Below are positions 1 to 64,000 of a DNA stretch of 64,000 bases, in pieces (position 1 is the first letter of the stretch; each line of letters starts with the position of its first letter). Source of the stretch: Rahnella bruchi (lineage in GTDB: Bacteria; Pseudomonadota; Gammaproteobacteria; Enterobacterales; Enterobacteriaceae); contig NZ_QZWI01000003.1 of assembly GCF_003614975.1 (NCBI RefSeq), forward strand, positions 1-64,000. Direction: 5' to 3'. The notes beneath the pieces are model-generated. The model was not told the DNA's origin and ran no database searches. It was given only the letters and a program-made list of their open reading frames with translations. The translations under genes were made by a program, and so were the position numbers.

Positions 1-560
1 AGTTCGATGGCGCGCCACGCCAGTGAGGCAAAAATACAAAATCGGGTGCCTTTAATCAGCGCACTCCCCAGCCCGCGGGTCCCGATACCCATTTCCAGCA
101 TTTGCGGATGGTCGGCTGCGTATCGGGTGCCCGTCAGAATACGACGCATCCCCGGATAGCCGGTTATTTTAATGTACGTCTTGCCCTTAAAGGTGTATTC
201 AATTGCTCTGATACCCAGCGACTTAAAACGAAACGCGATATCTCCCGCGGAATTCTCGAAAGTCATCATTTTGCCGATACTGCTGGTGCCTTCAAGAATA
301 TCTTTGATGTTACCGGGTGCCAGTTTATAGGAAAAAATACCATCCACCTCACCGAGTAATTCGTCGGTGACTTGCTGCGCTTCCTCCAGCGTAAGCAACA
401 TGATGTAACGATTTTCGGTAATGAAGGTGCCATTTGCGAAAGCCATATCCCGTTGCACCGGGTTCATGCTCGGGAAAGAACTGAAAGTATCTTCCCCCCG
501 CAAAATACGCTGGCCTTCATTCATCCGCCGCCAGTAATCCGCACCTCTGAGTTCTGTCAT
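1..560 (-). CDS. Unrecognised protein downstream of hcp, candidate T6SS effector (3' end missing)
   Basis: The frame opens with ATG at 558-560 and stays open to the window edge, giving at least 186 residues without a stop. It starts 14 bp after the hcp stop on the same strand, so the two are very probably co-transcribed. The protein starts MTELRGADYW, has no signal peptide, and is mixed alpha/beta for about 160 residues. It then becomes hydrophobic near the cut end (around GTRFCIFASLAW), which may be a membrane segment. I do not recognise the family. Genes directly after orphan hcp genes in enterobacteria often encode secreted cargo followed by an immunity gene, so an effector role is inferred from position only. 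The immunity gene, if any, would lie outside the window. Confidence 0.6.
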   Translation of the reverse strand, partial: MTELRGADYWRRMNEGQRILRGEDTFSSFPSMNPVQRDMAFANGTFITENRYIMLLTLEEAQQVTDELLGEVDGIFSYKLAPGNIKDILEGTSSIGKMMTFENSAGDIAFRFKSLGIRAIEYTFKGKTYIKITGYPGMRRILTGTRYAADHPQMLEMGIGTRGLGSALIKGTRFCIFASLAWRAIE

Positions 561-574
561 TTTCGTCACCCTGA

Positions 575-1054
575 TCAATAAACGCGTTCATTCCATAAGC
601 TGTAAGCGCTGGTACCTGCAATACAGTGTTCCCAGGTGATCGTTTCATAACTGAAGCTCACTCTTTCCTGTGCTTCTGCTCCACTCTCAAGAATGCTGTG
701 CGGCACAATAAAGTCGATATTCGTCACACGGGCACCGGTTAACTTCACCTTGAAATAACACTCGCCCATACCGGTTTTGTTAATACGGTGCAGTTCTAAA
801 TCACAGGTCATTATTTCATTATCTGAAATGGCTTTTCCCAACAAGGGCGTGGATTTATCTATCGGCTTGAGGATAGTTAGGACGTGATGATTAACGTTCT
901 GCGAGCGGGATAAGGTGTGTTTCATGCTATAGACCATGATCTGGTCAATGTGCCCTATTTGCGCTTTATTACCAATTGAATCCAGGGAGGAACATCCGCC
1001 AGAGATCAATCCCTGTGTCTGTCCGTTTACGGTGAGATAGGTTAAGTTTGCCAT
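575..1054 (-). CDS. hcp: Hcp-family type VI secretion tube protein
   Basis: The 159-residue product matches the Hcp family of T6SS. It starts MANLTYLTVNGQTQG, and carries GHIDQIMVYS and NVNHHVLTILKPIDKSTPLLG. It ends IAGTSAYSLWNERVY, the usual C-terminus of the longer enterobacterial Hcp proteins. Hcp forms hexameric rings that stack into the inner tube fired by the T6SS and can carry small effectors in the ring lumen. An AGGGGA ribosome binding site precedes the ATG. No T6SS structural gene is nearby, so this is an orphan hcp that depends on an apparatus encoded elsewhere. The gene right downstream is the likely cargo. The 250 bp upstream are very AT-rich, as is common for transferred or H-NS-silenced genes. 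Confidence 0.93.
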   Translation of the reverse strand: MANLTYLTVNGQTQGLISGGCSSLDSIGNKAQIGHIDQIMVYSMKHTLSRSQNVNHHVLTILKPIDKSTPLLGKAISDNEIMTCDLELHRINKTGMGECYFKVKLTGARVTNIDFIVPHSILESGAEAQERVSFSYETITWEHCIAGTSAYSLWNERVY

Positions 1055-1250
1055 ATTAGTCCCCTATGAATTATACGAATGGATAATTGATATGAAAAAA
1101 GTAATGGAGTACTTTGCGGCATAAGTTTGTTCCTGCATTTATTTAAATACAAGATTTATTATTTTTATCATCCCGCCATGTTATTCAATTTATTCACCTA
1201 ATAAATATAAAACGGAATATATACTCATTTATAAAATATTATTAATACAT

Positions 1251-1287
1251 AAAAAAAGGCCGCAACATTAACTGTTGCGGCCTTTTT
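1251..1287 (-). terminator. Rho-independent terminator of ybiT
   Basis: A GC-rich stem (AGGCCGCAACA with its complement, 5-nt loop TTAAC) is flanked by A runs on one side and T runs on the other. It can therefore work in both directions. It lies 15 bp after the ybiT stop and upstream of hcp. Confidence 0.9.
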
Positions 1288-1301
1288 AGCGGTATCAATA
1301 A

Positions 1302-2897
1302 TTAGCTATTGATACCCTGACTACGTAAGTAATCTTCGTAGTTACCGGAGAAATCGATGACGCGGGTCGGTGTCATTTCCAGAATACGGGTTGCCAGGCT
1401 GCTGACGAACTCACGGTCGTGGGAAACGAAGATCAGCGTACCTTCGTACATTTCCAGCGCCATGTTCAGCGATTCGATGGATTCCATATCCAGGTGGTTG
1501 GTTGGTTCATCCATAATCAGGATGTTTGGGCGTTGCATCATCAGTTTCCCGAATAACATACGACCTTTTTCACCACCGGAAAGCACTTTCACTTTCTTCT
1601 TGATATCGTCCTGACCGAACAGCAGACGGCCTAACACACCGCGCACGGCCTGCTCGTCGTCTTTCTCGGATTTCCACTGGCTCATCCAGTCAAATACGTT
1701 CAGGGTATCGTCGAATTCATATTCGTGATCCTGCGCGTAGTAGCCGATTTTGGAGTTTTCGGACCATTTCACTGAACCGCTTTCCGGCTCGTGCTCGCCG
1801 ACCAGCGTTTTCAACAGAGTTGATTTACCGATACCGTTGGCGCCCAGAATCGCGACTTTCTCGCCCACTTCCAGCATCAGGCCGAGGTTTTTAAACAGCG
1901 GACCGTTATCGAAACCTTTGGTGATTTTTTCCACTTCCAGTGCGTTACGGAACAATTTCTTGTCCTGCTCAAAACGCATGTAAGGGTTCTGACGGCTGGA
2001 TGCTTTGATTTCATCGAGCTGAATTTTGTCAATCTGACGGGCACGGGAAGTCGCCTGTTTAGATTTGGAGGCGTTAGCGCTGAAGCGGCTGACGAACGAT
2101 TGCAGTTCAGCAATCTGTGCTTTCTTCTTGGCATTATTGGCGCTGAGAAGTTCACGAGCCTGCGTCGCTGCCGTCATGTATTCGTCGTAGTTACCCGGAT
2201 AAACACGCAGCTCGCCGTAGTCCAGATCCGCCATGTGCGTACACACCATGTTCAGGAAGTGACGGTCATGCGAGATGATGATCATGGTGCTGTTACGTTC
2301 GTTCAGCACCTGCTCCAGCCAGCGAATAGTATCGATATCCAGGTTGTTCGTCGGTTCGTCGAGCAGCAGGATTTCCGGGTCGGAGAACAACGCCTGTGCC
2401 AGAAGCACACGCAGTTTGAAGCCCGGTGCGATTTCGCTCATCGGGCCATAATGTTGCTCAACAGGAATGCCTACGCCCAGCAGCAGTTCACCGGCGCGGG
2501 ATTCTGCGCTGTAACCATCCATTTCACCGTAAGCGACTTCCAGATCAGCCACTTTGTAGCCGTCTTCTTCGCTCATTTCCGCCATTGCGTAAATACGGTC
2601 GCGCTCTTCCTTCACTTCCCACAATTCGGTGTGGCCCATGATCACGGTGTCCAGCACGCTGAACTGTTCGAAGGCGAACTGATCCTGGCGTAATTTACCC
2701 AGACGTTCGTTCGGATCAAGAACGACGTTACCGCCAGAAGGCACTAAATCGCCACCGAGGATCTTCATGAAAGTGGACTTGCCACAACCGTTCGCGCCAA
2801 TCAGGCCATAACGGTTACCGCCGCCAAATTTCACGTTAATGTTTTCAAATAACGGCTTGCTGCCGAATTGCATGGTGATGTTGTAAGTACTTAGCAC
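1302..2897 (-). CDS. ybiT: ABC-F family ATPase YbiT
   Basis: The 531-residue soluble protein has two ABC ATPase domains and no membrane segment, as in ABC-F translation factors. The first Walker A is GANGCGKST, with an atypical signature around [14 protein letters not shown]. The second domain has GANGIGKST and the standard signature LSGGEKGRM. Both Walker B regions read DEPTN. A charged linker at about residues 245-310 joins the domains, where ABC-F proteins reach towards the ribosomal P-site tRNA. Sequence and length agree closely with E. coli YbiT (530 aa). The start is GTG at 2895-2897, preceded by AAGAGCGAG. ABC-F proteins act on stalled ribosomes, but the specific role of YbiT is not settled. 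It is monocistronic, with its own terminator. Confidence 0.96.
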
Positions 2898-3039
2898 AAC
2901 GCTCGCTCTTAATTGGGAAATGTGATTTGGCGCGCATTATGCCACAACGCTGCGATGGGATCGCCTCCCGTTGTGTACATTTTTCGCGCAATAGCTAAAA
3001 AAGTCCCTGACAGGCTCAATCAGCACGGGGAAATAAAAA

Positions 3040-3067
3040 CAAAAAACCCGGCACAAGCCGGGTTTTC
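3040..3067 (-). terminator. Terminator of tsx
   Basis: Stem CCCGGC/GCCGGG with loop ACAA, flanked by an A run and a T run, 17 bp after the tsx stop. The flanks allow it to work in both directions. Confidence 0.9.
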
Positions 3068-3083
3068 GTGGCAACTTCGGATA

Positions 3084-3971
3084 TCAGAAGCTGTAACCGA
3101 TCACGCCGTAGTAACCCCAGCCGGTGGACTTCACGTCGAAGTTACCGTTGCCGAAGTTCAGCTCAGCGCCGTCAGCCCACTGGCCGCCGTTGTGGAAGTA
3201 ACGCGCCACGAACGAGTAATGCCAGTGCGTATAGTTCAGCGCCAGGATGTGGCTGGATGCGATGGAGTTGTTTGAACGTGCTTTCTTACCGTTCAGATCA
3301 CGGAAATCATCATCACCCAGTGAGGAGCCCCAGTCGAAGTTGGTGAAGCCGATGTAGCTCAGGCTGCCGCCCCACAACTGTGTCAGCGGAACAAAGTATT
3401 TCACTTTGAAACGATAACCGTCCCAGCTGTTTTCGTTGGCTGCGCTGTAGTTTTCCCACTGGTATTTTGCATACACGTTCAGAGACAGGCTCATCGGCAG
3501 GCCGGTATCGATATCGGTGCCCAGACCCATGTACCAGGTGTTCTGACGGTTATCGCTGTCCGGACCCATATCATAGATATAGTTGTTGGCGAAATACCAT
3601 TCTTTAAACGGACCAAAGCTCAGATCAGTGCCGGTCAGCTTATCGATAGAGAAACGCGGTTCGATTTCCATAAACATCGGAGAACCGTTTTTATCCCAGA
3701 TACCGGTGTCGTTACCGTTACCGGCTCCGAAGGTTTTAGGAATATCGATATAGCCGTAAAAATCAAACCAGTCTTTGTGCGCAAACGCTTCATATTCAAG
3801 GTAAACATCGTTACGCAGCGTCGGCCCGAAACGGGTATCGGCGCTTCCTACAACGTTAACACTCTGGTGCCACCAGTCAGAAACAAATTCGCCCTTGCTA
3901 TCATCAGCGAGCACGGTCGCGCTGTAGGACAAAGCCATCAAAGCGCCTGCTGCAATAATTTTATTTTTCAT
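3084..3971 (-). CDS. tsx: Nucleoside-specific outer-membrane channel Tsx
   Basis: Tsx is a 12-stranded outer-membrane barrel that lets nucleosides and deoxynucleosides into the periplasm and serves as a receptor for some phages and colicin K. The mature part carries typical Tsx sequence ([12 protein letters not shown] near the N-terminus) and ends in the outer-membrane sorting residue Phe (GVIGYSF). The reading frame extends 20 codons further upstream. I chose the ATG at 3971 because it begins a clean signal peptide ([15 protein letters not shown], cleaved after VLA) and gives 295 residues against 294 in E. coli. The leader region upstream is long. A perfect CRP site at 4183-4198 fits the known cAMP-CRP control of tsx. 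Confidence 0.96.
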
Positions 3972-4182
3972 ATTTATACCAGAAGCGGGGTGGGACAACG
4001 CCTTGCCACTTTCAGACGTTGCATAAAACAAACCCTAAAACTGTGATCCGCAACTGATTGCCGCACATAGTGCATAAAACCTGCAATTTCCAGTTACTTC
4101 CTACAAGAGTCGACTTTTCTTAGCTAATAAATAGATTTGGTCAAGGTTTGTCAATTTCTGTTTCATCCTGATACATCCTGAA

Positions 4183-4198
4183 TGTGATACTGATCACA
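4183..4198. promoter_or_regulatory. CRP (cAMP receptor protein) binding site
   Basis: TGTGATACTGATCACA has both perfect half-sites TGTGA and TCACA with the required 6-bp spacer, and AA/CA flanks. It lies about 210 bp upstream of the tsx start, in line with known CRP/CytR control of tsx. It is also about 105 bp upstream of the predicted start of the toxin-antitoxin transcript, so it could serve both. Confidence 0.85.
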
Positions 4199-4268
4199 CA
4201 TACATTTCAGGGAGATTTCATTCACGTGATCAGAGGCCATAAAAAACATCGTTCACAAAATGAACATT

Positions 4269-4303
4269 CGTTATTTGTCATGCTATAGTAATGACAAATA
4301 ACG
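4269..4303 (+). promoter_or_regulatory. Palindromic operator overlapping the promoter of the RES-Xre operon
   Basis: Two perfect 13-bp inverted arms (CGTTATTTGTCAT at 4269-4281 and its complement at 4291-4303) are separated by 9 bp. A good -10 box, TATAGT, lies inside the spacer at 4284-4289. A weak -35 (TGAACA, 4261-4266) sits at 17-bp spacing. A repressor on the arms would cover the promoter, which fits autorepression by the antitoxin or the toxin-antitoxin complex. Confidence 0.8.
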
Positions 4304-4320
4304 GTGTGGAGGCACACAAT

Positions 4321-4782
4321 ATGAATTCTAAAATTTCCGGGCTGTCTTCCGGCCTTTTGCAAGAACCTGCAACACCGCTTTGGCAATCTGCGGGACTTCC
4401 CGCAAGCAGCGGAATCAGTTTGATTAATGCCATACAAAAGGGATTTCCGGTTGATAGTATCAACCGTCTTAATTCTGAGCTGGGATGGCCGAAAATGGTG
4501 TTGCTGGAAATCATGGGGATTAACGAACGCAACTATGCGCGTCGTAAAGCCGGGAACGGATTGCTGAAAAGTGAAGAGAGTGAGCGTGTAGCGCGACTGG
4601 TGCGCATCGTTGATGCCGCCACCGATTTGTTCGAAGGGGATCGGGTCTCTGCACTAGAATGGTTCACCCGCCCTGCTCCGGCGCTGGATGGTTCACGTCC
4701 GCTGGAACTGCTGTCCTCTGAAGCGGGCGCTGTGGAAGTCAGCCGCCTGATTGGCCGTCTTGAGCACGGTGTTTTCAGTTGA
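4321..4782 (+). CDS. Xre/ParS-type antitoxin of a RES-Xre toxin-antitoxin module
   Basis: The 153-residue product resembles the Xre-like DUF2384/ParS antitoxins. It has an N-terminal helix-turn-helix region (about residues 40-95, including NERNYARRKAGNGLLKSEESERVARL) and a C-terminal toxin-binding segment (LFEGDRVSALEWFTRPAPAL, then PLELLSSEAGAVEVSRLIGRLEHGVFS). That W-x-x-x-P...P-L-E-L-L arrangement is typical of the family. I chose ATG 4321 over the in-frame ATG at 4291 because GGAGG stands 8 bp before it and because 4291 lies inside the operator arm. It should neutralise the RES toxin encoded next and repress its own promoter. Confidence 0.9.
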   Translation: MNSKISGLSSGLLQEPATPLWQSAGLPASSGISLINAIQKGFPVDSINRLNSELGWPKMVLLEIMGINERNYARRKAGNGLLKSEESERVARLVRIVDAATDLFEGDRVSALEWFTRPAPALDGSRPLELLSSEAGAVEVSRLIGRLEHGVFS

Positions 4783-5237
4783 AGCTGTTTCGTATTGTGC
4801 AAACACGCCATCTGGCAACAGCCTGGTCGGGTGCAGGTGCGCAACTCTATGGCGGACGCTGGAATCCTCCGGGCAGGCCGGTGGTATATGTCACCACCAG
4901 TATTTCTCTGGCCATCCTGGAAATTCTGGTTCATCTGCAAAACAGCATGCTGATGCGTTCGTATACGTTACTGAGTATAGAAGTGCCGGAGGAACTGTTG
5001 GATACACTGGAAGTGTCAGAGCTGGCCTCTGACTGGCGAAGCGCATCACCGCCTGACAGCACACAACGTCAGGGTGATGCCTGGCTCGCGGAAGGTGATT
5101 ATGTCGGGCTGAAGGTGCCGTCGGTCATTGTGCCTTCGGAATACAACGTATTGCTGAATCCACAGCACCCGGCATTTGTCGATTTACTGAGTTCAGTCGA
5201 ACGTGAGCCGATGATTTTTGACCCGCGCCTGCAATAG
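4779..5237 (+). CDS. RES-domain toxin (predicted NAD+-degrading)
   Basis: The 152-residue product is a RES-family protein. The Arg, Glu and Ser that name the domain can be followed in the sequence: GGRWNPPGRPVVYVTTSISLA near residue 30 (Arg), the acidic LEILVHL soon after, and the later VPSVIVPSEYNVLLNP (Ser). Characterised RES toxins (for example MbcT of Mycobacterium tuberculosis) deplete NAD+ by phosphorolysis or hydrolysis. The gene starts with TTG at 4779-4781 and overlaps the antitoxin stop (TTGA), so translation is probably coupled and kept low. No truncation is seen, so the toxin looks intact. A hairpin terminator overlaps its stop codon. Confidence 0.92.
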   Translation: MKLFRIVQTRHLATAWSGAGAQLYGGRWNPPGRPVVYVTTSISLAILEILVHLQNSMLMRSYTLLSIEVPEELLDTLEVSELASDWRSASPPDSTQRQGDAWLAEGDYVGLKVPSVIVPSEYNVLLNPQHPAFVDLLSSVEREPMIFDPRLQ

Positions 5238-5263
5238 CTTCTCCTCCAGCCGCGGGTCTTTTT
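5220..5263 (+). terminator. Terminator of the RES-Xre operon
   Basis: Perfect 8-bp stem GACCCGCG (5220-5227) with CGCGGGTC (5251-5258), a 23-nt loop and then a T run. It overlaps the last codons of the toxin gene. Confidence 0.65.
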
Positions 5264-5273
5264 CTTTCAGAAA

Positions 5274-5726
5274 CTATTCAGCTTTTCTGTTACTGCGGTA
5301 GATAAGCGCCAGCGCAATGATCAGGCACGGAATGGCCGCCAGCCGGTGCCATGACAGCGCGATTTGCGGATTATCGAGCCAGCCAAAATTATCGATCAAC
5401 ATTCCCATGCTTAGCTGTCCGAGGATCACTGCGACAGTTGCCGCTGCCGTACCGACACGTGGCACAGCCGTCACCATAATGATGATATAAGGCACTCCGA
5501 ATAATGCGCCAGCGAGCTGCCATTTCGGCACCGTCAGTAAGGTTTCCGGCTGCGGAGTTTGCAGGAATAACACCAGCACGGCCGTAATCGCCGCCCCGAC
5601 GCTGAAGGTGAGAAAGGCACTTTTCAGCACTCCAACCTTTTCCCCCAATTGCCCGTTCACCGCCGCCTGCATACTCAGCGCAGCGCCCGCGACAATCGCG
5701 AGAATAATCATAATCATTTCAGTCAT
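5274..5726 (-). CDS. DUF606 (YdcZ-like) membrane protein, second of a pair
   Basis: This 150-residue protein has about five hydrophobic helices. It begins at MIMIILAIVAGAALSMQAAVNGQLG, and the A-x-x-x-N-G-x-L motif near residue 20 is typical of DUF606 in the drug/metabolite transporter superfamily. Such half-size proteins are thought to pair into a ten-helix transporter, and the neighbouring gene encodes a sequence-related partner 3 bp upstream. The substrate is not known. Both genes run divergently from a LysR regulator, which probably controls them. Confidence 0.85.
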   Translation of the reverse strand: MTEMIMIILAIVAGAALSMQAAVNGQLGEKVGVLKSAFLTFSVGAAITAVLVLFLQTPQPETLLTVPKWQLAGALFGVPYIIIMVTAVPRVGTAAATVAVILGQLSMGMLIDNFGWLDNPQIALSWHRLAAIPCLIIALALIYRSNRKAE

Positions 5727-5729
5727 GGT

Positions 5730-6167
5730 TTAACCCCAGGCAATCAGAATAAGTGCAGCAACGATAAATAACAGCGCCAGCAAACGATCGCTGCCCACTT
5801 TTTTGTGCGGCGTACCAAACCAGCCGTAATGGTCGATGAGCACGCTCTTCGCCACCTGTCCTGACAAAATCGCAATCATGGTCATGCCGATACCAATCAC
5901 CGGTGTCGCGAGCGTCAGAACCACGACATACACAGGACCGAGCACACCACCCAACAGTTTCCAGCCGGGTTGCTCAGTAAAAGAAGCCGCATTACGCGGG
6001 CTGAAAAACAGCACCAGCAAACCGGTCAACACTGCACCGACACCGAAAATACTCAGCGTTGCCCACAAATGCCCGACTTCCGTTCCCAGCGGACCAATCA
6101 GCCCTGCTTCCAGTGAAAGCCCCATCCCCGCCAGAATAACCAACGGAATTAACATCAGATTCATCAT
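5730..6167 (-). CDS. DUF606 (YdcZ-like) membrane protein, first of a pair
   Basis: The 145-residue protein has five hydrophobic segments with the DUF606 pattern (MGLSLEAGLIGPLG near residue 16). The reading frame could extend upstream, but that part is charged and overlaps the divergent LysR promoter. I place the start at ATG 6165-6167, preceded by AGCAGGG. A second ATG follows at once. It is the first gene of a two-gene transcript and probably forms a heteromeric transporter with the product of the next gene. Confidence 0.85.
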   Translation of the reverse strand: MMNLMLIPLVILAGMGLSLEAGLIGPLGTEVGHLWATLSIFGVGAVLTGLLVLFFSPRNAASFTEQPGWKLLGGVLGPVYVVVLTLATPVIGIGMTMIAILSGQVAKSVLIDHYGWFGTPHKKVGSDRLLALLFIVAALILIAWG

Positions 6168-6265
6168 TACCCTGCTTTTGTTTTTTAAGAAGCGGCGACT
6201 ATAGCGTGACAGAACTATGCGAAAAACAGCACAATCAGGAAAATACCTTTGCAGGATTCGCACAG

Positions 6266-7198
6266 ATGAAAGGATTTAATCAGATCAATATTCAGGCTTT
6301 ACGTCTGTATGTCGCCGTACTGGATCAGGGAAATTTCTCTGAAGTCGCGCGCCGGGAAGCAATGTCGCCCTCCACAGTTTCCCGCGTGATTTCGCAACTG
6401 GAACAGGCTTTACAGACGCAGCTGCTCTATCGCAATACGCGCGCCGTCAGCCCGACAGAATCAGGCAAACTGCTGGCAGAACATGCGCGTCAGGTACTGG
6501 CACAGCTTGATCTCGCCGCGCTGGACTTGCAGGAACAGGACAGCGAACCCGGCGGACTGATCCGCATAAACGCCCCGGTGGTTTTTGGTCAGCGTCACCT
6601 TGCACCGTGGCTGCATGAACTGAATGCGCGGTATCCGCGACTGAATATCGAGCTGATGCAAACAGATGATTTCATCGACCCGCTACAGGACAGCGTAGAT
6701 TTGCTGATCCGCATCGGTGTGATGACAGATTCCACGCTGCAAGCCCGCACGCTGGGCCAGCAGAATTTTCGCCTCGCCGCCAGCCCGGATTATCTGGCGC
6801 GTTTTGGAACACCCGTCACGCCAGACGATTTGCTTAACCATAGCTGTCTGGTATTTAAAGGATTCGCCGGTTCTCAGCGCTGGTATTTCCGCGAAAAGAA
6901 TCATGACTGGCGCTCGTGGAATTTGCGAGGCGCGTTAACCAGCAATAACGCCGAAACCCTGACGCAAGCAGCCATTGATGCCATGGGGCTGGTGGTCTTC
7001 CCCACCTGGCTGATAGGCGATGCACTGCGCGATGGCCGGCTGGTCAGCGTACTGGAAGGCTATCAGGTATCGACGTCGCCGGAACCACAGACCATCTCTG
7101 CGTTGTATCCGAACAGCCGACGCCCGTCGATCAAAGTCCGTGCGGTGATTGATTTTCTGGTGGAGAAATTTGGCAGTCCGGCATATTGGGAAAAGTAA
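6266..7198 (+). CDS. LysR-family transcriptional regulator
   Basis: The 310-residue product has the usual LysR layout. An N-terminal winged helix-turn-helix occupies about residues 5-65 (LYVAVLDQGNFSEVARREAMSP, with STVSRVISQLEQAL next), and a two-lobed effector-binding domain starts at about residue 90. I chose ATG 6266 because AGGA precedes it and the length is then standard. An in-frame GTG at 6206 would add 20 non-LysR residues. It is divergent from the DUF606 pair, the usual arrangement of a LysR regulator and its target. The inducer is unknown. Confidence 0.9.
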   Translation: MKGFNQINIQALRLYVAVLDQGNFSEVARREAMSPSTVSRVISQLEQALQTQLLYRNTRAVSPTESGKLLAEHARQVLAQLDLAALDLQEQDSEPGGLIRINAPVVFGQRHLAPWLHELNARYPRLNIELMQTDDFIDPLQDSVDLLIRIGVMTDSTLQARTLGQQNFRLAASPDYLARFGTPVTPDDLLNHSCLVFKGFAGSQRWYFREKNHDWRSWNLRGALTSNNAETLTQAAIDAMGLVVFPTWLIGDALRDGRLVSVLEGYQVSTSPEPQTISALYPNSRRPSIKVRAVIDFLVEKFGSPAYWEK

Positions 7199-7238
7199 CC
7201 TTGTCAGTCTTCTGAGTTGCCATTAATACCCTTTCCAG

Positions 7239-7330
7239 CCTCCCCCTTCGCAGGGGGAGGAGTAAAAGCAAAACCCATGAATGACTCGATCGGCTCCCTC
7301 CCCGCGAAGGGGACGGTTGGGGTGGGGTAT
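7239..7330. repeat. Inverted pair of REP-like palindromic repeats
   Basis: The first element has an 8-bp stem CCTCCCCC/GGGGGAGG around TTCGCA (7239-7260). The second (7294-7330) is an inverted copy with a CTCCCTCCCC...GGGG core, followed by GGTTGGGGTGGGGTAT. Related elements occur at 52447-52486, 52536-52575, 54894-54922 and 60902-60929. They are always intergenic and near gene ends, as expected for REP/BIME elements. Confidence 0.85.
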
Positions 7331-7399
7331 AAAAGAAAAAAACAATGCTAAAGCATGCATTTCGCTCAGATACTTATTGCCGGAGAAATTGGGCAAGTA

Positions 7400-7858
7400 T
7401 CAGAAATGCAACTCCATCCCCACATGCGGGATCCCGTCTTCATCATAAATCTCGGTGTACGCCACAAACCCCAGCCGTCCATAGAACCCCTGCAAATGTG
7501 CCTGCGCGGATATCGCGACGAGTGCGTCCGGCCAGTGTTTCTGGCAGACAGACAGCGCCTGTTCCATCAGCTGATACCCCAGTTTCAGCCCGCGTGCAGA
7601 AGGGGCGACGATTACCCGGCCGATAGCCACCTCATCTTCAAGGCGCAGGATGCGGGCGTAGGCGGCAACATGACCGTCCAGCCAGGCGACGATATGGCGG
7701 TTTTCACCGGCCAGATCCTGCCCGTCGATATCCTGATAAACGCAGGTTTGTTCGACAACAAACACTTCGCTGCGCAGTGCCAGAATGGCGTAAAGCTGCG
7801 CCGTGTTCAGTTCGCTGTGATGATAATCCTGCCAGTGAAGCGTTGATGATCCCGTCAT
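7400..7858 (-). CDS. elaA: GNAT-family acetyltransferase ElaA
   Basis: The 152-residue protein matches ElaA: LYAILALRSEVFVVEQTCVYQDIDGQD in the N-terminal half, and the acetyl-CoA binding loop as VIVAPSARGLKLGYQLM. It ends with the family C-terminus FYGRLGF...EDGIPHVGMELHF. ElaA is a small GNAT N-acetyltransferase whose substrate is not firmly known. I place the start at ATG 7858 with an AGGG ribosome binding site, because upstream codons run into the bet terminator. It is separated from the bet operon by that terminator, so it has its own promoter or relies on read-through. Confidence 0.9.
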   Translation of the reverse strand: MTGSSTLHWQDYHHSELNTAQLYAILALRSEVFVVEQTCVYQDIDGQDLAGENRHIVAWLDGHVAAYARILRLEDEVAIGRVIVAPSARGLKLGYQLMEQALSVCQKHWPDALVAISAQAHLQGFYGRLGFVAYTEIYDEDGIPHVGMELHF

Positions 7859-7887
7859 GAATTTGTGCCCTGCCTTTTCTGAAAACC

Positions 7888-7922
7888 AAAAAAAAGAGAT
7901 ATTCCTGAGAATATCTCTTTTT
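7888..7922 (-). terminator. Terminator between betA and elaA
   Basis: Perfect 10-bp stem AGAGATATTC/GAATATCTCT with loop CTGA, flanked by A and T runs. It closes the betIBA transcript. Confidence 0.85.
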
Positions 7923-7946
7923 AACACAAGTTTTACAGCCAGTTAA

Positions 7947-9632
7947 TCAGGCAGATTTCTTGAGCGGTGGCGTGCGTACTGCCGCATCGCCTGCGGTGTA
8001 ATATTCTGCGGTGCTGCGCGGTAACGGCTCTCGCCCGCGAATTTTATCGGCAATTTTTTCTGCAATCATGATGGTTGTCGCATTCAGGTTGCCGGTAATG
8101 ATCTGCGGCATGATGGATGCATCAACCACACGCAGGCTTTTCATCCCGTGAACGCGCCCTTCGCCATCGACTACCGCCATCTCATCGGTGCCCATTTTGC
8201 AGGTACACGACGGGTGGAACGCGGTTTCGGCGTGCTCGCGAATAAAAGCATCCAGCTCTTCGTCGGTTTGCACGTTTGCACCCGGACTGATTTCCCGGCC
8301 ACGGTAAGCGTCCAGTGCAGGTTGATTCATGATTTCACGCGTGATGCGGATAGCATCGCGGAACTCCTGCCAGTCCTGATCCGTCGCCATGTAATTAAAC
8401 AAAATACTCGGATGCTGGCGCGGATCTTTCGATTTCACCTGCACGCGGCCACGGCTTGGTGAACGCATTGACCCCACGTGCGCCTGAAAACCATGCTCTT
8501 TCACCGCGTTGCTGCCGTTGTAATTAATCGCCACCGGCAGGAAATGATACTGAATGTTCGGCCAGGCAAATTCTTCACGGCTGCGGATAAAACCGCCCGC
8601 TTCAAACTGATTGCTCGCACCTACGCCGGTGCCTTTAAACAGCCACTCCGCGCCAATCGCGGGCTGGTTGTGCATCTGCAAGGCCGGGTATAAAGAGACC
8701 GGCTGGGTGCAGCTGTATTGCAGGTACATCTCCAGGTGGTCCTGCAAATTCTCGCCAACGCCCGGCAAATCGTGCACCAGCGGGATCTCCAGACGGTTCA
8801 GTAATTCTGCCGCGCCAACGCCGGAACGTTGCAGAATTTGCGGAGAAGCAATCGCGCCACTGCATAACAGCACTTCACGTTTCGCATTCGCGGTTTTGGC
8901 ATTGTAGTCGTCGCCGTGGAAATAGCTGACGCCCGTGGCGCGCTTGCCTTCAAACAGAATACGGTCGGTCAGCGCGTGCGGGACGATGGTCAGATTGGCA
9001 CGTGGTTTGGCCTGATCCAGATATCCGCGCGCAGTGCTTGCACGACGCCCTTTTGGCGTCACGGTTCTGTCCATCGGGCCAAAACCTTCCTGCTGATAAC
9101 CGTTCAGATCGTCGGTGCGCGGATACCCTGCCTGCACACCGGCCTCAATCATGGCGTGGAACAGCGGATTGTTGCCCTTTTTCGGTGTCGCCACGCTGAC
9201 AGGCCCGTCGCCACCGTGAAAATCATTCGGCCCGATATCGCGGGTTTCGGCTTTGCGGAAATACGGCAGGCAGTCCAGATAGCTCCAGTTTTCCAGACCC
9301 GGTGCTTTCGCCCAGTTATCGAAATCCATCGCGTTACCGCGGATGTAGCACATGCCGTTAATCAGCGACGAACCGCCCAGACCTTTACCGCGTCCGCATT
9401 CCATACGGCGGTTATTCATGTGCGGTTCCGGATCGGTTTCATACGCCCAGTTATAACGACGGCCCTGTAAAGGGAACGCCAGCGCCGCAGGCATTTGTGT
9501 GCGGAAATCCAGGCGATAATCCGGACCGCCCGCTTCCAGCAGCAGCACGCTGACGTTGCTGTCTTCGGTCAGACGGGTTGCGAGAACGTTGCCGGCAGAA
9601 CCGGCACCGATAATGATGTAATCGTAATCCAT
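7947..9632 (-). CDS. betA: Choline dehydrogenase BetA
   Basis: This 561-residue FAD enzyme of the GMC oxidoreductase family oxidises choline to betaine aldehyde and can carry it on to glycine betaine, feeding electrons to the respiratory chain at the membrane. The N-terminus has the dinucleotide motif [15 protein letters not shown] and GMC signature 1 at [15 protein letters not shown]. Signature 2 reads [15 protein letters not shown]. The C-terminal catalytic region has HPSCTCKMG. It lies 24 bp after betB with AGAGGAG before its ATG, as the last gene of betIBA. Length matches E. coli BetA (556 aa). Confidence 0.97.
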
Positions 9633-9656
9633 TAAAATCTCCTCTGTTGCGGCGGA

Positions 9657-11126
9657 TTAAAAGACTGAGCTGAATTCGCCCAGTTCGACCTGCACGGATT
9701 TGATTTGGGTGTAATGCTCAAGCGTAGTGACGCCATTTTCACGGCCAACGCCGGAATGCTTATAGCCGCCGACCGGCATTTCTGCCGCGGATTCGCCCCA
9801 GGTATTGACCCAGCAAATCCCGGCTTCGAGTCTGTGAATAACGCGGTGTGCACGGTTGAGATCCTGCGTCACCAGTCCGGCCGCCAGACCGTATTCGGTG
9901 TCGTTGGCGCGGCGGATTACTTCCTCTTCGCTCTCATAGGTCAGAATGCTCATCACCGGCCCGAAGATTTCTTCGCGCACAATCAGCATGTCATCGCGGC
10001 AGTCGGTAAAGACCGTCGGAGCCACGTAAGCGCCTTTGCCGAATTCACCCGTGGTGACGCGTTCGCCGCCGGCCAATAACGTCGCCCCTTCACGTTTGCC
10101 GCTTTCGATATAACGCAACACGGATTCCATATGTGCAAAGCTGACGAGCGGGCCGAAATTGACGCTTTCGTCAGTCGGGTCGCCCAAACGGATACGTTTC
10201 ACGCGCTCCAGCACTTTGGCTTCAAACGCTTTATGCCGTGTTTTAGGGATAAATACGCGGGTGCCGTTAGTGCAGACCTGGCCGGAACTGTAGAAGTTCG
10301 CCATCATCGCGATGTCAGCAGCTTTATCAAGATCCGCATCTTCAAAAATGATCAGCGGTGATTTGCCGCCCAGTTCCATCGTCACTTCTTTCAGGGTCGA
10401 AGCCGACGCGCTGGCCATCACTTTCTTGCCGGTTTTTATGCCACCGGTGAAAGAAACTTTGGCGATATCAGGATGATCGGTTAACGCCTGCCCGACGCTT
10501 GCCGCGCCCGTTACCACGCTGAACACGCCATCGGGAACGCCCGCTTCGGTATAGATTTCCGCCAGTTTCAGCGCCGTCAGCGAGGTATTTTCGCTCGGTT
10601 TGAACACCATCGCGTTACCGGCAGCCAGCGCAGGTGCGGATTTCCACAGCGCAATCTGAATCGGATAGTTCCATGCGCCGATACCGGCCACCACACCCAG
10701 CGGCTCACGGCGGGTATATACGAATGAAGAATCGCGCAGCGGAATTTGCTGGCCTTCAATCGCAGGGATCAGTCCGGCGTAATATTCCAGCACATCCGCG
10801 CCGGTCACGATATCTACCGCCAGCGTTTCTGACAGCGGTTTACCGGTGTCTGCGGTTTCTATAGCCGCCAGTTCGTCGTTGCGTTCCCGCAGAATATCCA
10901 CGGCGCGGCGCAGGATGCGTGAGCGGCTCATGGCGGTCATCGCCGCCCAGACTTTCTGACCTTTCTGGGCAGATTTTACCGCCAGATCCACATCAGCGGG
11001 CGTGGCGGATTGCACTGTGGCAATCACTTCGCCGTTAGCCGGATTGACAGCATCGAAGGTTTCATCACCGGTGCTGTCCTGAAAACGTCCGTTGATATAA
11101 AGTTTTTGCGTGCCGTAGCGGGACAT
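9657..11126 (-). CDS. betB: Betaine aldehyde dehydrogenase BetB
   Basis: The 489-residue aldehyde dehydrogenase oxidises betaine aldehyde to the osmoprotectant glycine betaine with NAD(P)+. The ALDH motifs are present: [22 protein letters not shown], the glutamate motif MELGGKSPL, and the nucleophilic cysteine in [13 protein letters not shown]. The C-terminal [15 protein letters not shown] is typical of BetB. The frame extends 16 codons further upstream, but GAGGAGAG before ATG 11126 and the resulting family length (E. coli 490) support the later start. It lies between betI and betA in one operon. Confidence 0.97.
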
Positions 11127-11170
11127 AAATCTCTCCTCGGTCTGTGCGGTCTGAAGGTTTTCTGCTGTGC

Positions 11171-11752
11171 TCACGTGAGCTGCGATTCAATGTGGCGGCG
11201 GGTGATTTGCATCGCCTCGGTGCGGTTAAACTCTTTACCGCTGAGTGCGCCGCGCAGCCACAGGCCGTCAATCAGTGCAGCGGTGCTTTGCGCCGCCAGA
11301 CGGGCCTCACTTTTGGGCAGAAAACGTCTGAACTCAGAACATAAATTTGAATAGAGCCGGCGGCTATTGACCTGTTGCAGACGGTACAACTGCGGGTGAT
11401 GCATGCTGCTCGCCCAGAAGGCCAGCCAGGTTTTCATCGCCGCGCTGTTGGTCTGACTGTCGTCAAAGTTGGCTTCTGCAATCGCATGCAGTCGCGCCGT
11501 AGGTGCGGTATCCGTCAGCTGCGCTAACCGCAACTGCACCCCTTCCCCCAGATGACTGAGCAAATAACGCATGGTCGCTTCCAGCAGCCCATTTTTGTCA
11601 CGAAAGTAGTGACTGATGATGCCGTTGGAGACGCCTGCACGGCGTGCGATCTGCGAAATCGATGCATCCTGCATCCCGACTTCGTTGACCGCCGCCAGAG
11701 TTGCCTCAATTAATTGCTGCCGTCTGATCGGCTGCATTCCTACTTTGGGCAT
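11171..11752 (-). CDS. betI: TetR-family repressor BetI
   Basis: The 193-residue protein starts [19 protein letters not shown] and has a TetR-type helix-turn-helix ([22 protein letters not shown]) at about residues 25-50. Its C-terminal ligand domain is that of BetI. BetI represses the bet genes, and choline lifts the repression. I chose ATG 11752, preceded by CAGGAG, which matches the E. coli length (195). It is first in betIBA and divergent from betT. A palindrome at 11863-11876 in the shared promoter region is the likely operator. Confidence 0.96.
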
Positions 11753-11862
11753 GGTGCCGGCTCCTGAAAATGAGCGGGTTGAAACGCGCTTAAAAAACCG
11801 TTTTTTTACGCTTTCGTACAACCTTGTTAACGCTCTTACGCCTCCTATTTAACTTTTTTTTG

Positions 11863-11876
11863 ATTGAACGTTCAAT
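11863..11876. promoter_or_regulatory. Predicted BetI operator
   Basis: ATTGAACGTTCAAT is a perfect 14-bp palindrome in the divergent betI-betT promoter region. It resembles the TTGAACGT-type sites described for BetI. Its position suits control of both transcripts. Confidence 0.75.
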
Positions 11877-11988
11877 TAAAAATGCATATATTTTATTACC
11901 AATACGTTAGTAATTTGTATGAATTTTGGAGTTGGTAAGAAGCCAATTTATTGAAATACAGTAATTAATTAGAAATACAGGGGAAACG

Positions 11989-14043
11989 ATGGCGATTGCC
12001 GATACGACAGACAAACAGAGCGAAAAACCTCGCGACCAGCTGAATAAGGTCGTGTTCTTCACCTCCGCAGGTTTGATTCTAGCCTTCACTTTAATGACCA
12101 TTTTCTTCACCGATTTATCGGGAAAATGGATCAGTCTGACCCTCAACTGGGTGTCCGCCACATTCGGCTGGTATTACATGCTGGCGGCGACGCTGTACAT
12201 CGTGTTTGTAGTGTTCATAGCCTGCTCGCGCTTCGGTTCAATCAAACTGGGCCCTGAACAATCCAAACCCGAATTCAGCATGATGAGCTGGGCGGCGATG
12301 TTATTTGCTGCCGGGATCGGCATCGATCTGATGTTCTTCTCGGTCGCAGAACCGGTGACGCAATATATGCTTCCGCCGGAAGGTAATGGCCAGACGCTGG
12401 AAGCTGCGCGGCAGGCGATGACCTGGACGCTGTTCCACTACGGCCTGACCGGCTGGGCGATGTATGCGCTGATGGGCATCGCGCTGGGGTATTTTAGCTA
12501 CCGCTATAACCTGCCGCTGACTATCCGCTCGGCGCTGTACCCGATTTTCGGCAAGCGCATTAACGGCCCTGTCGGCCACAGCGTGGATATTGCCGCCGTG
12601 GTCGGCACCATATTTGGTATCGCCACGACGCTCGGCATCGGCGTGGTACAGCTCAATTACGGGCTGAAAGTGTTGTTCCACATTCCGGAAAACCTGACCG
12701 TTCAGGCAGCATTAATCCTGCTTTCTGTGGTCATGGCCACGGTGTCCGTCACCTCTGGCGTGAACAAAGGCATTCGTATTCTGTCGGAACTCAACGTACT
12801 GCTGGCGCTGGGGCTGATTCTGTTCCTGCTGTTCTTTGGTAACACCGAATTCCTGCTCAATGCGCTGGTACTCAACATTGGCGATTACATCAACCGTTTT
12901 ATGGGCATGACGCTCAACACTTTTGCCTTTGATCGTCCGACCGAATGGATGAACAGCTGGACCCTGTTCTTCTGGGCCTGGTGGGTGGCGTGGTCGCCGT
13001 TTGTCGGCCTGTTCCTGGCGCGTATTTCGCGCGGGCGCACCATCCGTCAGTTCGTACTGGGTACGCTTATCATACCGTTCGTCTTCACCCTGCTGTGGCT
13101 GTCGATTTTCGGTAACAGTGCGCTGTATCAGATCCTGCACGGGAATCTGGATTTCGCCAACGAAGTGATTTCGCACCCTGAGCGCGGCGTTTACAGCCTG
13201 CTGGCGCAGTATCCTGGCTTTACGCTGAGTGCTTCCGTCGCCACCATCACCGGCCTGCTGTTTTATGTCACCTCGGCGGATTCCGGCTCGCTGGTACTGG
13301 GGAATTTCACCTCAAAACTGGCGGATATTAATAACGATGCGCCGAACTGGCTGCGGATTTTCTGGTCCGTCACCATTGGTGTGCTGACGCTGGGAATGCT
13401 GATGACCGACGGGGTTTCCGCGCTGCAAAACACCACGGTGATTATGGGGCTGCCGTTCAGCTTTGTGATTTTCTTCATCATGGCCGGATTGTATAAATCG
13501 CTGCGGCTGGAAGATTATCGCCGTGCCAGCACCCAGCAGAGCCTGGCTCCGCTGCCTGCCACCAGTGATGCCGCGCTTAACTGGAAACAACGTCTGTCAC
13601 GGGTGATGAATTATCCGGGTACGCGTCATACCCAGAAAATGATGGATACGGTCTGCCGCCCTGCGATGCAGGAAGTGGCTCAGGAGCTGGAACTGCGCGG
13701 GGCGAAAGTGACGTTTAACGAGCATGAACCGCAGGAAGACGAGAAAATCGGGCCACTGGAATTGCAGGTGGCGCTGGGTGAAGAGCAGAACTTTGTGTAT
13801 CAGATCTGGCCGGTGCGTTATGCCGTTCCTGCCTTTACCTATCGTGCGCGCGCTGGTAAATCACACTATTACCGTCTGGAAACTTTCCTGCTGGAAGGCA
13901 CGCAGGGTAATGACCTGATGGACTTCACTAAACATCAGGTGATCAATGACATTCTCGATCAGTACGAGCGTCATCTTAACTTCCTGCACATCAACCGCGA
14001 AGCGCCGGGGAATACCCTGACCTTCCCGGAACAGCCAGTTTAA
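11989..14043 (+). CDS. betT: High-affinity choline transporter BetT
   Basis: This 684-residue inner-membrane carrier of the betaine-choline-carnitine family has twelve predicted transmembrane helices over about residues 20-510. The BCCT signature appears at FFWAWWVAWSPFVGLFLARISRGR. It imports choline with the proton motive force to supply BetA and BetB. The last 170 residues are a hydrophilic cytoplasmic tail, as in the long BetT proteins where the tail takes part in osmotic sensing. GGGGAAA precedes the ATG. It is divergent from betIBA across the BetI palindrome and ends at a terminator. Confidence 0.96.
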   Translation: MAIADTTDKQSEKPRDQLNKVVFFTSAGLILAFTLMTIFFTDLSGKWISLTLNWVSATFGWYYMLAATLYIVFVVFIACSRFGSIKLGPEQSKPEFSMMSWAAMLFAAGIGIDLMFFSVAEPVTQYMLPPEGNGQTLEAARQAMTWTLFHYGLTGWAMYALMGIALGYFSYRYNLPLTIRSALYPIFGKRINGPVGHSVDIAAVVGTIFGIATTLGIGVVQLNYGLKVLFHIPENLTVQAALILLSVVMATVSVTSGVNKGIRILSELNVLLALGLILFLLFFGNTEFLLNALVLNIGDYINRFMGMTLNTFAFDRPTEWMNSWTLFFWAWWVAWSPFVGLFLARISRGRTIRQFVLGTLIIPFVFTLLWLSIFGNSALYQILHGNLDFANEVISHPERGVYSLLAQYPGFTLSASVATITGLLFYVTSADSGSLVLGNFTSKLADINNDAPNWLRIFWSVTIGVLTLGMLMTDGVSALQNTTVIMGLPFSFVIFFIMAGLYKSLRLEDYRRASTQQSLAPLPATSDAALNWKQRLSRVMNYPGTRHTQKMMDTVCRPAMQEVAQELELRGAKVTFNEHEPQEDEKIGPLELQVALGEEQNFVYQIWPVRYAVPAFTYRARAGKSHYYRLETFLLEGTQGNDLMDFTKHQVINDILDQYERHLNFLHINREAPGNTLTFPEQPV

Positions 14044-14054
14044 TCTGAGCTCAC

Positions 14055-14082
14055 AAAAAACCCGCGCAATGCGGGTTTTTTT
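14055..14082. terminator. Bidirectional terminator between betT and the hydrolase gene
   Basis: Stem CCCGC/GCGGG with loop GCAAT, flanked by six As and seven Ts, between two convergent genes. Confidence 0.9.
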
Positions 14083-14100
14083 ATGCCTGAAACAGAAGTC

Positions 14101-14976
14101 TTAGCGTAAGAACGGCAGGACTTTTTCCAGCAGCAGGTCCGGTTGTTCTTCGGCGATGTAATGCCCGCAAGGCAGCGCTTCACCCTGCACGTCATCCGCC
14201 ACTTTTTCCCATTCGGCTAACGGTGCAAAACACTTGCCAACCGTGCCCTGCTCTCCCCAGAGAACTAAAAGCGGGCACTTCACTTTGCGGCCTGCATTCA
14301 GATCCACTTCGTCGTGTTGCAGGTCTATACCCGCCGACGCGCGGTAGTCCTCGCAAATCCCGCGTGCCGTTCCATCCAGTTGCAGACAACGCAAATAATC
14401 TGCGTAAGCTTCTTCGGTGAAGGGCTGCATACCGGCGCTGCGACTGCCCATCACACTGCGCAGATAGAGATCGGCATCGGCCATGATTAACGCTTCCGGC
14501 AGCGGCGCCGGGCGGATCAGGAAAAACCAGTGCCAGTAAGCACGGGCAAAGGTTTCCGTGGTCTGGCGGTACATGGAAAGTGTCGGGGCGATATCCATTA
14601 GCACCATTTTTTTGACGGCCTGCGGATGGTCCAGCGCCAGCCGGTGCGCCACACGGGCACCGCGGTCGTGAGCGACCACGCTGAACCGGCTGAAACCCAG
14701 TGCCGCCATCAGCTCAAACTGATCCTGCGCCATTTCGCGTTTACTGTAACGCAAATGTTCCGCGTCAGGTTCGGGCTTGCCGCTGTCGCCGTAACCGCGT
14801 AAATCGGCAAGCACCACGGTGAATTGTGAAGTGAGATAAGGCGCGACTTTATGCCAGATCGCCTGGGTTTGCGGGTGCCCGTGCAGCAATAACAACGGTT
14901 CGCCCTGCCCGGCGATACGGTAGGCAATCTCTGTGCCATTAACGGCCATCCGGCCCTGGGTAAAATGTTCAAACAT
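14101..14976 (-). CDS. Alpha/beta hydrolase, haloacetate (fluoroacetate) dehalogenase-like
   Basis: The 291-residue protein has the alpha/beta-hydrolase oxyanion region LLLHGHPQ (residues 29-36) and DLRGYGDS (58-65). The nucleophile elbow is VVAHDRGAR with Asp104 rather than Ser, as in dehalogenases. Arg105 and Arg108 correspond to the carboxylate-binding arginines of fluoroacetate dehalogenase. The cap region ARAYWHWFFL holds the His-Trp pair, and EDYRAS the Tyr, that bind halide in that family. The catalytic His lies in LPCGHYI near the C-terminus. AAGGAG precedes the ATG. A haloacetate substrate is inferred from conserved residues. An epoxide hydrolase is less likely because the cap motif fits dehalogenases better. 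Confidence 0.82.
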   Translation of the reverse strand: MFEHFTQGRMAVNGTEIAYRIAGQGEPLLLLHGHPQTQAIWHKVAPYLTSQFTVVLADLRGYGDSGKPEPDAEHLRYSKREMAQDQFELMAALGFSRFSVVAHDRGARVAHRLALDHPQAVKKMVLMDIAPTLSMYRQTTETFARAYWHWFFLIRPAPLPEALIMADADLYLRSVMGSRSAGMQPFTEEAYADYLRCLQLDGTARGICEDYRASAGIDLQHDEVDLNAGRKVKCPLLVLWGEQGTVGKCFAPLAEWEKVADDVQGEALPCGHYIAEEQPDLLLEKVLPFLR

Positions 14977-15146
14977 GGGTTTTCTCCTTTTTTACCCATC
15001 TTAGTCTCTGAGGCACCGGCAACAAGGCCACAAGTGGAGATTGTTGCTTCACGGATCGTGTTTTAACGCTCCACACTCCGCACGTTGCCTGACACGCCTG
15101 AGTTTGCGAGGCTGACGTTATCCACTTCGTTTATCAGGGCAATGCA

Positions 15147-16553
15147 ATGAAGCCAAGAACGCTTTACGAAAAACATATCGACAGCCACACCGTGCGCACG
15201 CTCGACGATAAAGGCCACGTGCTGCTGTATATCGACCGGCAGGTGATTAACGAATATACCAGCCCGCAGGCCTTCAGCGGATTACGCGATGCAGGCCGCC
15301 GGGTATGGCGACCGGAAACCTCACTGGCGGTGGTCGATCACGTAAACCCGACGGCGCCATTGCGTACCCGTCAGATGCCGGACGCCGGTGGCGCGCGCCA
15401 GGTTTCCTATCTGGCGGAAAACTGCGAAGAATTCGGCATTGAGTTGTTCGATATTCTCGACAGCCGTCAGGGTATCGAACACGTTGTCGCGCCGGAACAG
15501 GGGTTTATTTTACCGGGCATGGTGATTGCCGCCGGAGACAGCCACACCACCACTTATGGCGCATTAGGCGCGTTCGGATTTGGTATCGGCACCTCGGAAA
15601 TAGAACATCTGCTGGCGACCCAAACGCTGGTTTATAAACGTCTGAAAACGATGCGGGTGACTGTTAACGGCACGCTCGCCAGAGGCATGACCGCCAAAGA
15701 TGTGGTGATGGCGCTGGTGGCAAAAATTGGTGCAGCGGGTGCCACCGGTTATGCCATTGAATTCTGCGGTGAAGGTATCGACGCACTGAGCGTGGAAGGC
15801 CGTATGACGATTTGTAATATGGCGGTGGAAGCCGGAGCCCGTGGTGCGTTTATGGCACCTGACGACAAAGTTTTTGATTACCTGAAAGACAAGCCGCGTG
15901 CGCCGAAAGGTCAGCAATGGACGGATGCCGTGAATGTCTGGCGCGAATTACACAGCGATACGGACGCTGTTTTCGACCGCGAAGTTGCACTGAGCGCCGC
16001 AGAAATCGCGCCGATGGTGAGCTGGGGAACCAGTCCGGATCAGGCGCTGGCGATCAGTGGTCAGGTACCGGATCCACAGGCAGAAACCGATGCCTCGCGC
16101 CGCAAAGATTTACAGCGCGCATTGCAATACATGGGCCTGCACGCCGGTCAGGCGCTGAACAGCATCAGCATAAGTCATGCATTTATCGGATCCTGCACTA
16201 ACGCGCGTATCGAAGACTTACGCGCTGCTGCTGAAGTGGTTCGCGGAAAAACTGTCGCACCGACCGTTCGCGCAATGATCGTGCCCGGCTCCAGCCAGGT
16301 AAGAGCGCAGGCCGAGCAGGAAGGTCTGGCAGAGATATTTACCCGCGCCGGTTTTGAATGGCGTCAGTCCGGCTGCTCGATGTGTCTGGCGATGAACGAT
16401 GACGTGCTTTCGCCGGGCGACCGCTGTGCATCCAGTACTAATCGTAATTTCGAAGGCCGTCAGGGCGCAGGCGCGCGTACCCATCTGATGAGTCCGGCGA
16501 TGGTCGCTGCCGCTGCGATTTCCGGTCATCTGACCGATATCCGGGAACTGTAA
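15147..16553 (+). CDS. LeuC-like large subunit of a second isopropylmalate-isomerase-type hydro-lyase
   Basis: The 468-residue aconitase-superfamily protein resembles LeuC along its whole length. The three [4Fe-4S] ligands are Cys350 (IGSCTNARIEDLR), Cys410 and Cys413 (SGCSMCLAMN), and GDSHTTTYGALGAFGFGIGTSE carries active-site residues. It differs from E. coli LeuC in the N-terminal substrate-facing segment (DHVNPTAPLRTRQMPDAGG where LeuC has DHNVSTQT...). No leuA or leuB is adjacent, so this is a paralogue rather than the leucine operon. It is followed after 10 bp by a LeuD-like gene. Possible substrates are isopropylmalate, citramalate/citraconate or maleate/D-malate. The convergent regulator resembles DmlR, which hints at a malate-like acid. 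Confidence 0.85.
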   Translation: MKPRTLYEKHIDSHTVRTLDDKGHVLLYIDRQVINEYTSPQAFSGLRDAGRRVWRPETSLAVVDHVNPTAPLRTRQMPDAGGARQVSYLAENCEEFGIELFDILDSRQGIEHVVAPEQGFILPGMVIAAGDSHTTTYGALGAFGFGIGTSEIEHLLATQTLVYKRLKTMRVTVNGTLARGMTAKDVVMALVAKIGAAGATGYAIEFCGEGIDALSVEGRMTICNMAVEAGARGAFMAPDDKVFDYLKDKPRAPKGQQWTDAVNVWRELHSDTDAVFDREVALSAAEIAPMVSWGTSPDQALAISGQVPDPQAETDASRRKDLQRALQYMGLHAGQALNSISISHAFIGSCTNARIEDLRAAAEVVRGKTVAPTVRAMIVPGSSQVRAQAEQEGLAEIFTRAGFEWRQSGCSMCLAMNDDVLSPGDRCASSTNRNFEGRQGAGARTHLMSPAMVAAAAISGHLTDIREL

Positions 16554-16563
16554 GGAGAATATA

Positions 16564-17172
16564 ATGCAGGCTTTTAACGTATTAACCGGCGTGGCTGCGC
16601 CGTTGCCCGCCGCGAATGTCGACACCGATGTGATCATGCCAAAGCAGTTTTTAAAAGGCATCGACCGCAACGGCCTGGATCGCGGGGTGTTTTTCGATTT
16701 GCGCTTTCTGGCGGATGGTTCTGCGGATCCGGCTTTTATCCTCAATCAGCCTGAATGGCAGAACGCCAAATTCCTGCTGGTCGGGCCGAACTTCGGCTGC
16801 GGCTCCAGCCGTGAACATGCAGTGTGGGGATTAAAACAGCTGGGGATCCGTGCGCTGATCGGCACGACATTTGCGGGGATTTTCTTCGATAACTGTCAGC
16901 GTAACGGCGTGCTGACGGTACAGCTGAGCCCTGAACAATGGGCGCAGGTTGCGCAGGAAGTGACGCTCGCGGACAGCAACGAAATCACCGTCGATTTGCC
17001 GCAGCAAAAGATTGTTATGCATAACGACAAAGTGATTGATTTTATGATTGATGAGCTGAGCAAGCTGTCGTTACTCAACGGGCTGGATGCTGTCGGTAAT
17101 ACGTTGCGTTACAGTGACGATATTCGTCAGTTTCAGCAGTCTCATCTGGCAAATAATCCGTGGCTGGCGTGA
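16564..17172 (+). CDS. LeuD-like small subunit of the same hydro-lyase
   Basis: This 202-residue swivel-domain subunit has VDTDVIMPKQFLKGIDR near the N-terminus and the typical GPNFGCGSSREHAVWGL around residue 80. It pairs with the LeuC-like subunit to form the active site. TAAGGAG is placed well before its ATG and the gap to the upstream gene is 10 bp, so the two are translated together. Length matches LeuD (201). It is followed by a convergent lysR gene. Confidence 0.87.
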   Translation: MQAFNVLTGVAAPLPAANVDTDVIMPKQFLKGIDRNGLDRGVFFDLRFLADGSADPAFILNQPEWQNAKFLLVGPNFGCGSSREHAVWGLKQLGIRALIGTTFAGIFFDNCQRNGVLTVQLSPEQWAQVAQEVTLADSNEITVDLPQQKIVMHNDKVIDFMIDELSKLSLLNGLDAVGNTLRYSDDIRQFQQSHLANNPWLA

Positions 17173-17207
17173 GCTGGTAATGCCTTATGCGCCGTGAATA
17201 AACGGCG

Positions 17208-18122
17208 CTATGTCAGTAACTGGCTGAAACGCTGCTGAAGGAATTCGACGCAAACTCGCAGCTTGGCGGAATCCGCCAGACGCCTCGGATAAACCGCCCA
17301 TACGCTGGCGGGCTGGCTGTAGTCTGGCAATATCTGAACCAGTTCGCCGCTTTTGAGATACGGCTGCACGTCCCATTGTGAGCGTAAAATAATGCCGTGA
17401 TTTTTCAGCGCCCACTGCAAAACCACTTCTCCGCTGTTAGAAGAAAGCGCGCCTTTTACCCGCACGCGGTGCTCATGGCCGTCAGCGGTGAGCGGCCATA
17501 TGCCAAACAGATTGTCGCGCTCTTTGAGCACCAGACACTGATGTTGCGCCAGATCATCCGGTATTTGCGGAACGCCGTGAGCCGCCAGATACGCCGGTGA
17601 GGCACATAAAATACGCTGATGCCGGGCCAGCCTTTTACCAATGTGCTGTTCCGGAATGTCGTCACCCACGAGAATTTCCAGATCAACACCTTCTGCCACC
17701 AGATCCACCACCCGGTCGAACAAATCCAGCCGCAAATTCAGCAGCGGATAGCGTTCCGCCAGTTCGGCCACCGCCGGCGCAACATGACAGCGCCCGAAAC
17801 CAAATGAGCTGCAAATATGCACATTGCCGCGCGGTTCGGTACGTGAGTCGGACAAATCACCGATAAACTGATCAAAATTATCCAGAATTTGCAACGCCCA
17901 GCGACGGGCCCTTTCGCCTTCGTCCGTTAAGCGTACACCGCGTGTTGAACGGTGTAACAAACGGGCATTCAGCGACTCTTCGAGGATCTGGATCCGTTTA
18001 CTGACGTAGGCCGGAGACTGACCGAGTTCTGTTGCCGCAGCGGCAAAACTTTGTTTATTCACCACCGCCAGAAAAACCCGTAAATCTTCTGCCAGCGGCA
18101 GGCGATCGCGTTCACTTGTCAT
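17208..18122 (-). CDS. LysR-family regulator similar to DmlR
   Basis: The 304-residue product closely follows E. coli DmlR, the activator of D-malate dehydrogenase. Shared stretches include LGQSPAYVSKRIQILEESLN in the helix-turn-helix, SSFGFGRCHVAPA, and a C-terminal half with LKERDNLFGIWPL and QPASVWAVYPRRLA. It starts at ATG 18122, only 5 bp after the stop of the upstream gene on the same strand, so it may lack its own promoter. It is convergent with the LeuCD-like pair, which is its most plausible target here. That link is inferred from proximity. Confidence 0.88.
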   Translation of the reverse strand: MTSERDRLPLAEDLRVFLAVVNKQSFAAAATELGQSPAYVSKRIQILEESLNARLLHRSTRGVRLTDEGERARRWALQILDNFDQFIGDLSDSRTEPRGNVHICSSFGFGRCHVAPAVAELAERYPLLNLRLDLFDRVVDLVAEGVDLEILVGDDIPEQHIGKRLARHQRILCASPAYLAAHGVPQIPDDLAQHQCLVLKERDNLFGIWPLTADGHEHRVRVKGALSSNSGEVVLQWALKNHGIILRSQWDVQPYLKSGELVQILPDYSQPASVWAVYPRRLADSAKLRVCVEFLQQRFSQLLT

Positions 18123-18127
18123 ATTGA

Positions 18128-19237
18128 TTACCCGCAGACAGGCACGTTGAGGTTTTCCGCCCGGTGTACGTCAGTGCTTTTCACTCCGGCATTGCCCAGC
18201 TTTTCCTCCGCCTCCTCGAGATCTTCCCCGTCGATTTCCAGCGATTCCTGATCTTTACCCTCACTGGGTGTCAGCGCCAGTTCCACCAGGATCGGGAAAT
18301 GATCCGAGCCCATAAAACCGAGACGCTGAAGACCGACCAGAGTGAAATCTTTGCTATGAAAAACGTGATCCAGCGGCCAGCGCAGGAACGGATAGCTGGC
18401 GTGGAAAGTGTTGTACATTCCACGGCCCCGACGCGGATCGAGCAGGCCGCTGATTTTCATGAACAGGCGCGTGGTGCGCGACCATGCCACGTCATTCAGG
18501 TCGCCGGTCACAATCGTCGGATAGGTGGCTTTTGCTGCCGTATGACCAACCGCCACCAGTTCGCCATCGCGGTCGGTGGATTCATCGGCTTCGGTCGGGC
18601 TCGGCGGCATCGGGTGCAGGCAGTGCATTACCACCTGTTCGCCGGAAGGCAGTTCGGCACGAAAATGCATCGACGGGATGTCGTCTGCCACAAGAAATTG
18701 AATTTTTGCCGCATGCATCGGCAGACGGGAATACACATGCATGCCGTAAAGATTATCCAGCGGGCAGCGCAGGCTGTGCGGGTAATCCGCATCCAGCACC
18801 GCCATTTGATCTTCCCACCACTGGTCTGTTTCCAGTAACACCAGAATATCCGGCTGATGCTGGCGGATTTGTGCAATCAGCGGACCGGCCTTGCGGTTAG
18901 TGGTCAGCACATTGCTGTTCATGATTTTGATACGCGAATGGCCTTCAGCTACCGTTTTTTTGACCTGCACCGGATACAACCGGGTGTAAGGCAAAATCCA
19001 CCAGGTCTGATAGGCCATACAACCCACGGTCAGAACAATAATAATGCCTTCCGTGAGGTCGCCATAAGGCAGGATGATGAGTTCTGTCACCAGAAACAGC
19101 AGACATAACACCGCCATCTGTAACCGGGGAAAATCCCAGACACGAACCCACCAGCGCTGATTACGAGAAAAAGGCAGCAGCGTCAGCAAAGTCATCATGA
19201 TCGTCAGGACACAGAGAGTGATTCGAAATGCTTGCAT
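18128..19237 (-). CDS. Membrane-anchored endonuclease/exonuclease/phosphatase-family protein
   Basis: The 369-residue protein has three hydrophobic helices in its first 85 residues, then an EEP-fold domain. EEP motifs in order are MNSNVLTTN (about 105), LLETDQWW, HCLHPMPP, the catalytic VTGDLNDVAW, then RWPLDHVF and the final SDHFPI. They match the metal and phosphate ligands of this superfamily, which includes DNase I, sphingomyelinase and inositol phosphatases. The C-terminal 45 residues are acidic and low-complexity. The substrate is unknown, and the topology puts the catalytic domain on one face of the inner membrane. The lysR gene follows after 5 bp. Confidence 0.85.
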   Translation of the reverse strand: MQAFRITLCVLTIMMTLLTLLPFSRNQRWWVRVWDFPRLQMAVLCLLFLVTELIILPYGDLTEGIIIVLTVGCMAYQTWWILPYTRLYPVQVKKTVAEGHSRIKIMNSNVLTTNRKAGPLIAQIRQHQPDILVLLETDQWWEDQMAVLDADYPHSLRCPLDNLYGMHVYSRLPMHAAKIQFLVADDIPSMHFRAELPSGEQVVMHCLHPMPPSPTEADESTDRDGELVAVGHTAAKATYPTIVTGDLNDVAWSRTTRLFMKISGLLDPRRGRGMYNTFHASYPFLRWPLDHVFHSKDFTLVGLQRLGFMGSDHFPILVELALTPSEGKDQESLEIDGEDLEEAEEKLGNAGVKSTDVHRAENLNVPVCG

Positions 19238-19332
19238 CGGTTATCGGCCCTGATAAAAAAAAGCAAAAAGAATACCTTAAAGGCGTGTTAACCGATTGTG
19301 ACTCAAAAAAGGGGCATCGACCAGAAGGAAGT

Positions 19333-19371
19333 CGCCGCCCTTTCCGTTCATCGGAAAAAGGCGGCATTTTT
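19333..19371. other. Imperfect hairpin downstream of eptB
   Basis: GCCGCCCTTTCCG (19333-19345) pairs imperfectly with CGGAAAAAGGCGGC (19352-19365), leaving a T run only on the plus side. It lies between eptB and the EEP gene, both on the minus strand, so it is not a canonical terminator for eptB. Confidence 0.35.
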
Positions 19372-19379
19372 AGCAGGAA

Positions 19380-21056
19380 TTATTTTGCGGCAGCGGCCTG
19401 ATCAGGCACATGACACCAGTTATGTTGCTCGACAATCCCGCCATTTGGCGAGGTGTAGCCGATACAGCCGAGAATGGTGTCGTACAGTTTTTCATGGAAA
19501 GCCGGTTTCTTTTCAGCGGCCATTTTCTGCAACTGTTCGAAGCTGGCTTTGTTCTGATCGTTAGACAGGAATTTGTCAGACGCCCAGACCATGATCGGCA
19601 CAGTACGTTGCTCAATCGGCGCATGATCGCGCGGTGTGCCGTGGAAATGCATGCTTTTGGAAATCGACTCGCCGTGATCGGAGGCATAAAACACAATCGC
19701 GTTCTTATCGCGCAGCTGGTCAAAGACCTGCGACAGGAAATAGTCGGTATACAACAGCGAGTTGTCGTATGCGTTGATCATCTCATCGGTAGAACAGGAA
19801 TCATCGATGCCCATACATTCCGGCTTATATTTCGCGAAAGACCGCGGATAACGGTCGGAGTAAAGATAATGCGAGCCTTTAGTATGCAGAATAATCAGAT
19901 GCTTACCCTGCGGATGATTGTTCATCGAATCTTTCATTTCGTTGATGAGCAGCATGTCATCCACCGGCTTACCGGCATTACGCTTTTCCGAAGCAATGTT
20001 TTCACGCAGTGAGTAATCATCAGCGCGGGTTTTATTGTAGAACCACGCTTCGCTTTGCATGGAATACAGCTCAGAGCTCCAGCCGTTGCTTTTCAGCACG
20101 GAAAACACGTTTGCTTCTTTCAGGGTACGCTGCGGTTCTTCTGACGCGCCGCCCTCACGCACAAACATGCAGCGCAGGGAAAGTTTGGTGGCGGTATCGC
20201 AGGAATATCCCTGCAACGCGACGAGGTTTTTCTCTTTATCGAGATTCGGCGTGTTGTCACGGTCGTAGCCGTAAAGCCCCATATGGTCGCGACGCGCACT
20301 TTCGCCGATCACAAAGACCACATACATATCTTTTGCATCTGCCGGTGCGGTATAGGTGAAATGTTTGGCCGGATCGAACAGGTTTTTGGTGTCTTCTGCC
20401 TGGCTGTAGCTGCTGTAAGTGTACAGGCCCAGCGCCGAAAGCCAGTTCGAAGGTGAATACGTACCGGCAACTACGCCGCCATAACTCGCCATCATGCGGT
20501 TATTAACGATGTCGTGGCGATCCTGCACTTTACCCATCAGTCGCAGCGGCATATAACAAATCAGACCGGAAACCGCGAGCAGCACGGTTCTTACCGCCAG
20601 TTTTTTAAAGGTGGTTTGTTTGAGCGCCGCACCCGGCATTTTGCTCAGCCACAGCAGCAGTACCGGGATCAGGCTGACCAGAATCGTCCAGGTGATGAAG
20701 TGCGTACCGACAGATTCTTTCGATAAATCAATTGAGTCCGACGCCAGCGCCGCCGCCAAAATACCGTAACCGATATCGACGTTAAACAGGATCATGTAAT
20801 AGCTGGCAGCAGCAGAGGAAATAACAATGGCCGTCATCAGCACACGGAATATCGTTTTTCCGGTATACGACAGCAACATACAAAGGAAATAGACCAGCGC
20901 GAAACAGGCGATCGCTTCAACAGCAATGGACAAGGCATTGTCATAATGCAGTTGCTCGAAACGGCGGAAGAAAATCGGAAGGTTCAGTAAAATCCCAAGA
21001 TAAAGTGCAATGAACAAAGAAATGCTCTGTTGCGAAAGTGATCGTAATTTTTGCAT
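19380..21056 (-). CDS. eptB: Kdo phosphoethanolamine transferase EptB
   Basis: The 558-residue protein has an N-terminal membrane domain of five helices (about residues 10-175) and a periplasmic alkaline-phosphatase-fold domain. The metal motif VVFVIGESARRDHMGLYGYDRD and the phospho-acceptor Thr region GYSCDTATKLSLRCMF are present, with DHGES later. Sequence follows E. coli EptB (563 aa) throughout, including GYTSPNGGI near the C-terminus, rather than EptA. EptB adds phosphoethanolamine from phosphatidylethanolamine to the outer Kdo of LPS. This masks negative charge and changes sensitivity to cationic peptides. It stands alone, with a long upstream region. Confidence 0.94.
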   Translation of the reverse strand: MQKLRSLSQQSISLFIALYLGILLNLPIFFRRFEQLHYDNALSIAVEAIACFALVYFLCMLLSYTGKTIFRVLMTAIVISSAAASYYMILFNVDIGYGILAAALASDSIDLSKESVGTHFITWTILVSLIPVLLLWLSKMPGAALKQTTFKKLAVRTVLLAVSGLICYMPLRLMGKVQDRHDIVNNRMMASYGGVVAGTYSPSNWLSALGLYTYSSYSQAEDTKNLFDPAKHFTYTAPADAKDMYVVFVIGESARRDHMGLYGYDRDNTPNLDKEKNLVALQGYSCDTATKLSLRCMFVREGGASEEPQRTLKEANVFSVLKSNGWSSELYSMQSEAWFYNKTRADDYSLRENIASEKRNAGKPVDDMLLINEMKDSMNNHPQGKHLIILHTKGSHYLYSDRYPRSFAKYKPECMGIDDSCSTDEMINAYDNSLLYTDYFLSQVFDQLRDKNAIVFYASDHGESISKSMHFHGTPRDHAPIEQRTVPIMVWASDKFLSNDQNKASFEQLQKMAAEKKPAFHEKLYDTILGCIGYTSPNGGIVEQHNWCHVPDQAAAAK

Positions 21057-21289
21057 TAGAAATAAATGGCTCTTTTGTGAGTCTGTTTACGTCATGAAGA
21101 CCGCTCGTACCGGAGGATGGAACCTGCTCCTTAGGATAAATCAGACTCCGGGACGCCTATATTCGTTCAAAGTGATTCATGACTTCCAATGTGATAATGT
21201 TACAAAATTAACGAATTGCTTATGTTTCAATGCAATAGAAATGTCTGTTTAATACTTTTCTGACTCATTTTACGAAATCTGTTGAGCGA

Positions 21290-22726
21290 TTATTGAGAAA
21301 GTTTGTGATCGGCTTGGGGAAAGAACAGCGTGAAACGCGTTTCTCCCTGGACTGAACTTTCTACACTCACACTGCCCTGATGCAGCGCCATAATGGCCTG
21401 AACAATTGATAAGCCGAGCCCGCTGGAACTGCCGCCTTCACTGCGCGATGCATCCGCGCGATAGAAACGGTCGAAGAGTTTTCCGAGCTTGTCCGCAGGT
21501 ATCGGATCCCCCTGACTGATCACGTGAATGTTCATGCCTTTATTGTGAGGTTCTGCACGCAACACAATTTCGCTGCCTTCCCGGCCATAGCGCACTGCAT
21601 TAGCCACCAGATTGCTCAGCGCCCGCTGAAATAAAATGGCATCAGCCTGCAATATTCCCCGCCCGGCACCGTGCAGCGTCATTTCACGCTCTTCCGCCAG
21701 CCCTTCAAAGTATTCCTGAATGCGCGTAATTTCCGATGAAACATCAATACTGGTTATGGTGAGAACCGATCTCGCGTCTGAAGCGCGCGCCAGGAACAGG
21801 ATGTTTTCAACCATCCGCGAGATGCGTTCCAGTTCTTCCATGTTGTTAGCCAGCAGCGTTTCATATTCTTCCACGGTGCGTGGCTGATACAGCGCCACCT
21901 GACAATGCCCCATCAGCGCGCCCACGGGTGTACGGATTTCATGGGCCAGGTCAGCGGAAAACTGCGTCAGGCGCTGATAACCTTCCGCCAGCCGTTCCAG
22001 CATTTCGTTGAAAGAATGGATGAGCTGCTGTAATTCCTGCGGCGCTTTGTCGGTACTCAGACGTGTCGATAAGCTGGCCGGATGGATCTGCGTCGCTTCC
22101 CGCGCCATATTGCGCAGAGGCCGTAATCCGCGACGGATAACCAGATAACCGAGTGCCGCGATCAGCAAATACGCAAACAAAACCGCGCCAATAATTTCCC
22201 AGCGGAAGGTTTCTAACAGACGCGATTCTTCAGTCATAAAATGGGCGGCGGTAATTTCGACGGTACGCCCGTCCTGAATTTTCACCGCCGCTCGGGCAAA
22301 GCGCACCGGCGTTCCATCAGGTGCGTTCAGCGCGTGAACTGTTTGCAGCGTTAGCGGCTGACCATCCGGTACCGGCGCCACCGGCGGGATGACCAGACGG
22401 GAAGGATTGACGTTGATAAGCGGGGCCTGACCGGTGAGGCTGAAGGTCAGAATGTCGCGTTCATTACCGAGCATATTTTCGAACAGACCAGGATTACGGC
22501 TCAGCTGCGACAACGGAAATTCGTCCGCCAGCAGATGATGGAAATATTGCACGCGCCCGCTGACCTGATAATCCGCCCGGCGCACCAGCTCTTTCCCCAT
22601 CGAATAATAGAGATAAAAGCCTACGGCACTGACCACCAGCGAGGCGATCAGCGCAAAAAGTAACGTGGCGCGCAGCGTCAGCGACATAGCCCGGACGGGT
22701 GTTTTAACAGAGGTGAAATCAGTCAT
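21290..22726 (-). CDS. CusS-like sensor histidine kinase
   Basis: The 478-residue membrane kinase has TM1 at about residues 18-42 and a periplasmic sensor of about 130 residues. After TM2 (about 180-200) come a HAMP domain, the H-box [16 protein letters not shown], and an ATPase domain with N-box ([12 protein letters not shown]) and G-box ([12 protein letters not shown]). It falls in the heavy-metal sensor group with CusS, PcoS and HprS. The sensor domain lacks the Met/His-rich stretches that bind copper or silver in CusS, so the signal may not be a metal. I chose ATG 22726, giving an 8-bp ATGACTGA overlap with the regulator gene. An in-frame start at 22750 is less likely. Confidence 0.9.
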
Positions 22727-23393
22727 TGCGCACTTCACAGACGTAGCCAATGCCGCGTACGGTGTGGATCAGTTTCAGCTCAAAGGCACGGTCAACTTTG
22801 GCGCGCAGACGTTTGATAGCGACATCCACTACGTTGGTATCGCTGTCGAAATTCATATCCCACACCTGCGAGGCGATCATGGTGCGCGACAGCACTTCGC
22901 CCTCACGGCGCATCAGCAGCTGTAACAACATAAATTCTTTATTGGTCAGCGGGATAGTCTGATCCTGACGGGTGACGCGGCGGCGCATTACGTCAAGATT
23001 GAGGTCAGCGACGGAATAAATATCCGGCTCGCGGGCGGCAGGACGGCGGAGCAACGTGCGGATACGCAGCACCAGCTCAGTAAAGGAGAACGGTTTGATC
23101 AGATAATCGTCAGCGCCCAGTTCCAGCCCGTGAATGCGGTCCTGCACTTCATCGCGGGCCGTCAGAAACAGCACCGGGACGTCGCTTTTCTTGCGCAGAA
23201 CTTCCATCACCTGCCAGCCGTCGAGGCCGGGCAGCATGACGTCGAGGATCACCGTGTCATAGCCCTCTTCCAGCGCCAGAAACAGGCCGTCGGCACCGTT
23301 ACGCGCCAGATCGACACTGTAACCGGCTTCGGTCAGCCCTTTTTTCAGGTAATCGCCTGTACTGACATCGTCTTCAATCACCAGTATCCGCAT
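22719..23393 (-). CDS. CusR/HprR-like response regulator
   Basis: This 224-residue OmpR-family regulator has a receiver domain with Asp51 as phospho-acceptor (VILDVMLPG), the acidic pair at residues 8-9, and Lys in LIKPFSF. It also has a winged-helix DNA-binding domain ([22 protein letters not shown], ending [15 protein letters not shown]). It is co-transcribed with the kinase, overlapping it by 8 bp, and divergent from the DUF5666 operon. The 213-bp gap between them contains a CusR-type inverted repeat at 23471-23490, so it probably activates both directions. Confidence 0.93.
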
Positions 23394-23470
23394 TCAGGCC
23401 CTCAGCGCCACAAGACCATTCTCCCAAAGAATGATTCACAGGGAAGTTTATCAGTTTCGCCAGACACCTT

Positions 23471-23501
23471 TGATGACAATTTTGTCATCAATTTGTCATC
23501 A
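23471..23501. promoter_or_regulatory. CusR-type response-regulator box with an extra half-site
   Basis: TGATGACAA (23471-23479) and TTGTCATCA (23482-23490) form an inverted repeat with a 2-bp spacer. The core ATGACAATTTTGTCAT matches the CusR/PcoR consensus ATGACAA-NN-TTGTCAT exactly. A third half-site TTGTCATCA follows at 23493-23501, 11 bp on, about one helical turn. The element sits midway between the divergent regulator gene and the DUF5666 operon. Confidence 0.85.
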
Positions 23502-23606
23502 GCCAATCCCGGTTTATCGTCCACTCTTAATGAAGTTATTCATCACTGTCAGGTTCAGTGATTCTTCTAACCAAATGAAATAACGCCGGAAACTGGAGAG
23601 TTAATA

Positions 23607-24230
23607 ATGAATACCACTAAACGTCTTGCGGGTCTGTTGCTGGGTTCGCTGCTGATGAGCAGCACAATGGCAACGGCTTTTGCCGCTGATAACGTGATTA
23701 AACCGACGCGCGGAACCATTGATTCCGTTAATGACTCATCCGTACAAATCACTACCCGTCAGGGCGAAAAACTCGAGGTAAAGTTGACTGACCAGACCAA
23801 AATCAACGCCGTTACCAAAGGGCAGATCAGCGACATCAAACCGGACAGTTTCATCGGCACCGCCGCGGTTCCGCAGGCTAACGGCACACTGAAAGCGCTG
23901 GAAGTTCATGTGTTCGCGCCAAGCCTGCGCGGCAGCGGTGAAGGCTTCAACCCGTTTGAATCCGCTGATGGCAAAATCAACACCATGACCAACGGCACCG
24001 TCGGCAAGCTGGTTAACAGCAATGGCCGCACGCTGACCGTGAAATACCACGATGCCGAGAAAACTGTCGTCGTACCTGACGATGTCCCGGTTGTTCTGCT
24101 GGCACCGGGCGACCGCAGCCTGCTGAAACCGGGTACTAAAATCGTGTTGTTCGCTATGAAAGATGACAAAGGCGCACTGGTTGCCCGTGGCATCGCTGCC
24201 GGTAAAGACGGCATTGCGCCACCGATGTAA
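23607..24230 (+). CDS. Exported DUF5666-type protein
   Basis: The 207-residue protein has a clear Sec signal peptide (MNTTKRLAGLLLGSLLMSS, cleaved after AFA, about residue 26). Then come two similar beta-rich units, each starting G-T-I/V-x-x-(V/L)-N (RGTIDSVNDSS at about 33 and NGTVGKLVNSNG at about 130), as in small DUF5666 barrels. There are no Cys or heme motifs. GGAGAG precedes the ATG. It is the first gene of an operon with a cytochrome b and a molybdoenzyme, next to the CusR-type box, so it is likely a periplasmic accessory or ligand-binding partner. The function is unknown. Confidence 0.8.
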   Translation: MNTTKRLAGLLLGSLLMSSTMATAFAADNVIKPTRGTIDSVNDSSVQITTRQGEKLEVKLTDQTKINAVTKGQISDIKPDSFIGTAAVPQANGTLKALEVHVFAPSLRGSGEGFNPFESADGKINTMTNGTVGKLVNSNGRTLTVKYHDAEKTVVVPDDVPVVLLAPGDRSLLKPGTKIVLFAMKDDKGALVARGIAAGKDGIAPPM

Positions 24231-24257
24231 TTTGTTCGATAAATAAGGAGATTTACC

Positions 24258-24899
24258 GTGAGACCTCAGCCCTCTTTGCCACGAAAACGCAGGATCTATT
24301 CCTGGCCAGTGCGCATCTGCCACTGGATCAATCTGCTGGCCATGATCGGCATGGTGATGAGCGGCTGGGGAATTTATAACGCCGATCCGATTTTCGCTTT
24401 CAGCTTTCCACAAAACACCACGCTTGGCGGCTGGCTGGGCGGCAATATTGCCTGGCATCTGGCCGTGATGTGGGTGCTGGCTGCCAATGCCCTTTTCTAC
24501 ATCCTGTGGAGCATTTTCAGCGGTCACTTCAGACGGGATTTCCTGCCCTTCTCGCCACGCTCGGTCTGGCGGGATACAGTGCGCGCCCTGACCTTTACCC
24601 TTCCCCACAAACTGGGTCAGTACAACGCGGTGCAAAAACTGATGTACAGCGGGGTTCTGGTACTCGGCGTATTGCTTCTGCTTTCCGGATTATCTATCTG
24701 GAAACCGGTGCAGTTCAGCGGACTGGTATGGTTGTTCGGCGGGTTTGATATTGCGCGTTATGTGCATTTTTTTGCGATGAGCGGCGTGATGCTGTTCGTC
24801 ATTATTCACGTACTGATGGTTTTGCTGGTGCCTAAAACCTTCGTGGCGATGCTGACCGGCGGCAAAAAAATAAGTACGGAGGAAAGCGCCGATGAGTGA
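24258..24899 (+). CDS. Cytochrome b561-type membrane subunit
   Basis: The 213-residue integral membrane protein has four to five helices. Candidate heme-b ligands are His in VRICHWINLLAMIG (helix 1), His in NIAWHLAVMW (helix 2), and two His in YVHFFAMSGVMLFVIIHVLM (helix 4). This is the pattern of the Ni-hydrogenase/thiosulfate-reductase cytochrome b family. It begins with GTG-leading codons at 24258 (a GTG start, AAGGAG upstream) and overlaps the molybdoenzyme gene by 8 bp. It should carry electrons from quinol across the inner membrane to that enzyme, much as MsrQ serves MsrP. Confidence 0.87.
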   Translation: MRPQPSLPRKRRIYSWPVRICHWINLLAMIGMVMSGWGIYNADPIFAFSFPQNTTLGGWLGGNIAWHLAVMWVLAANALFYILWSIFSGHFRRDFLPFSPRSVWRDTVRALTFTLPHKLGQYNAVQKLMYSGVLVLGVLLLLSGLSIWKPVQFSGLVWLFGGFDIARYVHFFAMSGVMLFVIIHVLMVLLVPKTFVAMLTGGKKISTEESADE

Positions 24900-25656
24900 T
24901 CAATCACGCCGGCCTAAAATCATTCTTGAGCCCGATCAGCGTAAGCAACTGGTCAATATACAACGTCGCATGCTGCTGCGTTCAGGCCTCACGTTAGGCG
25001 CAGTTTCGATGCTGACCGGTTGTAATTTGCAGGACGGTGACGAGGTCGATAAAGTTCTCTGGGCGATGTCACGCTGGAACGATCGCGTGCAGGGCTGGCT
25101 GTTCAGCGGGCAAAAACTGGCGCAAACCTACCGTGCTGACCAAATCACCACGCCCTTCAGGTTCAATGCCTATTATCCTGAATATAACGTGCCGGAGATC
25201 GACATCCCCAATTACCGGCTGGAAGTCTCTGGGCTGGTACAAAAGAAAGCCTCGTGGACGCTGGAACAGTTACAGCGCCTGCCGCAGGAAAGTCAGATCA
25301 CCCGTCTGATTTGTATCGAAGGTTGGAGCGCGATCGGCCAGTGGAAAGGCGTGCCGCTGAAAACATTTTTACAGCACGTTGGCGCGGATCTGACCGCTAA
25401 ATACGTCGGATTTAAATGCGATGACCGCTATTATTCGGGCATCGACATGGCGACGGCGCTGCATCCGCAAACCATTCTGGCACTGGATTTCGGAGGTAAG
25501 CCTTTACCTCCGGATTTCGGCTACCCGTTACGCCTGCGAATGCCCACCAAGCTCGGCTTCAAAAATGCTAAACACATCGGCGCGATTTTCGTCACCAACG
25601 AGAATCCTGGCGGCTACTGGGAAGATCAGGGATATAACTGGTACAGCGGTATTTGA
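24892..25656 (+). CDS. Tat-exported sulfite-oxidase-family molybdoenzyme, putative lipoprotein
   Basis: The 254-residue protein has a sulfite-oxidase/MsrP-type molybdopterin domain. The motif RLICIEGWSAIGQWKG contains Cys141, the expected molybdenum ligand. The N-terminus has a twin-arginine motif (Arg25-Arg26 in QRRMLLRSG), a hydrophobic stretch and a lipobox, LTGC, with Cys44. The mature enzyme may therefore be Tat-exported and lipid-anchored at the periplasmic face. It overlaps the cytochrome b gene, its likely electron donor. MsrP of E. coli repairs oxidised methionine, but this enzyme is a distinct branch and its substrate cannot be read from sequence. Confidence 0.87.
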   Translation: MSDQSRRPKIILEPDQRKQLVNIQRRMLLRSGLTLGAVSMLTGCNLQDGDEVDKVLWAMSRWNDRVQGWLFSGQKLAQTYRADQITTPFRFNAYYPEYNVPEIDIPNYRLEVSGLVQKKASWTLEQLQRLPQESQITRLICIEGWSAIGQWKGVPLKTFLQHVGADLTAKYVGFKCDDRYYSGIDMATALHPQTILALDFGGKPLPPDFGYPLRLRMPTKLGFKNAKHIGAIFVTNENPGGYWEDQGYNWYSGI

Positions 25657-25692
25657 TGAACTTCCTGATATGACAGCCATAAAAAAGGCATA

Positions 25693-25719
25693 AAAAAACC
25701 GCTCAGTTGAGCGGTTTTT
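25693..25719. terminator. Bidirectional terminator between the molybdoenzyme operon and ompX
   Basis: Stem ACCGCTCA/TGAGCGGT flanked by seven As and five Ts, between convergent genes. Confidence 0.88.
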
Positions 25720-25764
25720 GTTTTCGCGGATGTGTAACGGCAAAGCGTTACGCAGGGCGAAGAA

Positions 25765-26295
25765 TTAGAAGCTGTAACCCACGCCTGCGATCCAGGTACC
25801 AACATCAACACTGCGGATGCGGGACTGTTCGTAGGAAACGTCAAGAGCAACGTTTTTGATTGGGTTGAACTGCATACCAGCACCGTAAGAGAAGCCGTAA
25901 TCGCTGCTGTCAGATTTTGAACGGTCAGCGGTTGAAGCAGTGTTTTCGGTGTACTGGAATTTACCGTAACCAACACCTACAACACCGTAGATGGAAGCCC
26001 AGTCATTCAGACGGTAAGCAGGACCTGCTGTGATGCCGTAGTATTGACCTTTACGGTAGTCACCAGAAGCCGGGGTGCTGTTGTCTTCGATGTAGGTGAA
26101 AGAACCGATAACGCCCAGTGGGTTGCTATCTTGTTCCCAGCGGTATTTTAAGTTGAAGCCGTTTGCTTTGTTAGCAACGCCTTGCATATCACCCTGAGCA
26201 TAACCAGCGGTAACGGTGCTGGTGTCAGCGAATGCGCTTGATGCGCCCAGTGCTACTACGCAAGCTAATGCGGAAAGACATGCGATTTTTTTCAT
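25765..26295 (-). CDS. ompX: Outer-membrane protein OmpX
   Basis: The 176-residue precursor has a signal peptide (MKKIACLSALACVVALG, cleaved after AFA) and an eight-stranded barrel of the OmpX/Ail/Lom family, ending in GVGYSF with the terminal Phe. OmpX has roles in adhesion, complement evasion and stress signalling. Two ATGs are adjacent (26298 and 26295). GAGG stands 8 bp before the second, which matches the E. coli N-terminus. The reading frame upstream is not coding. It is divergent from rhtA, as in the E. coli neighbourhood. Confidence 0.96.
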   Translation of the reverse strand: MKKIACLSALACVVALGASSAFADTSTVTAGYAQGDMQGVANKANGFNLKYRWEQDSNPLGVIGSFTYIEDNSTPASGDYRKGQYYGITAGPAYRLNDWASIYGVVGVGYGKFQYTENTASTADRSKSDSSDYGFSYGAGMQFNPIKNVALDVSYEQSRIRSVDVGTWIAGVGYSF

Positions 26296-26706
26296 CATAA
26301 CCACCTCAAATAAGAAACCAAAGTAACCTTCACGTTCGAAAATATAACAAAAATCAGTGTGAAACTCTGCCTCAATTAAGATGTCCAAAGCATCATATGG
26401 TGTAACAGGAAGTTTCCAGAACTAACTATCCCATTCATTTTATTGAGATTTTCGTCACATAATCTATAAGATAAACTTATTGAACTTTTTGAGATTAGCA
26501 GATAATTCCTAAAGAGCTGGACAAAAAATGGACAGTTTTCAGGCGTTTTTTCACTTCTTTTAAAAAAACACGTTCTGAAAAAAACTTTTTTTCAGGATTT
26601 TTTCTCTGCCGTTTTCCCTCTACACTGACGGTGCTTTACCTTTCTTTTCAAAACTATAAATCTAAAAAATTCTGTATTCATGGAATCACCTCAAAAGGCC
26701 CAAAGG
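26296..26706. other. Divergent ompX-rhtA intergenic region with a perfect AT palindrome
   Basis: No gene is seen in this 411-bp AT-rich stretch. At 26575-26595 the arms CTGAAAAAAA and TTTTTTTCAG face each other around a single C, followed by a T run. The long leader on the ompX side fits its known control by small RNAs, but I saw no recognisable small-RNA gene. Confidence 0.5.
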
Positions 26707-27690
26707 ATGACGCATTCAGGACAGAACCCGACACAAAAGCAGACGAGCCTGCCGCCTGCAACCAATAACAACAGCCCTCCGGTTCCGGCTTTACCTAAAA
26801 AATCATCTCCCCTGGTGGCGATCCTGTTGCTGCTGGTTGCCATGCTTTCCTTGCAGGGCGGCGCGTCGTTAGCCAAAACGCTGTTCCCGGTGGTCGGGCC
26901 GCAGGGAGTGACTGCGCTGCGACTGGGAATCGGCTCTATTCTGTTGCTTCTCTATTTCCGTCCGTGGCGCCTGAAAATGCGCGGCGGTAATTTGCGTTCG
27001 CTGCTGATGTATGGTCTGGCACTGGGCTGTATGAACTACTCCTTTTATCTGGCGCTGCGCACCGTGCCGCTCGGCATTGCTGTTGCACTGGAATTTACCG
27101 GCCCGCTGGCGGTCGCCATGTTCTCTTCACGCAGGCCGGTGGATTTCGTCTGGGTGGTGCTGGCCGTCGCCGGATTACTGTTCCTGCTGCCGATCGGGCA
27201 AAGCGCGGGTGGCGTGGATCTCAAGGGTGCCTGTTTTGCGCTTATCGCAGGGGCGTGCTGGGCAATCTACATTCTGGCGGGTCAGCGTGCCGGCAGCAGC
27301 TACGGGCCCGGCACAGCCGCAATGGGCTCGCTGATCGCCGCGCTGATATTCTTCCCGATCGGTGTCATCCAGGCGAAGACCTCCATATTCAGCTGGGAAA
27401 TTCTACCGCTGGGGCTGCTGATCGCCCTGCTCACTTCGGCCATTCCTTATTCACTGGAAATGATGGCGCTGACCAAACTCCCCGCTAAGACCTTCGGTAC
27501 GCTGATGAGTATGGAACCAGCGATGGCCGCACTTTCCGGAATTATCTTCTTAGGTGAGTTCCTGACAGGTTCCCAGTGGCTGGGACTGGCAGCGATAATC
27601 GCGGCATCGGCAGGTTCCACCCTGACTATTCAACGTAAAACCAAAATCGAAACGGTCGATGTTCCCGGGAATAATCCTTCCGGCAAGTAG
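26707..27690 (+). CDS. rhtA: Threonine/homoserine exporter RhtA
   Basis: The ten-helix DMT-superfamily permease has two EamA repeats. It follows E. coli RhtA closely from VAMLSLQGGASLAKTLFP onward and shares TVPLGIAVALEFTGPLAVA and PYSLEMMALTKLPAKTFGTLMSMEPA. RhtA exports threonine and homoserine. The first 35 or so residues form a Pro/Asn/Gln-rich tail that E. coli lacks. I place the start at ATG 26707 with AAAAGG upstream. An ATG at 26680 in the same frame is possible. It is divergent from ompX. Confidence 0.92.
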   Translation: MTHSGQNPTQKQTSLPPATNNNSPPVPALPKKSSPLVAILLLLVAMLSLQGGASLAKTLFPVVGPQGVTALRLGIGSILLLLYFRPWRLKMRGGNLRSLLMYGLALGCMNYSFYLALRTVPLGIAVALEFTGPLAVAMFSSRRPVDFVWVVLAVAGLLFLLPIGQSAGGVDLKGACFALIAGACWAIYILAGQRAGSSYGPGTAAMGSLIAALIFFPIGVIQAKTSIFSWEILPLGLLIALLTSAIPYSLEMMALTKLPAKTFGTLMSMEPAMAALSGIIFLGEFLTGSQWLGLAAIIAASAGSTLTIQRKTKIETVDVPGNNPSGK

Positions 27691-27722
27691 TCTTTTTTAA
27701 AATCCTCCCGCCCCTGAGAGTC

Positions 27723-27761
27723 AAAAAAGCCATGTTCATAAGACGTGGCTTTTTCTTTTTT
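27723..27761 (+). terminator. Terminator of rhtA
   Basis: AAAAAAGCCATG pairs with CGTGGCTTTTT (6-bp GC part extended by A-T pairs, 9-nt loop), followed by a second T run. Confidence 0.8.
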
Positions 27762-27814
27762 ATCAACGCGTTGAAAAATACTTTTATTTATTTCGATTTT
27801 TTATCGTTTTTCCT

Positions 27815-27844
27815 GCATCCAAAAGCGGGGGGTCATTCGTATGT
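27815..27844 (+). promoter_or_regulatory. Candidate ECF-sigma promoter of the fasciclin operon
   Basis: GCATCC (27815-27820) and CGTATG (27839-27844) are spaced 18 bp apart and lie about 50 bp before the fasciclin start. The -35 resembles the CCATCC box of mycobacterial SigK and the -10 has the CGT core common in ECF promoters. This is pattern matching only. Confidence 0.4.
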
Positions 27845-27892
27845 ATAGATGTGAGGCAAGACCTTACCTACTCAACGACAAAGGACTACATC

Positions 27893-28456
27893 ATGAAAAC
27901 ATTAATCCGTACCGCTATCTGTGCTTCCCTGCTGCTGAGCACTGCGTCAATGGCTGCAATGATGTCCCAGAGCACCACCATGGTCGGTGGCGCTGAAATG
28001 TATCCTTCTAAAAATATCGTAGAAAACGCCCTGAATTCTAAAGACCACACCACGCTGGTCGCTGCCGTAAAAGCCGCCGGTCTGGTGGATACACTACAGG
28101 GTAAAGGTCCGTTCACCGTGTTTGCACCGACCAACGCCGCTTTCGCTAAATTACCGGCAGGCACTGTCGACAGTCTGGTGAAACCTGAGAACAAAGCCAC
28201 GCTGACCAGCATCCTGACCTACCACGTGGTGGCCGGTAAGTATGAAATGAAAGACCTGGAAAAACTGCTGAAAAAAGGCAACGGTACTGCGGAATTGAAA
28301 ACCGTAAACGGACAGCCACTGTGGATCATGAACAATGGCCCGCACAATATTCAGCTGAAAGATGGCAAAGGGAATGTCGCCAATATCAGTACTTATGACG
28401 TCCAGCAGAAGAACGGTGTGATCGACGTCATTGATACCGTCCTGATGCCAAAATAA
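27893..28456 (+). CDS. Exported fasciclin-domain protein
   Basis: The 187-residue protein has a signal peptide (MKTLIRTAICASLLLSTASM, cleaved after AMA or nearby) and one FAS1 domain at about residues 45-185. FAS1 box 1 reads GPFTVFAPTNAAFAKLPAGTV. A YHVV motif follows (TSILTYHVVAGKY), and the end is NGVIDVIDTVLMPK. FAS1 proteins act in adhesion or as secreted stress proteins. I placed the start at ATG 27893 with AAAGGA upstream. The next two genes encode a SigK-like sigma factor and its anti-sigma factor, the same association seen with the fasciclin proteins MPT70 and MPT83 in mycobacteria. Confidence 0.9.
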   Translation: MKTLIRTAICASLLLSTASMAAMMSQSTTMVGGAEMYPSKNIVENALNSKDHTTLVAAVKAAGLVDTLQGKGPFTVFAPTNAAFAKLPAGTVDSLVKPENKATLTSILTYHVVAGKYEMKDLEKLLKKGNGTAELKTVNGQPLWIMNNGPHNIQLKDGKGNVANISTYDVQQKNGVIDVIDTVLMPK

Positions 28457-28520
28457 TACCGACTATACTGAGGGCATGATTTCTTTATGAAACAGCACCT
28501 CAGCAAGTCAGGACGGGCGA

Positions 28521-29102
28521 ATGCATGACAATTTTTTAGTAAAGCCAACACCAGAGAAAGCGCTGGAAGTACAGCGTGAACTGATGAGCGCCATGGCCGT
28601 TGGCGATCGACAGGCATTTGAGCAGTTATACCGTCTGACGTCCCCCCGGCTTTTTGCCGTCGCGCTGAGAATGTTGCGTCGGCATGCCTGGGCAGAAGAG
28701 GTTTTGCATGACAGCTATATCACCGCGTGGAACCGCGCCGGTTCGTATAATCCGGCGCTGAGTTCCCCGATGACCTGGCTCACCCACATTGTCCGCAACC
28801 GCGCCATCGACTGGATGCGCGGGAGCGACAACCAGTTAGATGAACTGGATGACAATCAGGGAGAGAACGACGCCAGCGACAACGATGAACCCTTGCAACG
28901 GCTGCAACAGGACAGCGATGCCAAACAACTGGCCGACTGCCTCGCGCACCTTCCCGTCGAACAAAGACAAAGTCTGACCCTTGCTTATTATCAGGGCCTG
29001 TCACACGGTGAGGTCTCATCACATCTACAACAACCTCTGGGGACGATTAAGAGCTGGATCCGTCGCGCCCTGGATCACTTAAAGAGCTGCGTAGGACTAT
29101 GA
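28521..29102 (+). CDS. ECF sigma factor, SigK-like
   Basis: The 193-residue protein has sigma region 2 (AFEQLYRLTSPRLFAVALRML, then WAEEVLHDSYITAWNRAGSY) and region 4 (LPVEQRQSLTLAYYQGLSHGEVSSHLQQPLGTIKSWIRRALDHLKSC) with an acidic linker between. It has no region 1.1 or 3, so it is of ECF type. The pairing with an RskA-like anti-sigma and the sequence place it near SigK. AGGA lies 8 bp before the ATG. It overlaps the anti-sigma gene by 4 bp (ATGA), and the 64-bp gap from the fasciclin gene suggests a single operon. Confidence 0.92.
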   Translation: MHDNFLVKPTPEKALEVQRELMSAMAVGDRQAFEQLYRLTSPRLFAVALRMLRRHAWAEEVLHDSYITAWNRAGSYNPALSSPMTWLTHIVRNRAIDWMRGSDNQLDELDDNQGENDASDNDEPLQRLQQDSDAKQLADCLAHLPVEQRQSLTLAYYQGLSHGEVSSHLQQPLGTIKSWIRRALDHLKSCVGL

Positions 29103-29776
29103 AAAGCAGAAGCCATTATCATGCTGCCCTCGCGGCTGAATATGCGCTCGGCACCTTGCGCGGCGCAGCCAGAATTCAGTTCGAACAGCAAATTCGTAAT
29201 GATCCTGAACTGGCGGCAGAAGTTGCCCGCTGGCAGGAAGCGTTCACTCAGCTGGATAATCAGATTGTCCCGGTTATCCCGCCTGCTTCGGTGTGGAAAC
29301 GTATACAGCATAACCTTGCACTGCAACCGGCCAGGTTACCTCCTCCGGCAAGAAGACTGGTACGCGCTTATCTCGGCTGGGCGCTGGCTGCCGGGCTTGC
29401 GGCGCTGTTACTGATCCCACGCCTGCTGGTGCAACCTGAAACCCCGACGCCGGTGGCTATTCTCGCCAGCAGTGCGGGTGCGCAGGACGGGCAATGGGTG
29501 GTAAGTGTTGATATGAGTACACGCAGCCTGATGCTGACACCGCTGAAAGCGCAGGGTATTGCCGACAACCGCAGCCTTGAACTGTGGGCCATTCCGCCAG
29601 GTGGAAAACCCCGCTCGCTCGGCTTGCTGAATACGCAGCAACCGACGCAGCTGGCGCTGGCTGAAAGGATGCCGGATCCGGGTTATACGCTGGCGATAAG
29701 TCTGGAACCTCGCGGTGGCTCGCCAACCGGACAACCGACTGGCGCAGTACTGTACAGTGGTGCTCTGGCGCTTTAA
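29099..29776 (+). CDS. RskA-like anti-sigma factor
   Basis: The 225-residue protein has a cytoplasmic N-terminal domain (about 1-85, with AALAAEYALGTLRGAARIQFEQQI as in RskA-type anti-sigma factors). One transmembrane helix (about 91-110, LGWALAAGLAALLLIPRLLV) follows, then an RskA periplasmic domain from about residue 120 (LELWAIPPGGKPRSLGLL). It would hold the sigma factor inactive at the inner membrane until released, probably by regulated proteolysis. It overlaps the sigma gene by 4 bp. It is the last gene of the operon and is followed by a terminator. Confidence 0.9.
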   Translation: MKSRSHYHAALAAEYALGTLRGAARIQFEQQIRNDPELAAEVARWQEAFTQLDNQIVPVIPPASVWKRIQHNLALQPARLPPPARRLVRAYLGWALAAGLAALLLIPRLLVQPETPTPVAILASSAGAQDGQWVVSVDMSTRSLMLTPLKAQGIADNRSLELWAIPPGGKPRSLGLLNTQQPTQLALAERMPDPGYTLAISLEPRGGSPTGQPTGAVLYSGALAL

Positions 29777-29795
29777 GCTACCAGACACAAAACCA

Positions 29796-29827
29796 AACGG
29801 CAGGTATCCCCTGCCGTTATCTTTTTA
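29796..29827 (+). terminator. Terminator of the fasciclin-sigma-anti-sigma operon
   Basis: Perfect 8-bp stem AACGGCAG/CTGCCGTT with a 7-nt loop, followed by ATCTTTTT, 20 bp after the anti-sigma stop. Confidence 0.85.
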
Positions 29828-30068
29828 AAATAATAATTTATGCCAGTAATTACTTTCAGTGAATAAATAAATCTCTCAATAAAAACGGGACACCGGAATA
29901 TATATTCACACACTTTAATTTACATTTATTAATATCAACCCGATGCAATGAAATTATTATCAATATTATTTGATCATCCACACTTTAATAACACACATGT
30001 TCAGGACGATTCCTATCCACCTTAAGAATCAGCGTGATAAGGTGGTTTCTCAAATACGAAATTGTCTA

Positions 30069-30105
30069 TTAGACAGATACTATCAAAGCGATAGGAACAG
30101 CTGTC
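30069..30105 (+). promoter_or_regulatory. OxyR binding site of dps
   Basis: The four-part OxyR consensus ATAG-N7-CTAT-N7-ATAG-N7-CTAT is matched in register as TTAG, CTAT, ATAG, TGTC over exactly 37 bp. The site ends right at the predicted -35 region of dps, where OxyR normally contacts RNA polymerase. OxyR activation of dps by peroxide is well known in E. coli. Confidence 0.75.
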
Positions 30106-30127
30106 CTGCAAAATTTCGATTTATTGC

Positions 30128-30133
30128 TATACT
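30128..30133 (+). promoter_or_regulatory. -10 box of dps promoter
   Basis: TATACT preceded by TGC (TGCTATACT). The C just before the -10 hexamer is typical of sigma-S-dependent promoters such as dps of E. coli. It is 61 bp before the start codon. Confidence 0.7.
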
Positions 30134-30193
30134 GAATGCAGTTGAGAAACAGCTTTGTAGCAATTAATTTTAATGAAACAAGGAGATATGAAT

Positions 30194-30697
30194 ATGAGCA
30201 CCGCTAAACTGGTCAAAACGAAATCTTCTGAACTAATTTATACACGCAATGATTTAGATGAAAGCGTCAAACTCAATACTATCAAGGTCCTGAACCGTCT
30301 GGTGACCGAATATATTGATCTGTCGCTGATTATCAAACAAGCCCACTGGAATATGCGTGGCGCAAACTTCATCGCCGTGCACGAAATGCTTGATGGATTC
30401 CGCACAGCGGTTATCGATCACCAGGACACCATCGCAGAACGTGTGGTGCAGTTAGGTGGTGTGGCCTTGGGTACCGTGCAGGTTGTTAACGATAAAACCC
30501 CGCTGAAAAGCTACCCGACCAACATCCATACTGTGCAGGAACACCTGAAAGCGCTGGCAGACCGCTTTGCCGTTGTCGCCAACGATACCCGTAAGGCTAT
30601 CGGCGAAGTGGAAGATGAAGACACCGCGGATATTTTCACCGCTGCATCGCGTGACTTGGATAAATTCCTGTGGTTCATCGAATCGAATATTGAGTAG
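30194..30697 (+). CDS. dps: DNA-binding ferritin-like protein Dps
   Basis: The 167-residue protein is colinear with E. coli Dps (167 aa): [20 protein letters not shown], the ferroxidase segment [23 protein letters not shown], and the C-terminus [14 protein letters not shown]. Dps forms dodecamers that store iron, consume peroxide and compact DNA through the Lys-rich N-terminus. I chose ATG 30194 because AAGGAG is 8 bp upstream. ATG 30188 is too close to it. Regulation by OxyR and sigma-S is supported by the upstream sites. Confidence 0.98.
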
Positions 30698-30767
30698 TCC
30701 ATATCGGGCAACTTTAGCCCGATACCGCAGGCTCACGCTGCGAAACTTTGAGTGATTAATGCGAAAG

Positions 30768-30795
30768 GCCAGTGACGAAAGTCGCTGGCTTTTTT
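30768..30795 (+). terminator. Terminator of dps
   Basis: Nine-pair stem GCCAGTGAC/GTCGCTGGC (one G-T pair) with a GAAA tetraloop and a run of six Ts. Confidence 0.9.
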
Positions 30796-30983
30796 GTGTC
30801 CGGTAAAAAAGCCCTGCCCCTCGCTTGTAAAAATTTGACTTAAAACCCACCTCAACCTGTAACTATCTATCAGCATTTAATAATACCTCTGATGAATAGT
30901 TACAAATTCAACTAAATCCGCAACATTAGCCTATGGGACCGGTTTCAATATCTCACTGATAAACAGACAGTTTATTTCTTTAT

Positions 30984-30997
30984 TCAGAGAATTCTTA
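30984..30997. promoter_or_regulatory. Candidate RcsAB box upstream of kpsMT
   Basis: TCAGAGAATTCTTA agrees with the RcsAB consensus TAAGAATATTCCTA at 10 of 14 positions. It lies about 350 bp upstream of kpsM in a region that must carry the capsule promoter. RcsAB controls many enterobacterial capsules. This match alone is weak evidence. Confidence 0.4.
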
Positions 30998-31280
30998 AAC
31001 CAATAGGCAGGGTGAATGATTTAATACAAATTAATAGTTCAAAGCAATTTTACATAGATGTGATCACCCCTGAAACTTGCTGAAATATTTTTAAGCAACC
31101 TTTGCATTTTTGTGAAAAGGGTATCTCACTCTAACCCGATAAAAAATAGAGATAATTACCAGGAATGTTCCCCCGGTATTAATCTTCTATCCCCAACTTA
31201 CGGACAAGTGACGCCCCCGCTTCAGACACATCTCAGATGTGTCATGCAATAACCGCCTCCCCACATTCCGACCCGTTCCC

Positions 31281-31319
31281 GAGCGCATTGGCTGCTGTAA
31301 GCCAGGGGCGGTAGCGTGG
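31281..31319 (+). promoter_or_regulatory. JUMPStart element with ops site
   Basis: GTAAGCCAGGGGCGGTAGCG lies inside a 39-bp match to the JUMPStart sequence. The ops core GGCGGTAGCGT is at 31307-31317. ops pauses RNA polymerase and recruits RfaH, which allows transcription of long surface-polysaccharide operons. It is placed 28 bp before kpsM, as in group 2 capsule region 3. Confidence 0.95.
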
Positions 31320-31346
31320 AAAAACGTATAAAAACTGGAAAATCCA

Positions 31347-32123
31347 ATGGCACGTAGTGGCTTAGAAGTACAAAAAGCAGCGGTAAAAGCGCTGTTTTTG
31401 AGGGAGATTAAAACCCGTTTTGGTAAGTACCGATTAGGGTATCTGTGGGCAGCACTGGAGCCGATGGCACATATGCTGATTATGCTGGCCATATTTGGTT
31501 ACTTCATGCATAGAACAATGCCCGATATATCATTCCCTGTGTTTTTAATAAACGGCATTATTCCTTATTTTATCTTTAGCAATATCAGCAAAAGATCAAT
31601 TGGAGCCATAGAAGCAAATCAGGGACTCTTCAATTATCGCCCTGTCAGGCCAATCGATACAATCATATCAAGAGCAATTTTAGAAACTCTTATCTATGCA
31701 ATTGTTTATATTCTAATGATGACAATGGTCAGATTATCTGGAGAGAGTTTCAAAATCATCGATGTCATAACATTGATATTCTCCTGGATCCTTTTAGTTA
31801 TTTTTTCTAGTGGAATCGGACTTATTTTTATGGTGATTGGAAAAACTTTCCCTGAAACTGAGAAATTCCTTCCGATACTAATCAAACCTCTCTATTTCAT
31901 CTCCTGTATCATGTTCCCCTTACATAACGTCCCAAAAGAATACTGGCCATATTTATTATGGAATCCGCTTGTCCATGCAGTGGAATTGTCTCGGGAATCT
32001 GTTTTTCCAGGATATATTAGTACTGGCGTTAGTCTTAGTTATCTTGGGTTCTGTGCTCTCATTACTTTGTTCATTGGTTTGGCTTTGTATAGAACACGCG
32101 AAGAGGCCATGTTGACATCATGA
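31347..32123 (+). CDS. kpsM: Capsule ABC transporter permease KpsM
   Basis: The 258-residue ABC-2 permease has six predicted helices and the KpsM N-terminus (LFLREIKTRFGKYRLGYLWAALEP). Other KpsM-like features are LINGIIPYFIFSNI and NPLVHAVELSRESVFPGY near the end. With KpsT it exports the lipid-linked capsule polymer across the inner membrane. It is the first gene after JUMPStart and overlaps kpsT (ATGA). GC content falls sharply from here to about 41740. Confidence 0.95.
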   Translation: MARSGLEVQKAAVKALFLREIKTRFGKYRLGYLWAALEPMAHMLIMLAIFGYFMHRTMPDISFPVFLINGIIPYFIFSNISKRSIGAIEANQGLFNYRPVRPIDTIISRAILETLIYAIVYILMMTMVRLSGESFKIIDVITLIFSWILLVIFSSGIGLIFMVIGKTFPETEKFLPILIKPLYFISCIMFPLHNVPKEYWPYLLWNPLVHAVELSRESVFPGYISTGVSLSYLGFCALITLFIGLALYRTREEAMLTS

Positions 32124-32785
32124 TTAAAATTGAAGGTTTAACTAAGTCATATAAAACACCAAAGGGCAGGCACTTCGTTTTTAAAAATCTAGAAATTGAA
32201 ATTCCCTCAAATAAAAGCGTTGCCCTTGTTGGCAGAAATGGCGCAGGTAAATCAACTCTTTTACGTGTTATTGGGGGTATTGACAGAGCCGATTCAGGAA
32301 AAGTGATTACGAATAAAACAATTTCCTGGCCTGTTGGTTTATCTGGGGGATTTCAAGGAAGTTTGACCGGAAGAGAAAACGTTAAATTTGTAGCACGTTT
32401 GTACTCAACGGCCGCTGAACTCAGAGAAAAGGTGGCTTTTGTTGAAGAGTTTGCTGAATTGGGAAAATACTTTGATATGCCCATCAAAACTTATTCATCT
32501 GGTATGAAATCCCGACTTGGATTTGGCTTGAGTATGGCTTTTAAATTTGACTATTATCTGGTTGATGAAGTCACTGCAGTTGGCGATGCTCGCTTTAAAA
32601 AAAAATGCGCCGACTTATTTAAAGCACGCCATGATGAAGCAAACTTTTTGATGGTATCCCATAGCTTAAACTCCTTGAAAGAGTTTTGTGATGTCGCCCT
32701 ATTCCTGGGAAGGGATAATAAGGCAATCTTTTTTAATTCTGTTGATGATGCAATACAAGCGTATAAAGAAGACGAAAATTTATAG
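32120..32785 (+). CDS. kpsT: Capsule ABC transporter ATPase KpsT
   Basis: The 221-residue ATPase has Walker A GRNGAGKST (about residues 38-46), signature YSSGMKSRL, Walker B YYLVDEVTAVGD and the switch His in MVSHS. The short length without an extra C-terminal domain marks transporters that export a polymer on a lipid acceptor (KpsT type) rather than Wzt types with carbohydrate-binding tails. It overlaps kpsM and is followed after 60 bp by the CDP-glycerol gene. Confidence 0.95.
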   Translation: MIKIEGLTKSYKTPKGRHFVFKNLEIEIPSNKSVALVGRNGAGKSTLLRVIGGIDRADSGKVITNKTISWPVGLSGGFQGSLTGRENVKFVARLYSTAAELREKVAFVEEFAELGKYFDMPIKTYSSGMKSRLGFGLSMAFKFDYYLVDEVTAVGDARFKKKCADLFKARHDEANFLMVSHSLNSLKEFCDVALFLGRDNKAIFFNSVDDAIQAYKEDENL

Positions 32786-32845
32786 TCGTATTGAAATCAT
32801 CGACAAGTTAACAATCATATACTATAAAAGTTAAGGGTATAAGTA

Positions 32846-33241
32846 ATGAAAACTGTTATTACATTTGGTACTTTTGATGTGCTTCATATTGGTCATATTA
32901 AAATATTGCAACGTGCAAAAGAATTTGGAGATCGTTTGGTTGTTGGCATTTCGTCAGATGCATTAAATTTCTCAAAGAAACAAAGAAATCCAGTTTATCC
33001 AGAGCAAGAAAGAAGAGATATCATTGCTGCATTGGGCTGTGTTGATGAAGTATTCATTGAGGAATCGCTGGAACTTAAGGGCGAATATATTAAAAAGTTT
33101 AATGCTGATATTTTAGTAATGGGAAATGACTGGGAAGGACGATTTGACGAATATAAAAGTCTTTGCGCAGTAACCTATCTACCAAGAACTGAAGGAATCT
33201 CTACTACACAATTGATTGCAGAGATTAAAAAATATGGTTAA
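32846..33241 (+). CDS. tagD: Glycerol-3-phosphate cytidylyltransferase (TagD-like)
   Basis: The 131-residue nucleotidyltransferase has the HxGH motif in GTFDVLHIGHIKIL and the C-terminal RTEGISTT signature of TagD-type enzymes. TagD makes CDP-glycerol from CTP and sn-glycerol 3-phosphate for teichoic acid synthesis in Gram-positives. The same enzyme supplies glycerol-phosphate capsules in some Gram-negatives. It overlaps the next gene (a CDP-glycerol glycerophosphotransferase) by 8 bp, so the donor-making and donor-using enzymes are translationally coupled. The symbol is used by similarity and the gene may carry a locus-specific name. Confidence 0.92.
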   Translation: MKTVITFGTFDVLHIGHIKILQRAKEFGDRLVVGISSDALNFSKKQRNPVYPEQERRDIIAALGCVDEVFIEESLELKGEYIKKFNADILVMGNDWEGRFDEYKSLCAVTYLPRTEGISTTQLIAEIKKYG

Positions 33242-34367
33242 TGCACCTAGAATTGGTTTTATCGGATGGAATCCATTTCAATTCCTCCATATTAAAAGAT
33301 TAGCTCAGGCATTAGAGGGGGCATGCTTCATAATAGAAAAAAGAAAAGAGTTCATTTCTGATTTCAGCAGTGAAATTCTGGAATGTGAAGATATTCCAAT
33401 AATGATTTGGGACCGTGCAAAAATGCCATCGTTAGATGGAGTTTTTGATATTATCGTTTGTCAGACTCCATTTTTTAGAATTGAAGAGTTCGAAAAAACT
33501 AAAATTGCCATGATCCAGTATGGCTATGCTAAGGAACCTCATAATTATGGAGCATGGCGATCACTGGCCGATGTCTGCATGACTTATGGTCCATATGCAA
33601 CACAAAAAATATCCTCGTTTGCTCCATCTGTTTCTGTCGGAAATCCAAGATATGATATTTGGGCCTCAGAGGAATTCCATAGTATTGCAAAAAAAACTCA
33701 TGGCAGTAATTTAGATCCCAGCAAAAAAACAGTTCTTTATTTGCCAACATGGGGTGACTTATCCAGTGTTGACCAATATTTAGATTCTGTTTATTCCTTA
33801 GCTGAAGAGTACAATGTCATATTAAAAATGCATCACAACACTGAACTACTTGAATCCGATCGTAAAAAAAGAGTCACAGATGGTGAAGTTATTCATTATG
33901 GTGCTAATGATGATTTATTAGCTTTATTATCAGTTTGCGATTTAGTTATTTCAGATTATAGCGGTGCCATCTTTGATGCAATTTACTGCAAGAAACCAGT
34001 AGTATTACTTAATACAAATCTAGATGAGCAACTGGGTGGTAAGAAAATTGACGAATATAGCCTTGAATATTCAAGAAGAGATGAATTAGGATATGTAGTA
34101 AAAAGTCCAGAAGAACTTTTTTTGGTTATCAGTGTTGCATTAACAGAGAGTAACTTACATTCAAAGACGTCTAAAAATCTTCGTGAAGAATTATTTTTAG
34201 ATACTACAAATGCGACAGAAATAGCGGTCAATGTGCTAAATGGACTGCATAAAAATGAGTATATACCCTCACAATCTCAGGCATATATAAGAAGCGAAAT
34301 CAAAGAACTTCTTAGAACAAAAAGACAACTCGCCATTGCCAATAAAAAATTGAAAGAGGGAAAGTAA
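33234..34367 (+). CDS. CDP-glycerol glycerophosphotransferase (TagB/TagF-like)
   Basis: The 377-residue protein has the teichoic-acid glycerophosphotransferase domain in its C-terminal half. VLYLPTWGD (about 170), ILKMHHN (about 200) and VISDYSGAIFDAIYCKKPVVLLN (about 240) hold the catalytic His and the DYS...KKP donor-binding motif. It is about the length of TagB and lacks the extra N-terminal half of long TagF polymerases. It should transfer glycerol-phosphate from CDP-glycerol to the growing polymer. I chose ATG 33234 inside the end of tagD. The last 30 residues are a charged helix that may be membrane-associated. It directly abuts the next gene. Confidence 0.9.
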   Translation: MVNAPRIGFIGWNPFQFLHIKRLAQALEGACFIIEKRKEFISDFSSEILECEDIPIMIWDRAKMPSLDGVFDIIVCQTPFFRIEEFEKTKIAMIQYGYAKEPHNYGAWRSLADVCMTYGPYATQKISSFAPSVSVGNPRYDIWASEEFHSIAKKTHGSNLDPSKKTVLYLPTWGDLSSVDQYLDSVYSLAEEYNVILKMHHNTELLESDRKKRVTDGEVIHYGANDDLLALLSVCDLVISDYSGAIFDAIYCKKPVVLLNTNLDEQLGGKKIDEYSLEYSRRDELGYVVKSPEELFLVISVALTESNLHSKTSKNLREELFLDTTNATEIAVNVLNGLHKNEYIPSQSQAYIRSEIKELLRTKRQLAIANKKLKEGK

Positions 34368-36647
34368 GTGGCAAAAATTAAAAACTATTTCATCGTCAAA
34401 GCAATCTTCCTTTGCTCAAAAATAGGTGCTCATCGAACAGCTTTGAAATTAGTGAACCGAAGCTTAAGACGAAACATCTCTCTAAACAATCTAAGAAAAG
34501 CAGTCAATCTCGCCAAGAAAAGTAACAATAATATTCTTGTAGAGAAATATGCTAACGAAGCAATAAAAAGATATCCAACTAATTCCTTTGGATATTTGGA
34601 AAAAGCCAACTTGCTGATTGATGAAGGTGAGGTAACACAAGCCAGAGATATTCTTTCTAAGGCTCCTAAATCGGCAGGAACGCATTCTGCATTAACCAGA
34701 TTAAAAAATCATAAATCTATTCCGTTAAAAGTAGCTAAAGAAAAAAATTTAGTAGAAAAAAAATCAAAATTAGAGTTAGCTTTTCAAACTGCCGGTTCTG
34801 ACCATACTCTTTTGAATGCTATTGCGAATCAAGCCCGAGCAGGAATACAAAACTCTCCACGATTATCTTCAAACTATAATATCTTGTGTAAAGTACTGGG
34901 TCAGCTTAATGATAATCATGGTGTGATTTCAACCATTCACAGCATGCCCGATGAATTAAGCACAACGTTGAATAATCAAATGCACCTTGCGGCATCTTAC
35001 AATAAAGTAGGAAATCAACAAGAAGCTTACTTAACACTTATCAAAGCACAAATTAAATATCCTTCAGAACGTAGAATTCTTATGAGAATAAGCGATATTT
35101 TGCGTGATGATGCGTTACCTATCAAAGCATATTCTTATATTCGTGCTGCAAAATCATGTTATCCAGAATATGGTACTGTCAGACAGTTATCCTTTGAAAT
35201 CGATCATAATCTGATTGATGAGGCACGAAAATCTCTGCAGGAGATCTTAAACTTCCCAACACTAAGTTTTATGAAATTTTTGCCAATGATAAATCGTTCA
35301 CTGCCGTATTTTGATGATATGTCGAAGGAAATTATTACAGCAAAAATGAAATCAAGAATGATCCTTGAGGCAGATAAAGGTCGTAAAGGAATTAATCCTA
35401 CTGAGCAGATCCGTGTTGCTTTGAAATGCCGCTGGTTAGAAGAGGCAAAACACATAATTCATCGTTCAAGTAAAACTATACAACCAGTTAGTGACGCCAG
35501 ACAACACTGGTTTAATGAGACATTAAATAACATTGGCAATAATAGAGACATTTTTGAGCTAGCTAGTTTCAATGAAGAAAACACCAGTTTATATGGACTT
35601 ATAGAAGGCACACCTGTTGAAATTTCAAAATTAGATATACCACTTGATAAGATTATTGAAATATTTATACCTACTGTATTTTTTGCAGAACCAGAGCAAG
35701 AAAAATCAAGCTATAAAACTGTCAGAGAGTTTTTGTCAACTGTATATTCTTATTTGAAAGATAATAAGGATTTTGTTCTTGTACCCCGCCACCAGTGGAA
35801 CTGGCGTAAATGCAATCCTAAAATTCCAGGTAGCCGGGTGCTGAGCTATCATACCCACGATGAGTATAATCAGCATCATATTCACATCCAGGAGGCGGCT
35901 TTGGCGGGCCGATGCACCATAGATTATCAAGGTTTTGCTGGATATTCATCCTTAGCAACACATTTTCTGCCAATCGAACTCTCAACAAAAGATTCTACTC
36001 AGCTTCAGCTTGAATCTAACGCTGCAAATCTAGCCATTCAATATATTCAGGGCAATATTTCAAAATATGAGCAAGAGGAAGAAAGAGAAGTGTTTGAAGG
36101 TAATTATGTATTTGTAGCGTTACAAATACCTACCGATGTTGTTGCATCCCTTGCATATATTTCTGGTGTCGATCTGGTTCGAACCGTAGCTGAATTCTAT
36201 GAAGGAACGTCCACTAAAGTTATAGTCAAAAGACATCCCTACTGCAACAGTAAGACAATTCAATCAACACTGGAACAATTAAGCCTCGACAAAAAAATTA
36301 AAATATCTACAGCTTCAGTTCACGATTTAATATCAGGTGCACAGACAGTATTTACAGTTAACTCGGGGGTAGGTCTTGAAGCCTTACTTCATAAAAAACC
36401 TGTTGTCGTGACCGGCTCTTGTGATTACGCATATGCAGTAGCTGCTCAGGCAAGAAACAACGATGAGTTATACAGTATTTTAAATACTCAACTCTGTTTC
36501 GATGCGAATAAAACTAATAAGCTGTTACAGCATTATATTTATGAATATTCCACAAAAAGTAATGATATTGAAGGCATCAAAGACAAGCTTGATAGTTGGT
36601 TGAGCATAGATCTTAGTGTAAACAGCACTGCAAAAATAGCGGGTTAG
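34368..36647 (+). CDS. TPR-like protein fused to a KpsC/KpsS-type glycosyltransferase domain
   Basis: This 759-residue protein starts at GTG with no gap after the previous stop. Residues 35-330 are helical repeats of TPR type (for example NNNILVEKYANEAIKRYPTN and YNKVGNQQEAYLTLIKAQI). The C-terminal third resembles the capsule-synthesis domain found in KpsC and KpsS. It has VIVKRHPYCNSKTI (compare VIKHHPMDRG in KpsS) and FTVNSGVGLEALLHKKPVVV near residue 660 (compare TINSTAGISALIHNKPLIV in KpsS). It is probably the glycosyltransferase that adds the sugar of the repeat unit, held in a complex by its TPRs. The fusion is unfamiliar to me. Confidence 0.75.
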   Translation: MAKIKNYFIVKAIFLCSKIGAHRTALKLVNRSLRRNISLNNLRKAVNLAKKSNNNILVEKYANEAIKRYPTNSFGYLEKANLLIDEGEVTQARDILSKAPKSAGTHSALTRLKNHKSIPLKVAKEKNLVEKKSKLELAFQTAGSDHTLLNAIANQARAGIQNSPRLSSNYNILCKVLGQLNDNHGVISTIHSMPDELSTTLNNQMHLAASYNKVGNQQEAYLTLIKAQIKYPSERRILMRISDILRDDALPIKAYSYIRAAKSCYPEYGTVRQLSFEIDHNLIDEARKSLQEILNFPTLSFMKFLPMINRSLPYFDDMSKEIITAKMKSRMILEADKGRKGINPTEQIRVALKCRWLEEAKHIIHRSSKTIQPVSDARQHWFNETLNNIGNNRDIFELASFNEENTSLYGLIEGTPVEISKLDIPLDKIIEIFIPTVFFAEPEQEKSSYKTVREFLSTVYSYLKDNKDFVLVPRHQWNWRKCNPKIPGSRVLSYHTHDEYNQHHIHIQEAALAGRCTIDYQGFAGYSSLATHFLPIELSTKDSTQLQLESNAANLAIQYIQGNISKYEQEEEREVFEGNYVFVALQIPTDVVASLAYISGVDLVRTVAEFYEGTSTKVIVKRHPYCNSKTIQSTLEQLSLDKKIKISTASVHDLISGAQTVFTVNSGVGLEALLHKKPVVVTGSCDYAYAVAAQARNNDELYSILNTQLCFDANKTNKLLQHYIYEYSTKSNDIEGIKDKLDSWLSIDLSVNSTAKIAG

Positions 36648-36685
36648 CCCTCTCTAGCAATAGTTATAACTAAGCAGGCATTCAG

Positions 36686-37594
36686 ATGGAACTTGTATCA
36701 AAAACTGCAAAAATATCCAAGCGCGCTACATTAATTGACCCTGTTCGTATTAATGACGATGTTCATATCAGTGATAAAGTATTCATTGGGAAATATACAG
36801 TACTTGGTAAAAGATCTAATATTGGTCCGTTCTCTTCAATCGGAAGTTATTGCATTATTGATCATGATTGTGATATTGGATTAGCATCATATCCTACTAA
36901 CTTTCTTAGTACGCACACCTTCCAATACAACAAACACCATTTTGGACAGATAGATTCATATAGCGAAATACCAAAAATAAGCTGGAATGATAGTACCGAA
37001 ACTATAATAGGCAATGATGTCAAAGTTGGCCCTCAAACAACTATCTCTCGGGGTGTTACAATTGGCACTGGTGCAATTATATCCCCGAATACCTTTATAA
37101 AAACGGATATTCCTCCATATGCAATAGTTGAAGGAAATCCTTCAACTATTGTAGGCTATCGATTTGATAAGGTTACAATCGGCAAATTGCTAGAAAGTCA
37201 ATGGTGGGACTTCAATCCAGAAGATTTAATAAATATTGATTTTTCTGATATTCAGTCAGCGATAAATGATGTATTTAATTTAAGATTACACTATCAACTT
37301 CGTAATGAAACATTATTTAAAAATTCCATTTCCAATAATGCTAGTATCTCTAAAACAGGTATAATTTGGTTTAATACACCTTACTCTCATATTGATAAAA
37401 ACATACTTGATAAATTCAAGAAACTGACAATTAATAACACTGATTCAACTAGCGATCTTCAAACTGGCGAATATACAATATCTGATGCTATTTATGATTC
37501 AAATCGTGGTTGGTATAAAATAAAATTTCTTGTAAATGATATGGAGTACACAGGTATCTTGGGTAGGAACTCTTTAAACTTCACTTTAAGTTAA
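36686..37594 (+). CDS. Left-handed beta-helix acyltransferase with extra C-terminal domain
   Basis: The 302-residue protein has hexapeptide repeats over about residues 5-165 (VHISDKVFIGKYTVLGKRSNIG, later IIGNDVKVGPQTTISRGVTIGTGAIISPN). It closes with YAIVEGNPSTIVGYRF, typical of CatB/NodL-like O-acetyltransferases that use acetyl-CoA. It is a good candidate for O-acetylating the capsule. About 140 residues follow that are not part of this fold. The last 46 (from about residue 257: GEYTISDAIYD ... NDMEYTGILGRNSLNF) resemble the C-terminus of the GT4 protein encoded at 38783-40477. The codon use is AT-rich. Confidence 0.82.
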   Translation: MELVSKTAKISKRATLIDPVRINDDVHISDKVFIGKYTVLGKRSNIGPFSSIGSYCIIDHDCDIGLASYPTNFLSTHTFQYNKHHFGQIDSYSEIPKISWNDSTETIIGNDVKVGPQTTISRGVTIGTGAIISPNTFIKTDIPPYAIVEGNPSTIVGYRFDKVTIGKLLESQWWDFNPEDLINIDFSDIQSAINDVFNLRLHYQLRNETLFKNSISNNASISKTGIIWFNTPYSHIDKNILDKFKKLTINNTDSTSDLQTGEYTISDAIYDSNRGWYKIKFLVNDMEYTGILGRNSLNFTLS

Positions 37595-37610
37595 ATACCT
37601 AAGGACAAAT

Positions 37611-38750
37611 ATGAATCTTCAACATTCTTCTGATGGTGCTCATTTTAAATATTTAAACCACTATAACTCAAACAAGCTTGCGATATTTTTTTCTGGTACT
37701 GATAAAACCGAAGGTAAGTTCGACTTTTGGAATGTTGGTAATTCACTAAATTGCCATAAACTTTTTTTCAATAATGGTAGTAACGAATGGTACCAGCGAG
37801 GGATAATTGGATTTGGCGACAGCATACATGGTACCGTAGAGAAAATCCGCTCTCTTTGTAAAGAGTTTTCAATAACAGAGGTTTTTTTAGTAGGTGTTAG
37901 CATGGGAGGTTATGGCGCAATATTATTTGGTGCGCTTCTCAATGCAAAAATCTTGGCTTTCGGCTTTGATTCTAAATTAAAAATAACTGGCAGTCGGAGT
38001 GCCAAAAGACTTCCAAAAGACATAAAGATTTTATATGATGATCTCAGACCTGTTATCGAAAATTCTGATTGTCATGTAACCCAAATCTGTGGTGAATGCG
38101 ATGCATTAGATCTTTATTCAGCAAGCAGAATATTTTCATTAAAAAATGTCAAAAGCATTTCATTAAGAGGGATTGGGCACGGAAGTGCTCCATTTATTAA
38201 TGAAAACTATAATTTAGTAGAATACATTTCTAACTGGATGAATAATGATGCACCATTCATTATTGAATCTGTTAATAGCGTTTGCTCAATTAAACTGACA
38301 AATTCCATATACCAAGCATATTTAGCATATGCCAGAAAATCCTGGGATGAAGTAGATTGTTTATGCAGAAATGCCCTTCTATTATCGCCTTATCATGAAT
38401 ATATTAACTTTATGCTTGGTACGGCTCTACTCGAACGCAACTTAGCAGAAGAAGCTTTAGGACCATTATATATTGCAGTTGGTGTCGCGCCTCATTATCC
38501 AGCAGCCCAATATAGACTAGCTAGGGCATTAATGAAGCTCAAGAATTTCTCTCAAGCACAATATCATTTAGAAATTCATGTCAGGCAGAACCCAACATCA
38601 ACTGTGGCTTTATTATTTCTGTCCGATGTTCATTATGAATTAAAAAACTATAAATTAGCGTTTTTAAAAATAAATGAGGCAATACAACTAGGTGCCACTG
38701 AAGACAAGACAAAGAAAAGGCTAGAAAAACTCGGATCAATATATTGTTAA
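37611..38750 (+). CDS. Alpha/beta-hydrolase-like domain fused to TPR repeats
   Basis: In this 379-residue protein the N-terminal part (about 20-215) is an alpha/beta hydrolase. It has FLVGVSMGGYGAILFGALL holding the G-x-S-x-G nucleophile elbow (Ser near residue 97) and a late GHGSAP His region. The C-terminal part (about 230-375) consists of three to four TPR units (YQAYLAYARKSWDEVDCLCRNALLL, then LGTALLERNLAEEALGPLYIA). It may be a capsule deacetylase, esterase or acyl-transfer enzyme within the biosynthesis complex. It ends the rightward operon, 16 bp after the acyltransferase gene. Confidence 0.75.
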   Translation: MNLQHSSDGAHFKYLNHYNSNKLAIFFSGTDKTEGKFDFWNVGNSLNCHKLFFNNGSNEWYQRGIIGFGDSIHGTVEKIRSLCKEFSITEVFLVGVSMGGYGAILFGALLNAKILAFGFDSKLKITGSRSAKRLPKDIKILYDDLRPVIENSDCHVTQICGECDALDLYSASRIFSLKNVKSISLRGIGHGSAPFINENYNLVEYISNWMNNDAPFIIESVNSVCSIKLTNSIYQAYLAYARKSWDEVDCLCRNALLLSPYHEYINFMLGTALLERNLAEEALGPLYIAVGVAPHYPAAQYRLARALMKLKNFSQAQYHLEIHVRQNPTSTVALLFLSDVHYELKNYKLAFLKINEAIQLGATEDKTKKRLEKLGSIYC

Positions 38751-38784
38751 AAATTACCGACGGTTATTACCGTCGGTAATTTTT
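38749..38784. terminator. Bidirectional terminator between the two capsule operons
   Basis: A perfect 16-bp stem (AAAAATTACCGACGGT and its complement) with a TATT loop. It ends the rightward and leftward capsule transcripts at their meeting point, overlapping the last bases of both genes. Confidence 0.93.
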
Positions 38785-40477
38785 AATTCAAATCAAAAAT
38801 AAAATTAATAGCGTTGTTGCCAATTCCTTTTGTATAAATTTGATCGTTCTTTTTAACTCTAAATCGATATTCTTGCCTTTCTTCTACAAACTGTAATGAA
38901 TCAACAGTATAATCGCCTTCGAAGAGTTCAGTTTGCTCACCTTTAAAACCCCGTTCTTGTCTAACTTTGATCAATCTAACAGAAGTGAATTTTGACTTTA
39001 GGTCATCAACATCCATTTTTGTATTTGACGCGAAATAAAGCCATCCAAAGGCACTACCCGAAACATTTACTTTTCTCTCAACAAAGTCACCGTATGCAGG
39101 ATCTACAGCGCAATGTTCTTTTGAACCTCGCTGCTCCAAGGCTTCAAACATTTCCAACCATTTATTGGAAATGTTCTGGTGCGAAAATTTCTCCATATTT
39201 CTTGAACCATTGGCAGCCATAGATTTAACTAAACTTGGAGAAGATAATAGTTCATTTACTCTTATAATAAACTCTTCATTATTATCAACTAAAAAACCGT
39301 CTTCTTCATTTGTTATTATCTCTTCTGGTCCATAAAGAGTTTTAAATGACACCACTGGAGTACCAAGCGATAATGATTCCGCAAAACTTACACCAAATCC
39401 TTCGAAATGTGATGCCGCTAGGCTGACACTAGCACGGGAGAAAACAGTCGCTGCATCTGTTGTATAACCTTTGAGGAAAATTGAATCATTCATATTTAAA
39501 TGATTTATTTTCTCCCTAAGCATTTCTTCTTCAACTCCTGTACCCCAAATTTCCAACTTGGCATCTGAAATATTTTTTACTACTTCAGAGAAGTTTATTA
39601 AAATTTGTTCAAGATTCTTCATTGAATGCAAGCGACATACTGCAACAGCAAGTTTATTGTCTCTAACAACATCTTCTACAGGGTTAAATTTAGTCAGAGG
39701 ATTCCCTATTACAAAAATATTCCCTCTATCTCTAAATTGAAATTTAATATGTTCACTTTGCTTAGCTGTTAACACAATAAGTGCATCTGCGACTGGTAAC
39801 CCATTTAAAACTTTTGCATAACGATCATTTAAAACTGCACCTGGTTTATATGGAGATTTAAAATGATTGTTATGAATTGTCAGGATTTTATATATATCCT
39901 TCCCCAGAACATTCATTACAGTATCGCAGGTAGGTGGTGAATCAGAAATTATAGCCGTCGGTAAGTTTCGATTTCCTAATTCACCTAACCAATGAGAATG
40001 AGCTTCGTCTCTGCAATCGAATTCCAGAGGAATTTCATTAGGAACGCTAATGGAAATCCATAAGCATTCATTTTTATCTTGAATTAGTTCTTGTAAAAAT
40101 AAATGACCACTACTTGTATAGTAACGTACTATTTTAAGATCTGTATTTTTAACAACATTTACTTTTCTAGTAATCTTCGTTTTTACTATGTTGTTAATAA
40201 CTATTTTATCTTCAACTGCACTCGAATAATTTTTTATCACTAACTCAGAAATATATGCATAGTACGCATAAAAATTAACAACATTAACCGTTGCTGAAAT
40301 TCTTCCCTCTTCCCTCATTGCTTCAAATGTAGATAAAAGTTTAGAATCAAAGTTGGTTAAAGCCACAAATGATTTGATACCTCTCGTATTGAAAGCATCA
40401 CATCTACTTAACGCGACTCTGGTCAATCCCCCAGCACTTGCTGATAAAGCATTCAAAACTATAATCACTTGATTCAT
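38783..40477 (-). CDS. GT4-family glycosyltransferase with shared C-terminal tail
   Basis: The 564-residue protein is an Rossmann-fold GT-B enzyme. The C-terminal half of its catalytic part reads AVAVCRLHSMKNLEQIL, then FLKGYTTDAATVFSRASVSLAASHFEGFGVSFAESLSLGTPVV, which contains the E-x7-E motif of GT4 retaining transferases. The long N-terminal part and overall form recall TarM/TagE-type enzymes that glucosylate poly(glycerol-phosphate). About 100 residues follow the GT domain, the last 48 similar to the tail of the acyltransferase at 36686. I chose ATG 40477 over the GTG just before it. It is likely to decorate the glycerol-phosphate polymer. It is the last gene of the leftward operon. Confidence 0.82.
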   Translation of the reverse strand: MNQVIIVLNALSASAGGLTRVALSRCDAFNTRGIKSFVALTNFDSKLLSTFEAMREEGRISATVNVVNFYAYYAYISELVIKNYSSAVEDKIVINNIVKTKITRKVNVVKNTDLKIVRYYTSSGHLFLQELIQDKNECLWISISVPNEIPLEFDCRDEAHSHWLGELGNRNLPTAIISDSPPTCDTVMNVLGKDIYKILTIHNNHFKSPYKPGAVLNDRYAKVLNGLPVADALIVLTAKQSEHIKFQFRDRGNIFVIGNPLTKFNPVEDVVRDNKLAVAVCRLHSMKNLEQILINFSEVVKNISDAKLEIWGTGVEEEMLREKINHLNMNDSIFLKGYTTDAATVFSRASVSLAASHFEGFGVSFAESLSLGTPVVSFKTLYGPEEIITNEEDGFLVDNNEEFIIRVNELLSSPSLVKSMAANGSRNMEKFSHQNISNKWLEMFEALEQRGSKEHCAVDPAYGDFVERKVNVSGSAFGWLYFASNTKMDVDDLKSKFTSVRLIKVRQERGFKGEQTELFEGDYTVDSLQFVEERQEYRFRVKKNDQIYTKGIGNNAINFIFDLN

Positions 40478-40503
40478 CACATTCCCTATCTACTTAAAAT
40501 TTA

Positions 40504-41601
40504 TTAATCGCATTTTTTAAAGGTATTTTTTTCAACTTTATTTCCGATAACTGGTTTTCCAATTATTTTCTCTCTCATGCTTTCAGGAAATTGTACAAAG
40601 GTTTCGGGTGTAGAATTATAGCTATTCCCCAAAATTTCATTATTATCACCTTCTATTCTAACTGATATTTTATTATTGCAAAACTTGTTATTCTTAATTA
40701 AATTATTATTGGCGAAATCTTCATAGAATTTATTCTTACCATCCATTGAGGAATCACCACAGTCCCATTTTGAAAGATTTTTACTTTGCCTTGCCGCAAT
40801 CCAAACTCCAACTTCTTCTTCGGAAAATATATTATTTATTATTGTATTATAATCGCTATGTTGCCAGCGAATGACTGATTTTCCATTTGAAAATTTCTCA
40901 CTACAGTTTTTATAGAGAAAAACACCTCCTGCTTTATTATCTGAGAAGTAATTATCTTTAATGAGATTATTTGCTGAGGAGTCAATATGAATGCCAGCAC
41001 TCCCGCTTTGACGATTGTTAGTATCTGCATTGTTAATTATAAAATTTTTCAAAACTTCTATTTTCTGTGACGAATGCTCAAGATAAATCGCAGGCCCCCC
41101 AGATCCATCTATTTCAGAATCTTCTATTATAGAATTTGTAGTGTAACTATCAAAGAATACCGCAACTCTGCCGCTATTAGATATCTTGATGTTTGTTAAG
41201 GTTATCTTCTCAGGTGAGCGAGAGTAGTTTAAATCATGTTCTTCACTCAATTCCTGCGCTTTAATGCCATTTGTTATGCGAATCCCGCTATTAAGATAAT
41301 TTATAATTTTGCAATTTATTATCTTCACATCACTTATTTTCTTTCCTTTTCCAGTGACTAATATTCCTACCCGATGAATATTTCCACCATCGAGTGTTGC
41401 TCCCTGACAGTTTAAATGAGTGCCGCTTTTAGTAATCTTCAATTCCCCATGATAAATACAACTTGTATTAAGAGTTACATTTAGCCCAGAGTTTTGCATA
41501 TCAGGAAGCTTACAACTGTCTGAATTTGCGCTTACCACATTTGTATAACCGAGAAAAAACACTAAGAACAGCATAATTTTGTTAAAGGTTAGATTAAACA
41601 T
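40504..41601 (-). CDS. Exported right-handed beta-helix (PbH1 repeat) protein
   Basis: The protein is about 365 residues with a signal peptide (MFNLTFNKIMLFLVFFLGY, cleavage near VSA). Many short repeats follow with the N-x-I-x-(N/D)-N pattern of parallel beta-helices (ITLTNIKISNSGRVAVFF, NTIINNIFSEEEVGVW, NNLIKNNKFCNNKISVRI). Such folds occur in polysaccharide lyases, epimerases and glycosidases. No known catalytic motif could be assigned. It has six or more cysteines, consistent with periplasmic disulfides. I chose ATG 41601. A GTG at 41610 in frame has no ribosome binding site. The setting suggests trimming or editing of capsule during export. Confidence 0.8.
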   Translation of the reverse strand: MFNLTFNKIMLFLVFFLGYTNVVSANSDSCKLPDMQNSGLNVTLNTSCIYHGELKITKSGTHLNCQGATLDGGNIHRVGILVTGKGKKISDVKIINCKIINYLNSGIRITNGIKAQELSEEHDLNYSRSPEKITLTNIKISNSGRVAVFFDSYTTNSIIEDSEIDGSGGPAIYLEHSSQKIEVLKNFIINNADTNNRQSGSAGIHIDSSANNLIKDNYFSDNKAGGVFLYKNCSEKFSNGKSVIRWQHSDYNTIINNIFSEEEVGVWIAARQSKNLSKWDCGDSSMDGKNKFYEDFANNNLIKNNKFCNNKISVRIEGDNNEILGNSYNSTPETFVQFPESMREKIIGKPVIGNKVEKNTFKKCD

Positions 41602-41643
41602 GTCATCCACTCATCTAAAAATCATTAATAAAATATAAACTTA

Positions 41644-42891
41644 CTAAATATTTATTTTATTATAGTAAAACCCTTGGCGATTCAATTTATATTCACATTC
41701 CTTTGTTTCTTTATTTATCTCACCATAATACACCGCATTAATCTGCGTATTCTTCAGCAAGTATAGACGGAACTGTTTGAAAAGCTTCATATCCGGTTTG
41801 AATCCTGAGGTCCAGAACTGGTTCAGATGCCCCTGATAGGTAATGCCTTTAATGTCATACAACGCCTTGCCCATCACGATCAGCGGCTTGTTATGGATAA
41901 GCGCAGAGATACCGGCGGTGCTGTTAATCGTCACCACGGCTTTAGCGTGTGTGAGCAGTTCCGGCATCGGCAGATCGTGGATGTAGATCACCCGGTCGGT
42001 CACGCCATATTTTTTTCCAAGCTGGCGGATCAGCGGTCCGTACAGGCGGTGTCCCCTGTCCATCGGATGATGTTTGATGACCAGGAACTCACTCTTCGGC
42101 GCTTTTTTGGCGAACGAGTGCATCACTTCATTGATGTAATCACGGATATCTTCATACGGGCTGTGATTACGGATCTGGCTGTCGTTGTAGACCTGCAAAA
42201 TCGCCAGATAATAACGCTGATCCAGATCGGTCTGGAGCTGCTGCAAAACGTTGCGCTGGCGGAAGGCATACACCTTTTTACGCCAGGCCGCGCGAGTCCA
42301 GCAACGTGCCTCATACCACGGCGAGAAGGATTTGTGATGGCGATATTTCGGGAAATCGTGGCGGTGACGCCAGCCGGCCAGATAATAGGTAATGGCGTGA
42401 CGGACGCGCTGCCAGCCCGAAGGTTTTAGCTGCTCGATTTCCGGCATGGTCATTTTTGGCAGGCTGCGGTAAAACTCGGCATCACGCGGCAGGCTGGAAT
42501 AGGCGTTTACGCCGTTCTGTTCCAGCGTGATGTAGTGCGGGCGCAGATAGCCCTCCTCAAACGCCAGGAAGCGAACGCCTTTGGCCTGTGCCCAGCGTTT
42601 AGCGGCCTGATGCAGTGGACGGCAATCCCCGAAACACACGATGGTATCGAAGTCGTACTCCTGCCAGGTTTCTTTTAGCCAGGTCGGAAACTCATCCGGG
42701 GTCTGCTGGTACAAGCGGTATTCACGCTTTCGCGAATACAACCTGTCGCCGCCGTTGAAAACGACGTTCACCGCTTCGCGGCCCAGTGACTCCAGCCACT
42801 GCGCTAAATCGCTGAAGAAAGGTCCCATCGGGCCCTGCAACAGCAAATATTTTTTTCCAGAAAGTAATGTTGTAAGCGCCTTACTGTCCAT
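41644..42891 (-). CDS. kpsS: Capsule Kdo transferase KpsS
   Basis: The 415-residue protein matches KpsS, which adds the first beta-Kdo to phosphatidylglycerol to begin the conserved poly-Kdo linker of ABC-transporter-dependent capsules. Motifs: LLLQGPMGPFFSDLAQWL near the N-terminus, FEEGYLRPHYITLE (about 130), FLVIKHHPMDRG (about 290) and TINSTAGISALIHNKPLIVMG (about 330). The final 40 residues are AT-rich and less like other KpsS proteins. The GC switch to the low-GC central region happens inside this 3' end. It is followed by the beta-helix gene and preceded by kpsC. Confidence 0.94.
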   Translation of the reverse strand: MDSKALTTLLSGKKYLLLQGPMGPFFSDLAQWLESLGREAVNVVFNGGDRLYSRKREYRLYQQTPDEFPTWLKETWQEYDFDTIVCFGDCRPLHQAAKRWAQAKGVRFLAFEEGYLRPHYITLEQNGVNAYSSLPRDAEFYRSLPKMTMPEIEQLKPSGWQRVRHAITYYLAGWRHRHDFPKYRHHKSFSPWYEARCWTRAAWRKKVYAFRQRNVLQQLQTDLDQRYYLAILQVYNDSQIRNHSPYEDIRDYINEVMHSFAKKAPKSEFLVIKHHPMDRGHRLYGPLIRQLGKKYGVTDRVIYIHDLPMPELLTHAKAVVTINSTAGISALIHNKPLIVMGKALYDIKGITYQGHLNQFWTSGFKPDMKLFKQFRLYLLKNTQINAVYYGEINKETKECEYKLNRQGFYYNKINI

Positions 42892-42939
42892 TTCTGTCCG
42901 ATTCCATCAACGCCTTGGGCATTTAGTAAGAAGCTGTTC

Positions 42940-44979
42940 TCAGGTGCTCAATGTCACCCGGATCAGCATGAGCAGTTTTCTGTAATAACGGACTATCCTG
43001 CCCGCTTTTATTCTTGTGAATTGCATCTCTGCCCTTGGGGTCGCAGCGAGAAGTTCAACCGCCTGCTCCGCCAAAATAGGCTCCCGACTTTGCGGGTCGA
43101 TGTACGACGGGTACGCAATCAGCGCCTGGTAAACCACGTCGTCTACTGTGAGGCTGCGCAGCCGGCGTGAACAGCTATGCTCATCCTGCGTCAGTCCCCA
43201 TCCGGCATAAAATGGCATGCCGTAACACGCCACTTTCTTGCCATGTAATAAGGCTTCAAAACCTGACAATGATGTCAGGGTGTGCAGCTCGTCGGCAGCC
43301 TGAATGCACTGAATAATGTCGGCATCCAGCGCCTGACTGTCGGCCCAGCGGCTGACATCTTCCGCAGGAATATTCCCCTGCCGGTTACCGACCAGAACGT
43401 CCGGGTGCGGCTTATAAATGATGTAAGCGTCGGGATTACGCTCCCGCACCGTGCGCAGCAAATCACTGTTGGTGCAAAGCGACAGCGTGCCCGTCAGAAT
43501 TGAGGCGTCATCTTCCACCTGTCCCGGCACCAGAATCACTGTCTTGCCCGCCGCTTCCACAGGCAATATAAACGCAGCGCCGAGGTTATATTTACTGACT
43601 TTGCTGGCGACCAGTCTCTGGCGCAGCGCCGCAGCACGTTGTTGCTGAAACACCGTCAGCTGACTGTTATTCAGCAACTGCTCGAGGTCACTCGGGCGCG
43701 TGGCATCGTAATAAATGCCTGATTTATCCAGCACCAGCGACAGCGGCGGATGCAGGTCAGAACCCAGTCCTGCCGAGCGCAGAAAGCCGTCTTCCATGCG
43801 CCATTGCGGGATCTGATGTTGTGCGGTCTGAGCCCCCCAGCGCGCTTCGCCTTTAATTCCCCACACCACGCAGGCGGTTTCACCGGCATAGCGTTTACTG
43901 AAATTCACTTTGTTACTTTTGGTTCGCAGGAACGGCGCCAGAATGCTGCGCTTCCAGAGCGTCAGCCCCGGTGACCACAAACGTCCGGTCCGCTGCTGGT
44001 GATGACGTCGTTGCATTGAAAGCCAGCTAAGTACATCAAATAACGTGCCACTCTTACCGCTGACCGGATTGATATACCGGCTGTAACGTAAACAGGCGGC
44101 GCTGAACAGGTCTTCCAGACTGGCTATACCACGCCTCGCCCGGAGCGGTTCCGACTGCGCATGACGATCGTCCGTTAATCCCCAGCCCGCATACCACGGC
44201 TGTCCGAACACGCTGACCGGTTTACCGGCAATCAGCGCCTCAAAGCCATAGTTGGACGTCACGACATACACGTGCTCAACCAGACGCAGCAAAGACTGCG
44301 GGCTGACGTTTTCCGCCAGCAGTTTGATCCGCGGTTCCTGTTGCGCCAGTTGTGCAATCTGCGTGAAATAGCCTGCTTTTTTGCCGTGTAAAACGTCCGG
44401 GTGGATCTTCACCCAAATCTCAGACTGTGGGTTTTCAGCAATCGCCGAGCGCAGCATGTCGTCAAACTGTTCAGCTCCGGCATTGCCGTAAACCACTGCC
44501 ATATCAGCGAAGGTCTGATCGACCACTAAAACCGCGCCCTGTTCAGGCCGGGTCAGCGTGCACGCAGGTGCCTGGTTATATTTCGACAGGTCACCGTCAA
44601 CGATCATCTGCATGGCCTGACGCGCGGCATCATGCAGCAACTGGTTCTCTTCCCGCTGGTGGATAAGCCGCTCCAGCGTGCCCGGCTGCGAGGCGTCGTA
44701 ATACATGCCCTCTGTATCCAGCACCATTGAAAGCGGCGCAGCGCCTGTCACACCCAACTCCAGAGAACGGATAAATCCGTCCTCGAGGCGCAACACCGGC
44801 AGGCCCGACTTTTTGGCCAGCGCGACGGCTTTATCGCCGGTTGGCCGGTAACCCCACACGGCAATCTGCATGATGTCTTCCGGCACCGGCCGCAGCAGAG
44901 AAAGCTTGCGGCACGGCTGACCCAGAAAGGCTTCCAGATGCGGGATGCGCTGAATGCCCGCCGAAAAAATCCCAATCAT
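42940..44979 (-). CDS. kpsC: Capsule dual Kdo transferase KpsC
   Basis: This 679-residue protein is built of two homologous GT modules. The first has [13 protein letters not shown] (about 60) and [29 protein letters not shown] (about 240). The second has [25 protein letters not shown] (about 395) and [29 protein letters not shown] (about 580). KpsC extends the poly-Kdo linker with alternating linkages. It starts at ATG 44979, sharing one base with the kpsD stop, and length matches E. coli KpsC (675). Confidence 0.95.
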
Positions 44980-46655
44980 TAAATTGTCAGAACCACTTTC
45001 GCGGCAACCGCCAGCTGATAAAGGATCGTCGAGATACCACGGGTAACTTCGATGTTCTTCGATTCGTATTTCGGCAGCACCATCAGTTCATCGCCGGGTT
45101 GCAGCGATTTCACGTCTTCTGCGTTAATCGCTTCGCCGTTCTGTTTGATCAGGATGACTTTGGAGTTACCCGCTTTCTGCGTGTAACCGCCGACTTTCTC
45201 GATGTAATCATCCGGGCTCAGACCTTTCTGCCAGCTCACCGCATTCGGGAACAGCACTTCGCCGTGGATCATCACCAGCGAGGTCTTCTCAGGAATGTTG
45301 ATGACGTCGCCGTCTTCGAGGATCACCTGATTCAGGTTCGTTTCACTCAGCACCACTTCACCTTTCGGCACTACCTGACGGGCTTTCGCCACGAAACGGC
45401 TGACCAGCTGGGCTTCCTGCGCGCGCAAGCGCCCTTCTTCCTGCGTTGAAGATTGTGCCGACAGAGAGGCTTCTTCCAGTTTCTGCAACGTCAGATCCAG
45501 CATCTCTTTCTGGCGGAGCGCCACCGAGCGGCGGTACAGCTGGATGGAGTTAATCTGCGACATGCTGTTGGTGCGGATCTTCGGCAGCAGCTGGCTCATG
45601 GTGGCGCCATACGGCAGTACGACCGCGTGTTCACCCGAATGCGCGCCTTCGATACGCACCTGGATGGTCCCCGCGTAACGGTCAGAGCTGACAATCAGTT
45701 TGTCGCCATCCTGTAATGAACGGCCCGGCGCGGAACCCAGCGGATAGTATTCGCTGCGTTTCATGCTGCCCTGCTGGCGGATAATGGTCATGTGCGTCGC
45801 GCCCGGTTTCGGACGCGCCCAGCTCAGGGCTTCGCTCACCGGAATAGTGCTGTCACGGAATTCAAAGTCGTAGCTGTTAAAGACATCACCTTCCACGCTG
45901 AACGTGTGCTGACGCGGCCCGACTACGATGGTATCGCCGTCAGAGAACTGTGACAGTCGCAGGTCGCCGTTAAGCAGGAAATCATACAAGTTGATGCGCG
46001 AACGCACGCGGTCATTGTGTTTCACCACGATGTCTACGTAGCTGCCGCGTTCGGTGTCCACGCCACCGGCTTTACTCAGATAAGAAAGCAGTGAGTCAGA
46101 CGCCACGCCGCCGTATAAGCCCGGATTGGTGACATAACCGGTGACAAACACTTTGACCGGCTGTGCCTGAAGCAGTGAGGCGTAAACGTTCACGTTAGCC
46201 TGATAAACCTGTTTCACTTTGGTAGTGATCACGCTGTTCAGCTGGCTGTTAGACACACCGGCCACTTTTAGCGGGCCGACGTTTGGCAGGAAGATATTGC
46301 CTTTCGGGTCAACGGTCAGCGCGCCATCAAAATTGAATGCGCCCCACAGTCGGATTTGTACCTGGTCACCAAGGCCGACGATGTAATTCGGGTTGAAACC
46401 AATGCTGGCCGCGTTATCGGCAGCCGCGCCGCCGGTAAATAACTGCGCACCGAACATGCGGCTCATGACCGCAGGCACCGGAGGCGGCGGCGAATCATCA
46501 AAACCGGTATCAGAACCGGTCTGCTGGGTCTGACCGGTTAAAAATGTCGGCAGCGGCGCTGCGCCGGTCATGTTTGGATCGGCGTTGATCCCGACGGCAT
46601 TTGCCTGGGTAAGCTGGCAGGCCAGCAAAATTAATACGGACTTCAATAATTTCAT
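44979..46655 (-). CDS. kpsD: Capsule export outer-membrane polysaccharide export protein KpsD
   Basis: The 558-residue precursor (E. coli KpsD also 558) has signal peptide [20 protein letters not shown] and polysaccharide-export/SLBB domains ([34 protein letters not shown], then [20 protein letters not shown]). KpsD carries the polymer from the periplasm through the outer membrane together with KpsE. I place the start at ATG 46655 because the upstream codons are not signal-like and the length then matches E. coli exactly. Confidence 0.96.
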
Positions 46656-46709
46656 AACAAGCTCTGTGTGCGATTCTTCAGGCAAAAAGGGATAGCGGTA
46701 CAAACCACA

Positions 46710-47873
46710 TCAATCTTTATGGTCATCGATAACGGCCAGCAATAATTTAATCGTTCCGAATAACAGGCAGCACACCAGCAGCCAGCTTGCGATCATATAA
46801 GGAATATTCGGGAACGTGGTTTCTTGCGGGAGCTGCGGCGAACTGATCACCGAAAGCACTTTCAGTTTCCGTGCCGCTTCAACACGGGTTTTCTCAACCG
46901 ATGTCAGCGTCAGTTTGTAGAGCTCGGTATCAAACTCGACTTTCGATTTAATGCTTTCGAAATCCACCGCCATGCTGTTCAGCTGATGGCCATCCGGTGC
47001 GGTGATTTTGCTTTTTTCCTGATCGATTTGCTTGCCGAGAGAAGTAATGGCGTTCTGCGCGCTGATCACCTGCGGCGCATCTTCACGCAGATAGGTCAGC
47101 AGGTTGCGCAGTTCCGCTTCCATCTGGATTTTTTGCCCCATCAGCGTATTGACTAACGTGGTCGCTGCAATCGCCTGAGCCTGCGGATCGAGAATATTGT
47201 TGTGGTTCTGATACGCCAGTAACTGGGTTTTGCTTTCGTCCAGACGGGCGCGGGCTTCACGCATTTCGTTTTCAGCAAACGCCTGCTGATCGCGGGCGAT
47301 TTTATGCGTGATTTCGTTAATGAAACGTTCGGATTCTTTGAGAACCGCTTTGTTGAACAGCTCAGCGAATTCCGGCGTAAAGCCCTGAGTGCCGATGGTC
47401 AGCATGCCGGATTTGTCGTCATAAGTGACGGCAATGCGGTCGCGGTAGTAGTTCAGGAACTGCTCGCTGCTGGAATCTTTCGGCAGGTGATACAGAAAAT
47501 CCAGACCGCTTTTACCGAAAACGGAATGGAAATCGAGCTGCTTATCCAGCACCGCCAGCATGTCCGGCGAGTTGATGTATTCTTTTAAATACATGGCGTC
47601 CTGAGCGGTGCTCGGATTCCCGGCCCCCAGCAGCAGGCCGACGTTCAGGCTGGATCCGCTGATGTCGTTAGAACTTTTGATAGCGACCGTAGATTCGCTG
47701 AGATAACGCGGACGGCTGAAGATCACCAGATAGATGATCAGCAACGCCATCGGCAGGCCGATCACAATTTTACCTAAATTGCGGTTCAGCGTGGCCATAT
47801 TAAGATGAGGAGATCGACGAACCCGGGCAATGTGTTCGCCGGGCCATGCGGACTTCAATTTTTCAATAAACAT
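46710..47873 (-). CDS. kpsE: Capsule export polysaccharide co-polymerase KpsE
   Basis: The 387-residue inner-membrane protein has TM1 at about residues 33-52 (LGKIVIGLPMALLIIYLVIF) and a long, partly coiled-coil periplasmic part (about 190-300). TM2 lies near the C-terminus (YMIASWLLVCCLLFGTIKLLL). It follows E. coli KpsE (382 aa) through most of its length. It links the KpsMT transporter to KpsD. It is separated from kpsF by 120 bp containing two hairpins. Confidence 0.95.
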   Translation of the reverse strand: MFIEKLKSAWPGEHIARVRRSPHLNMATLNRNLGKIVIGLPMALLIIYLVIFSRPRYLSESTVAIKSSNDISGSSLNVGLLLGAGNPSTAQDAMYLKEYINSPDMLAVLDKQLDFHSVFGKSGLDFLYHLPKDSSSEQFLNYYRDRIAVTYDDKSGMLTIGTQGFTPEFAELFNKAVLKESERFINEITHKIARDQQAFAENEMREARARLDESKTQLLAYQNHNNILDPQAQAIAATTLVNTLMGQKIQMEAELRNLLTYLREDAPQVISAQNAITSLGKQIDQEKSKITAPDGHQLNSMAVDFESIKSKVEFDTELYKLTLTSVEKTRVEAARKLKVLSVISSPQLPQETTFPNIPYMIASWLLVCCLLFGTIKLLLAVIDDHKD

Positions 47874-47893
47874 TTATGATCATCATGACAAAC

Positions 47894-47965
47894 AGCACGT
47901 TTTTATCGTCGTGCTTTATTAAAAGTACCGTGAAAACCTTATTTCCCTCGCATAAGGTTCACGGT
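47894..47965 (-). other. Two tandem hairpins between kpsF and kpsE
   Basis: Hairpin A: AGCACG (47894-47899) with CGTGCT (47910-47915), 10-nt loop. Hairpin B: ACCGTG and AACCTTAT (47927-47942, with AA bulged) pair with ATAAGGTT and CACGGT (47952-47965). No strong T run follows on the minus strand, so partial termination or mRNA processing is more likely than full termination. Confidence 0.5.
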
Positions 47966-47993
47966 GCGCAAATAGTTAAGTCTTGCTTTTTCG

Positions 47994-48980
47994 TCAGTCG
48001 AAGATACGAACTAACCCTGCAACGTTCTTTTCTTTGTCCGTCACCAGCAACACCGAAACGCGGTGCTTTTGCATCAGCATTTCAGCATCCGTAATCATCA
48101 TGTCAGCCGTTAATGTCAGCGGCGAACGGGTCATCATGTCTCTGGCACACGCGCTGTCGAGCTGTGCATTCTTTTCCATATAGCGACGCAAATCGCCATC
48201 AGTAATGATGCCGGCCAACTGGTTCTGCGCATCATTGACTGCCACCATGCCCTGACACCCGCAGGTGATCGCCGAGATCACCTGACGGAATTCGGTGTCT
48301 TCGGTAATGGTCGGCACGTTCGTCTGCATCACGTCTGAAACGCGGGTCAGCAAACGGCGACCCAGTGAGCCGCCAGGATGGTAGCGGGCGAAATCCGTCG
48401 GCAGGAATTTACGCTGATGGATAAGCGCCACGGCCAGCGCATCGCCGATCGCCATGGTCAGCGTGGTCGATGTCGTCGGAGCCAGATTATTCGGGCAGCT
48501 TTCACTTTCCATCATCAATTCAAGCGTCGCATCAGCATGTTTAGCCAGCGTCGATTCGCAGTGGTTCGTGATCGCAATAATGCGGTTACCAAACTGTCGC
48601 AGAGAAGGAATAAGCTTGAGAATTTCGTCGGTTTCGCCGCTCGCTGAAATCAGGATCAGCAGGTCATACGGCGTAATCATCCCCAGATCGCCGTGAAAGG
48701 CTTCTGCAGGATGAATAAAGAAACTGGGGGTTCCGGTTGAGGCCAGCGTTGCGGAAATTTTGCGCCCGACATGCCCTGACTTTCCCATTCCGGAGAGGAT
48801 CACGTGGCCTTTACACTCCACAATCAGCTTCAGCGCCTTCTGGTACTGAACGCTGTCGAGTTGTGAAGAAAGTCGGTGTAAGGCATCAGCCTGCTCAGAA
48901 AGCGTACTGCGCACCGAGTCAATCAGACCGGGCTGTAAGGGTACAAATCCCGTGCTTGCAACTACCTGATTATCTGCCAC
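47994..48980 (-). CDS. kpsF: D-arabinose 5-phosphate isomerase KpsF
   Basis: The 328-residue protein has a SIS sugar-isomerase domain (ILSGMGKSGHVGRKISATLASTGTPSFF and the LILISASGETDEI loop). Two CBS domains follow from about residue 205 (LTRVSDVMQTNVPTI, MMTRSPLTLTADMMI). It converts ribulose 5-phosphate to arabinose 5-phosphate, the first committed step to CMP-Kdo used by KpsC and KpsS. I chose GTG 48980, preceded by CAGGG, because it gives the E. coli length (327). A TTG at 49022 would add 14 residues. It is the first gene of the leftward kpsFEDCS operon. kpsU is missing between kpsD and kpsC. Confidence 0.93.
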   Translation of the reverse strand: MADNQVVASTGFVPLQPGLIDSVRSTLSEQADALHRLSSQLDSVQYQKALKLIVECKGHVILSGMGKSGHVGRKISATLASTGTPSFFIHPAEAFHGDLGMITPYDLLILISASGETDEILKLIPSLRQFGNRIIAITNHCESTLAKHADATLELMMESESCPNNLAPTTSTTLTMAIGDALAVALIHQRKFLPTDFARYHPGGSLGRRLLTRVSDVMQTNVPTITEDTEFRQVISAITCGCQGMVAVNDAQNQLAGIITDGDLRRYMEKNAQLDSACARDMMTRSPLTLTADMMITDAEMLMQKHRVSVLLVTDKEKNVAGLVRIFD

Positions 48981-49488
48981 TTTTATACCCTGAATACCCT
49001 GTCCGGGATAAAACTCACTCAACGACTACACTATAGAGTGGTTATTTATTTTGGTTAGCCGATCAAGTCAATGCGCGGAGACGAATTCCATTTCCTGGTC
49101 TGACCGGTCGATGCTGCTTGGCAGCTGGGGGGAATTGAATGAGAAAAGCGAAAACCTGACCGAAGCAGAGGTTCGCGAGTAAAATATAAGCTTACATACA
49201 CGTGAGAAAAGAAACAGATTCACACGGGTTATTGATAACTGAAACACATTCATTCAATTCACGCGATTTTTTAACATAGGGCACGAAATAACACAAATGC
49301 TATCGGACTTGTCCTAGGAATTTATGACATTTCGTTATTTCGTCGTGTTTAAAAAAAATTATCAACCACCTGTTTTATAACAATTTGCTCTTAGCTAGCA
49401 CAATCAATCATAGCGAATTAGCACTATAAGCAAGCTATTATTAACGAATAGTGAATTGGTCGTAAGAAAATGTTTCAAGGAGGTCATA
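48981..49488. other. Divergent region between kpsF and ybiI
   Basis: This 508-bp stretch contains no gene. It marks the right edge of the capsule island. It includes a candidate -10 box (TATAGT) on the minus strand about 45 bp before the kpsF start, an RcsAB-like dyad at 49303-49316 and a long inverted repeat at 49281-49345. No JUMPStart copy is seen on this side. Confidence 0.55.
49281..49345. repeat. Inverted repeat enclosing a candidate RcsAB box
   Basis: ACGAAATAAC near 49283-49292 faces GTTATTTCGT near 49332-49341. Between the arms lies TCGGACTTGTCCTA (49303-49316), which read on the minus strand agrees with the RcsAB consensus at 9 of 14 positions. It is located about 320 bp upstream of kpsF. 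Confidence 0.45.
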
Positions 49489-49755
49489 ATGGCAAGCGGT
49501 TGGGCGCAAGATGGCGCCGTGCAGGACCAGATTGATTCCACAGTCAATGATGCGGTAGAACGTGCGCGGCAGTCGCTCGGGCATGGCGAAAGTGCACATT
49601 ATTGTAGGGAATGCGGTGAGCCTATTCCCCAGGCCCGGCGGGAAGCGCTTCAGGGCGTGCAATATTGTGTTAAGTGCCAGGCTGAGATAGACAAGAAGCA
49701 GCAGGATCATGCCGGATACAACCGGCGCGGCAGTAAAGACAGCCAGTTGCGTTAG
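49489..49755 (+). CDS. ybiI: DksA/TraR-family zinc-finger protein YbiI
   Basis: The 88-residue protein matches E. coli YbiI (88 aa), ending GYNRRGSKDSQLR. It has a four-Cys zinc finger, C-R-E-C at about 48-51 and C-V-K-C at about 70-73 (YCRECGEPIPQARREAL, YCVKCQAEID). It lacks the long coiled coil of DksA. Its function is unknown. I chose ATG 49489 with AAGGAGG 8 bp upstream, since further codons upstream have no ribosome binding site. Confidence 0.95.
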   Translation: MASGWAQDGAVQDQIDSTVNDAVERARQSLGHGESAHYCRECGEPIPQARREALQGVQYCVKCQAEIDKKQQDHAGYNRRGSKDSQLR

Positions 49756-49775
49756 CATTTTTTCTTATGACCGGT

Positions 49776-49792
49776 TGCACCACTTTGGTTCA
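49776..49792 (+). promoter_or_regulatory. Distal NtrC-like site
   Basis: TGCACCACTTTGGTTCA follows the 17-bp NtrC dyad TGCAC-N7-GTGCA at 8 of 10 defined positions. It is about 330 bp upstream of the glnH transcription start. Confidence 0.5.
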
Positions 49793-49996
49793 ACCACAGA
49801 CTCTTCCTGCCTAAATTTGGCCATTCCCTTCTTAACATTTGCTTCAAAACTGAGCACTGGTTTTACCCAGGTTCTAATAAAGTTAGAGCGAGTTATCATT
49901 TGAGCAGCACAGTTGTTAATTAATGATTGTTTAAAATACAACATCTGGTTAATGATGAAGCCATGCACCATGAGAGAACATTTCAACATGTTAGAT

Positions 49997-50013
49997 TGCA
50001 CCACTACAGTGCC
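49997..50013 (+). promoter_or_regulatory. NtrC binding site of glnHPQ
   Basis: TGCACCACTACAGTGCC matches TGCAC-N7-GTGCA at 9 of 10 defined positions. Its centre is about 107 bp before the predicted start, very near the NtrC site at about -109 reported for E. coli glnHp2. Confidence 0.8.
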
Positions 50014-50084
50014 TTCGTGCATTAGAATGCCGCTTGATCGGTTCAGCAGCGCGATAACTTATTGAATTTTAATATGCACAAATC

Positions 50085-50102
50085 TTGGCATAGATTTTGC
50101 AT
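50085..50102 (+). promoter_or_regulatory. Sigma-54 promoter glnHp2
   Basis: TTGGCATAGATTTTGCA has the invariant GG (50087-50088) and GC (50099-50100) with 10 bp between them, close to the sigma-54 consensus. It lies about 55 bp before the glnH start codon, as in E. coli. Confidence 0.92.
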
Positions 50103-50156
50103 TAAAGCGCCGTAACCCAATGCCGTTCCCATAATATGTACAAAGGAAATTCACTG

Positions 50157-50900
50157 ATGAAGTCACTGTTAAAAGTTTCCCTGGCCGCGTTGACTCTGGC
50201 CTTTGCCGTTAGCTCCCACGCAGCAGACAAAAAACTGATCGTAGCTACCGACACTGCGTTTGTACCGTTTGAATTCAAACAAGGCGACAAGTATGTCGGC
50301 TTCGACATTGACCTCTGGGACGCGGTCGCCAAAGAGATGAAAGTCTCTTATGAACTGAAACCAATGGATTTCGGCGGCATCATTCCTGCCCTGCAAACTC
50401 ATAACATTGACCTGGCTCTGGCCGGTATCACCATCACCCCTGAGCGCAAAAAAGCGATCGACTTCTCTGACGGTTACTACAACAGCGGCCTGATGGTGAT
50501 GGTTAAGAGCAATAACGACGCCATCAAAAGCGTTGCTGACCTGAAAGGCAAAACCGTTGCAGTGAAAAGCGGCACCAGCTCCGTGGATTACATGAAAGCC
50601 AACGTACAGACCAAAGACCTGCGTCAGTTCCCGAACATCGACAGCGCTTACATGGAACTGGGCACTGGCCGTGCTGATGCGGTAATGCATGACACGCCAA
50701 ACATCCTGTATTTCATCAAAACTGCCGGTAAAGGTCAGTTTAAAGCGGTCGGCGATTCACTGGCTGGCCAGCAATACGGAATCGCATTCCCGCAAGGCAG
50801 TGACCTGCGCGAGAAAGCCAACGCCGCGTTGAAAACCATCAAAGAGAATGGTACTTACGCAGCAATCTACAAAAAATGGTTTGATACCGAACCTAAATAA
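50157..50900 (+). CDS. glnH: Glutamine-binding periplasmic protein GlnH
   Basis: The 247-residue precursor has signal peptide [20 protein letters not shown] cleaved after SHA. The solute-binding fold that follows is nearly colinear with E. coli GlnH ([48 protein letters not shown]). It captures glutamine and delivers it to GlnP2-GlnQ2. I chose ATG 50157 with AAAGGAA upstream. It is under sigma-54/NtrC control, so it is induced by nitrogen limitation. A hairpin in the glnH-glnP gap may stabilise its mRNA. Confidence 0.98.
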
Positions 50901-50951
50901 GAAGTTTTAATTTAAGTCGTTCCTTTTTTAAGAAAGAGCACTTGATAAGAA

Positions 50952-50982
50952 GCGCCTGTCAGATGCGAATCTGCACAGGCGC
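50952..50982 (+). other. Intercistronic hairpin between glnH and glnP
   Basis: GCGCCTGT (50952-50959) pairs with ACAGGCGC (50975-50982), and inside it CAGAT pairs with ATCTG around GCGA. There is no T run. Such structures behind binding-protein genes commonly protect the upstream mRNA, letting GlnH exceed GlnP and GlnQ. Confidence 0.7.
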
Positions 50983-51010
50983 AGTTTGTTGTTTTACCAG
51001 GAGATAATCC

Positions 51011-51670
51011 ATGCAGTTTGACTGGAGCGTAATTTGGCCCGCTCTGCCTATCCTGCTCGAAGGCGCTAAAATGACACTGTGGATTTCGATCCTCGGTCTG
51101 GTTGGCGGTCTGATTATTGGTGTGATTGCGGGTTTTGCCCGCGCGTTTGGTGGCTGGTTTAGCAGCAACGTCGCACTGGTCTTTATCGAGCTCATTCGCG
51201 GTACGCCTATTGTCGTACAGGTAATGTTCATTTACTTCGCACTGCCGATGATGGTTCCCGATCTGCGCATCGACCCGTTCAGCGCGGCGGTGGTGACTAT
51301 CATCATCAACTCCGGTGCTTATATCGCTGAAATTACGCGTGGTGCGGTGTTGTCGATTCACAACGGATTCCGTGAAGCGGGTCTGGCGCTGGGTCTTTCG
51401 CGCCGTGCAACTCTGCGTTACATCATCATGCCGCTGGCGTTACGCCGCATGTTGCCACCGCTGGGTAACCAGTGGATTGTCAGTATCAAAGACACCTCAC
51501 TGTTTATCGTTATCGGTGTGGCCGAACTGACCCGTCAGGGCCAGGAAATCATCGCCGGCAACTTCCGCGCCATGGAAATCTGGAGTGCGGTTGCTGTTAT
51601 CTATCTGATCATCACGCTGGCTCTGAGCTTTGTTCTGCGCCGCTTAGAACGCAAACTGAAAATTATATGA
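51011..51670 (+). CDS. glnP: Glutamine ABC transporter permease GlnP
   Basis: The 219-residue protein equals the E. coli length. It has five predicted helices and the amino-acid permease EAA loop ([37 protein letters not shown]). It forms the membrane channel of the glutamine transporter as a homodimer. Its TGA stop overlaps the glnQ ATG (ATGA). Confidence 0.98.
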
Positions 51671-52389
51671 TTGAATTCAAGAACGTCTCAAAACACTTCG
51701 GTAAAACCCAGGTGCTCCACGACATCGATCTGAACATTTCTCAGGGTGAAGTCGTGGTTATTATCGGGCCATCCGGTTCCGGTAAATCGACACTGTTGCG
51801 TTGCATCAACAAGCTGGAAGAAATCACTTCCGGTGATCTGATTGTTGATGGCCTGAAAGTGAACGATCCGAAAGTCGACGAACGTCTGATCCGCCAGGAA
51901 GCGGGCATGGTGTTCCAGCAGTTTTATCTGTTCCCGCACATGACAGCACTGGAAAACGTGGCTTTCGGCCCGATCCGTGTTCGTGGTGCGTCGAAGGATG
52001 AAGCCAATAAACTGGCGAAGGAACTGCTGGCGAAAGTCGGTCTTTCCGAGCGCGCTAATCACTATCCGTCTGAGCTTTCCGGCGGACAGCAGCAGCGTGT
52101 GGCAATTGCCCGTGCGCTGGCGGTTAAGCCTAAACTGATGCTGTTTGATGAACCAACCTCTGCGCTGGATCCGGAACTGCGTCACGAAGTGCTGACCGTT
52201 ATGAAGCAGCTGGCTGAAGAAGGCATGACGATGGTTATCGTGACGCACGAAGTCGGCTTTGCGGAAAAGGTGGCTTCACGTCTGATCTTCATCGATAAAG
52301 GTCGTATCGCCGAAGACGGTAAACCGTCTGATCTGGTGAACAACCCGCCGAGTGAACGTCTGCGCGAATTCCTGCAGCACGTTTCTTGA
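51667..52389 (+). CDS. glnQ: Glutamine ABC transporter ATPase GlnQ
   Basis: The 240-residue ATPase has Walker [11 protein letters not shown]-loop [10 protein letters not shown], signature [16 protein letters not shown], Walker [17 protein letters not shown] and switch His VTHE. It is colinear with E. coli GlnQ (240 aa). The frame extends upstream within glnP, but ATG 51667 with the 4-bp overlap is the proper start. Confidence 0.98.
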
Positions 52390-52446
52390 TGCAGCTCTTC
52401 TGGCTCCGAAAACAAAACGCTCATTGAATATAATGGTGGGCTGGTT

Positions 52447-52576
52447 TGCTCCTCCCCCTGCGAAGGGGGAAGTTGGGAGGGGGTTTAGCAGGCACTCCCT
52501 TTGCTAAAGCACATTTCAACTTTAGTTTTTGACCTTAATACCCCACCCCAACCCTCCCCTTCGCAGGAGAGGGAGC
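52447..52576. repeat. Inverted pair of REP-like repeats between glnQ and ybiO
   Basis: Element one (52447-52486) has CTCCTCCCCCTGCGAAGGGG and then GGGAGGGGGTTT. Element two (52536-52575) is its inverse (TACCCCACCCCAACC then CTCCCCTTCGCAGGAGAG). The pair is of the same family as at 7239-7330 and sits at the 3' end of the glnHPQ operon. Confidence 0.85.
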
Positions 52577-52661
52577 TTTCCGGATGCCAGTTTCAGATTT
52601 GTACTCCCCTACCCTCAGGGCTAACCTACGCCGATTAACCGCTATTTTTGAGAGAGGAACA

Positions 52662-54884
52662 ATGCCGCATAACGACAGGACTCCGTTGGCTCACCGCATC
52701 CAAACACACTTATATTCCATCTTGCTGTTCATCACGCTGGCCCTGTTCAGCGCTTTCAGCCACGCGGCAGAACAACCTGCCGGAGCCGATCAACAAAAAG
52801 CCTCTTACACCGCGCTGGCCGATATCCTTCAGGATGATAAAGCCCGCGCGCAACTGGTCGCACATCTGCGTGAAGCGGCCAAAACCGAAACGACGGGGTC
52901 TGCTCCGGTCGCTGAAAAGCCTGAACCGAAGCCTGAGCAACTTTCCCTCATCGACGAGCTGGTCGATACCACGCAAGGTACCGTTGCGCAGTTCAAAGAA
53001 CGTGTACAGAAGCTGAAAGCCACCATAGATTCCGGTCCACAGCACAGCTTTAGCGCGGACCGCTTTTTCGCGGCGTTGGGGTATTTCCTGCTTACCGTCG
53101 CCGTGACTTTTGCGCTGTTTCATCTGATCCGCAAACTGGTCGGCCCTCTGTATATCCGCCTCGGACGCTGGGGAAATAACGCGCGGCTGAAGCAGGCGCA
53201 CTGGTATCAGTTGCCCGCCAGTATTCTGGGCGCATTCGCTATCGATCTGATTATTTTGCTGCTGACCGTCGCCGCCGGAAACCTGTTCACACAATATATG
53301 AACGGTGGCAGCGCACTGATTGCGCGTCAGGAAGCGCTTTTCCTCAGCGCCTTTGCTGTGATCGAATTCTTCAAAGCCGTATTGCGGCTGATATTTTCGC
53401 CCGGCTTTAGTTTCCTTCGCCCCTTCCCGCTGTCCGACGTGACCGCCCGTTACTGGAATACCCGTCTGGCCTGGGTCAGCGGCCTGATTGGCTACGCGCT
53501 GATGGTCGGCGTGCCGGTCGTAGCGACGCAAATCAACTACACCACCGCCGCCGTGGTCAATTTTGTGGTAATGCTGGGACTGACGATTTATGCCAGCTGG
53601 CTGATTCTGCATAACCGACGCACTATCCATCGCGAATTCAATCTGCTGGCAGAACGTTCAATGGCGTTTTTCAGCGTGATCCTGCGCGCCCTCGGGCATG
53701 TCTGGCATCTGCTGGCGGTGAGTTATTTCGTCGTGCTGTTTTTCCTGTCACAGTTTGATTTTGCCGGCAGCCTGCGGTTTATGATGACCGCTACGGTAAA
53801 AAGTCTGGTGGTCATTGCGCTCGGCGCGCTGATTTCCGGCCTGCTTTCCCGCTGGATCAACCGCCGCATTACCCTGCCGGACGACGTGAATCGCCGCTAT
53901 CCGCTGTTGCAAAAACGCATTAACTCGTACATTCCGGCAGGTCTGAAAATTATCCGCGTGCTGGTGGTGCTGAGCGTGACGCTGTTCCTGCTCGATGCAT
54001 GGCACATCTTCAATCTCAATAAATGGTTCATGACTGAAAACGGCGAGAAGGTGGTCAGCGGCCTGACTCATATCCTGTTTATCTTGTGCTTTGCGATATT
54101 TGGCTGGACGCTGCTGGCAAGCATGATTGAACACCGTCTGGGACAGGAATTGTCTAACGGCGCGCGACCAAGCGCCCGTGAGCGGACGTTACTGACGCTG
54201 TTTCGCAACGTGCTCGCCATCGTTATCTGTACGATCACCGTGATGATCATGCTCTCGCAAATCGGTCTGAATATCGCGCCTCTGCTCGCCGGTGCCGGTG
54301 CGCTGGGTCTGGCGGTCAGCTTCGGTGCGCAAACGCTGGTAAAAGATGTCATTACCGGGATTTTCATCCAGTTCGAAAACGGCATGAATACCGGCGAGTA
54401 CGTCACCGTCATGGGGATCACCGGCACGGTCGAAAGCATGACCATCCGTTCGATTGGCCTGCGTGATATTTACGGCGTTTTCCACATCGTTCCTTACTCT
54501 TCCATCACCACGCTTTCCAACTACGAGCGCGAGTTCGGCGTCTACCGCGCCAGCTACAACGTCAGTCGCGACGAAGATGTCGATAAGGCCAATGACGTGC
54601 TGCGTCTGGCCGTAGAAGAGTTGCAGCAGGATGAGAAAATCAGGCCTCTGCTGCTCGGTGAGCCGATCTTCCAGGGCGTGGTGGGATTGGGTGACCAGTT
54701 CTTCACCATCCGCGTGCTGATACGCACCAGAGCGCTGGAGCAATGGACGGTGCAGTACGCGCTGGACAGACTGGTTAAGATTCACTTCGAGAAAGCCGGA
54801 ATGGTCATGCCGAGACAGGCTGTACAGATATATAAAGATGAAGGATTGCCGCCGGAAAATCCGGGAAGAGTTTCTGTTTCTTAG
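52662..54884 (+). CDS. ybiO: MscS-family mechanosensitive channel YbiO
   Basis: The 740-residue protein (E. coli YbiO 741) has a signal peptide or first helix (ILLFITLALFSAFSHAA), a periplasmic coiled-coil region to about 160, and some ten transmembrane helices. The MscS pore helix near residue 545 reads PLLAGAGALGLAVSFGAQTL, with the MscS beta domain after it (GEYVTVMGITGTVESMTIRSIGLRD). It releases solutes under hypo-osmotic shock. I chose ATG 52662 with GAGAGGAAC upstream. An ATG at 52584 in frame lies in the REP element and is unlikely. Confidence 0.95.
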   Translation: MPHNDRTPLAHRIQTHLYSILLFITLALFSAFSHAAEQPAGADQQKASYTALADILQDDKARAQLVAHLREAAKTETTGSAPVAEKPEPKPEQLSLIDELVDTTQGTVAQFKERVQKLKATIDSGPQHSFSADRFFAALGYFLLTVAVTFALFHLIRKLVGPLYIRLGRWGNNARLKQAHWYQLPASILGAFAIDLIILLLTVAAGNLFTQYMNGGSALIARQEALFLSAFAVIEFFKAVLRLIFSPGFSFLRPFPLSDVTARYWNTRLAWVSGLIGYALMVGVPVVATQINYTTAAVVNFVVMLGLTIYASWLILHNRRTIHREFNLLAERSMAFFSVILRALGHVWHLLAVSYFVVLFFLSQFDFAGSLRFMMTATVKSLVVIALGALISGLLSRWINRRITLPDDVNRRYPLLQKRINSYIPAGLKIIRVLVVLSVTLFLLDAWHIFNLNKWFMTENGEKVVSGLTHILFILCFAIFGWTLLASMIEHRLGQELSNGARPSARERTLLTLFRNVLAIVICTITVMIMLSQIGLNIAPLLAGAGALGLAVSFGAQTLVKDVITGIFIQFENGMNTGEYVTVMGITGTVESMTIRSIGLRDIYGVFHIVPYSSITTLSNYEREFGVYRASYNVSRDEDVDKANDVLRLAVEELQQDEKIRPLLLGEPIFQGVVGLGDQFFTIRVLIRTRALEQWTVQYALDRLVKIHFEKAGMVMPRQAVQIYKDEGLPPENPGRVSVS

Positions 54885-54893
54885 GTTTTGCCT

Positions 54894-54922
54894 GCTCCTC
54901 CCCCTGCGAAGGGGGAGGGAGC
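54894..54922. repeat. REP-like palindrome after ybiO
   Basis: Single element: CTCCTCCCCC, loop TGCGAA, GGGGGAGGGAG. Same family as at 7239 and 52447. It lies between two convergent genes and may help end their transcripts. Confidence 0.8.
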
Positions 54923-54932
54923 GAAACGATAA

Positions 54933-56243
54933 TTAGTGCCTTGTCTGCCCCTGATCTCCCGTAATAACGGAAAACTCCGCCATCATCCGCACCAGATCCT
55001 GCATTCCAAGATTGACCTGATTGATCACGTCCCCCGCGTTACGGCTCAGCGCTACGCCGCCACCGGCACGGTTGACGCAGTTCCCCATGCCATCAATTGC
55101 CGCCATCACGCCGTCGCGGATACTTTGCGTCAGCTGGTCAATTTCGACTGCTGCCTTACGCGACTGATCGGCAAGCGAGCGGACTTCCCCGGCGACCACG
55201 GCGAATCCCCTGCCCTGTTCTCCGGCGTGGGCCGCTTCAATCGTGGCGTTAATGGCCAGCAGATTGGTCTGGGAGGAAATTCTGCGGATGGTATCCACCA
55301 TTTCGCCAATGCGTTCTGAAGTTTGTCCCAGCTGCCCGATAATCTCAGAAGTACGCCGCGCCAGCGCTTCCACTTCCTGCATATCTTCCACCGCTTTCTG
55401 CACGATGGTGACACCCTCAGCGGCGGTTTTATCCGTCGTCAGTGAAAGCTCATGCACATGCGTCATCATGCTTTCCTGCTGGCGCTGCTGAGCCATCTGG
55501 CTGGTAATGTCCTGAGCGATTTTGACAATTTTTACCACTTTACCATCGTCGTCAATGACCGGGTTATAACTCGCCTCCAGCCAGATTGCCTGACCACGGC
55601 CATTCATACGCTCGAAGCGGCCGAGAATAAACTCGCCGTTTCGCAAACGCTGCCAGTGGTTGCGGTAATCATGAGAATCACGATATTGCGGAAGACAAAA
55701 CATCGAATGAGGATGGCCTTTAATTTGTTGCAGAGAATAACCCATGACTTTCAGGAAGTTATTGTTTGCAGAAATCACATGACCGCCGGGTGTAAAAGTA
55801 ATCAGCGCCATTGAACGTTCCAGCGCCTGAAGAATTCCCTGGTGCTCGTGAGATTCATTAATTCTTTCGGAGACATCACTGGCAATTTTAATTATTTCAG
55901 TGACTTTGCCTTGTTTGTTTTTGACAGGTACATAGGTCGCTTCCAGCCAGATTAAGTTTCCGTTTTTTTGTACGCGTTTAATATTTCCGCTGACCGACTT
56001 TCCCTGCCGCAAACCTTCCCAGTGCAAACGATACGCATCACTGGCAACAAACTCTGGCGTACAAAAAATCCGGTGAGGCTGACCAATCACCTCATTCCTG
56101 TTGTACCCCATGCTGCTCAGAAACAGATCGTTGACCTCAAGCACCACGCCTTCTGGCGAGAAGGCGATCATCGGAACTGCCTGCTGAATAGCAGCGAATT
56201 TATCACGCCATGCCGTAGTAAACTGATGAGAAAATAATTGCAT
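54933..56243 (-). CDS. Soluble PAS-PAS methyl-accepting chemotaxis-type protein (BdlA-like)
   Basis: The 436-residue protein has no transmembrane helix. There are two PAS domains with PAC ends (about 20-135 and 140-260: [27 protein letters not shown] and [21 protein letters not shown], each followed by IWLEA(T/S)Y). A short MCP signalling domain follows with the hairpin tip [33 protein letters not shown]-type sequence near residue 355. The layout matches P. aeruginosa BdlA, which controls biofilm dispersion. Here the start is ATG 56243 with AGGGTG upstream. Ligand and output are unknown. Confidence 0.88.
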
Positions 56244-56578
56244 AGGACAGACACCCTGTGGCTGATAACGTGAATTAATGTGCAATCGCAATTAATTGAA
56301 ATAAACACGTGCTAATTCCCGCGAGTTATTAGCCACATCACTAATAAACCACGAGAAATTAGTCTGACCCCTGGGTGGGTTTTTGGCAGGTGCGTACATT
56401 GTCAAAAATAATGCGGTGGAAAATAAAGTCACCCGCAAAATCATTACTCTGTTAATTAATCAACTTTCTTATAGTGAATTAAGCATAATTTATTCCACTG
56501 AAAAAGAAAGGGGGGCGCGGGACTATTTTTGCAGCCTGTTCATCGTCAGAGTAACAGGCTGCAATAAGGCAATTTACA
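56244..56578. other. Intergenic region with a 3' hairpin of rlmF
   Basis: No gene is seen in this 335-bp stretch. At 56529-56564 a 12-bp perfect stem (TTGCAGCCTGTT with its complement, 12-nt loop) lies just past the rlmF stop, without a T run on the minus strand. The remainder is AT-rich promoter sequence for the PAS protein. Confidence 0.5.
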
Positions 56579-57553
56579 CTATGATCGAACTGACCAGCGT
56601 TTGATTGCCCAACTTTTTTGCTGTGAAGGCGTCAGGAATGTCCAGGCCACGAAGCGGCTGATCTTGTTTCCGTGAACCATTTCGACAGTGCGGACATCGG
56701 TCGCGCCTTCTTCACTCAGGGCGTCATACAGTAACGGTAACGTAGTTTTTTTAGAAACCAGCACCGTGTACCAGAAACAGTTCTGCGCTTTACCTGCGCT
56801 CTCTTCAGCCATGCGAACTACAAACGCTTCTTCGCCGCCTTCACACCACAATTCGTTGTGCTGACCGCCAAAGTTCAGTTCCGCAGTACCGGCACGACGA
56901 TCGAGACCGAGATTCTGACGTTTACGCTGACTGCCTGACGCCGCATCCGCCGCCGAAGCATGGAATGGCGGATTACACAGCACCGCATCATAACGCTCGT
57001 CATGACGGATAATAGTGTCGAGGATGCGCGGCGGTTTAGCCTGTAAACGGAAACGCACCTGATTGGTCAGCTGCGGATTGGTCGCCACAATTTTCTTGGC
57101 CGCAGCCATGGAAACCGCATCAATCTCGCTGGCTGTGAAGCGCCAGCCATATTCACGCAGACCGATAATCGGGTAAATACAGTTAGCGCCCACACCGATA
57201 TCCAGCACGGAAATGTCTTTACCCTGCGGAATATTGCCGTTGTTACTGCCCGCCAGCAAATCGGCCAGATGGTGAATATAATCCGCACGTCCGGGGATTG
57301 GCGGGCACAGATAATCTGCCGGAATATCCCAGTTTTCAATCTGATAGCAATCGCGCAGCAGGGCACGGTTCAGGGCTTTGACTGCCTGAGCATTGGCGAA
57401 ATCTACGGACAAATCGCCCCATTTATTTTCGACAACAAACGGTGCCAGTTCCGGGCTGCTGGCAATCAGGGCCGGGAAATCATAGCGGTTGCGATGACGA
57501 TTTCGCGGGTGAAGACCGCTTTTTTCCTGAGGGAAGACTTTCTTTTTTTCCAC
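56579..57553 (-). CDS. rlmF: 23S rRNA m6A1618 methyltransferase RlmF
   Basis: The 324-residue protein is of the RlmF/METTL16 type. It begins with basic residues and HPRNRHRNRYDFPALI, the SAM motif is VLDIGVGANCIYPIIG (about 115), and the catalytic NPPF lies in AVLCNPPFHAS (about 195). It methylates A1618 in 23S rRNA. It starts with GTG at 57551-57553 preceded by GGAGAG. It is a single gene divergent from the flavin-reductase-like gene. Confidence 0.96.
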   Translation of the reverse strand: MEKKKVFPQEKSGLHPRNRHRNRYDFPALIASSPELAPFVVENKWGDLSVDFANAQAVKALNRALLRDCYQIENWDIPADYLCPPIPGRADYIHHLADLLAGSNNGNIPQGKDISVLDIGVGANCIYPIIGLREYGWRFTASEIDAVSMAAAKKIVATNPQLTNQVRFRLQAKPPRILDTIIRHDERYDAVLCNPPFHASAADAASGSQRKRQNLGLDRRAGTAELNFGGQHNELWCEGGEEAFVVRMAEESAGKAQNCFWYTVLVSKKTTLPLLYDALSEEGATDVRTVEMVHGNKISRFVAWTFLTPSQQKSWAIKRWSVRS

Positions 57554-57759
57554 CTGAGTGACTCTCCGAAAGGTGTGCGCGACACATAAAATATGCGATG
57601 GGGCGTTTGATAATCATGAATGGCGCACAAGATACCACAAAGCGCCGCCGCCTGCCGGATGCATGCAGGATGAAGCGGGCACATAAAAACCGTCAACGCC
57701 TGATTAAATCGGATAATGTACAAATCATAGTCTTTATGAATTATTTGCTGAGGAAAATC

Positions 57760-58389
57760 ATGAGCACTGATGATCGCTATTATTACGAACCGACCAAAGG
57801 CCACGGCCTGCCACATGATCCGCTGAACGCTATCGTGGGCCCGCGCCCTATTGGCTGGATTTCCTCCCGCAATGCTGCCGGACAGCGCAATCTGGCACCT
57901 TACAGCTTCTTTAACTGCTTCAATTACCGCCCGCCGATCATTGGCTTTGCCAGCAGCGGCTGGAAAGACAGCGTGGCGAATATCGTCGAAACCGGTGAAT
58001 TCGTCTGGAACCTGACTACCCGACCGCTGGCAGTGAAAATGAACGAAAGCTCAGCGTCGCTGGAACACGGTGAAGACGAGTTCGGGTTTGCGGGTCTGAC
58101 AGCGCAACCGGGAACACTGGTTGCTGCCGATCGCGTACTGGAAAGTCCGGTGAATTTTGAGTGCAAACTGACGCAGTGTATCCAGCTGAAAACGGCGGCC
58201 GGGGGTGATATCGATACCTGGCTGGTGCTGGGCGAAGTGGTCGCCGTGCATATCGCGCCGCATCTGTTGATTGACGGCATTTATCAGACTGCGCTTGCCG
58301 AACCTGTCTTGCGCGCCGGTGGCCCTTCGGCCTACTACGGTATTTCTGAAGATTTACGCTTTGATCTGATACGTCCCGACGCCCGCTAA
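57760..58389 (+). CDS. Flavin-reductase-like (FMN-binding split-barrel) protein
   Basis: The 209-residue protein has the split-barrel flavin reductase fold, with VGPRPIGWISSRNAAGQRNLAPYSFFNCFNYRPP near residue 30 forming the FMN-binding strand and loop. It resembles the DUF447-like group of putative flavoprotein oxidoreductases. The substrate is unknown. I chose ATG 57760 with GAGGAAA upstream. The frame runs far upstream into the rlmF promoter region and is not coding there. A terminator follows. Confidence 0.85.
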   Translation: MSTDDRYYYEPTKGHGLPHDPLNAIVGPRPIGWISSRNAAGQRNLAPYSFFNCFNYRPPIIGFASSGWKDSVANIVETGEFVWNLTTRPLAVKMNESSASLEHGEDEFGFAGLTAQPGTLVAADRVLESPVNFECKLTQCIQLKTAAGGDIDTWLVLGEVVAVHIAPHLLIDGIYQTALAEPVLRAGGPSAYYGISEDLRFDLIRPDAR

Positions 58390-58404
58390 CCTGAAGCGTC
58401 AGAC

Positions 58405-58450
58405 AAAAAAAGCCACCGTGCGTTTATGCCTGCCGGTGGCTTTTATTTTT
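58405..58450. terminator. Bidirectional terminator between flavin-reductase-like and peptidase genes
   Basis: Stem AGCCACCG/CGGTGGCT with a 15-nt loop, A run before and T run after, between convergent genes. Confidence 0.87.
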
Positions 58451-58472
58451 TACGTAATTACTTTTACCGTAG

Positions 58473-60335
58473 CTATTTACTGTTGTAGTTCTGCTCAACG
58501 AAATCCGCGAAATCCTGACACATCGCATCATCACCGTCGGCGCTGTCCGCCAGGATAAGAACGCCATCCACCACGCGAATATGCACATTCAGGTCGAAAT
58601 CAGCTTCCGGCTGCACACGAGCAGAAGCTTTTTCAATCGTCTGCTGCGCATCCTGCCACGCGGCATCAATGGTCTGATTGCAGGCCTGCGCCAGATAGTC
58701 AGGATTAAACCCTTCGCCGGTCAGACTGCGCAAGGTATCGTCGTGGCTGACGCTGTTGCCCGGCGTCCAGTAATGCTTCGCCAGATCCGGACCAATAGCC
58801 GGATTGTCAGTCAGATAGCCATCGCGTTTGAGGAAGAACGCACGGGTCTGCTCCACGGCCATCATCGCCAGCAGATAGCCCTGATATGAACAGGCGGATT
58901 CCATAGAAAGCAGATGAGGAATTGCCAGCGTCGGACGCGGGCTGCCGGTCACACCGAGAATATGCGTTTCGACGTCACGCGCCAGCGCGGTCATCGCTTC
59001 CGGCGTGCGTTTTTCATCCGGCCACTGATACAGCTGCCACTCGAAATACGGCACCAGCAGAATGTGACGTTCATTGAACGACCGCATCGGCTGGCGGGCT
59101 TCAATACTGGCACGGATCAGTTCATCCGGCACCGGCTCCCCGGCAATGTTTTTCGCGTAACGCTTCAACCAGTCAGCGTCCTCGAGCAAACTGTCACAGA
59201 ACATCGACTGCGTTTCTGCATACGCCATCGACGTCGGCGGGAATTCCTGCGAGAAGCACGGCGCATTCTGGCGGATATTGGCGAAATGCGCCGCATGGCC
59301 CCCTTCATGGAACAACGTGTTCAGGCCAATTGCACCGCTGCCAATCTGATCCGGTTTTGCCAGACTGGTGAAGTTAATCACCGCAGGCACCCATTTACCG
59401 TTGTCATAAAACGGCGGCACCGGCCCGTGCATAAAACCGTTCTCGTATTTGCCTTCGCGAACCAGCAAATCCAGCTGCATTTCTGCACCGTTAAAACCGA
59501 TATTCAGACGCTTAAAGCTGTCTATCCAGCGACGCAGGGAATCGGCGAAAGGGAAATAAGGATCGAGCTGACGGGTGACATCACCGGCGCTGGCGAAACG
59601 GATATTCCACGGCAGTAATGCGGCATCGCCTTCACGCGCCACCAGCTCATTGAGGCTGCGCGTGTTGCTTTCACGGGTTCGTTCTTCAAAGCGGTCAAGA
59701 ATAGCGAATAATTGTTCCGGCGACATACGTTCGGTTTTATTCACTTTGTAATCGAAATAGTTGCGGTAACCGAGCTGGCGGGCAAAACGGTTACGCAGGC
59801 CGATCAGTTCAGGCAAGCCGTTGTGCAGCAACCAGTCTTCCAGGTCCCGCAACGCATTTTGGGAGCTGCGGCGGTAGGATTCATTTTCGTTATTGGCCTG
59901 ATTCGTCAGCAGTTCGCCGAGGGAGGCATTGACGCGCTCGCCTTTGCTGTTGATGTGGGTCATGCGGTAGTGCTTACGCTTACCAAACAGCACGGATTCG
60001 GCCTGAATGATTTCATCCATCAGCGCCTGAGCTTTTGGATCTTCAATCACATTACAGTCGAAGAAATTCAGCCAGCCGCGCAGACCATGAAGCAGCGCAT
60101 CACGCTCGTCACCGGCGATCTCTTTTTCAACACGGGCGATGGCATCACGTAATTCTTTCGGGCGGGAAGGTTCAGCGATAAAACGTTTGTAGGCGGTTTC
60201 GGCAGCGGAGAAAGCTTCGGAGACATTTTCATCACCGGTGCCCATGTAGTTTTGCCAGAACAGGTTTTCTTTGTCCTGATGCACTTTGAGGTAATCGCGA
60301 TTGAGGGCGTTAAAATAGTCCTGAGCCTGTTTCAT
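58473..60335 (-). CDS. M3-type zinc metallopeptidase
   Basis: The 620-residue protein has the HExxH zinc motif in FHEGGHAAHF (about residue 345), a Glu further on (SMAYAETQSMFCD) that serves as third ligand in M3 peptidases, and helical sequence elsewhere. It starts MKQAQDYFNALNRDYLKVHQ with AGAGAAG upstream, and the frame before ATG 60335 is not coding. There is no signal peptide, so it is cytoplasmic. It resembles oligopeptidase-like enzymes, but the substrate is not known. The final 50 residues are acidic. Confidence 0.85.
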   Translation of the reverse strand: MKQAQDYFNALNRDYLKVHQDKENLFWQNYMGTGDENVSEAFSAAETAYKRFIAEPSRPKELRDAIARVEKEIAGDERDALLHGLRGWLNFFDCNVIEDPKAQALMDEIIQAESVLFGKRKHYRMTHINSKGERVNASLGELLTNQANNENESYRRSSQNALRDLEDWLLHNGLPELIGLRNRFARQLGYRNYFDYKVNKTERMSPEQLFAILDRFEERTRESNTRSLNELVAREGDAALLPWNIRFASAGDVTRQLDPYFPFADSLRRWIDSFKRLNIGFNGAEMQLDLLVREGKYENGFMHGPVPPFYDNGKWVPAVINFTSLAKPDQIGSGAIGLNTLFHEGGHAAHFANIRQNAPCFSQEFPPTSMAYAETQSMFCDSLLEDADWLKRYAKNIAGEPVPDELIRASIEARQPMRSFNERHILLVPYFEWQLYQWPDEKRTPEAMTALARDVETHILGVTGSPRPTLAIPHLLSMESACSYQGYLLAMMAVEQTRAFFLKRDGYLTDNPAIGPDLAKHYWTPGNSVSHDDTLRSLTGEGFNPDYLAQACNQTIDAAWQDAQQTIEKASARVQPEADFDLNVHIRVVDGVLILADSADGDDAMCQDFADFVEQNYNSK

Positions 60336-60447
60336 GTAATCTTCTCTGCTGAATGTTAAAGAGATTTTACATTGAGTGTATGTTCGCAAAGCGGTTATGT
60401 CGATATGGCAAAACCGCTTTTGAAGGTCAGGCTGGCATGTGCGGAGA

Positions 60448-60789
60448 TCAGTTTTTCTTAACGAACTCTGATTTGAGTTTCATCTGACCGAAACCGTCAA
60501 TCTTACAGTCGATGTTGTGATCGCCTTCGACCAGACGGATACCCTTCACTTTGGTACCAATTTTCAGCATCGAAGAACTGCCTTTAACTTTCAGGTCTTT
60601 AATGACAGTGACCGAATCGCCATCCGCCAGCAGATTACCGTTGGCATCGACGACTTTCAGCACATCGTCTTCACCGCCGGTTTCACCGCTCATTGACCAG
60701 ACATGTCCACATTCAGGACAGTTTAGCATTTCACCGTCCTGCCAGGTGAATTCGGACTGACAGGTCGGGCAAGCTGGCAACGTTTCCAT
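60448..60789 (-). CDS. yjdM: PhnA/YjdM family zinc-ribbon protein
   Basis: The 113-residue protein has an N-terminal zinc ribbon (CPTCQSEF ... NCPECGH) and the PhnA C-terminal domain (VKDxN-like [25 protein letters not shown], then [31 protein letters not shown]). It matches E. coli YjdM (PhnA). Despite the name it is not required for phosphonate use. Its role is unclear. The ribosome binding site is AAGGGG. Confidence 0.95.
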
Positions 60790-60901
60790 TATAAAACCCC
60801 TTAAAATTTTTAGAAAAAAATGAATAAAATCATGAAATAAATTTCATACTTTCTCTATTTTAACGCTTAACCACACTTTTGAACAGGGTAATGGGGGTTT
60901 T

Positions 60902-60929
60902 ACTCCCTCCCCTTCGCAGGGGAGGGAGT
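60902..60929. repeat. REP-like perfect palindrome between yjdM and ybiB
   Basis: ACTCCCTCCCC and GGGGAGGGAGT form an 11-bp perfect stem around TTCGCA. Fully symmetric member of the same family as at 7239, 52447, 52536 and 54894. Confidence 0.85.
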
Positions 60930-60952
60930 GGATCGCGTTCACCAAAAGGTAA

Positions 60953-61915
60953 TCAGAAAATCTGATCAACAATCATTTTGGCCTCAACCCTATCGCCACA
61001 AACTTCTGCGGCAACCAGACAACACGCTATCTGTTTGAGGAGCGCCTGCGGGATATCACGCTCGCCTTTCAGGCATTGCTGAATGTAGTTCACGGTGGTT
61101 TCGACGTCTTTGCCAGCTGGCACATCTGCGGCAAAAATTTCTTCTTTTTCTGCCAGCACGCGCAGTTCGCCACCGGCAATAAAGTGCGTCTGCGGGAAAC
61201 GTGACGGGTGTGCATAGACTTCCCCTTCCGTCCCCTGCGTCAGCAAAGCGCGACCGTCAATCTGGCGGAAGAACGAGGAAACGCGCTGGATATACTCGGG
61301 ATGGGAAACGCTGGATAAGCGCAACGCATCCTGCCCGATGAACGGCGTGATAAGCTTCGCCAGCGTATGGCTGCTGTTACGCACGCCCATCTGCCAGCGC
61401 AATGACAGCTGCTTTTCGACTGGCGCACACATAACTGAAATCGGCACAAACACCGGGCCGTTTCCGCTATCAAGCTGCTGCTGAGCCTGTTGCTGGTTTT
61501 GTGCCGCTTCGATACCTAACGCGCGGAAAATCTCCGCGCTGGTGATACGGGTCGGATCTTCGTCAACGCCATGCACCACGACCGGCAAACCAAGACGGCT
61601 AAGCAGAATCGCCAGCAACGGTGTGAGATTCGCCTGTTTGCGCGCGCCGTTATAGGTTGGGATCACCACAGGCAGCGGACGATTTTCCGGTGCCTGCAAA
61701 CGCATGACGCGCTCTTCCATCGCAGCATAAAACCCGAGCATCTCTTCTTCCGCTTCGCCTTTAATACGAAACGCAATCAGAAGCGCCCCCAGCTGCAAAT
61801 CAGGTACTTCACCGGCCAGAATTTCTCGGTACAACGCAAGCGACTGCTCACGGTCCAAATCACGGGCATGATTTTTTCCACGTCCCACTTCTTTGATGAG
61901 TTTGGTGTAATCCAT
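60953..61915 (-). CDS. ybiB: YbiB/TrpD2-type nucleic-acid-binding protein
   Basis: The 320-residue protein (E. coli YbiB also 320) resembles anthranilate phosphoribosyltransferase (TrpD). LLSRLGLPVVVHGVDEDPTRITSAEIF and VYNGARKQANLTP-like sequence are present (here IPTYNGARKQANLTPLLAIL). YbiB lacks the enzymatic activity of TrpD and binds DNA or RNA through a basic groove. It starts at ATG 61915 with AGAAGG upstream. It lies 44 bp downstream of dinG on the same strand, so it is probably in the same transcript as in E. coli. Confidence 0.95.
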   Translation of the reverse strand: MDYTKLIKEVGRGKNHARDLDREQSLALYREILAGEVPDLQLGALLIAFRIKGEAEEEMLGFYAAMEERVMRLQAPENRPLPVVIPTYNGARKQANLTPLLAILLSRLGLPVVVHGVDEDPTRITSAEIFRALGIEAAQNQQQAQQQLDSGNGPVFVPISVMCAPVEKQLSLRWQMGVRNSSHTLAKLITPFIGQDALRLSSVSHPEYIQRVSSFFRQIDGRALLTQGTEGEVYAHPSRFPQTHFIAGGELRVLAEKEEIFAADVPAGKDVETTVNYIQQCLKGERDIPQALLKQIACCLVAAEVCGDRVEAKMIVDQIF

Positions 61916-61959
61916 CGTAGCGTTACCTTCTCTGTGTAATGACTTTTCTTCAGGAATAA

Positions 61960-64000
61960 TTATCGCCGGCGGGCGCGGCGGCGAACCGGATCTTTCTTCG
62001 CTGTTTTCAGGATATCAGGGCGTTTCACCGAACCGGGCGCAGGCATTTCGCGATGTTCAATCGGAAACACCGGCAACGCCGCAAGCAGGCGCGAACCGTA
62101 GCTTTTGGTCAGCAGTCGCTTGTCATAAATCACAATTTCGCCGGTACATTCATGACTGCGGATCAGACGCCCGACCTGCTGGATCAGATTGAAAGACGCA
62201 CTCGGTAAACTCTGCACTTCAAACGGGTAGCGTTTCAGCGTTTTCAGCCACTCGCCTTCGGTCAGGATCACCGGGCTGTCGATCGGCGGAAAAGCAATTT
62301 TGTGGATATGCACCTGCGTCAGCAATTCACCTTTCAGATCTAAACCTTCGGCGAACGATTGCAGGCCAATCAGCACGCTGGTGGTGCCTGCGGCTACACG
62401 CTTGCGGTGCTCCTCAACCAGCCGGTAACGGGGCTGATCGCCCTGCACCAGCAGCATCAGACGCAGATCCGGCAGCAGGGAGACAAATTGCTGCAACGCA
62501 CGGTTGCTGGCGAACAGAACCAGCTGGCCGGTGTGTTGCCCTTTTGCCAGCTCGGCGCGGAAGAAATCAGCCATTTCCTGCAAATGGGCCGCTTCATTGG
62601 CCATCACCGGCTCAAGCGTCATTTGCGGGATCACCAGTTTACCCTGCGTGATATGGCTGAACGGCGAATCCAGGCTCACAAAATGGTCGCCGGCTTTTTC
62701 CGTCAGGCCGGTCATTTCCTGCAAACGGGAAAAACTGTTCAGCGAGCGCAGCGTCGCAGAGGTAATCACCACATGCGGCACTTTTCGCCACAGCATTTTT
62801 TCAAGCTGCTCACTCACGCGGATCCCCGCGCAGTGGAACACCAGATGCGTCTGGTTATCGAAATAAGTTCGCGTCACCCATTTGCCGATCGGCGCGTTAG
62901 AGGCTTTTTCCAGCGCCGCCAGCCGCCACAGCTTGCTCATGGTTTCGAGATAGCCCTGCATGCGGCTCATGTGCAAAATCGCCCGGTGCAGACGCATGAT
63001 ATCGTGCTTGCCGGTTTTCTCGCTGAGATCGTTCACCATGTACTCCGCCAGGCTGCGCAGACCATCGGTGAGTTTGAACAGGCGGCTGCACTGCTCGGTC
63101 AGTTCCGGCGGCAATAAGCCCAGCTCGAAACGGTATTCAGCTTCCGGCTCACCCGGTGGTAAATACTGGCTCACTGCCTGTTCAATCGAAAGCAGTAATT
63201 CGCGCATTTCCGCACAGTGATTATGCAGACGCTCGGCGTTGGTCAGCGGCGGCGGATTTTTCGGGGTAAACAGCGCCAGACATTGCTCAATCTGACGTAC
63301 AAAATTATCGAGTTGCAGATTGTTCCACATAGCCGTGATTTCAGCGTCGACTTCCAGCGCGTCGCGCGCCACTTCCGGCAGATGATGTCCTTCGTCGAGC
63401 ACCAGCAGCAGATCTTTCGCCGGTGGCAGCACCGATTCTGATTCCAGCGCCGCCATCACCAGCGCATGGTTAGTCACCACCACGTCGGCACTTTCAATCT
63501 CTTTACGCGCCACAAAATACGGGCATTCGCGAAAATAATGGCAGTTACGGCTCAGGCAATTGGCTTTGTCAGTGCTGATTTTAATCCACAGCGGATCGTC
63601 GATGGTTTTCTGGTAGTGATCGCGTAAACCATCCCACTCGTAGCGTGAAAGCGCGGTTTCCAGCGTTTTACACAGTTTCTGTTCTTCGCCGCTGGAAGGT
63701 GCCAGTTCATCGCCGAGAAATAATCCCAGATCGCCCTGCGCGTTTTCATTGCTCATCGCCGCCAAATTACGGGGACACACGTAACGCCCGCGACCAAAAG
63801 CGCCGGTAAATTTCAAATCAGGAATGATTTTTTTCAGCAGCGGTAAGTCTTTACTGAAGATCTGATCCTGCAACGCCACGTTTGCCGTGCTGACAATCAG
63901 TGGTTTTTCTTCCTCACGGCTGACCGCAATGCCGGGAATAAGATAGGACAGCGTTTTCCCGACGCCGGTTGGCGCTTCGATGGCCAGATGCCGTGCAGAA
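61960..64000 (-). CDS. dinG: ATP-dependent DNA helicase DinG (5' end missing)
   Basis: The frame runs from the stop at 61960 past the right edge of the window, so about 680 codons are present. Walker A is near the edge (APTGVGKTLSYLIP). Iron-sulfur cysteines are in RYVCPRN and NCLSRNCHYFRECPYF. The DEAH-type box is VLDEGHHLPE, and motif VI near the C-terminus reads QQVGRLIRS. DinG is a 5'-to-3' XPD-like helicase of the SOS regulon that resolves R-loops and forked structures. The stop is followed by ybiB. Start and LexA box lie outside the window. Confidence 0.95.
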   Translation of the reverse strand, partial: SARHLAIEAPTGVGKTLSYLIPGIAVSREEEKPLIVSTANVALQDQIFSKDLPLLKKIIPDLKFTGAFGRGRYVCPRNLAAMSNENAQGDLGLFLGDELAPSSGEEQKLCKTLETALSRYEWDGLRDHYQKTIDDPLWIKISTDKANCLSRNCHYFRECPYFVARKEIESADVVVTNHALVMAALESESVLPPAKDLLLVLDEGHHLPEVARDALEVDAEITAMWNNLQLDNFVRQIEQCLALFTPKNPPPLTNAERLHNHCAEMRELLLSIEQAVSQYLPPGEPEAEYRFELGLLPPELTEQCSRLFKLTDGLRSLAEYMVNDLSEKTGKHDIMRLHRAILHMSRMQGYLETMSKLWRLAALEKASNAPIGKWVTRTYFDNQTHLVFHCAGIRVSEQLEKMLWRKVPHVVITSATLRSLNSFSRLQEMTGLTEKAGDHFVSLDSPFSHITQGKLVIPQMTLEPVMANEAAHLQEMADFFRAELAKGQHTGQLVLFASNRALQQFVSLLPDLRLMLLVQGDQPRYRLVEEHRKRVAAGTTSVLIGLQSFAEGLDLKGELLTQVHIHKIAFPPIDSPVILTEGEWLKTLKRYPFEVQSLPSASFNLIQQVGRLIRSHECTGEIVIYDKRLLTKSYGSRLLAALPVFPIEHREMPAPGSVKRPDILKTAKKDPVRRRARRR

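Follow-up and report, generated by a model that had tools for sequence, protein, structure and literature searches.

We describe a group 2 (ABC-transporter) capsule locus in Rahnella bruchi for which we propose, with moderate confidence, a polymer backbone containing both Kdo and sn-glycerol-3-phosphate, most likely in alternation. The kpsMT/kpsFEDCS locus sits between dps and glnH within the 64,000-nucleotide stretch analyzed here (the window), and its center encodes a predicted CDP-glycerol supply enzyme, a TagF-like transferase, and a tetratricopeptide repeat (TPR) protein with a KpsS/KpsC-like domain (TPR-GT) (Table 1).

Table 1. Features of the capsule locus, in window coordinates
Feature	Position	Strand	Basis
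ops/JUMPstart element GGCGGTAGCGTG	31307-31318	+	exact match, directly upstream of kpsM
kpsM, capsule ABC-transporter permease	31347-32123	+	PF01061 above cutoff
kpsT, ABC-transporter ATPase	32120-32785	+	PF00005 above cutoff
tagD-like glycerol-3-phosphate cytidylyltransferase (CDP-glycerol supply)	32846-33241	+	PDB best match 1coz
TagB/F-like enzyme, predicted glycerol-3-phosphate transferase	33234-34367	+	PF04464 56.3 bits, cutoff 22.1
TPR-GT, 759 aa, predicted chain-building Kdo transferase	34368-36647	+	Capsule_synth 40.1 bits at 555-690
Hexapeptide (Vat/CatB-like) acetyltransferase, extra C-terminal domain	36686-37594	+	PF00132 60 bits
Asp2-like serine hydrolase/acyltransferase, C-terminal TPRs	37611-38750	+	TPR_19 above cutoff
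GT4 glycosyltransferase, TarM-like, extra C-terminal domain	38783-40480	-	PF00534 97.2 bits
Beta-helix (NosD-like) protein, apparent signal peptide	40504-41610	-	PF13229 and PF05048 above cutoff
kpsS, first Kdo transferase of lipid linker	41644-42891	-	Capsule_synth 305.4 bits
kpsC, two-domain poly-Kdo linker transferase	42940-44979	-	Capsule_synth 332 bits, two stretches
kpsD, polysaccharide export outer-membrane protein	44979-46703	-	PF02563 and SLBB_2 above cutoff
kpsE, polysaccharide export inner-membrane protein	46710-47873	-	TIGR01010 425.8 bits, slightly under 437.5 cutoff
kpsF, arabinose-5-phosphate isomerase (Kdo precursor)	47994-49022	-	TIGR00393 339.7 bits, cutoff 203.7

Locus organization

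A complete set of kpsM, kpsT, kpsE, kpsD, kpsC, and kpsS surrounds the variable center, and we recovered every gene class named in a preliminary description of this kps-type island. The serine-hydrolase/TPR and beta-helix genes are additional to that description. Position 30984, its starting point, is intergenic, and the first gene begins at 31347. The center varies between the same-genus loci compared and has a GC content of ∼34%, versus roughly 46 to 57% in the flanks; the frames of the locus genes are open. The sequence GGCGGTAGCGTG, which we take to be the ops/JUMPstart motif, has its sole exact match in the window here (at ≤1 mismatch, 0.23 matches are expected per shuffle, with at least one match in 20 shuffles).

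KpsM (82 to 84% identity in 7 same-genus genomes) and KpsS scored below the cutoffs of their NCBIfam models (186.7 bits versus 300 and 387.3 bits versus 600, respectively), and KpsE had no Pfam match. KpsT shares 73 to 80% identity with its counterparts in five E. coli loci, and KpsC shares 67% with those in three. Four relatives (G392, G379, G394, and G255) have KpsFEDCS proteins with 94 to 99.7% identity to the window's; KpsMT, where present in these relatives, are 82 to 86% identical. None of the 14 locus proteins scanned matched KpsU, the CMP-Kdo synthetase found in E. coli group 2A; kpsU is also missing from group 2B (PMC13171606).

Predicted glycerol-phosphate supply and transfer

The expectation that the polymer should contain glycerol-phosphate gained support from two predicted enzymes. 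The TagD-like protein has glycerol-3-phosphate cytidylyltransferase 1coz as its best PDB match (E = 5.4e-37), and its best NCBIfam model is TIGR01518 (125.9 bits, under the cutoff of 165.4); we consider the assignment likely. The TagF-like enzyme, above the PF04464 cutoff, matched TagF, TarL, and Cps3D in the PDB, with TagF matched in the C-terminal half only. Its open reading frame starts at 33216 (TTG); our alignments with relatives begin at 33234.

This PF04464 enzyme stands alone (377 to 383 aa), with no GT-A or GT-B fusion, and a Pfam scan of the locus recognized no TagF/GT fusion polymerase. In the sense of Litschko 2018, TagF-like capsule polymerases reportedly combine the TagF-like domain with a GT-A or GT-B domain within a single polypeptide. 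WHG, which we take to be the motif holding TagF His444, occurs only in the K2 row of our alignment; the 6 free-standing rows, including the window's enzyme, have QYG(Y/L)AKE(P/R)HNYG instead. Two histidines, His584 and His444, are described for TagF (PMC5974469), and a His is found at the second TagF site in 7/7 aligned rows.

A KpsS/KpsC-like transferase with TPRs

TPR-GT, previously suggested to decorate the polymer, is probably a chain-building Kdo transferase. In profile comparisons (hhalign), its catalytic half matched KpsS at 96.7% (E = 4e-10) and KpsC at 96.5% (E = 8.8e-10), versus 11.5% for TagF (E = 0.0026), and the eight PDB sequences found at E ≤1 belong to the WbbB-GT99 set (four) and to KpsC (four). 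The window's protein carries Q586xxxD590 and K621xHP, with the Q and D aligning with those of KpsS and KpsC. This QXXXD and (K/R)XHP pair was present in 7/7 TPR-GTs tested and 0/6 TagF-like proteins, and it arose by chance in 143 of 20,000 shuffles of the window's TPR-GT. In retaining Kdo transferases, QXXXD is the nucleophile motif (Asp) and (K/R)XHP the CMP motif, as given in PMC12887879, which also discusses KpsS1, a retaining pseudaminic acid transferase, as a relative. On the basis of these profile comparisons and motifs, we rejected both a hexosyl decorator and a second TagF. TPR matches were below the cutoff in the window's protein, with one above it in the Pseudomonas sp. BP8 relative. 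A search of the window's genome for NeuB-family genes gave no match, which leaves CMP-Kdo as the sole CMP-ulosonate expected there.

Conserved pairing and distribution

The TagF-like gene adjoins a CMP-ulosonate-transferase-like gene in 8/8 locus types found, from the window, Kluyvera, E. coli, and Pseudomonas (full-length TagF-like gene, ≥35% identity). The partner is TPR-GT in 6 types, KpsC-like in E. coli Ecol_545, and GT29-like in Pseudomonas G986, where the match is short and weak (26.3 bits, cutoff 23), (K/R)XHP is missing, and identity of the TagF-like gene is as low as 36%. In three Pseudomonas versions kdsA and kdsB-kdsC are present as well; those of BP8 lie right after TPR-GT despite other copies elsewhere in the genome. 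Kdo genes serve the linker too: kpsF is present in 8/8 assessable Pseudomonas loci. Of the four Pseudomonas loci that lack kdsA, two may nevertheless make Kdo polymers, and KdsA is a valid marker of such polymers in one direction only.

Among 392 family genomes, 36 matched TPR-GT at E ≤0.001, mostly along short segments of the common KpsS/KpsC-like region; matches under 1e-20 came only from the window's genome, Kluyvera (G305), G070, and G240. Because the relatives in G070 and G240 have the same motifs and occur without tagD or tagF, a link between TPR-GT and glycerol-phosphate is not obligatory. When 369 class genomes were searched with the TagF-like profile at E = 1e-20, the window's genome alone was matched. 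Plasmid tblastn matched the TagF-like enzyme in five records and TPR-GT in six, all partial and <60% identical; the plasmid-borne TagF-like relatives are distant (30 to 33% over part of the protein).

Glycerol-phosphate capsules had been called unusual in this family, a view that our comparisons contradict. E. coli CFT073 has a tagD/TagF locus, and PF04464 multidomain polymerases occupy the same site in 3 of the 7 same-genus relatives that carry kps. Part of the interval 32800-36700 was matched in 248 of 5,426 E. coli genomes, with the tagD part alone covered in 23 of the 25 matches listed.

Predicted modifying enzymes

The assignment of the GT4 to the wall teichoic acid type was borne out: residues 45 to 445 of 565 have TarM as their best PDB match (E = 2.8e-31, homology over most of TarM). 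This enzyme may modify the polymer. The loci of E. coli SE15 and SCU-102 and of Pseudomonas BP8 and G988 retain it; those of Kluyvera and E. coli GMF065 gave no match, so it is seemingly dispensable for the backbone. The acetyltransferase gene is present as described, but its suggested part in decoration is uncertain because it lacks a His carried by most relatives. Enzymes of the Vat/CatB type have their catalytic His in an NHP loop. The window's protein has Tyr (SYP) where 5 of 6 aligned relatives carry the His of NHP (BP8 and one G988 copy), SHP (G986), or AHP (Kluyvera and the other G988 copy); the G009 relative likewise lacks the loop His.

The GT4 and the acetyltransferase share a C-terminal domain. 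The profile-level match (96.6%, 6e-10; negative control, n = 1, 0.05%) led us to reject a chance resemblance, and the domain suggests a shared polymer-recognition module. A PDB search with this domain yielded nothing convincing, so its likeness to the Bcs3 SH3b-like domain is a guess. The serine-hydrolase/TPR protein, which matches TIGR03712 weakly (8.8e-5), may also modify the polymer; the Ser of GxSMGG, one Asp, and one His are conserved in 4/4 aligned sequences. Beta-helix relatives, 45 to 50% identical, adjoin kpsS in 6/7 same-genus loci fetched.

Proposed assembly and alternatives

In the proposed pathway, KpsS and KpsC would build the poly-Kdo lipid linker and TagD would make CDP-glycerol. 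The TagF-like enzyme would transfer glycerol-3-phosphate to Kdo, starting at the linker and continuing at every newly added Kdo, and TPR-GT would use CMP-Kdo to attach Kdo to the glycerol end, its TPR half holding either the chain or its partner enzyme. A hexose or HexNAc branch would come from the TarM-like GT4; the hydrolase/TPR protein, perhaps also the acetyltransferase, would add or remove acyl groups; and KpsMTED would export the chain. Support for a Kdo-glycerol-phosphate backbone comes from the TagD and PF04464 matches, the profile and motifs of TPR-GT, the conserved gene pairing, the kds genes of BP8, the negative NeuB search, and Cps7A, a PF04464 enzyme that transfers Gro3P to O7 of Kdo (PMC11666461). 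Counting against it are the missing WHG and C-terminal-only TagF match of the TagF-like enzyme, the weak GT29-like partner in G986, the TPR-GT relatives without tagD/tagF, the use of Kdo genes for the linker, and the relationship of KpsS1, a pseudaminic acid transferase, to these enzymes.

Some of these observations would also suit a polymer in which glycerol-phosphate is only a primer, with the TagF-like enzyme setting one unit on the poly-Kdo linker as a CpsA-type transition transferase and TPR-GT then making a Kdo homopolymer or, with the GT4, a hexose-Kdo polymer. A Kdo homopolymer has reportedly been proposed for E. coli K6. Cps7A is such a transition transferase (PMC11666461), the restriction of glycerol-phosphate to the primer in A. 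pleuropneumoniae CpsA/CpsC is a possible parallel, and the retention of the GT4 in four loci and the G070 and G240 relatives favor this reading. We nevertheless consider it less likely: the GT4 is seemingly not needed for the backbone in Kluyvera and GMF065, and no LicD-family (CpsC) partner was matched among ten locus proteins scanned. Moreover, a general primer enzyme might adjoin varied polymerases, whereas all eight loci sampled pair the TagF-like gene with CMP-ulosonate-transferase-like genes only, an argument from few loci.

An ordinary teichoic-acid-like capsule, either poly(glycerol-phosphate) or poly(hexosyl-glycerol-phosphate) with hexoses added by TPR-GT and the GT4, would account for tagD, the PF04464 enzyme, and the TarM-like GT4 and has precedents in E. 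coli K2 and A. pleuropneumoniae. The non-TagF-like profile of TPR-GT, its retaining Kdo-transferase motifs, and the lack of a fused TagF/GT polymerase make it improbable. Still less do we expect a decaying or silent locus that no longer makes its original polymer, as the Tyr replacing the presumed catalytic His of the acetyltransferase (5/6 relatives) might suggest; the frames are open, the other enzymes keep the motifs that we checked, the locus is preceded by an ops element, and KpsFEDCS are 94 to 99.7% identical to their counterparts in four relatives.

Beyond the preferred Kdo-glycerol-phosphate backbone in this strain, we regard as evenly poised the broader proposal of a capsule class ("teichulosonic") common to Enterobacteriaceae and Pseudomonas, in which two free enzymes would make an alternating Kdo/glycerol-3-phosphate backbone. 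The poly-Kdo linker and the polymer would then be built by related chemistry. Among the titles and abstract beginnings searched, mostly of nonsubscription literature, we found no polymer structure of Kdo and glycerol-phosphate. If correct, the proposal would add a capsule repeat unit pairing two components that are most familiar from the initiation of group 2 capsules and would predict, in one step, the backbones of several types in E. coli and Pseudomonas. It would also provide a two-enzyme system for asking how chains start on the poly-Kdo linker, in which the same TagF-like enzyme could do both priming and elongation.

Comparison with known systems

Although the gene set was initially unfamiliar, comparison with kps loci showed that its core occurs in E. 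coli SE15 and SCU-102. These loci and that of GMF065 have the same kpsMT-tagD-tagF-like-TPR-GT order, with 79% identity for tagD, 55 to 56% for the tagF-like gene, and 38 to 40% for TPR-GT. SE15 and SCU-102 also share the hydrolase/TPR (42 to 43%) and GT4 (44 to 45%) genes but, unlike the window, had no match to the acetyltransferase or the beta-helix protein within the 17.5 kb retrieved; GMF065 has a GT8 instead. All three adjoin gsp genes rather than lying between dps and glnH, and we know of no polymer structure for any of them. Pseudomonas sp. BP8 shares tagD (85%), the tagF-like gene (64%), and TPR-GT (50%) and also has the acetyltransferase (37%), hydrolase/TPR (50%), beta-helix (39%), and GT4 (30%) genes; it differs in its extra kdsA and fused kdsB-kdsC, its gene order, and a distant kpsM (32%).

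E. coli CFT073, presumably of the K2 capsule type, has a glycerol-phosphate capsule locus with 78% (tagD), 76 to 80% (kpsMT), 67% (kpsC), and 73% (kpsS) identity to the window. It encodes a 1,266-aa TagF + GT4-type polymerase and a 411-aa TPR-LicD protein, whereas the window encodes the TagF-like enzyme and TPR-GT. The A. pleuropneumoniae Cps7A/B/C/D system likewise combines CDP-glycerol supply, a PF04464 glycerol-phosphate transferase, an ABC-transporter capsule, and a TPR domain on a chain-building enzyme (PMC11666461); the window has no match to the LicD-type CpsC and no TagF/GT fusion polymerase, and its TPR is fused to a Kdo-transferase-like domain. TarM, the wall teichoic acid glycosyltransferase, lacks the extra C-terminal domain of the window's GT4. 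The KrkA/K13 Kdo transferase and GT99/GT107, as described in PMC12887879, resemble TPR-GT in QXXXD, in the HP of the CMP motif, and in serving the variable portion of group 2 capsules, as predicted for TPR-GT; KrkA joins Kdo with ribose in one polypeptide, whereas the partner of TPR-GT is a separate predicted glycerol-phosphate transferase.

Predicted chain-building enzymes and polymer

The preliminary description had recognized a kps capsule locus in the window, and we found the genes that it named in place between dps and glnH. Its gene list was correct in its entries but omitted a serine-hydrolase/TPR gene and a beta-helix gene. Its polymer chemistry was half right: the encoded enzymes indicate that the capsule polymer should contain glycerol-phosphate, as proposed, but the TPR-transferase fusion (TPR-GT), which had been regarded as a decorating enzyme, is predicted to be a second chain-building enzyme and points to Kdo. 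On this ground, we favor, with modest confidence, a backbone of Kdo plus glycerol-phosphate. The main rival, to which we give a lower probability, is a Kdo polymer with glycerol-phosphate confined to the primer.

TagD scored 125.9 bits on TIGR01518, under that model's cutoff, and its best PDB match was 1coz. The gene after tagD exceeds the PF04464 cutoff and encodes the free-standing TagF-like enzyme, whose C-terminal half resembles TagF, TarL, and Cps3D at the profile level. The histidine at the position of TagF His584 (numbering from PMC5974469) is kept in all seven aligned rows; the six free-standing TagF-like relatives in the alignment lack the WHG motif and have QYG-(Y/L)-AKE-(P/R)-HNYG in common. 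Gene context supports CDP-glycerol as the probable donor of this enzyme, and its acceptor side appears to be its own.

The catalytic half of TPR-GT matched KpsS (hhalign 96.7%, 4e-10) and KpsC (96.5%, 8.8e-10) but hardly matched TagF (11.5%, 0.0026); comparison of the TagF and KpsS profiles gave 0.3%. At E ≤1, the TPR-GT profile hit eight distinct PDB sequences, four of them KpsC (0.0038 to 0.14) and four from the WbbB-GT99 set (5.8e-6 to 6.7e-6). One of the latter, 8csb, is named as WbbB-GT99 in PMC12887879. That paper describes two motifs of retaining Kdo transferases: QXXXD, whose Asp is the nucleophile, and the CMP motif (K/R)XHP, which sialyltransferases have too. An Asp-to-Cys variant of KrkA is reported there to trap a Kdo adduct of 220 Da. 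The corresponding motifs in the window protein are Q586-I-P-T-D590 and K621-R-H-P. This pair was present in 7/7 TPR-GTs tested, in KpsS and KpsC of the window, and in the KpsC-like protein of Escherichia coli Ecol_545; it occurred in 0/6 TagF-like proteins and was absent from the GT29-like protein of Pseudomonas G986. Among 106 window ORFs of at least 100 aa, only TPR-GT, KpsC, and KpsS carry the pair, which arises by chance in 143 of 20,000 shuffles of TPR-GT. Because a NeuB-family search gave no match in the window's genome (0/1; the control search was positive in 9 of 14 genomes), we expect no donor of sialic, legionaminic, or pseudaminic acid.

Positions of features in the window and in stretches of other genomes (L-handles)
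Feature	Window	Other stretches
ECF sigma factor/anti-sigma factor pair	28521-29776	
dps	30173-30697	
TagD	32846-33241(+)	
TagF-like enzyme	33234-34367(+)	
TPR-GT	34368-36647(+)	
Acetyltransferase	36686-37594(+)	
Shared C-terminal domain, acetyltransferase	37313-37591	
Asp2-like hydrolase/TPR	37611-38750	L061:4351-5511; L101:2577-3857; L096:11358-12593; L108:11214-12362
GT4	38783-40480(-)	
Shared C-terminal domain, GT4	38786-39118	
Beta-helix protein	40504-41610	L042, L044-L048; L062:1892-3109; L061:5608-6681
Small CxxC...CxxC ORF	49456-49755(+)	
glnH	50136-50900	
TPR-GT-like proteins, G070/G240		L052:9494-11020; L053:9708-10985
Ecol_545 type		L059:10144-16676
kpsM fragment; full kpsM (Ecol_545)		near 10144; 15900
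G986 gene set		L101:7388-10411
G394 GT4-type and Capsule_synth genes		L044:8011-10610
Second KpsC-like protein		L091, L093, L095, L097, L099, L100, L102/L103, L104, L107

Related loci in other genomes

We counted a locus type when its TagF-like gene was full-length with at least 35% identity, which gave eight: the window, Kluyvera georgiana (L050/L051/L062), E. coli GMF065 (with a GT8), E. coli SE15/SCU-102, E. coli Ecol_545, and Pseudomonas BP8, G988, and G986. The partner of the TagF-like gene is TPR-GT in six of the eight types, a KpsC-like enzyme in Ecol_545, and a GT29-like enzyme (a short, weak match) in G986; all three partners are relatives of CMP-ulosonate transferases. A contrary case to the pairing comes from the G070 and G240 genomes, where TPR-GT-like proteins with the same motifs (QXXXD and KRHP; ∼29 to 31% over some 210 residues) lie in loci with distant kpsMT-like genes and no tagD, tagF, or true kpsC. 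These loci may specify other polymers, possibly containing a CMP-ulosonate sugar.

Sequenced E. coli genomes include some with the core gene set proposed to make the Kdo plus glycerol-phosphate backbone. Among 5,426 E. coli genomes, 5 contain 80% or more of the GMF065 stretch, two others (SE15 and SCU-102) contain its tagD-to-TPR-GT part, and 4 have the Ecol_545 type. Part of window 32800-36700 was matched by 248 of the 5,426 genomes at 60 to 80% identity; of 25 matches listed, 23 cover at most 10% of the query, namely, the tagD part. A tagD/TagF locus was also found in CFT073, whose capsule type we take to be K2. In the Ecol_545 stretch, tagD and the TagF-like gene accompany the KpsC-like enzyme (799 aa), and a kpsM fragment is annotated in addition to the full kpsM.

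A separate pointer to Kdo comes from Pseudomonas BP8, where TPR-GT is directly followed by KdsA and a KdsB-KdsC fusion; the genome has additional copies of kdsA (71%), kdsB (48%), and kdsC (39%). KpsC was found at E 1e-60 in 9 of 199 genomes of this genus, BP8 included; we left G947 out of the tally because its stretches were too short to judge, and the eight remaining loci are few. KdsA lies in four of these (G790, which is BP8; G988; G793, with a partial KdsB-KdsC match and no tagD; and G986), all with a type-specific CMP-ulosonate-transferase-like gene. The other four lack KdsA: G927 encodes Stealth and GT2 enzymes, none of the G945 genes was identified as a type-specific transferase, and G968 and G919 have HAD-containing enzymes of 1100 to 1200 aa (with a sub-threshold Capsule_synth match in G968, E 0.0045) that may be KrkA-like Kdo-ribose polymerases. 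Since every KdsA-bearing locus has a Kdo-type enzyme and possible Kdo polymers also occur without KdsA, KdsA is a one-way marker: in these eight loci it accompanies Kdo-type enzymes, and its absence is uninformative.

The G986 locus combines tagD, the TagF-like gene, and the GT29-like enzyme with kdsA and kdsB-kdsC, and it may thereby produce a polymer of the same kind in a different way. Pseudomonas genomes with kps also encode a second KpsC-like protein (∼32 to 39% to window KpsC), mostly a few kilobases from kpsS.

Modifying and accessory genes

The best match of the window GT4 is TarM. It has in common with the acetyltransferase a C-terminal domain of ∼90 residues (blastp 6e-5; profile-profile 96.6%, 6e-10; one negative control, 0.05%), which had no Pfam match above cutoff, is common to the two enzymes in Pseudomonas as well, and is a possible polymer-recognition module. 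The acetyltransferase has SYP where five of six relatives show NHP, SHP, or AHP, a motif whose His is catalytic in Vat/XAT enzymes; given this replacement, it may be inactive or work by other means. The hydrolase/TPR protein is weakly Asp2-like and keeps Ser, Asp, and His with 4/4 aligned relatives. Because GT4 and the hydrolase had no match in the Kluyvera and GMF065 versions of the locus, both seem dispensable for the backbone.

Asp2-like serine hydrolases fused to TPRs recur in E. coli and Pseudomonas kps loci at 21 to 50% identity, including loci without TPR-GT. The beta-helix protein appears to have a signal peptide. It adjoins kpsS in six of seven fetched same-genus kps loci (45 to 50% identity), the centers of which otherwise differ, and in Kluyvera and BP8 it is encoded near the type-specific genes. 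A general role in capsule formation, as a lyase, an epimerase, or a trimming enzyme, is possible.

Locus layout and site

In the window, kpsMT run rightwards and kpsFEDCS leftwards around seven type-specific genes (GC ∼34%), with an exact ops/JUMPstart element upstream of kpsM. KpsC was found at 85 to 96% identity in 7 of 13 same-genus genomes (the window's not counted) and KpsM in 8 of 14 (the window's included). We fetched stretches from all seven kps-bearing relatives; those of G379, G394, G255, G322, and G035 span kpsM to kpsE, and the G392 and G173 contigs stop inside the center. Conserved flanks around differing centers argue that the site between dps and glnH is a capsule-swapping site.

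We scanned ten proteins encoded in six of these loci for domains. Multidomain polymerases with PF04464 were identified in G255, in G035, and, truncated where the contig stops, in G173; G379 has a fusion of an IspD-like and a short-chain dehydrogenase domain, as would be expected for CDP-ribitol synthesis. At the same site, G394 has a GT4-type gene and encodes a 553-aa Capsule_synth protein that carries QXXXD and KAHP; its capsule may be of a hexose-Kdo type. No kpsF was found in G322. A small ORF between kpsF and glnH has a pattern that we take to resemble DksA/TraR-type zinc-finger proteins, and the interval from rhtA to dps contains genes for an ECF sigma factor and its anti-sigma factor.

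Comparison with known systems

A literature search of titles and abstract openings, taking in few subscription papers, returned no report of a Kdo plus glycerol-phosphate polymer. The core set may be among the E. coli K-types catalogued in PMC13171606. The window TagF-like enzyme belongs to PF04464, as does Cps7A of Actinobacillus pleuropneumoniae, which transfers Gro3P to O7 of Kdo (PMC11666461).
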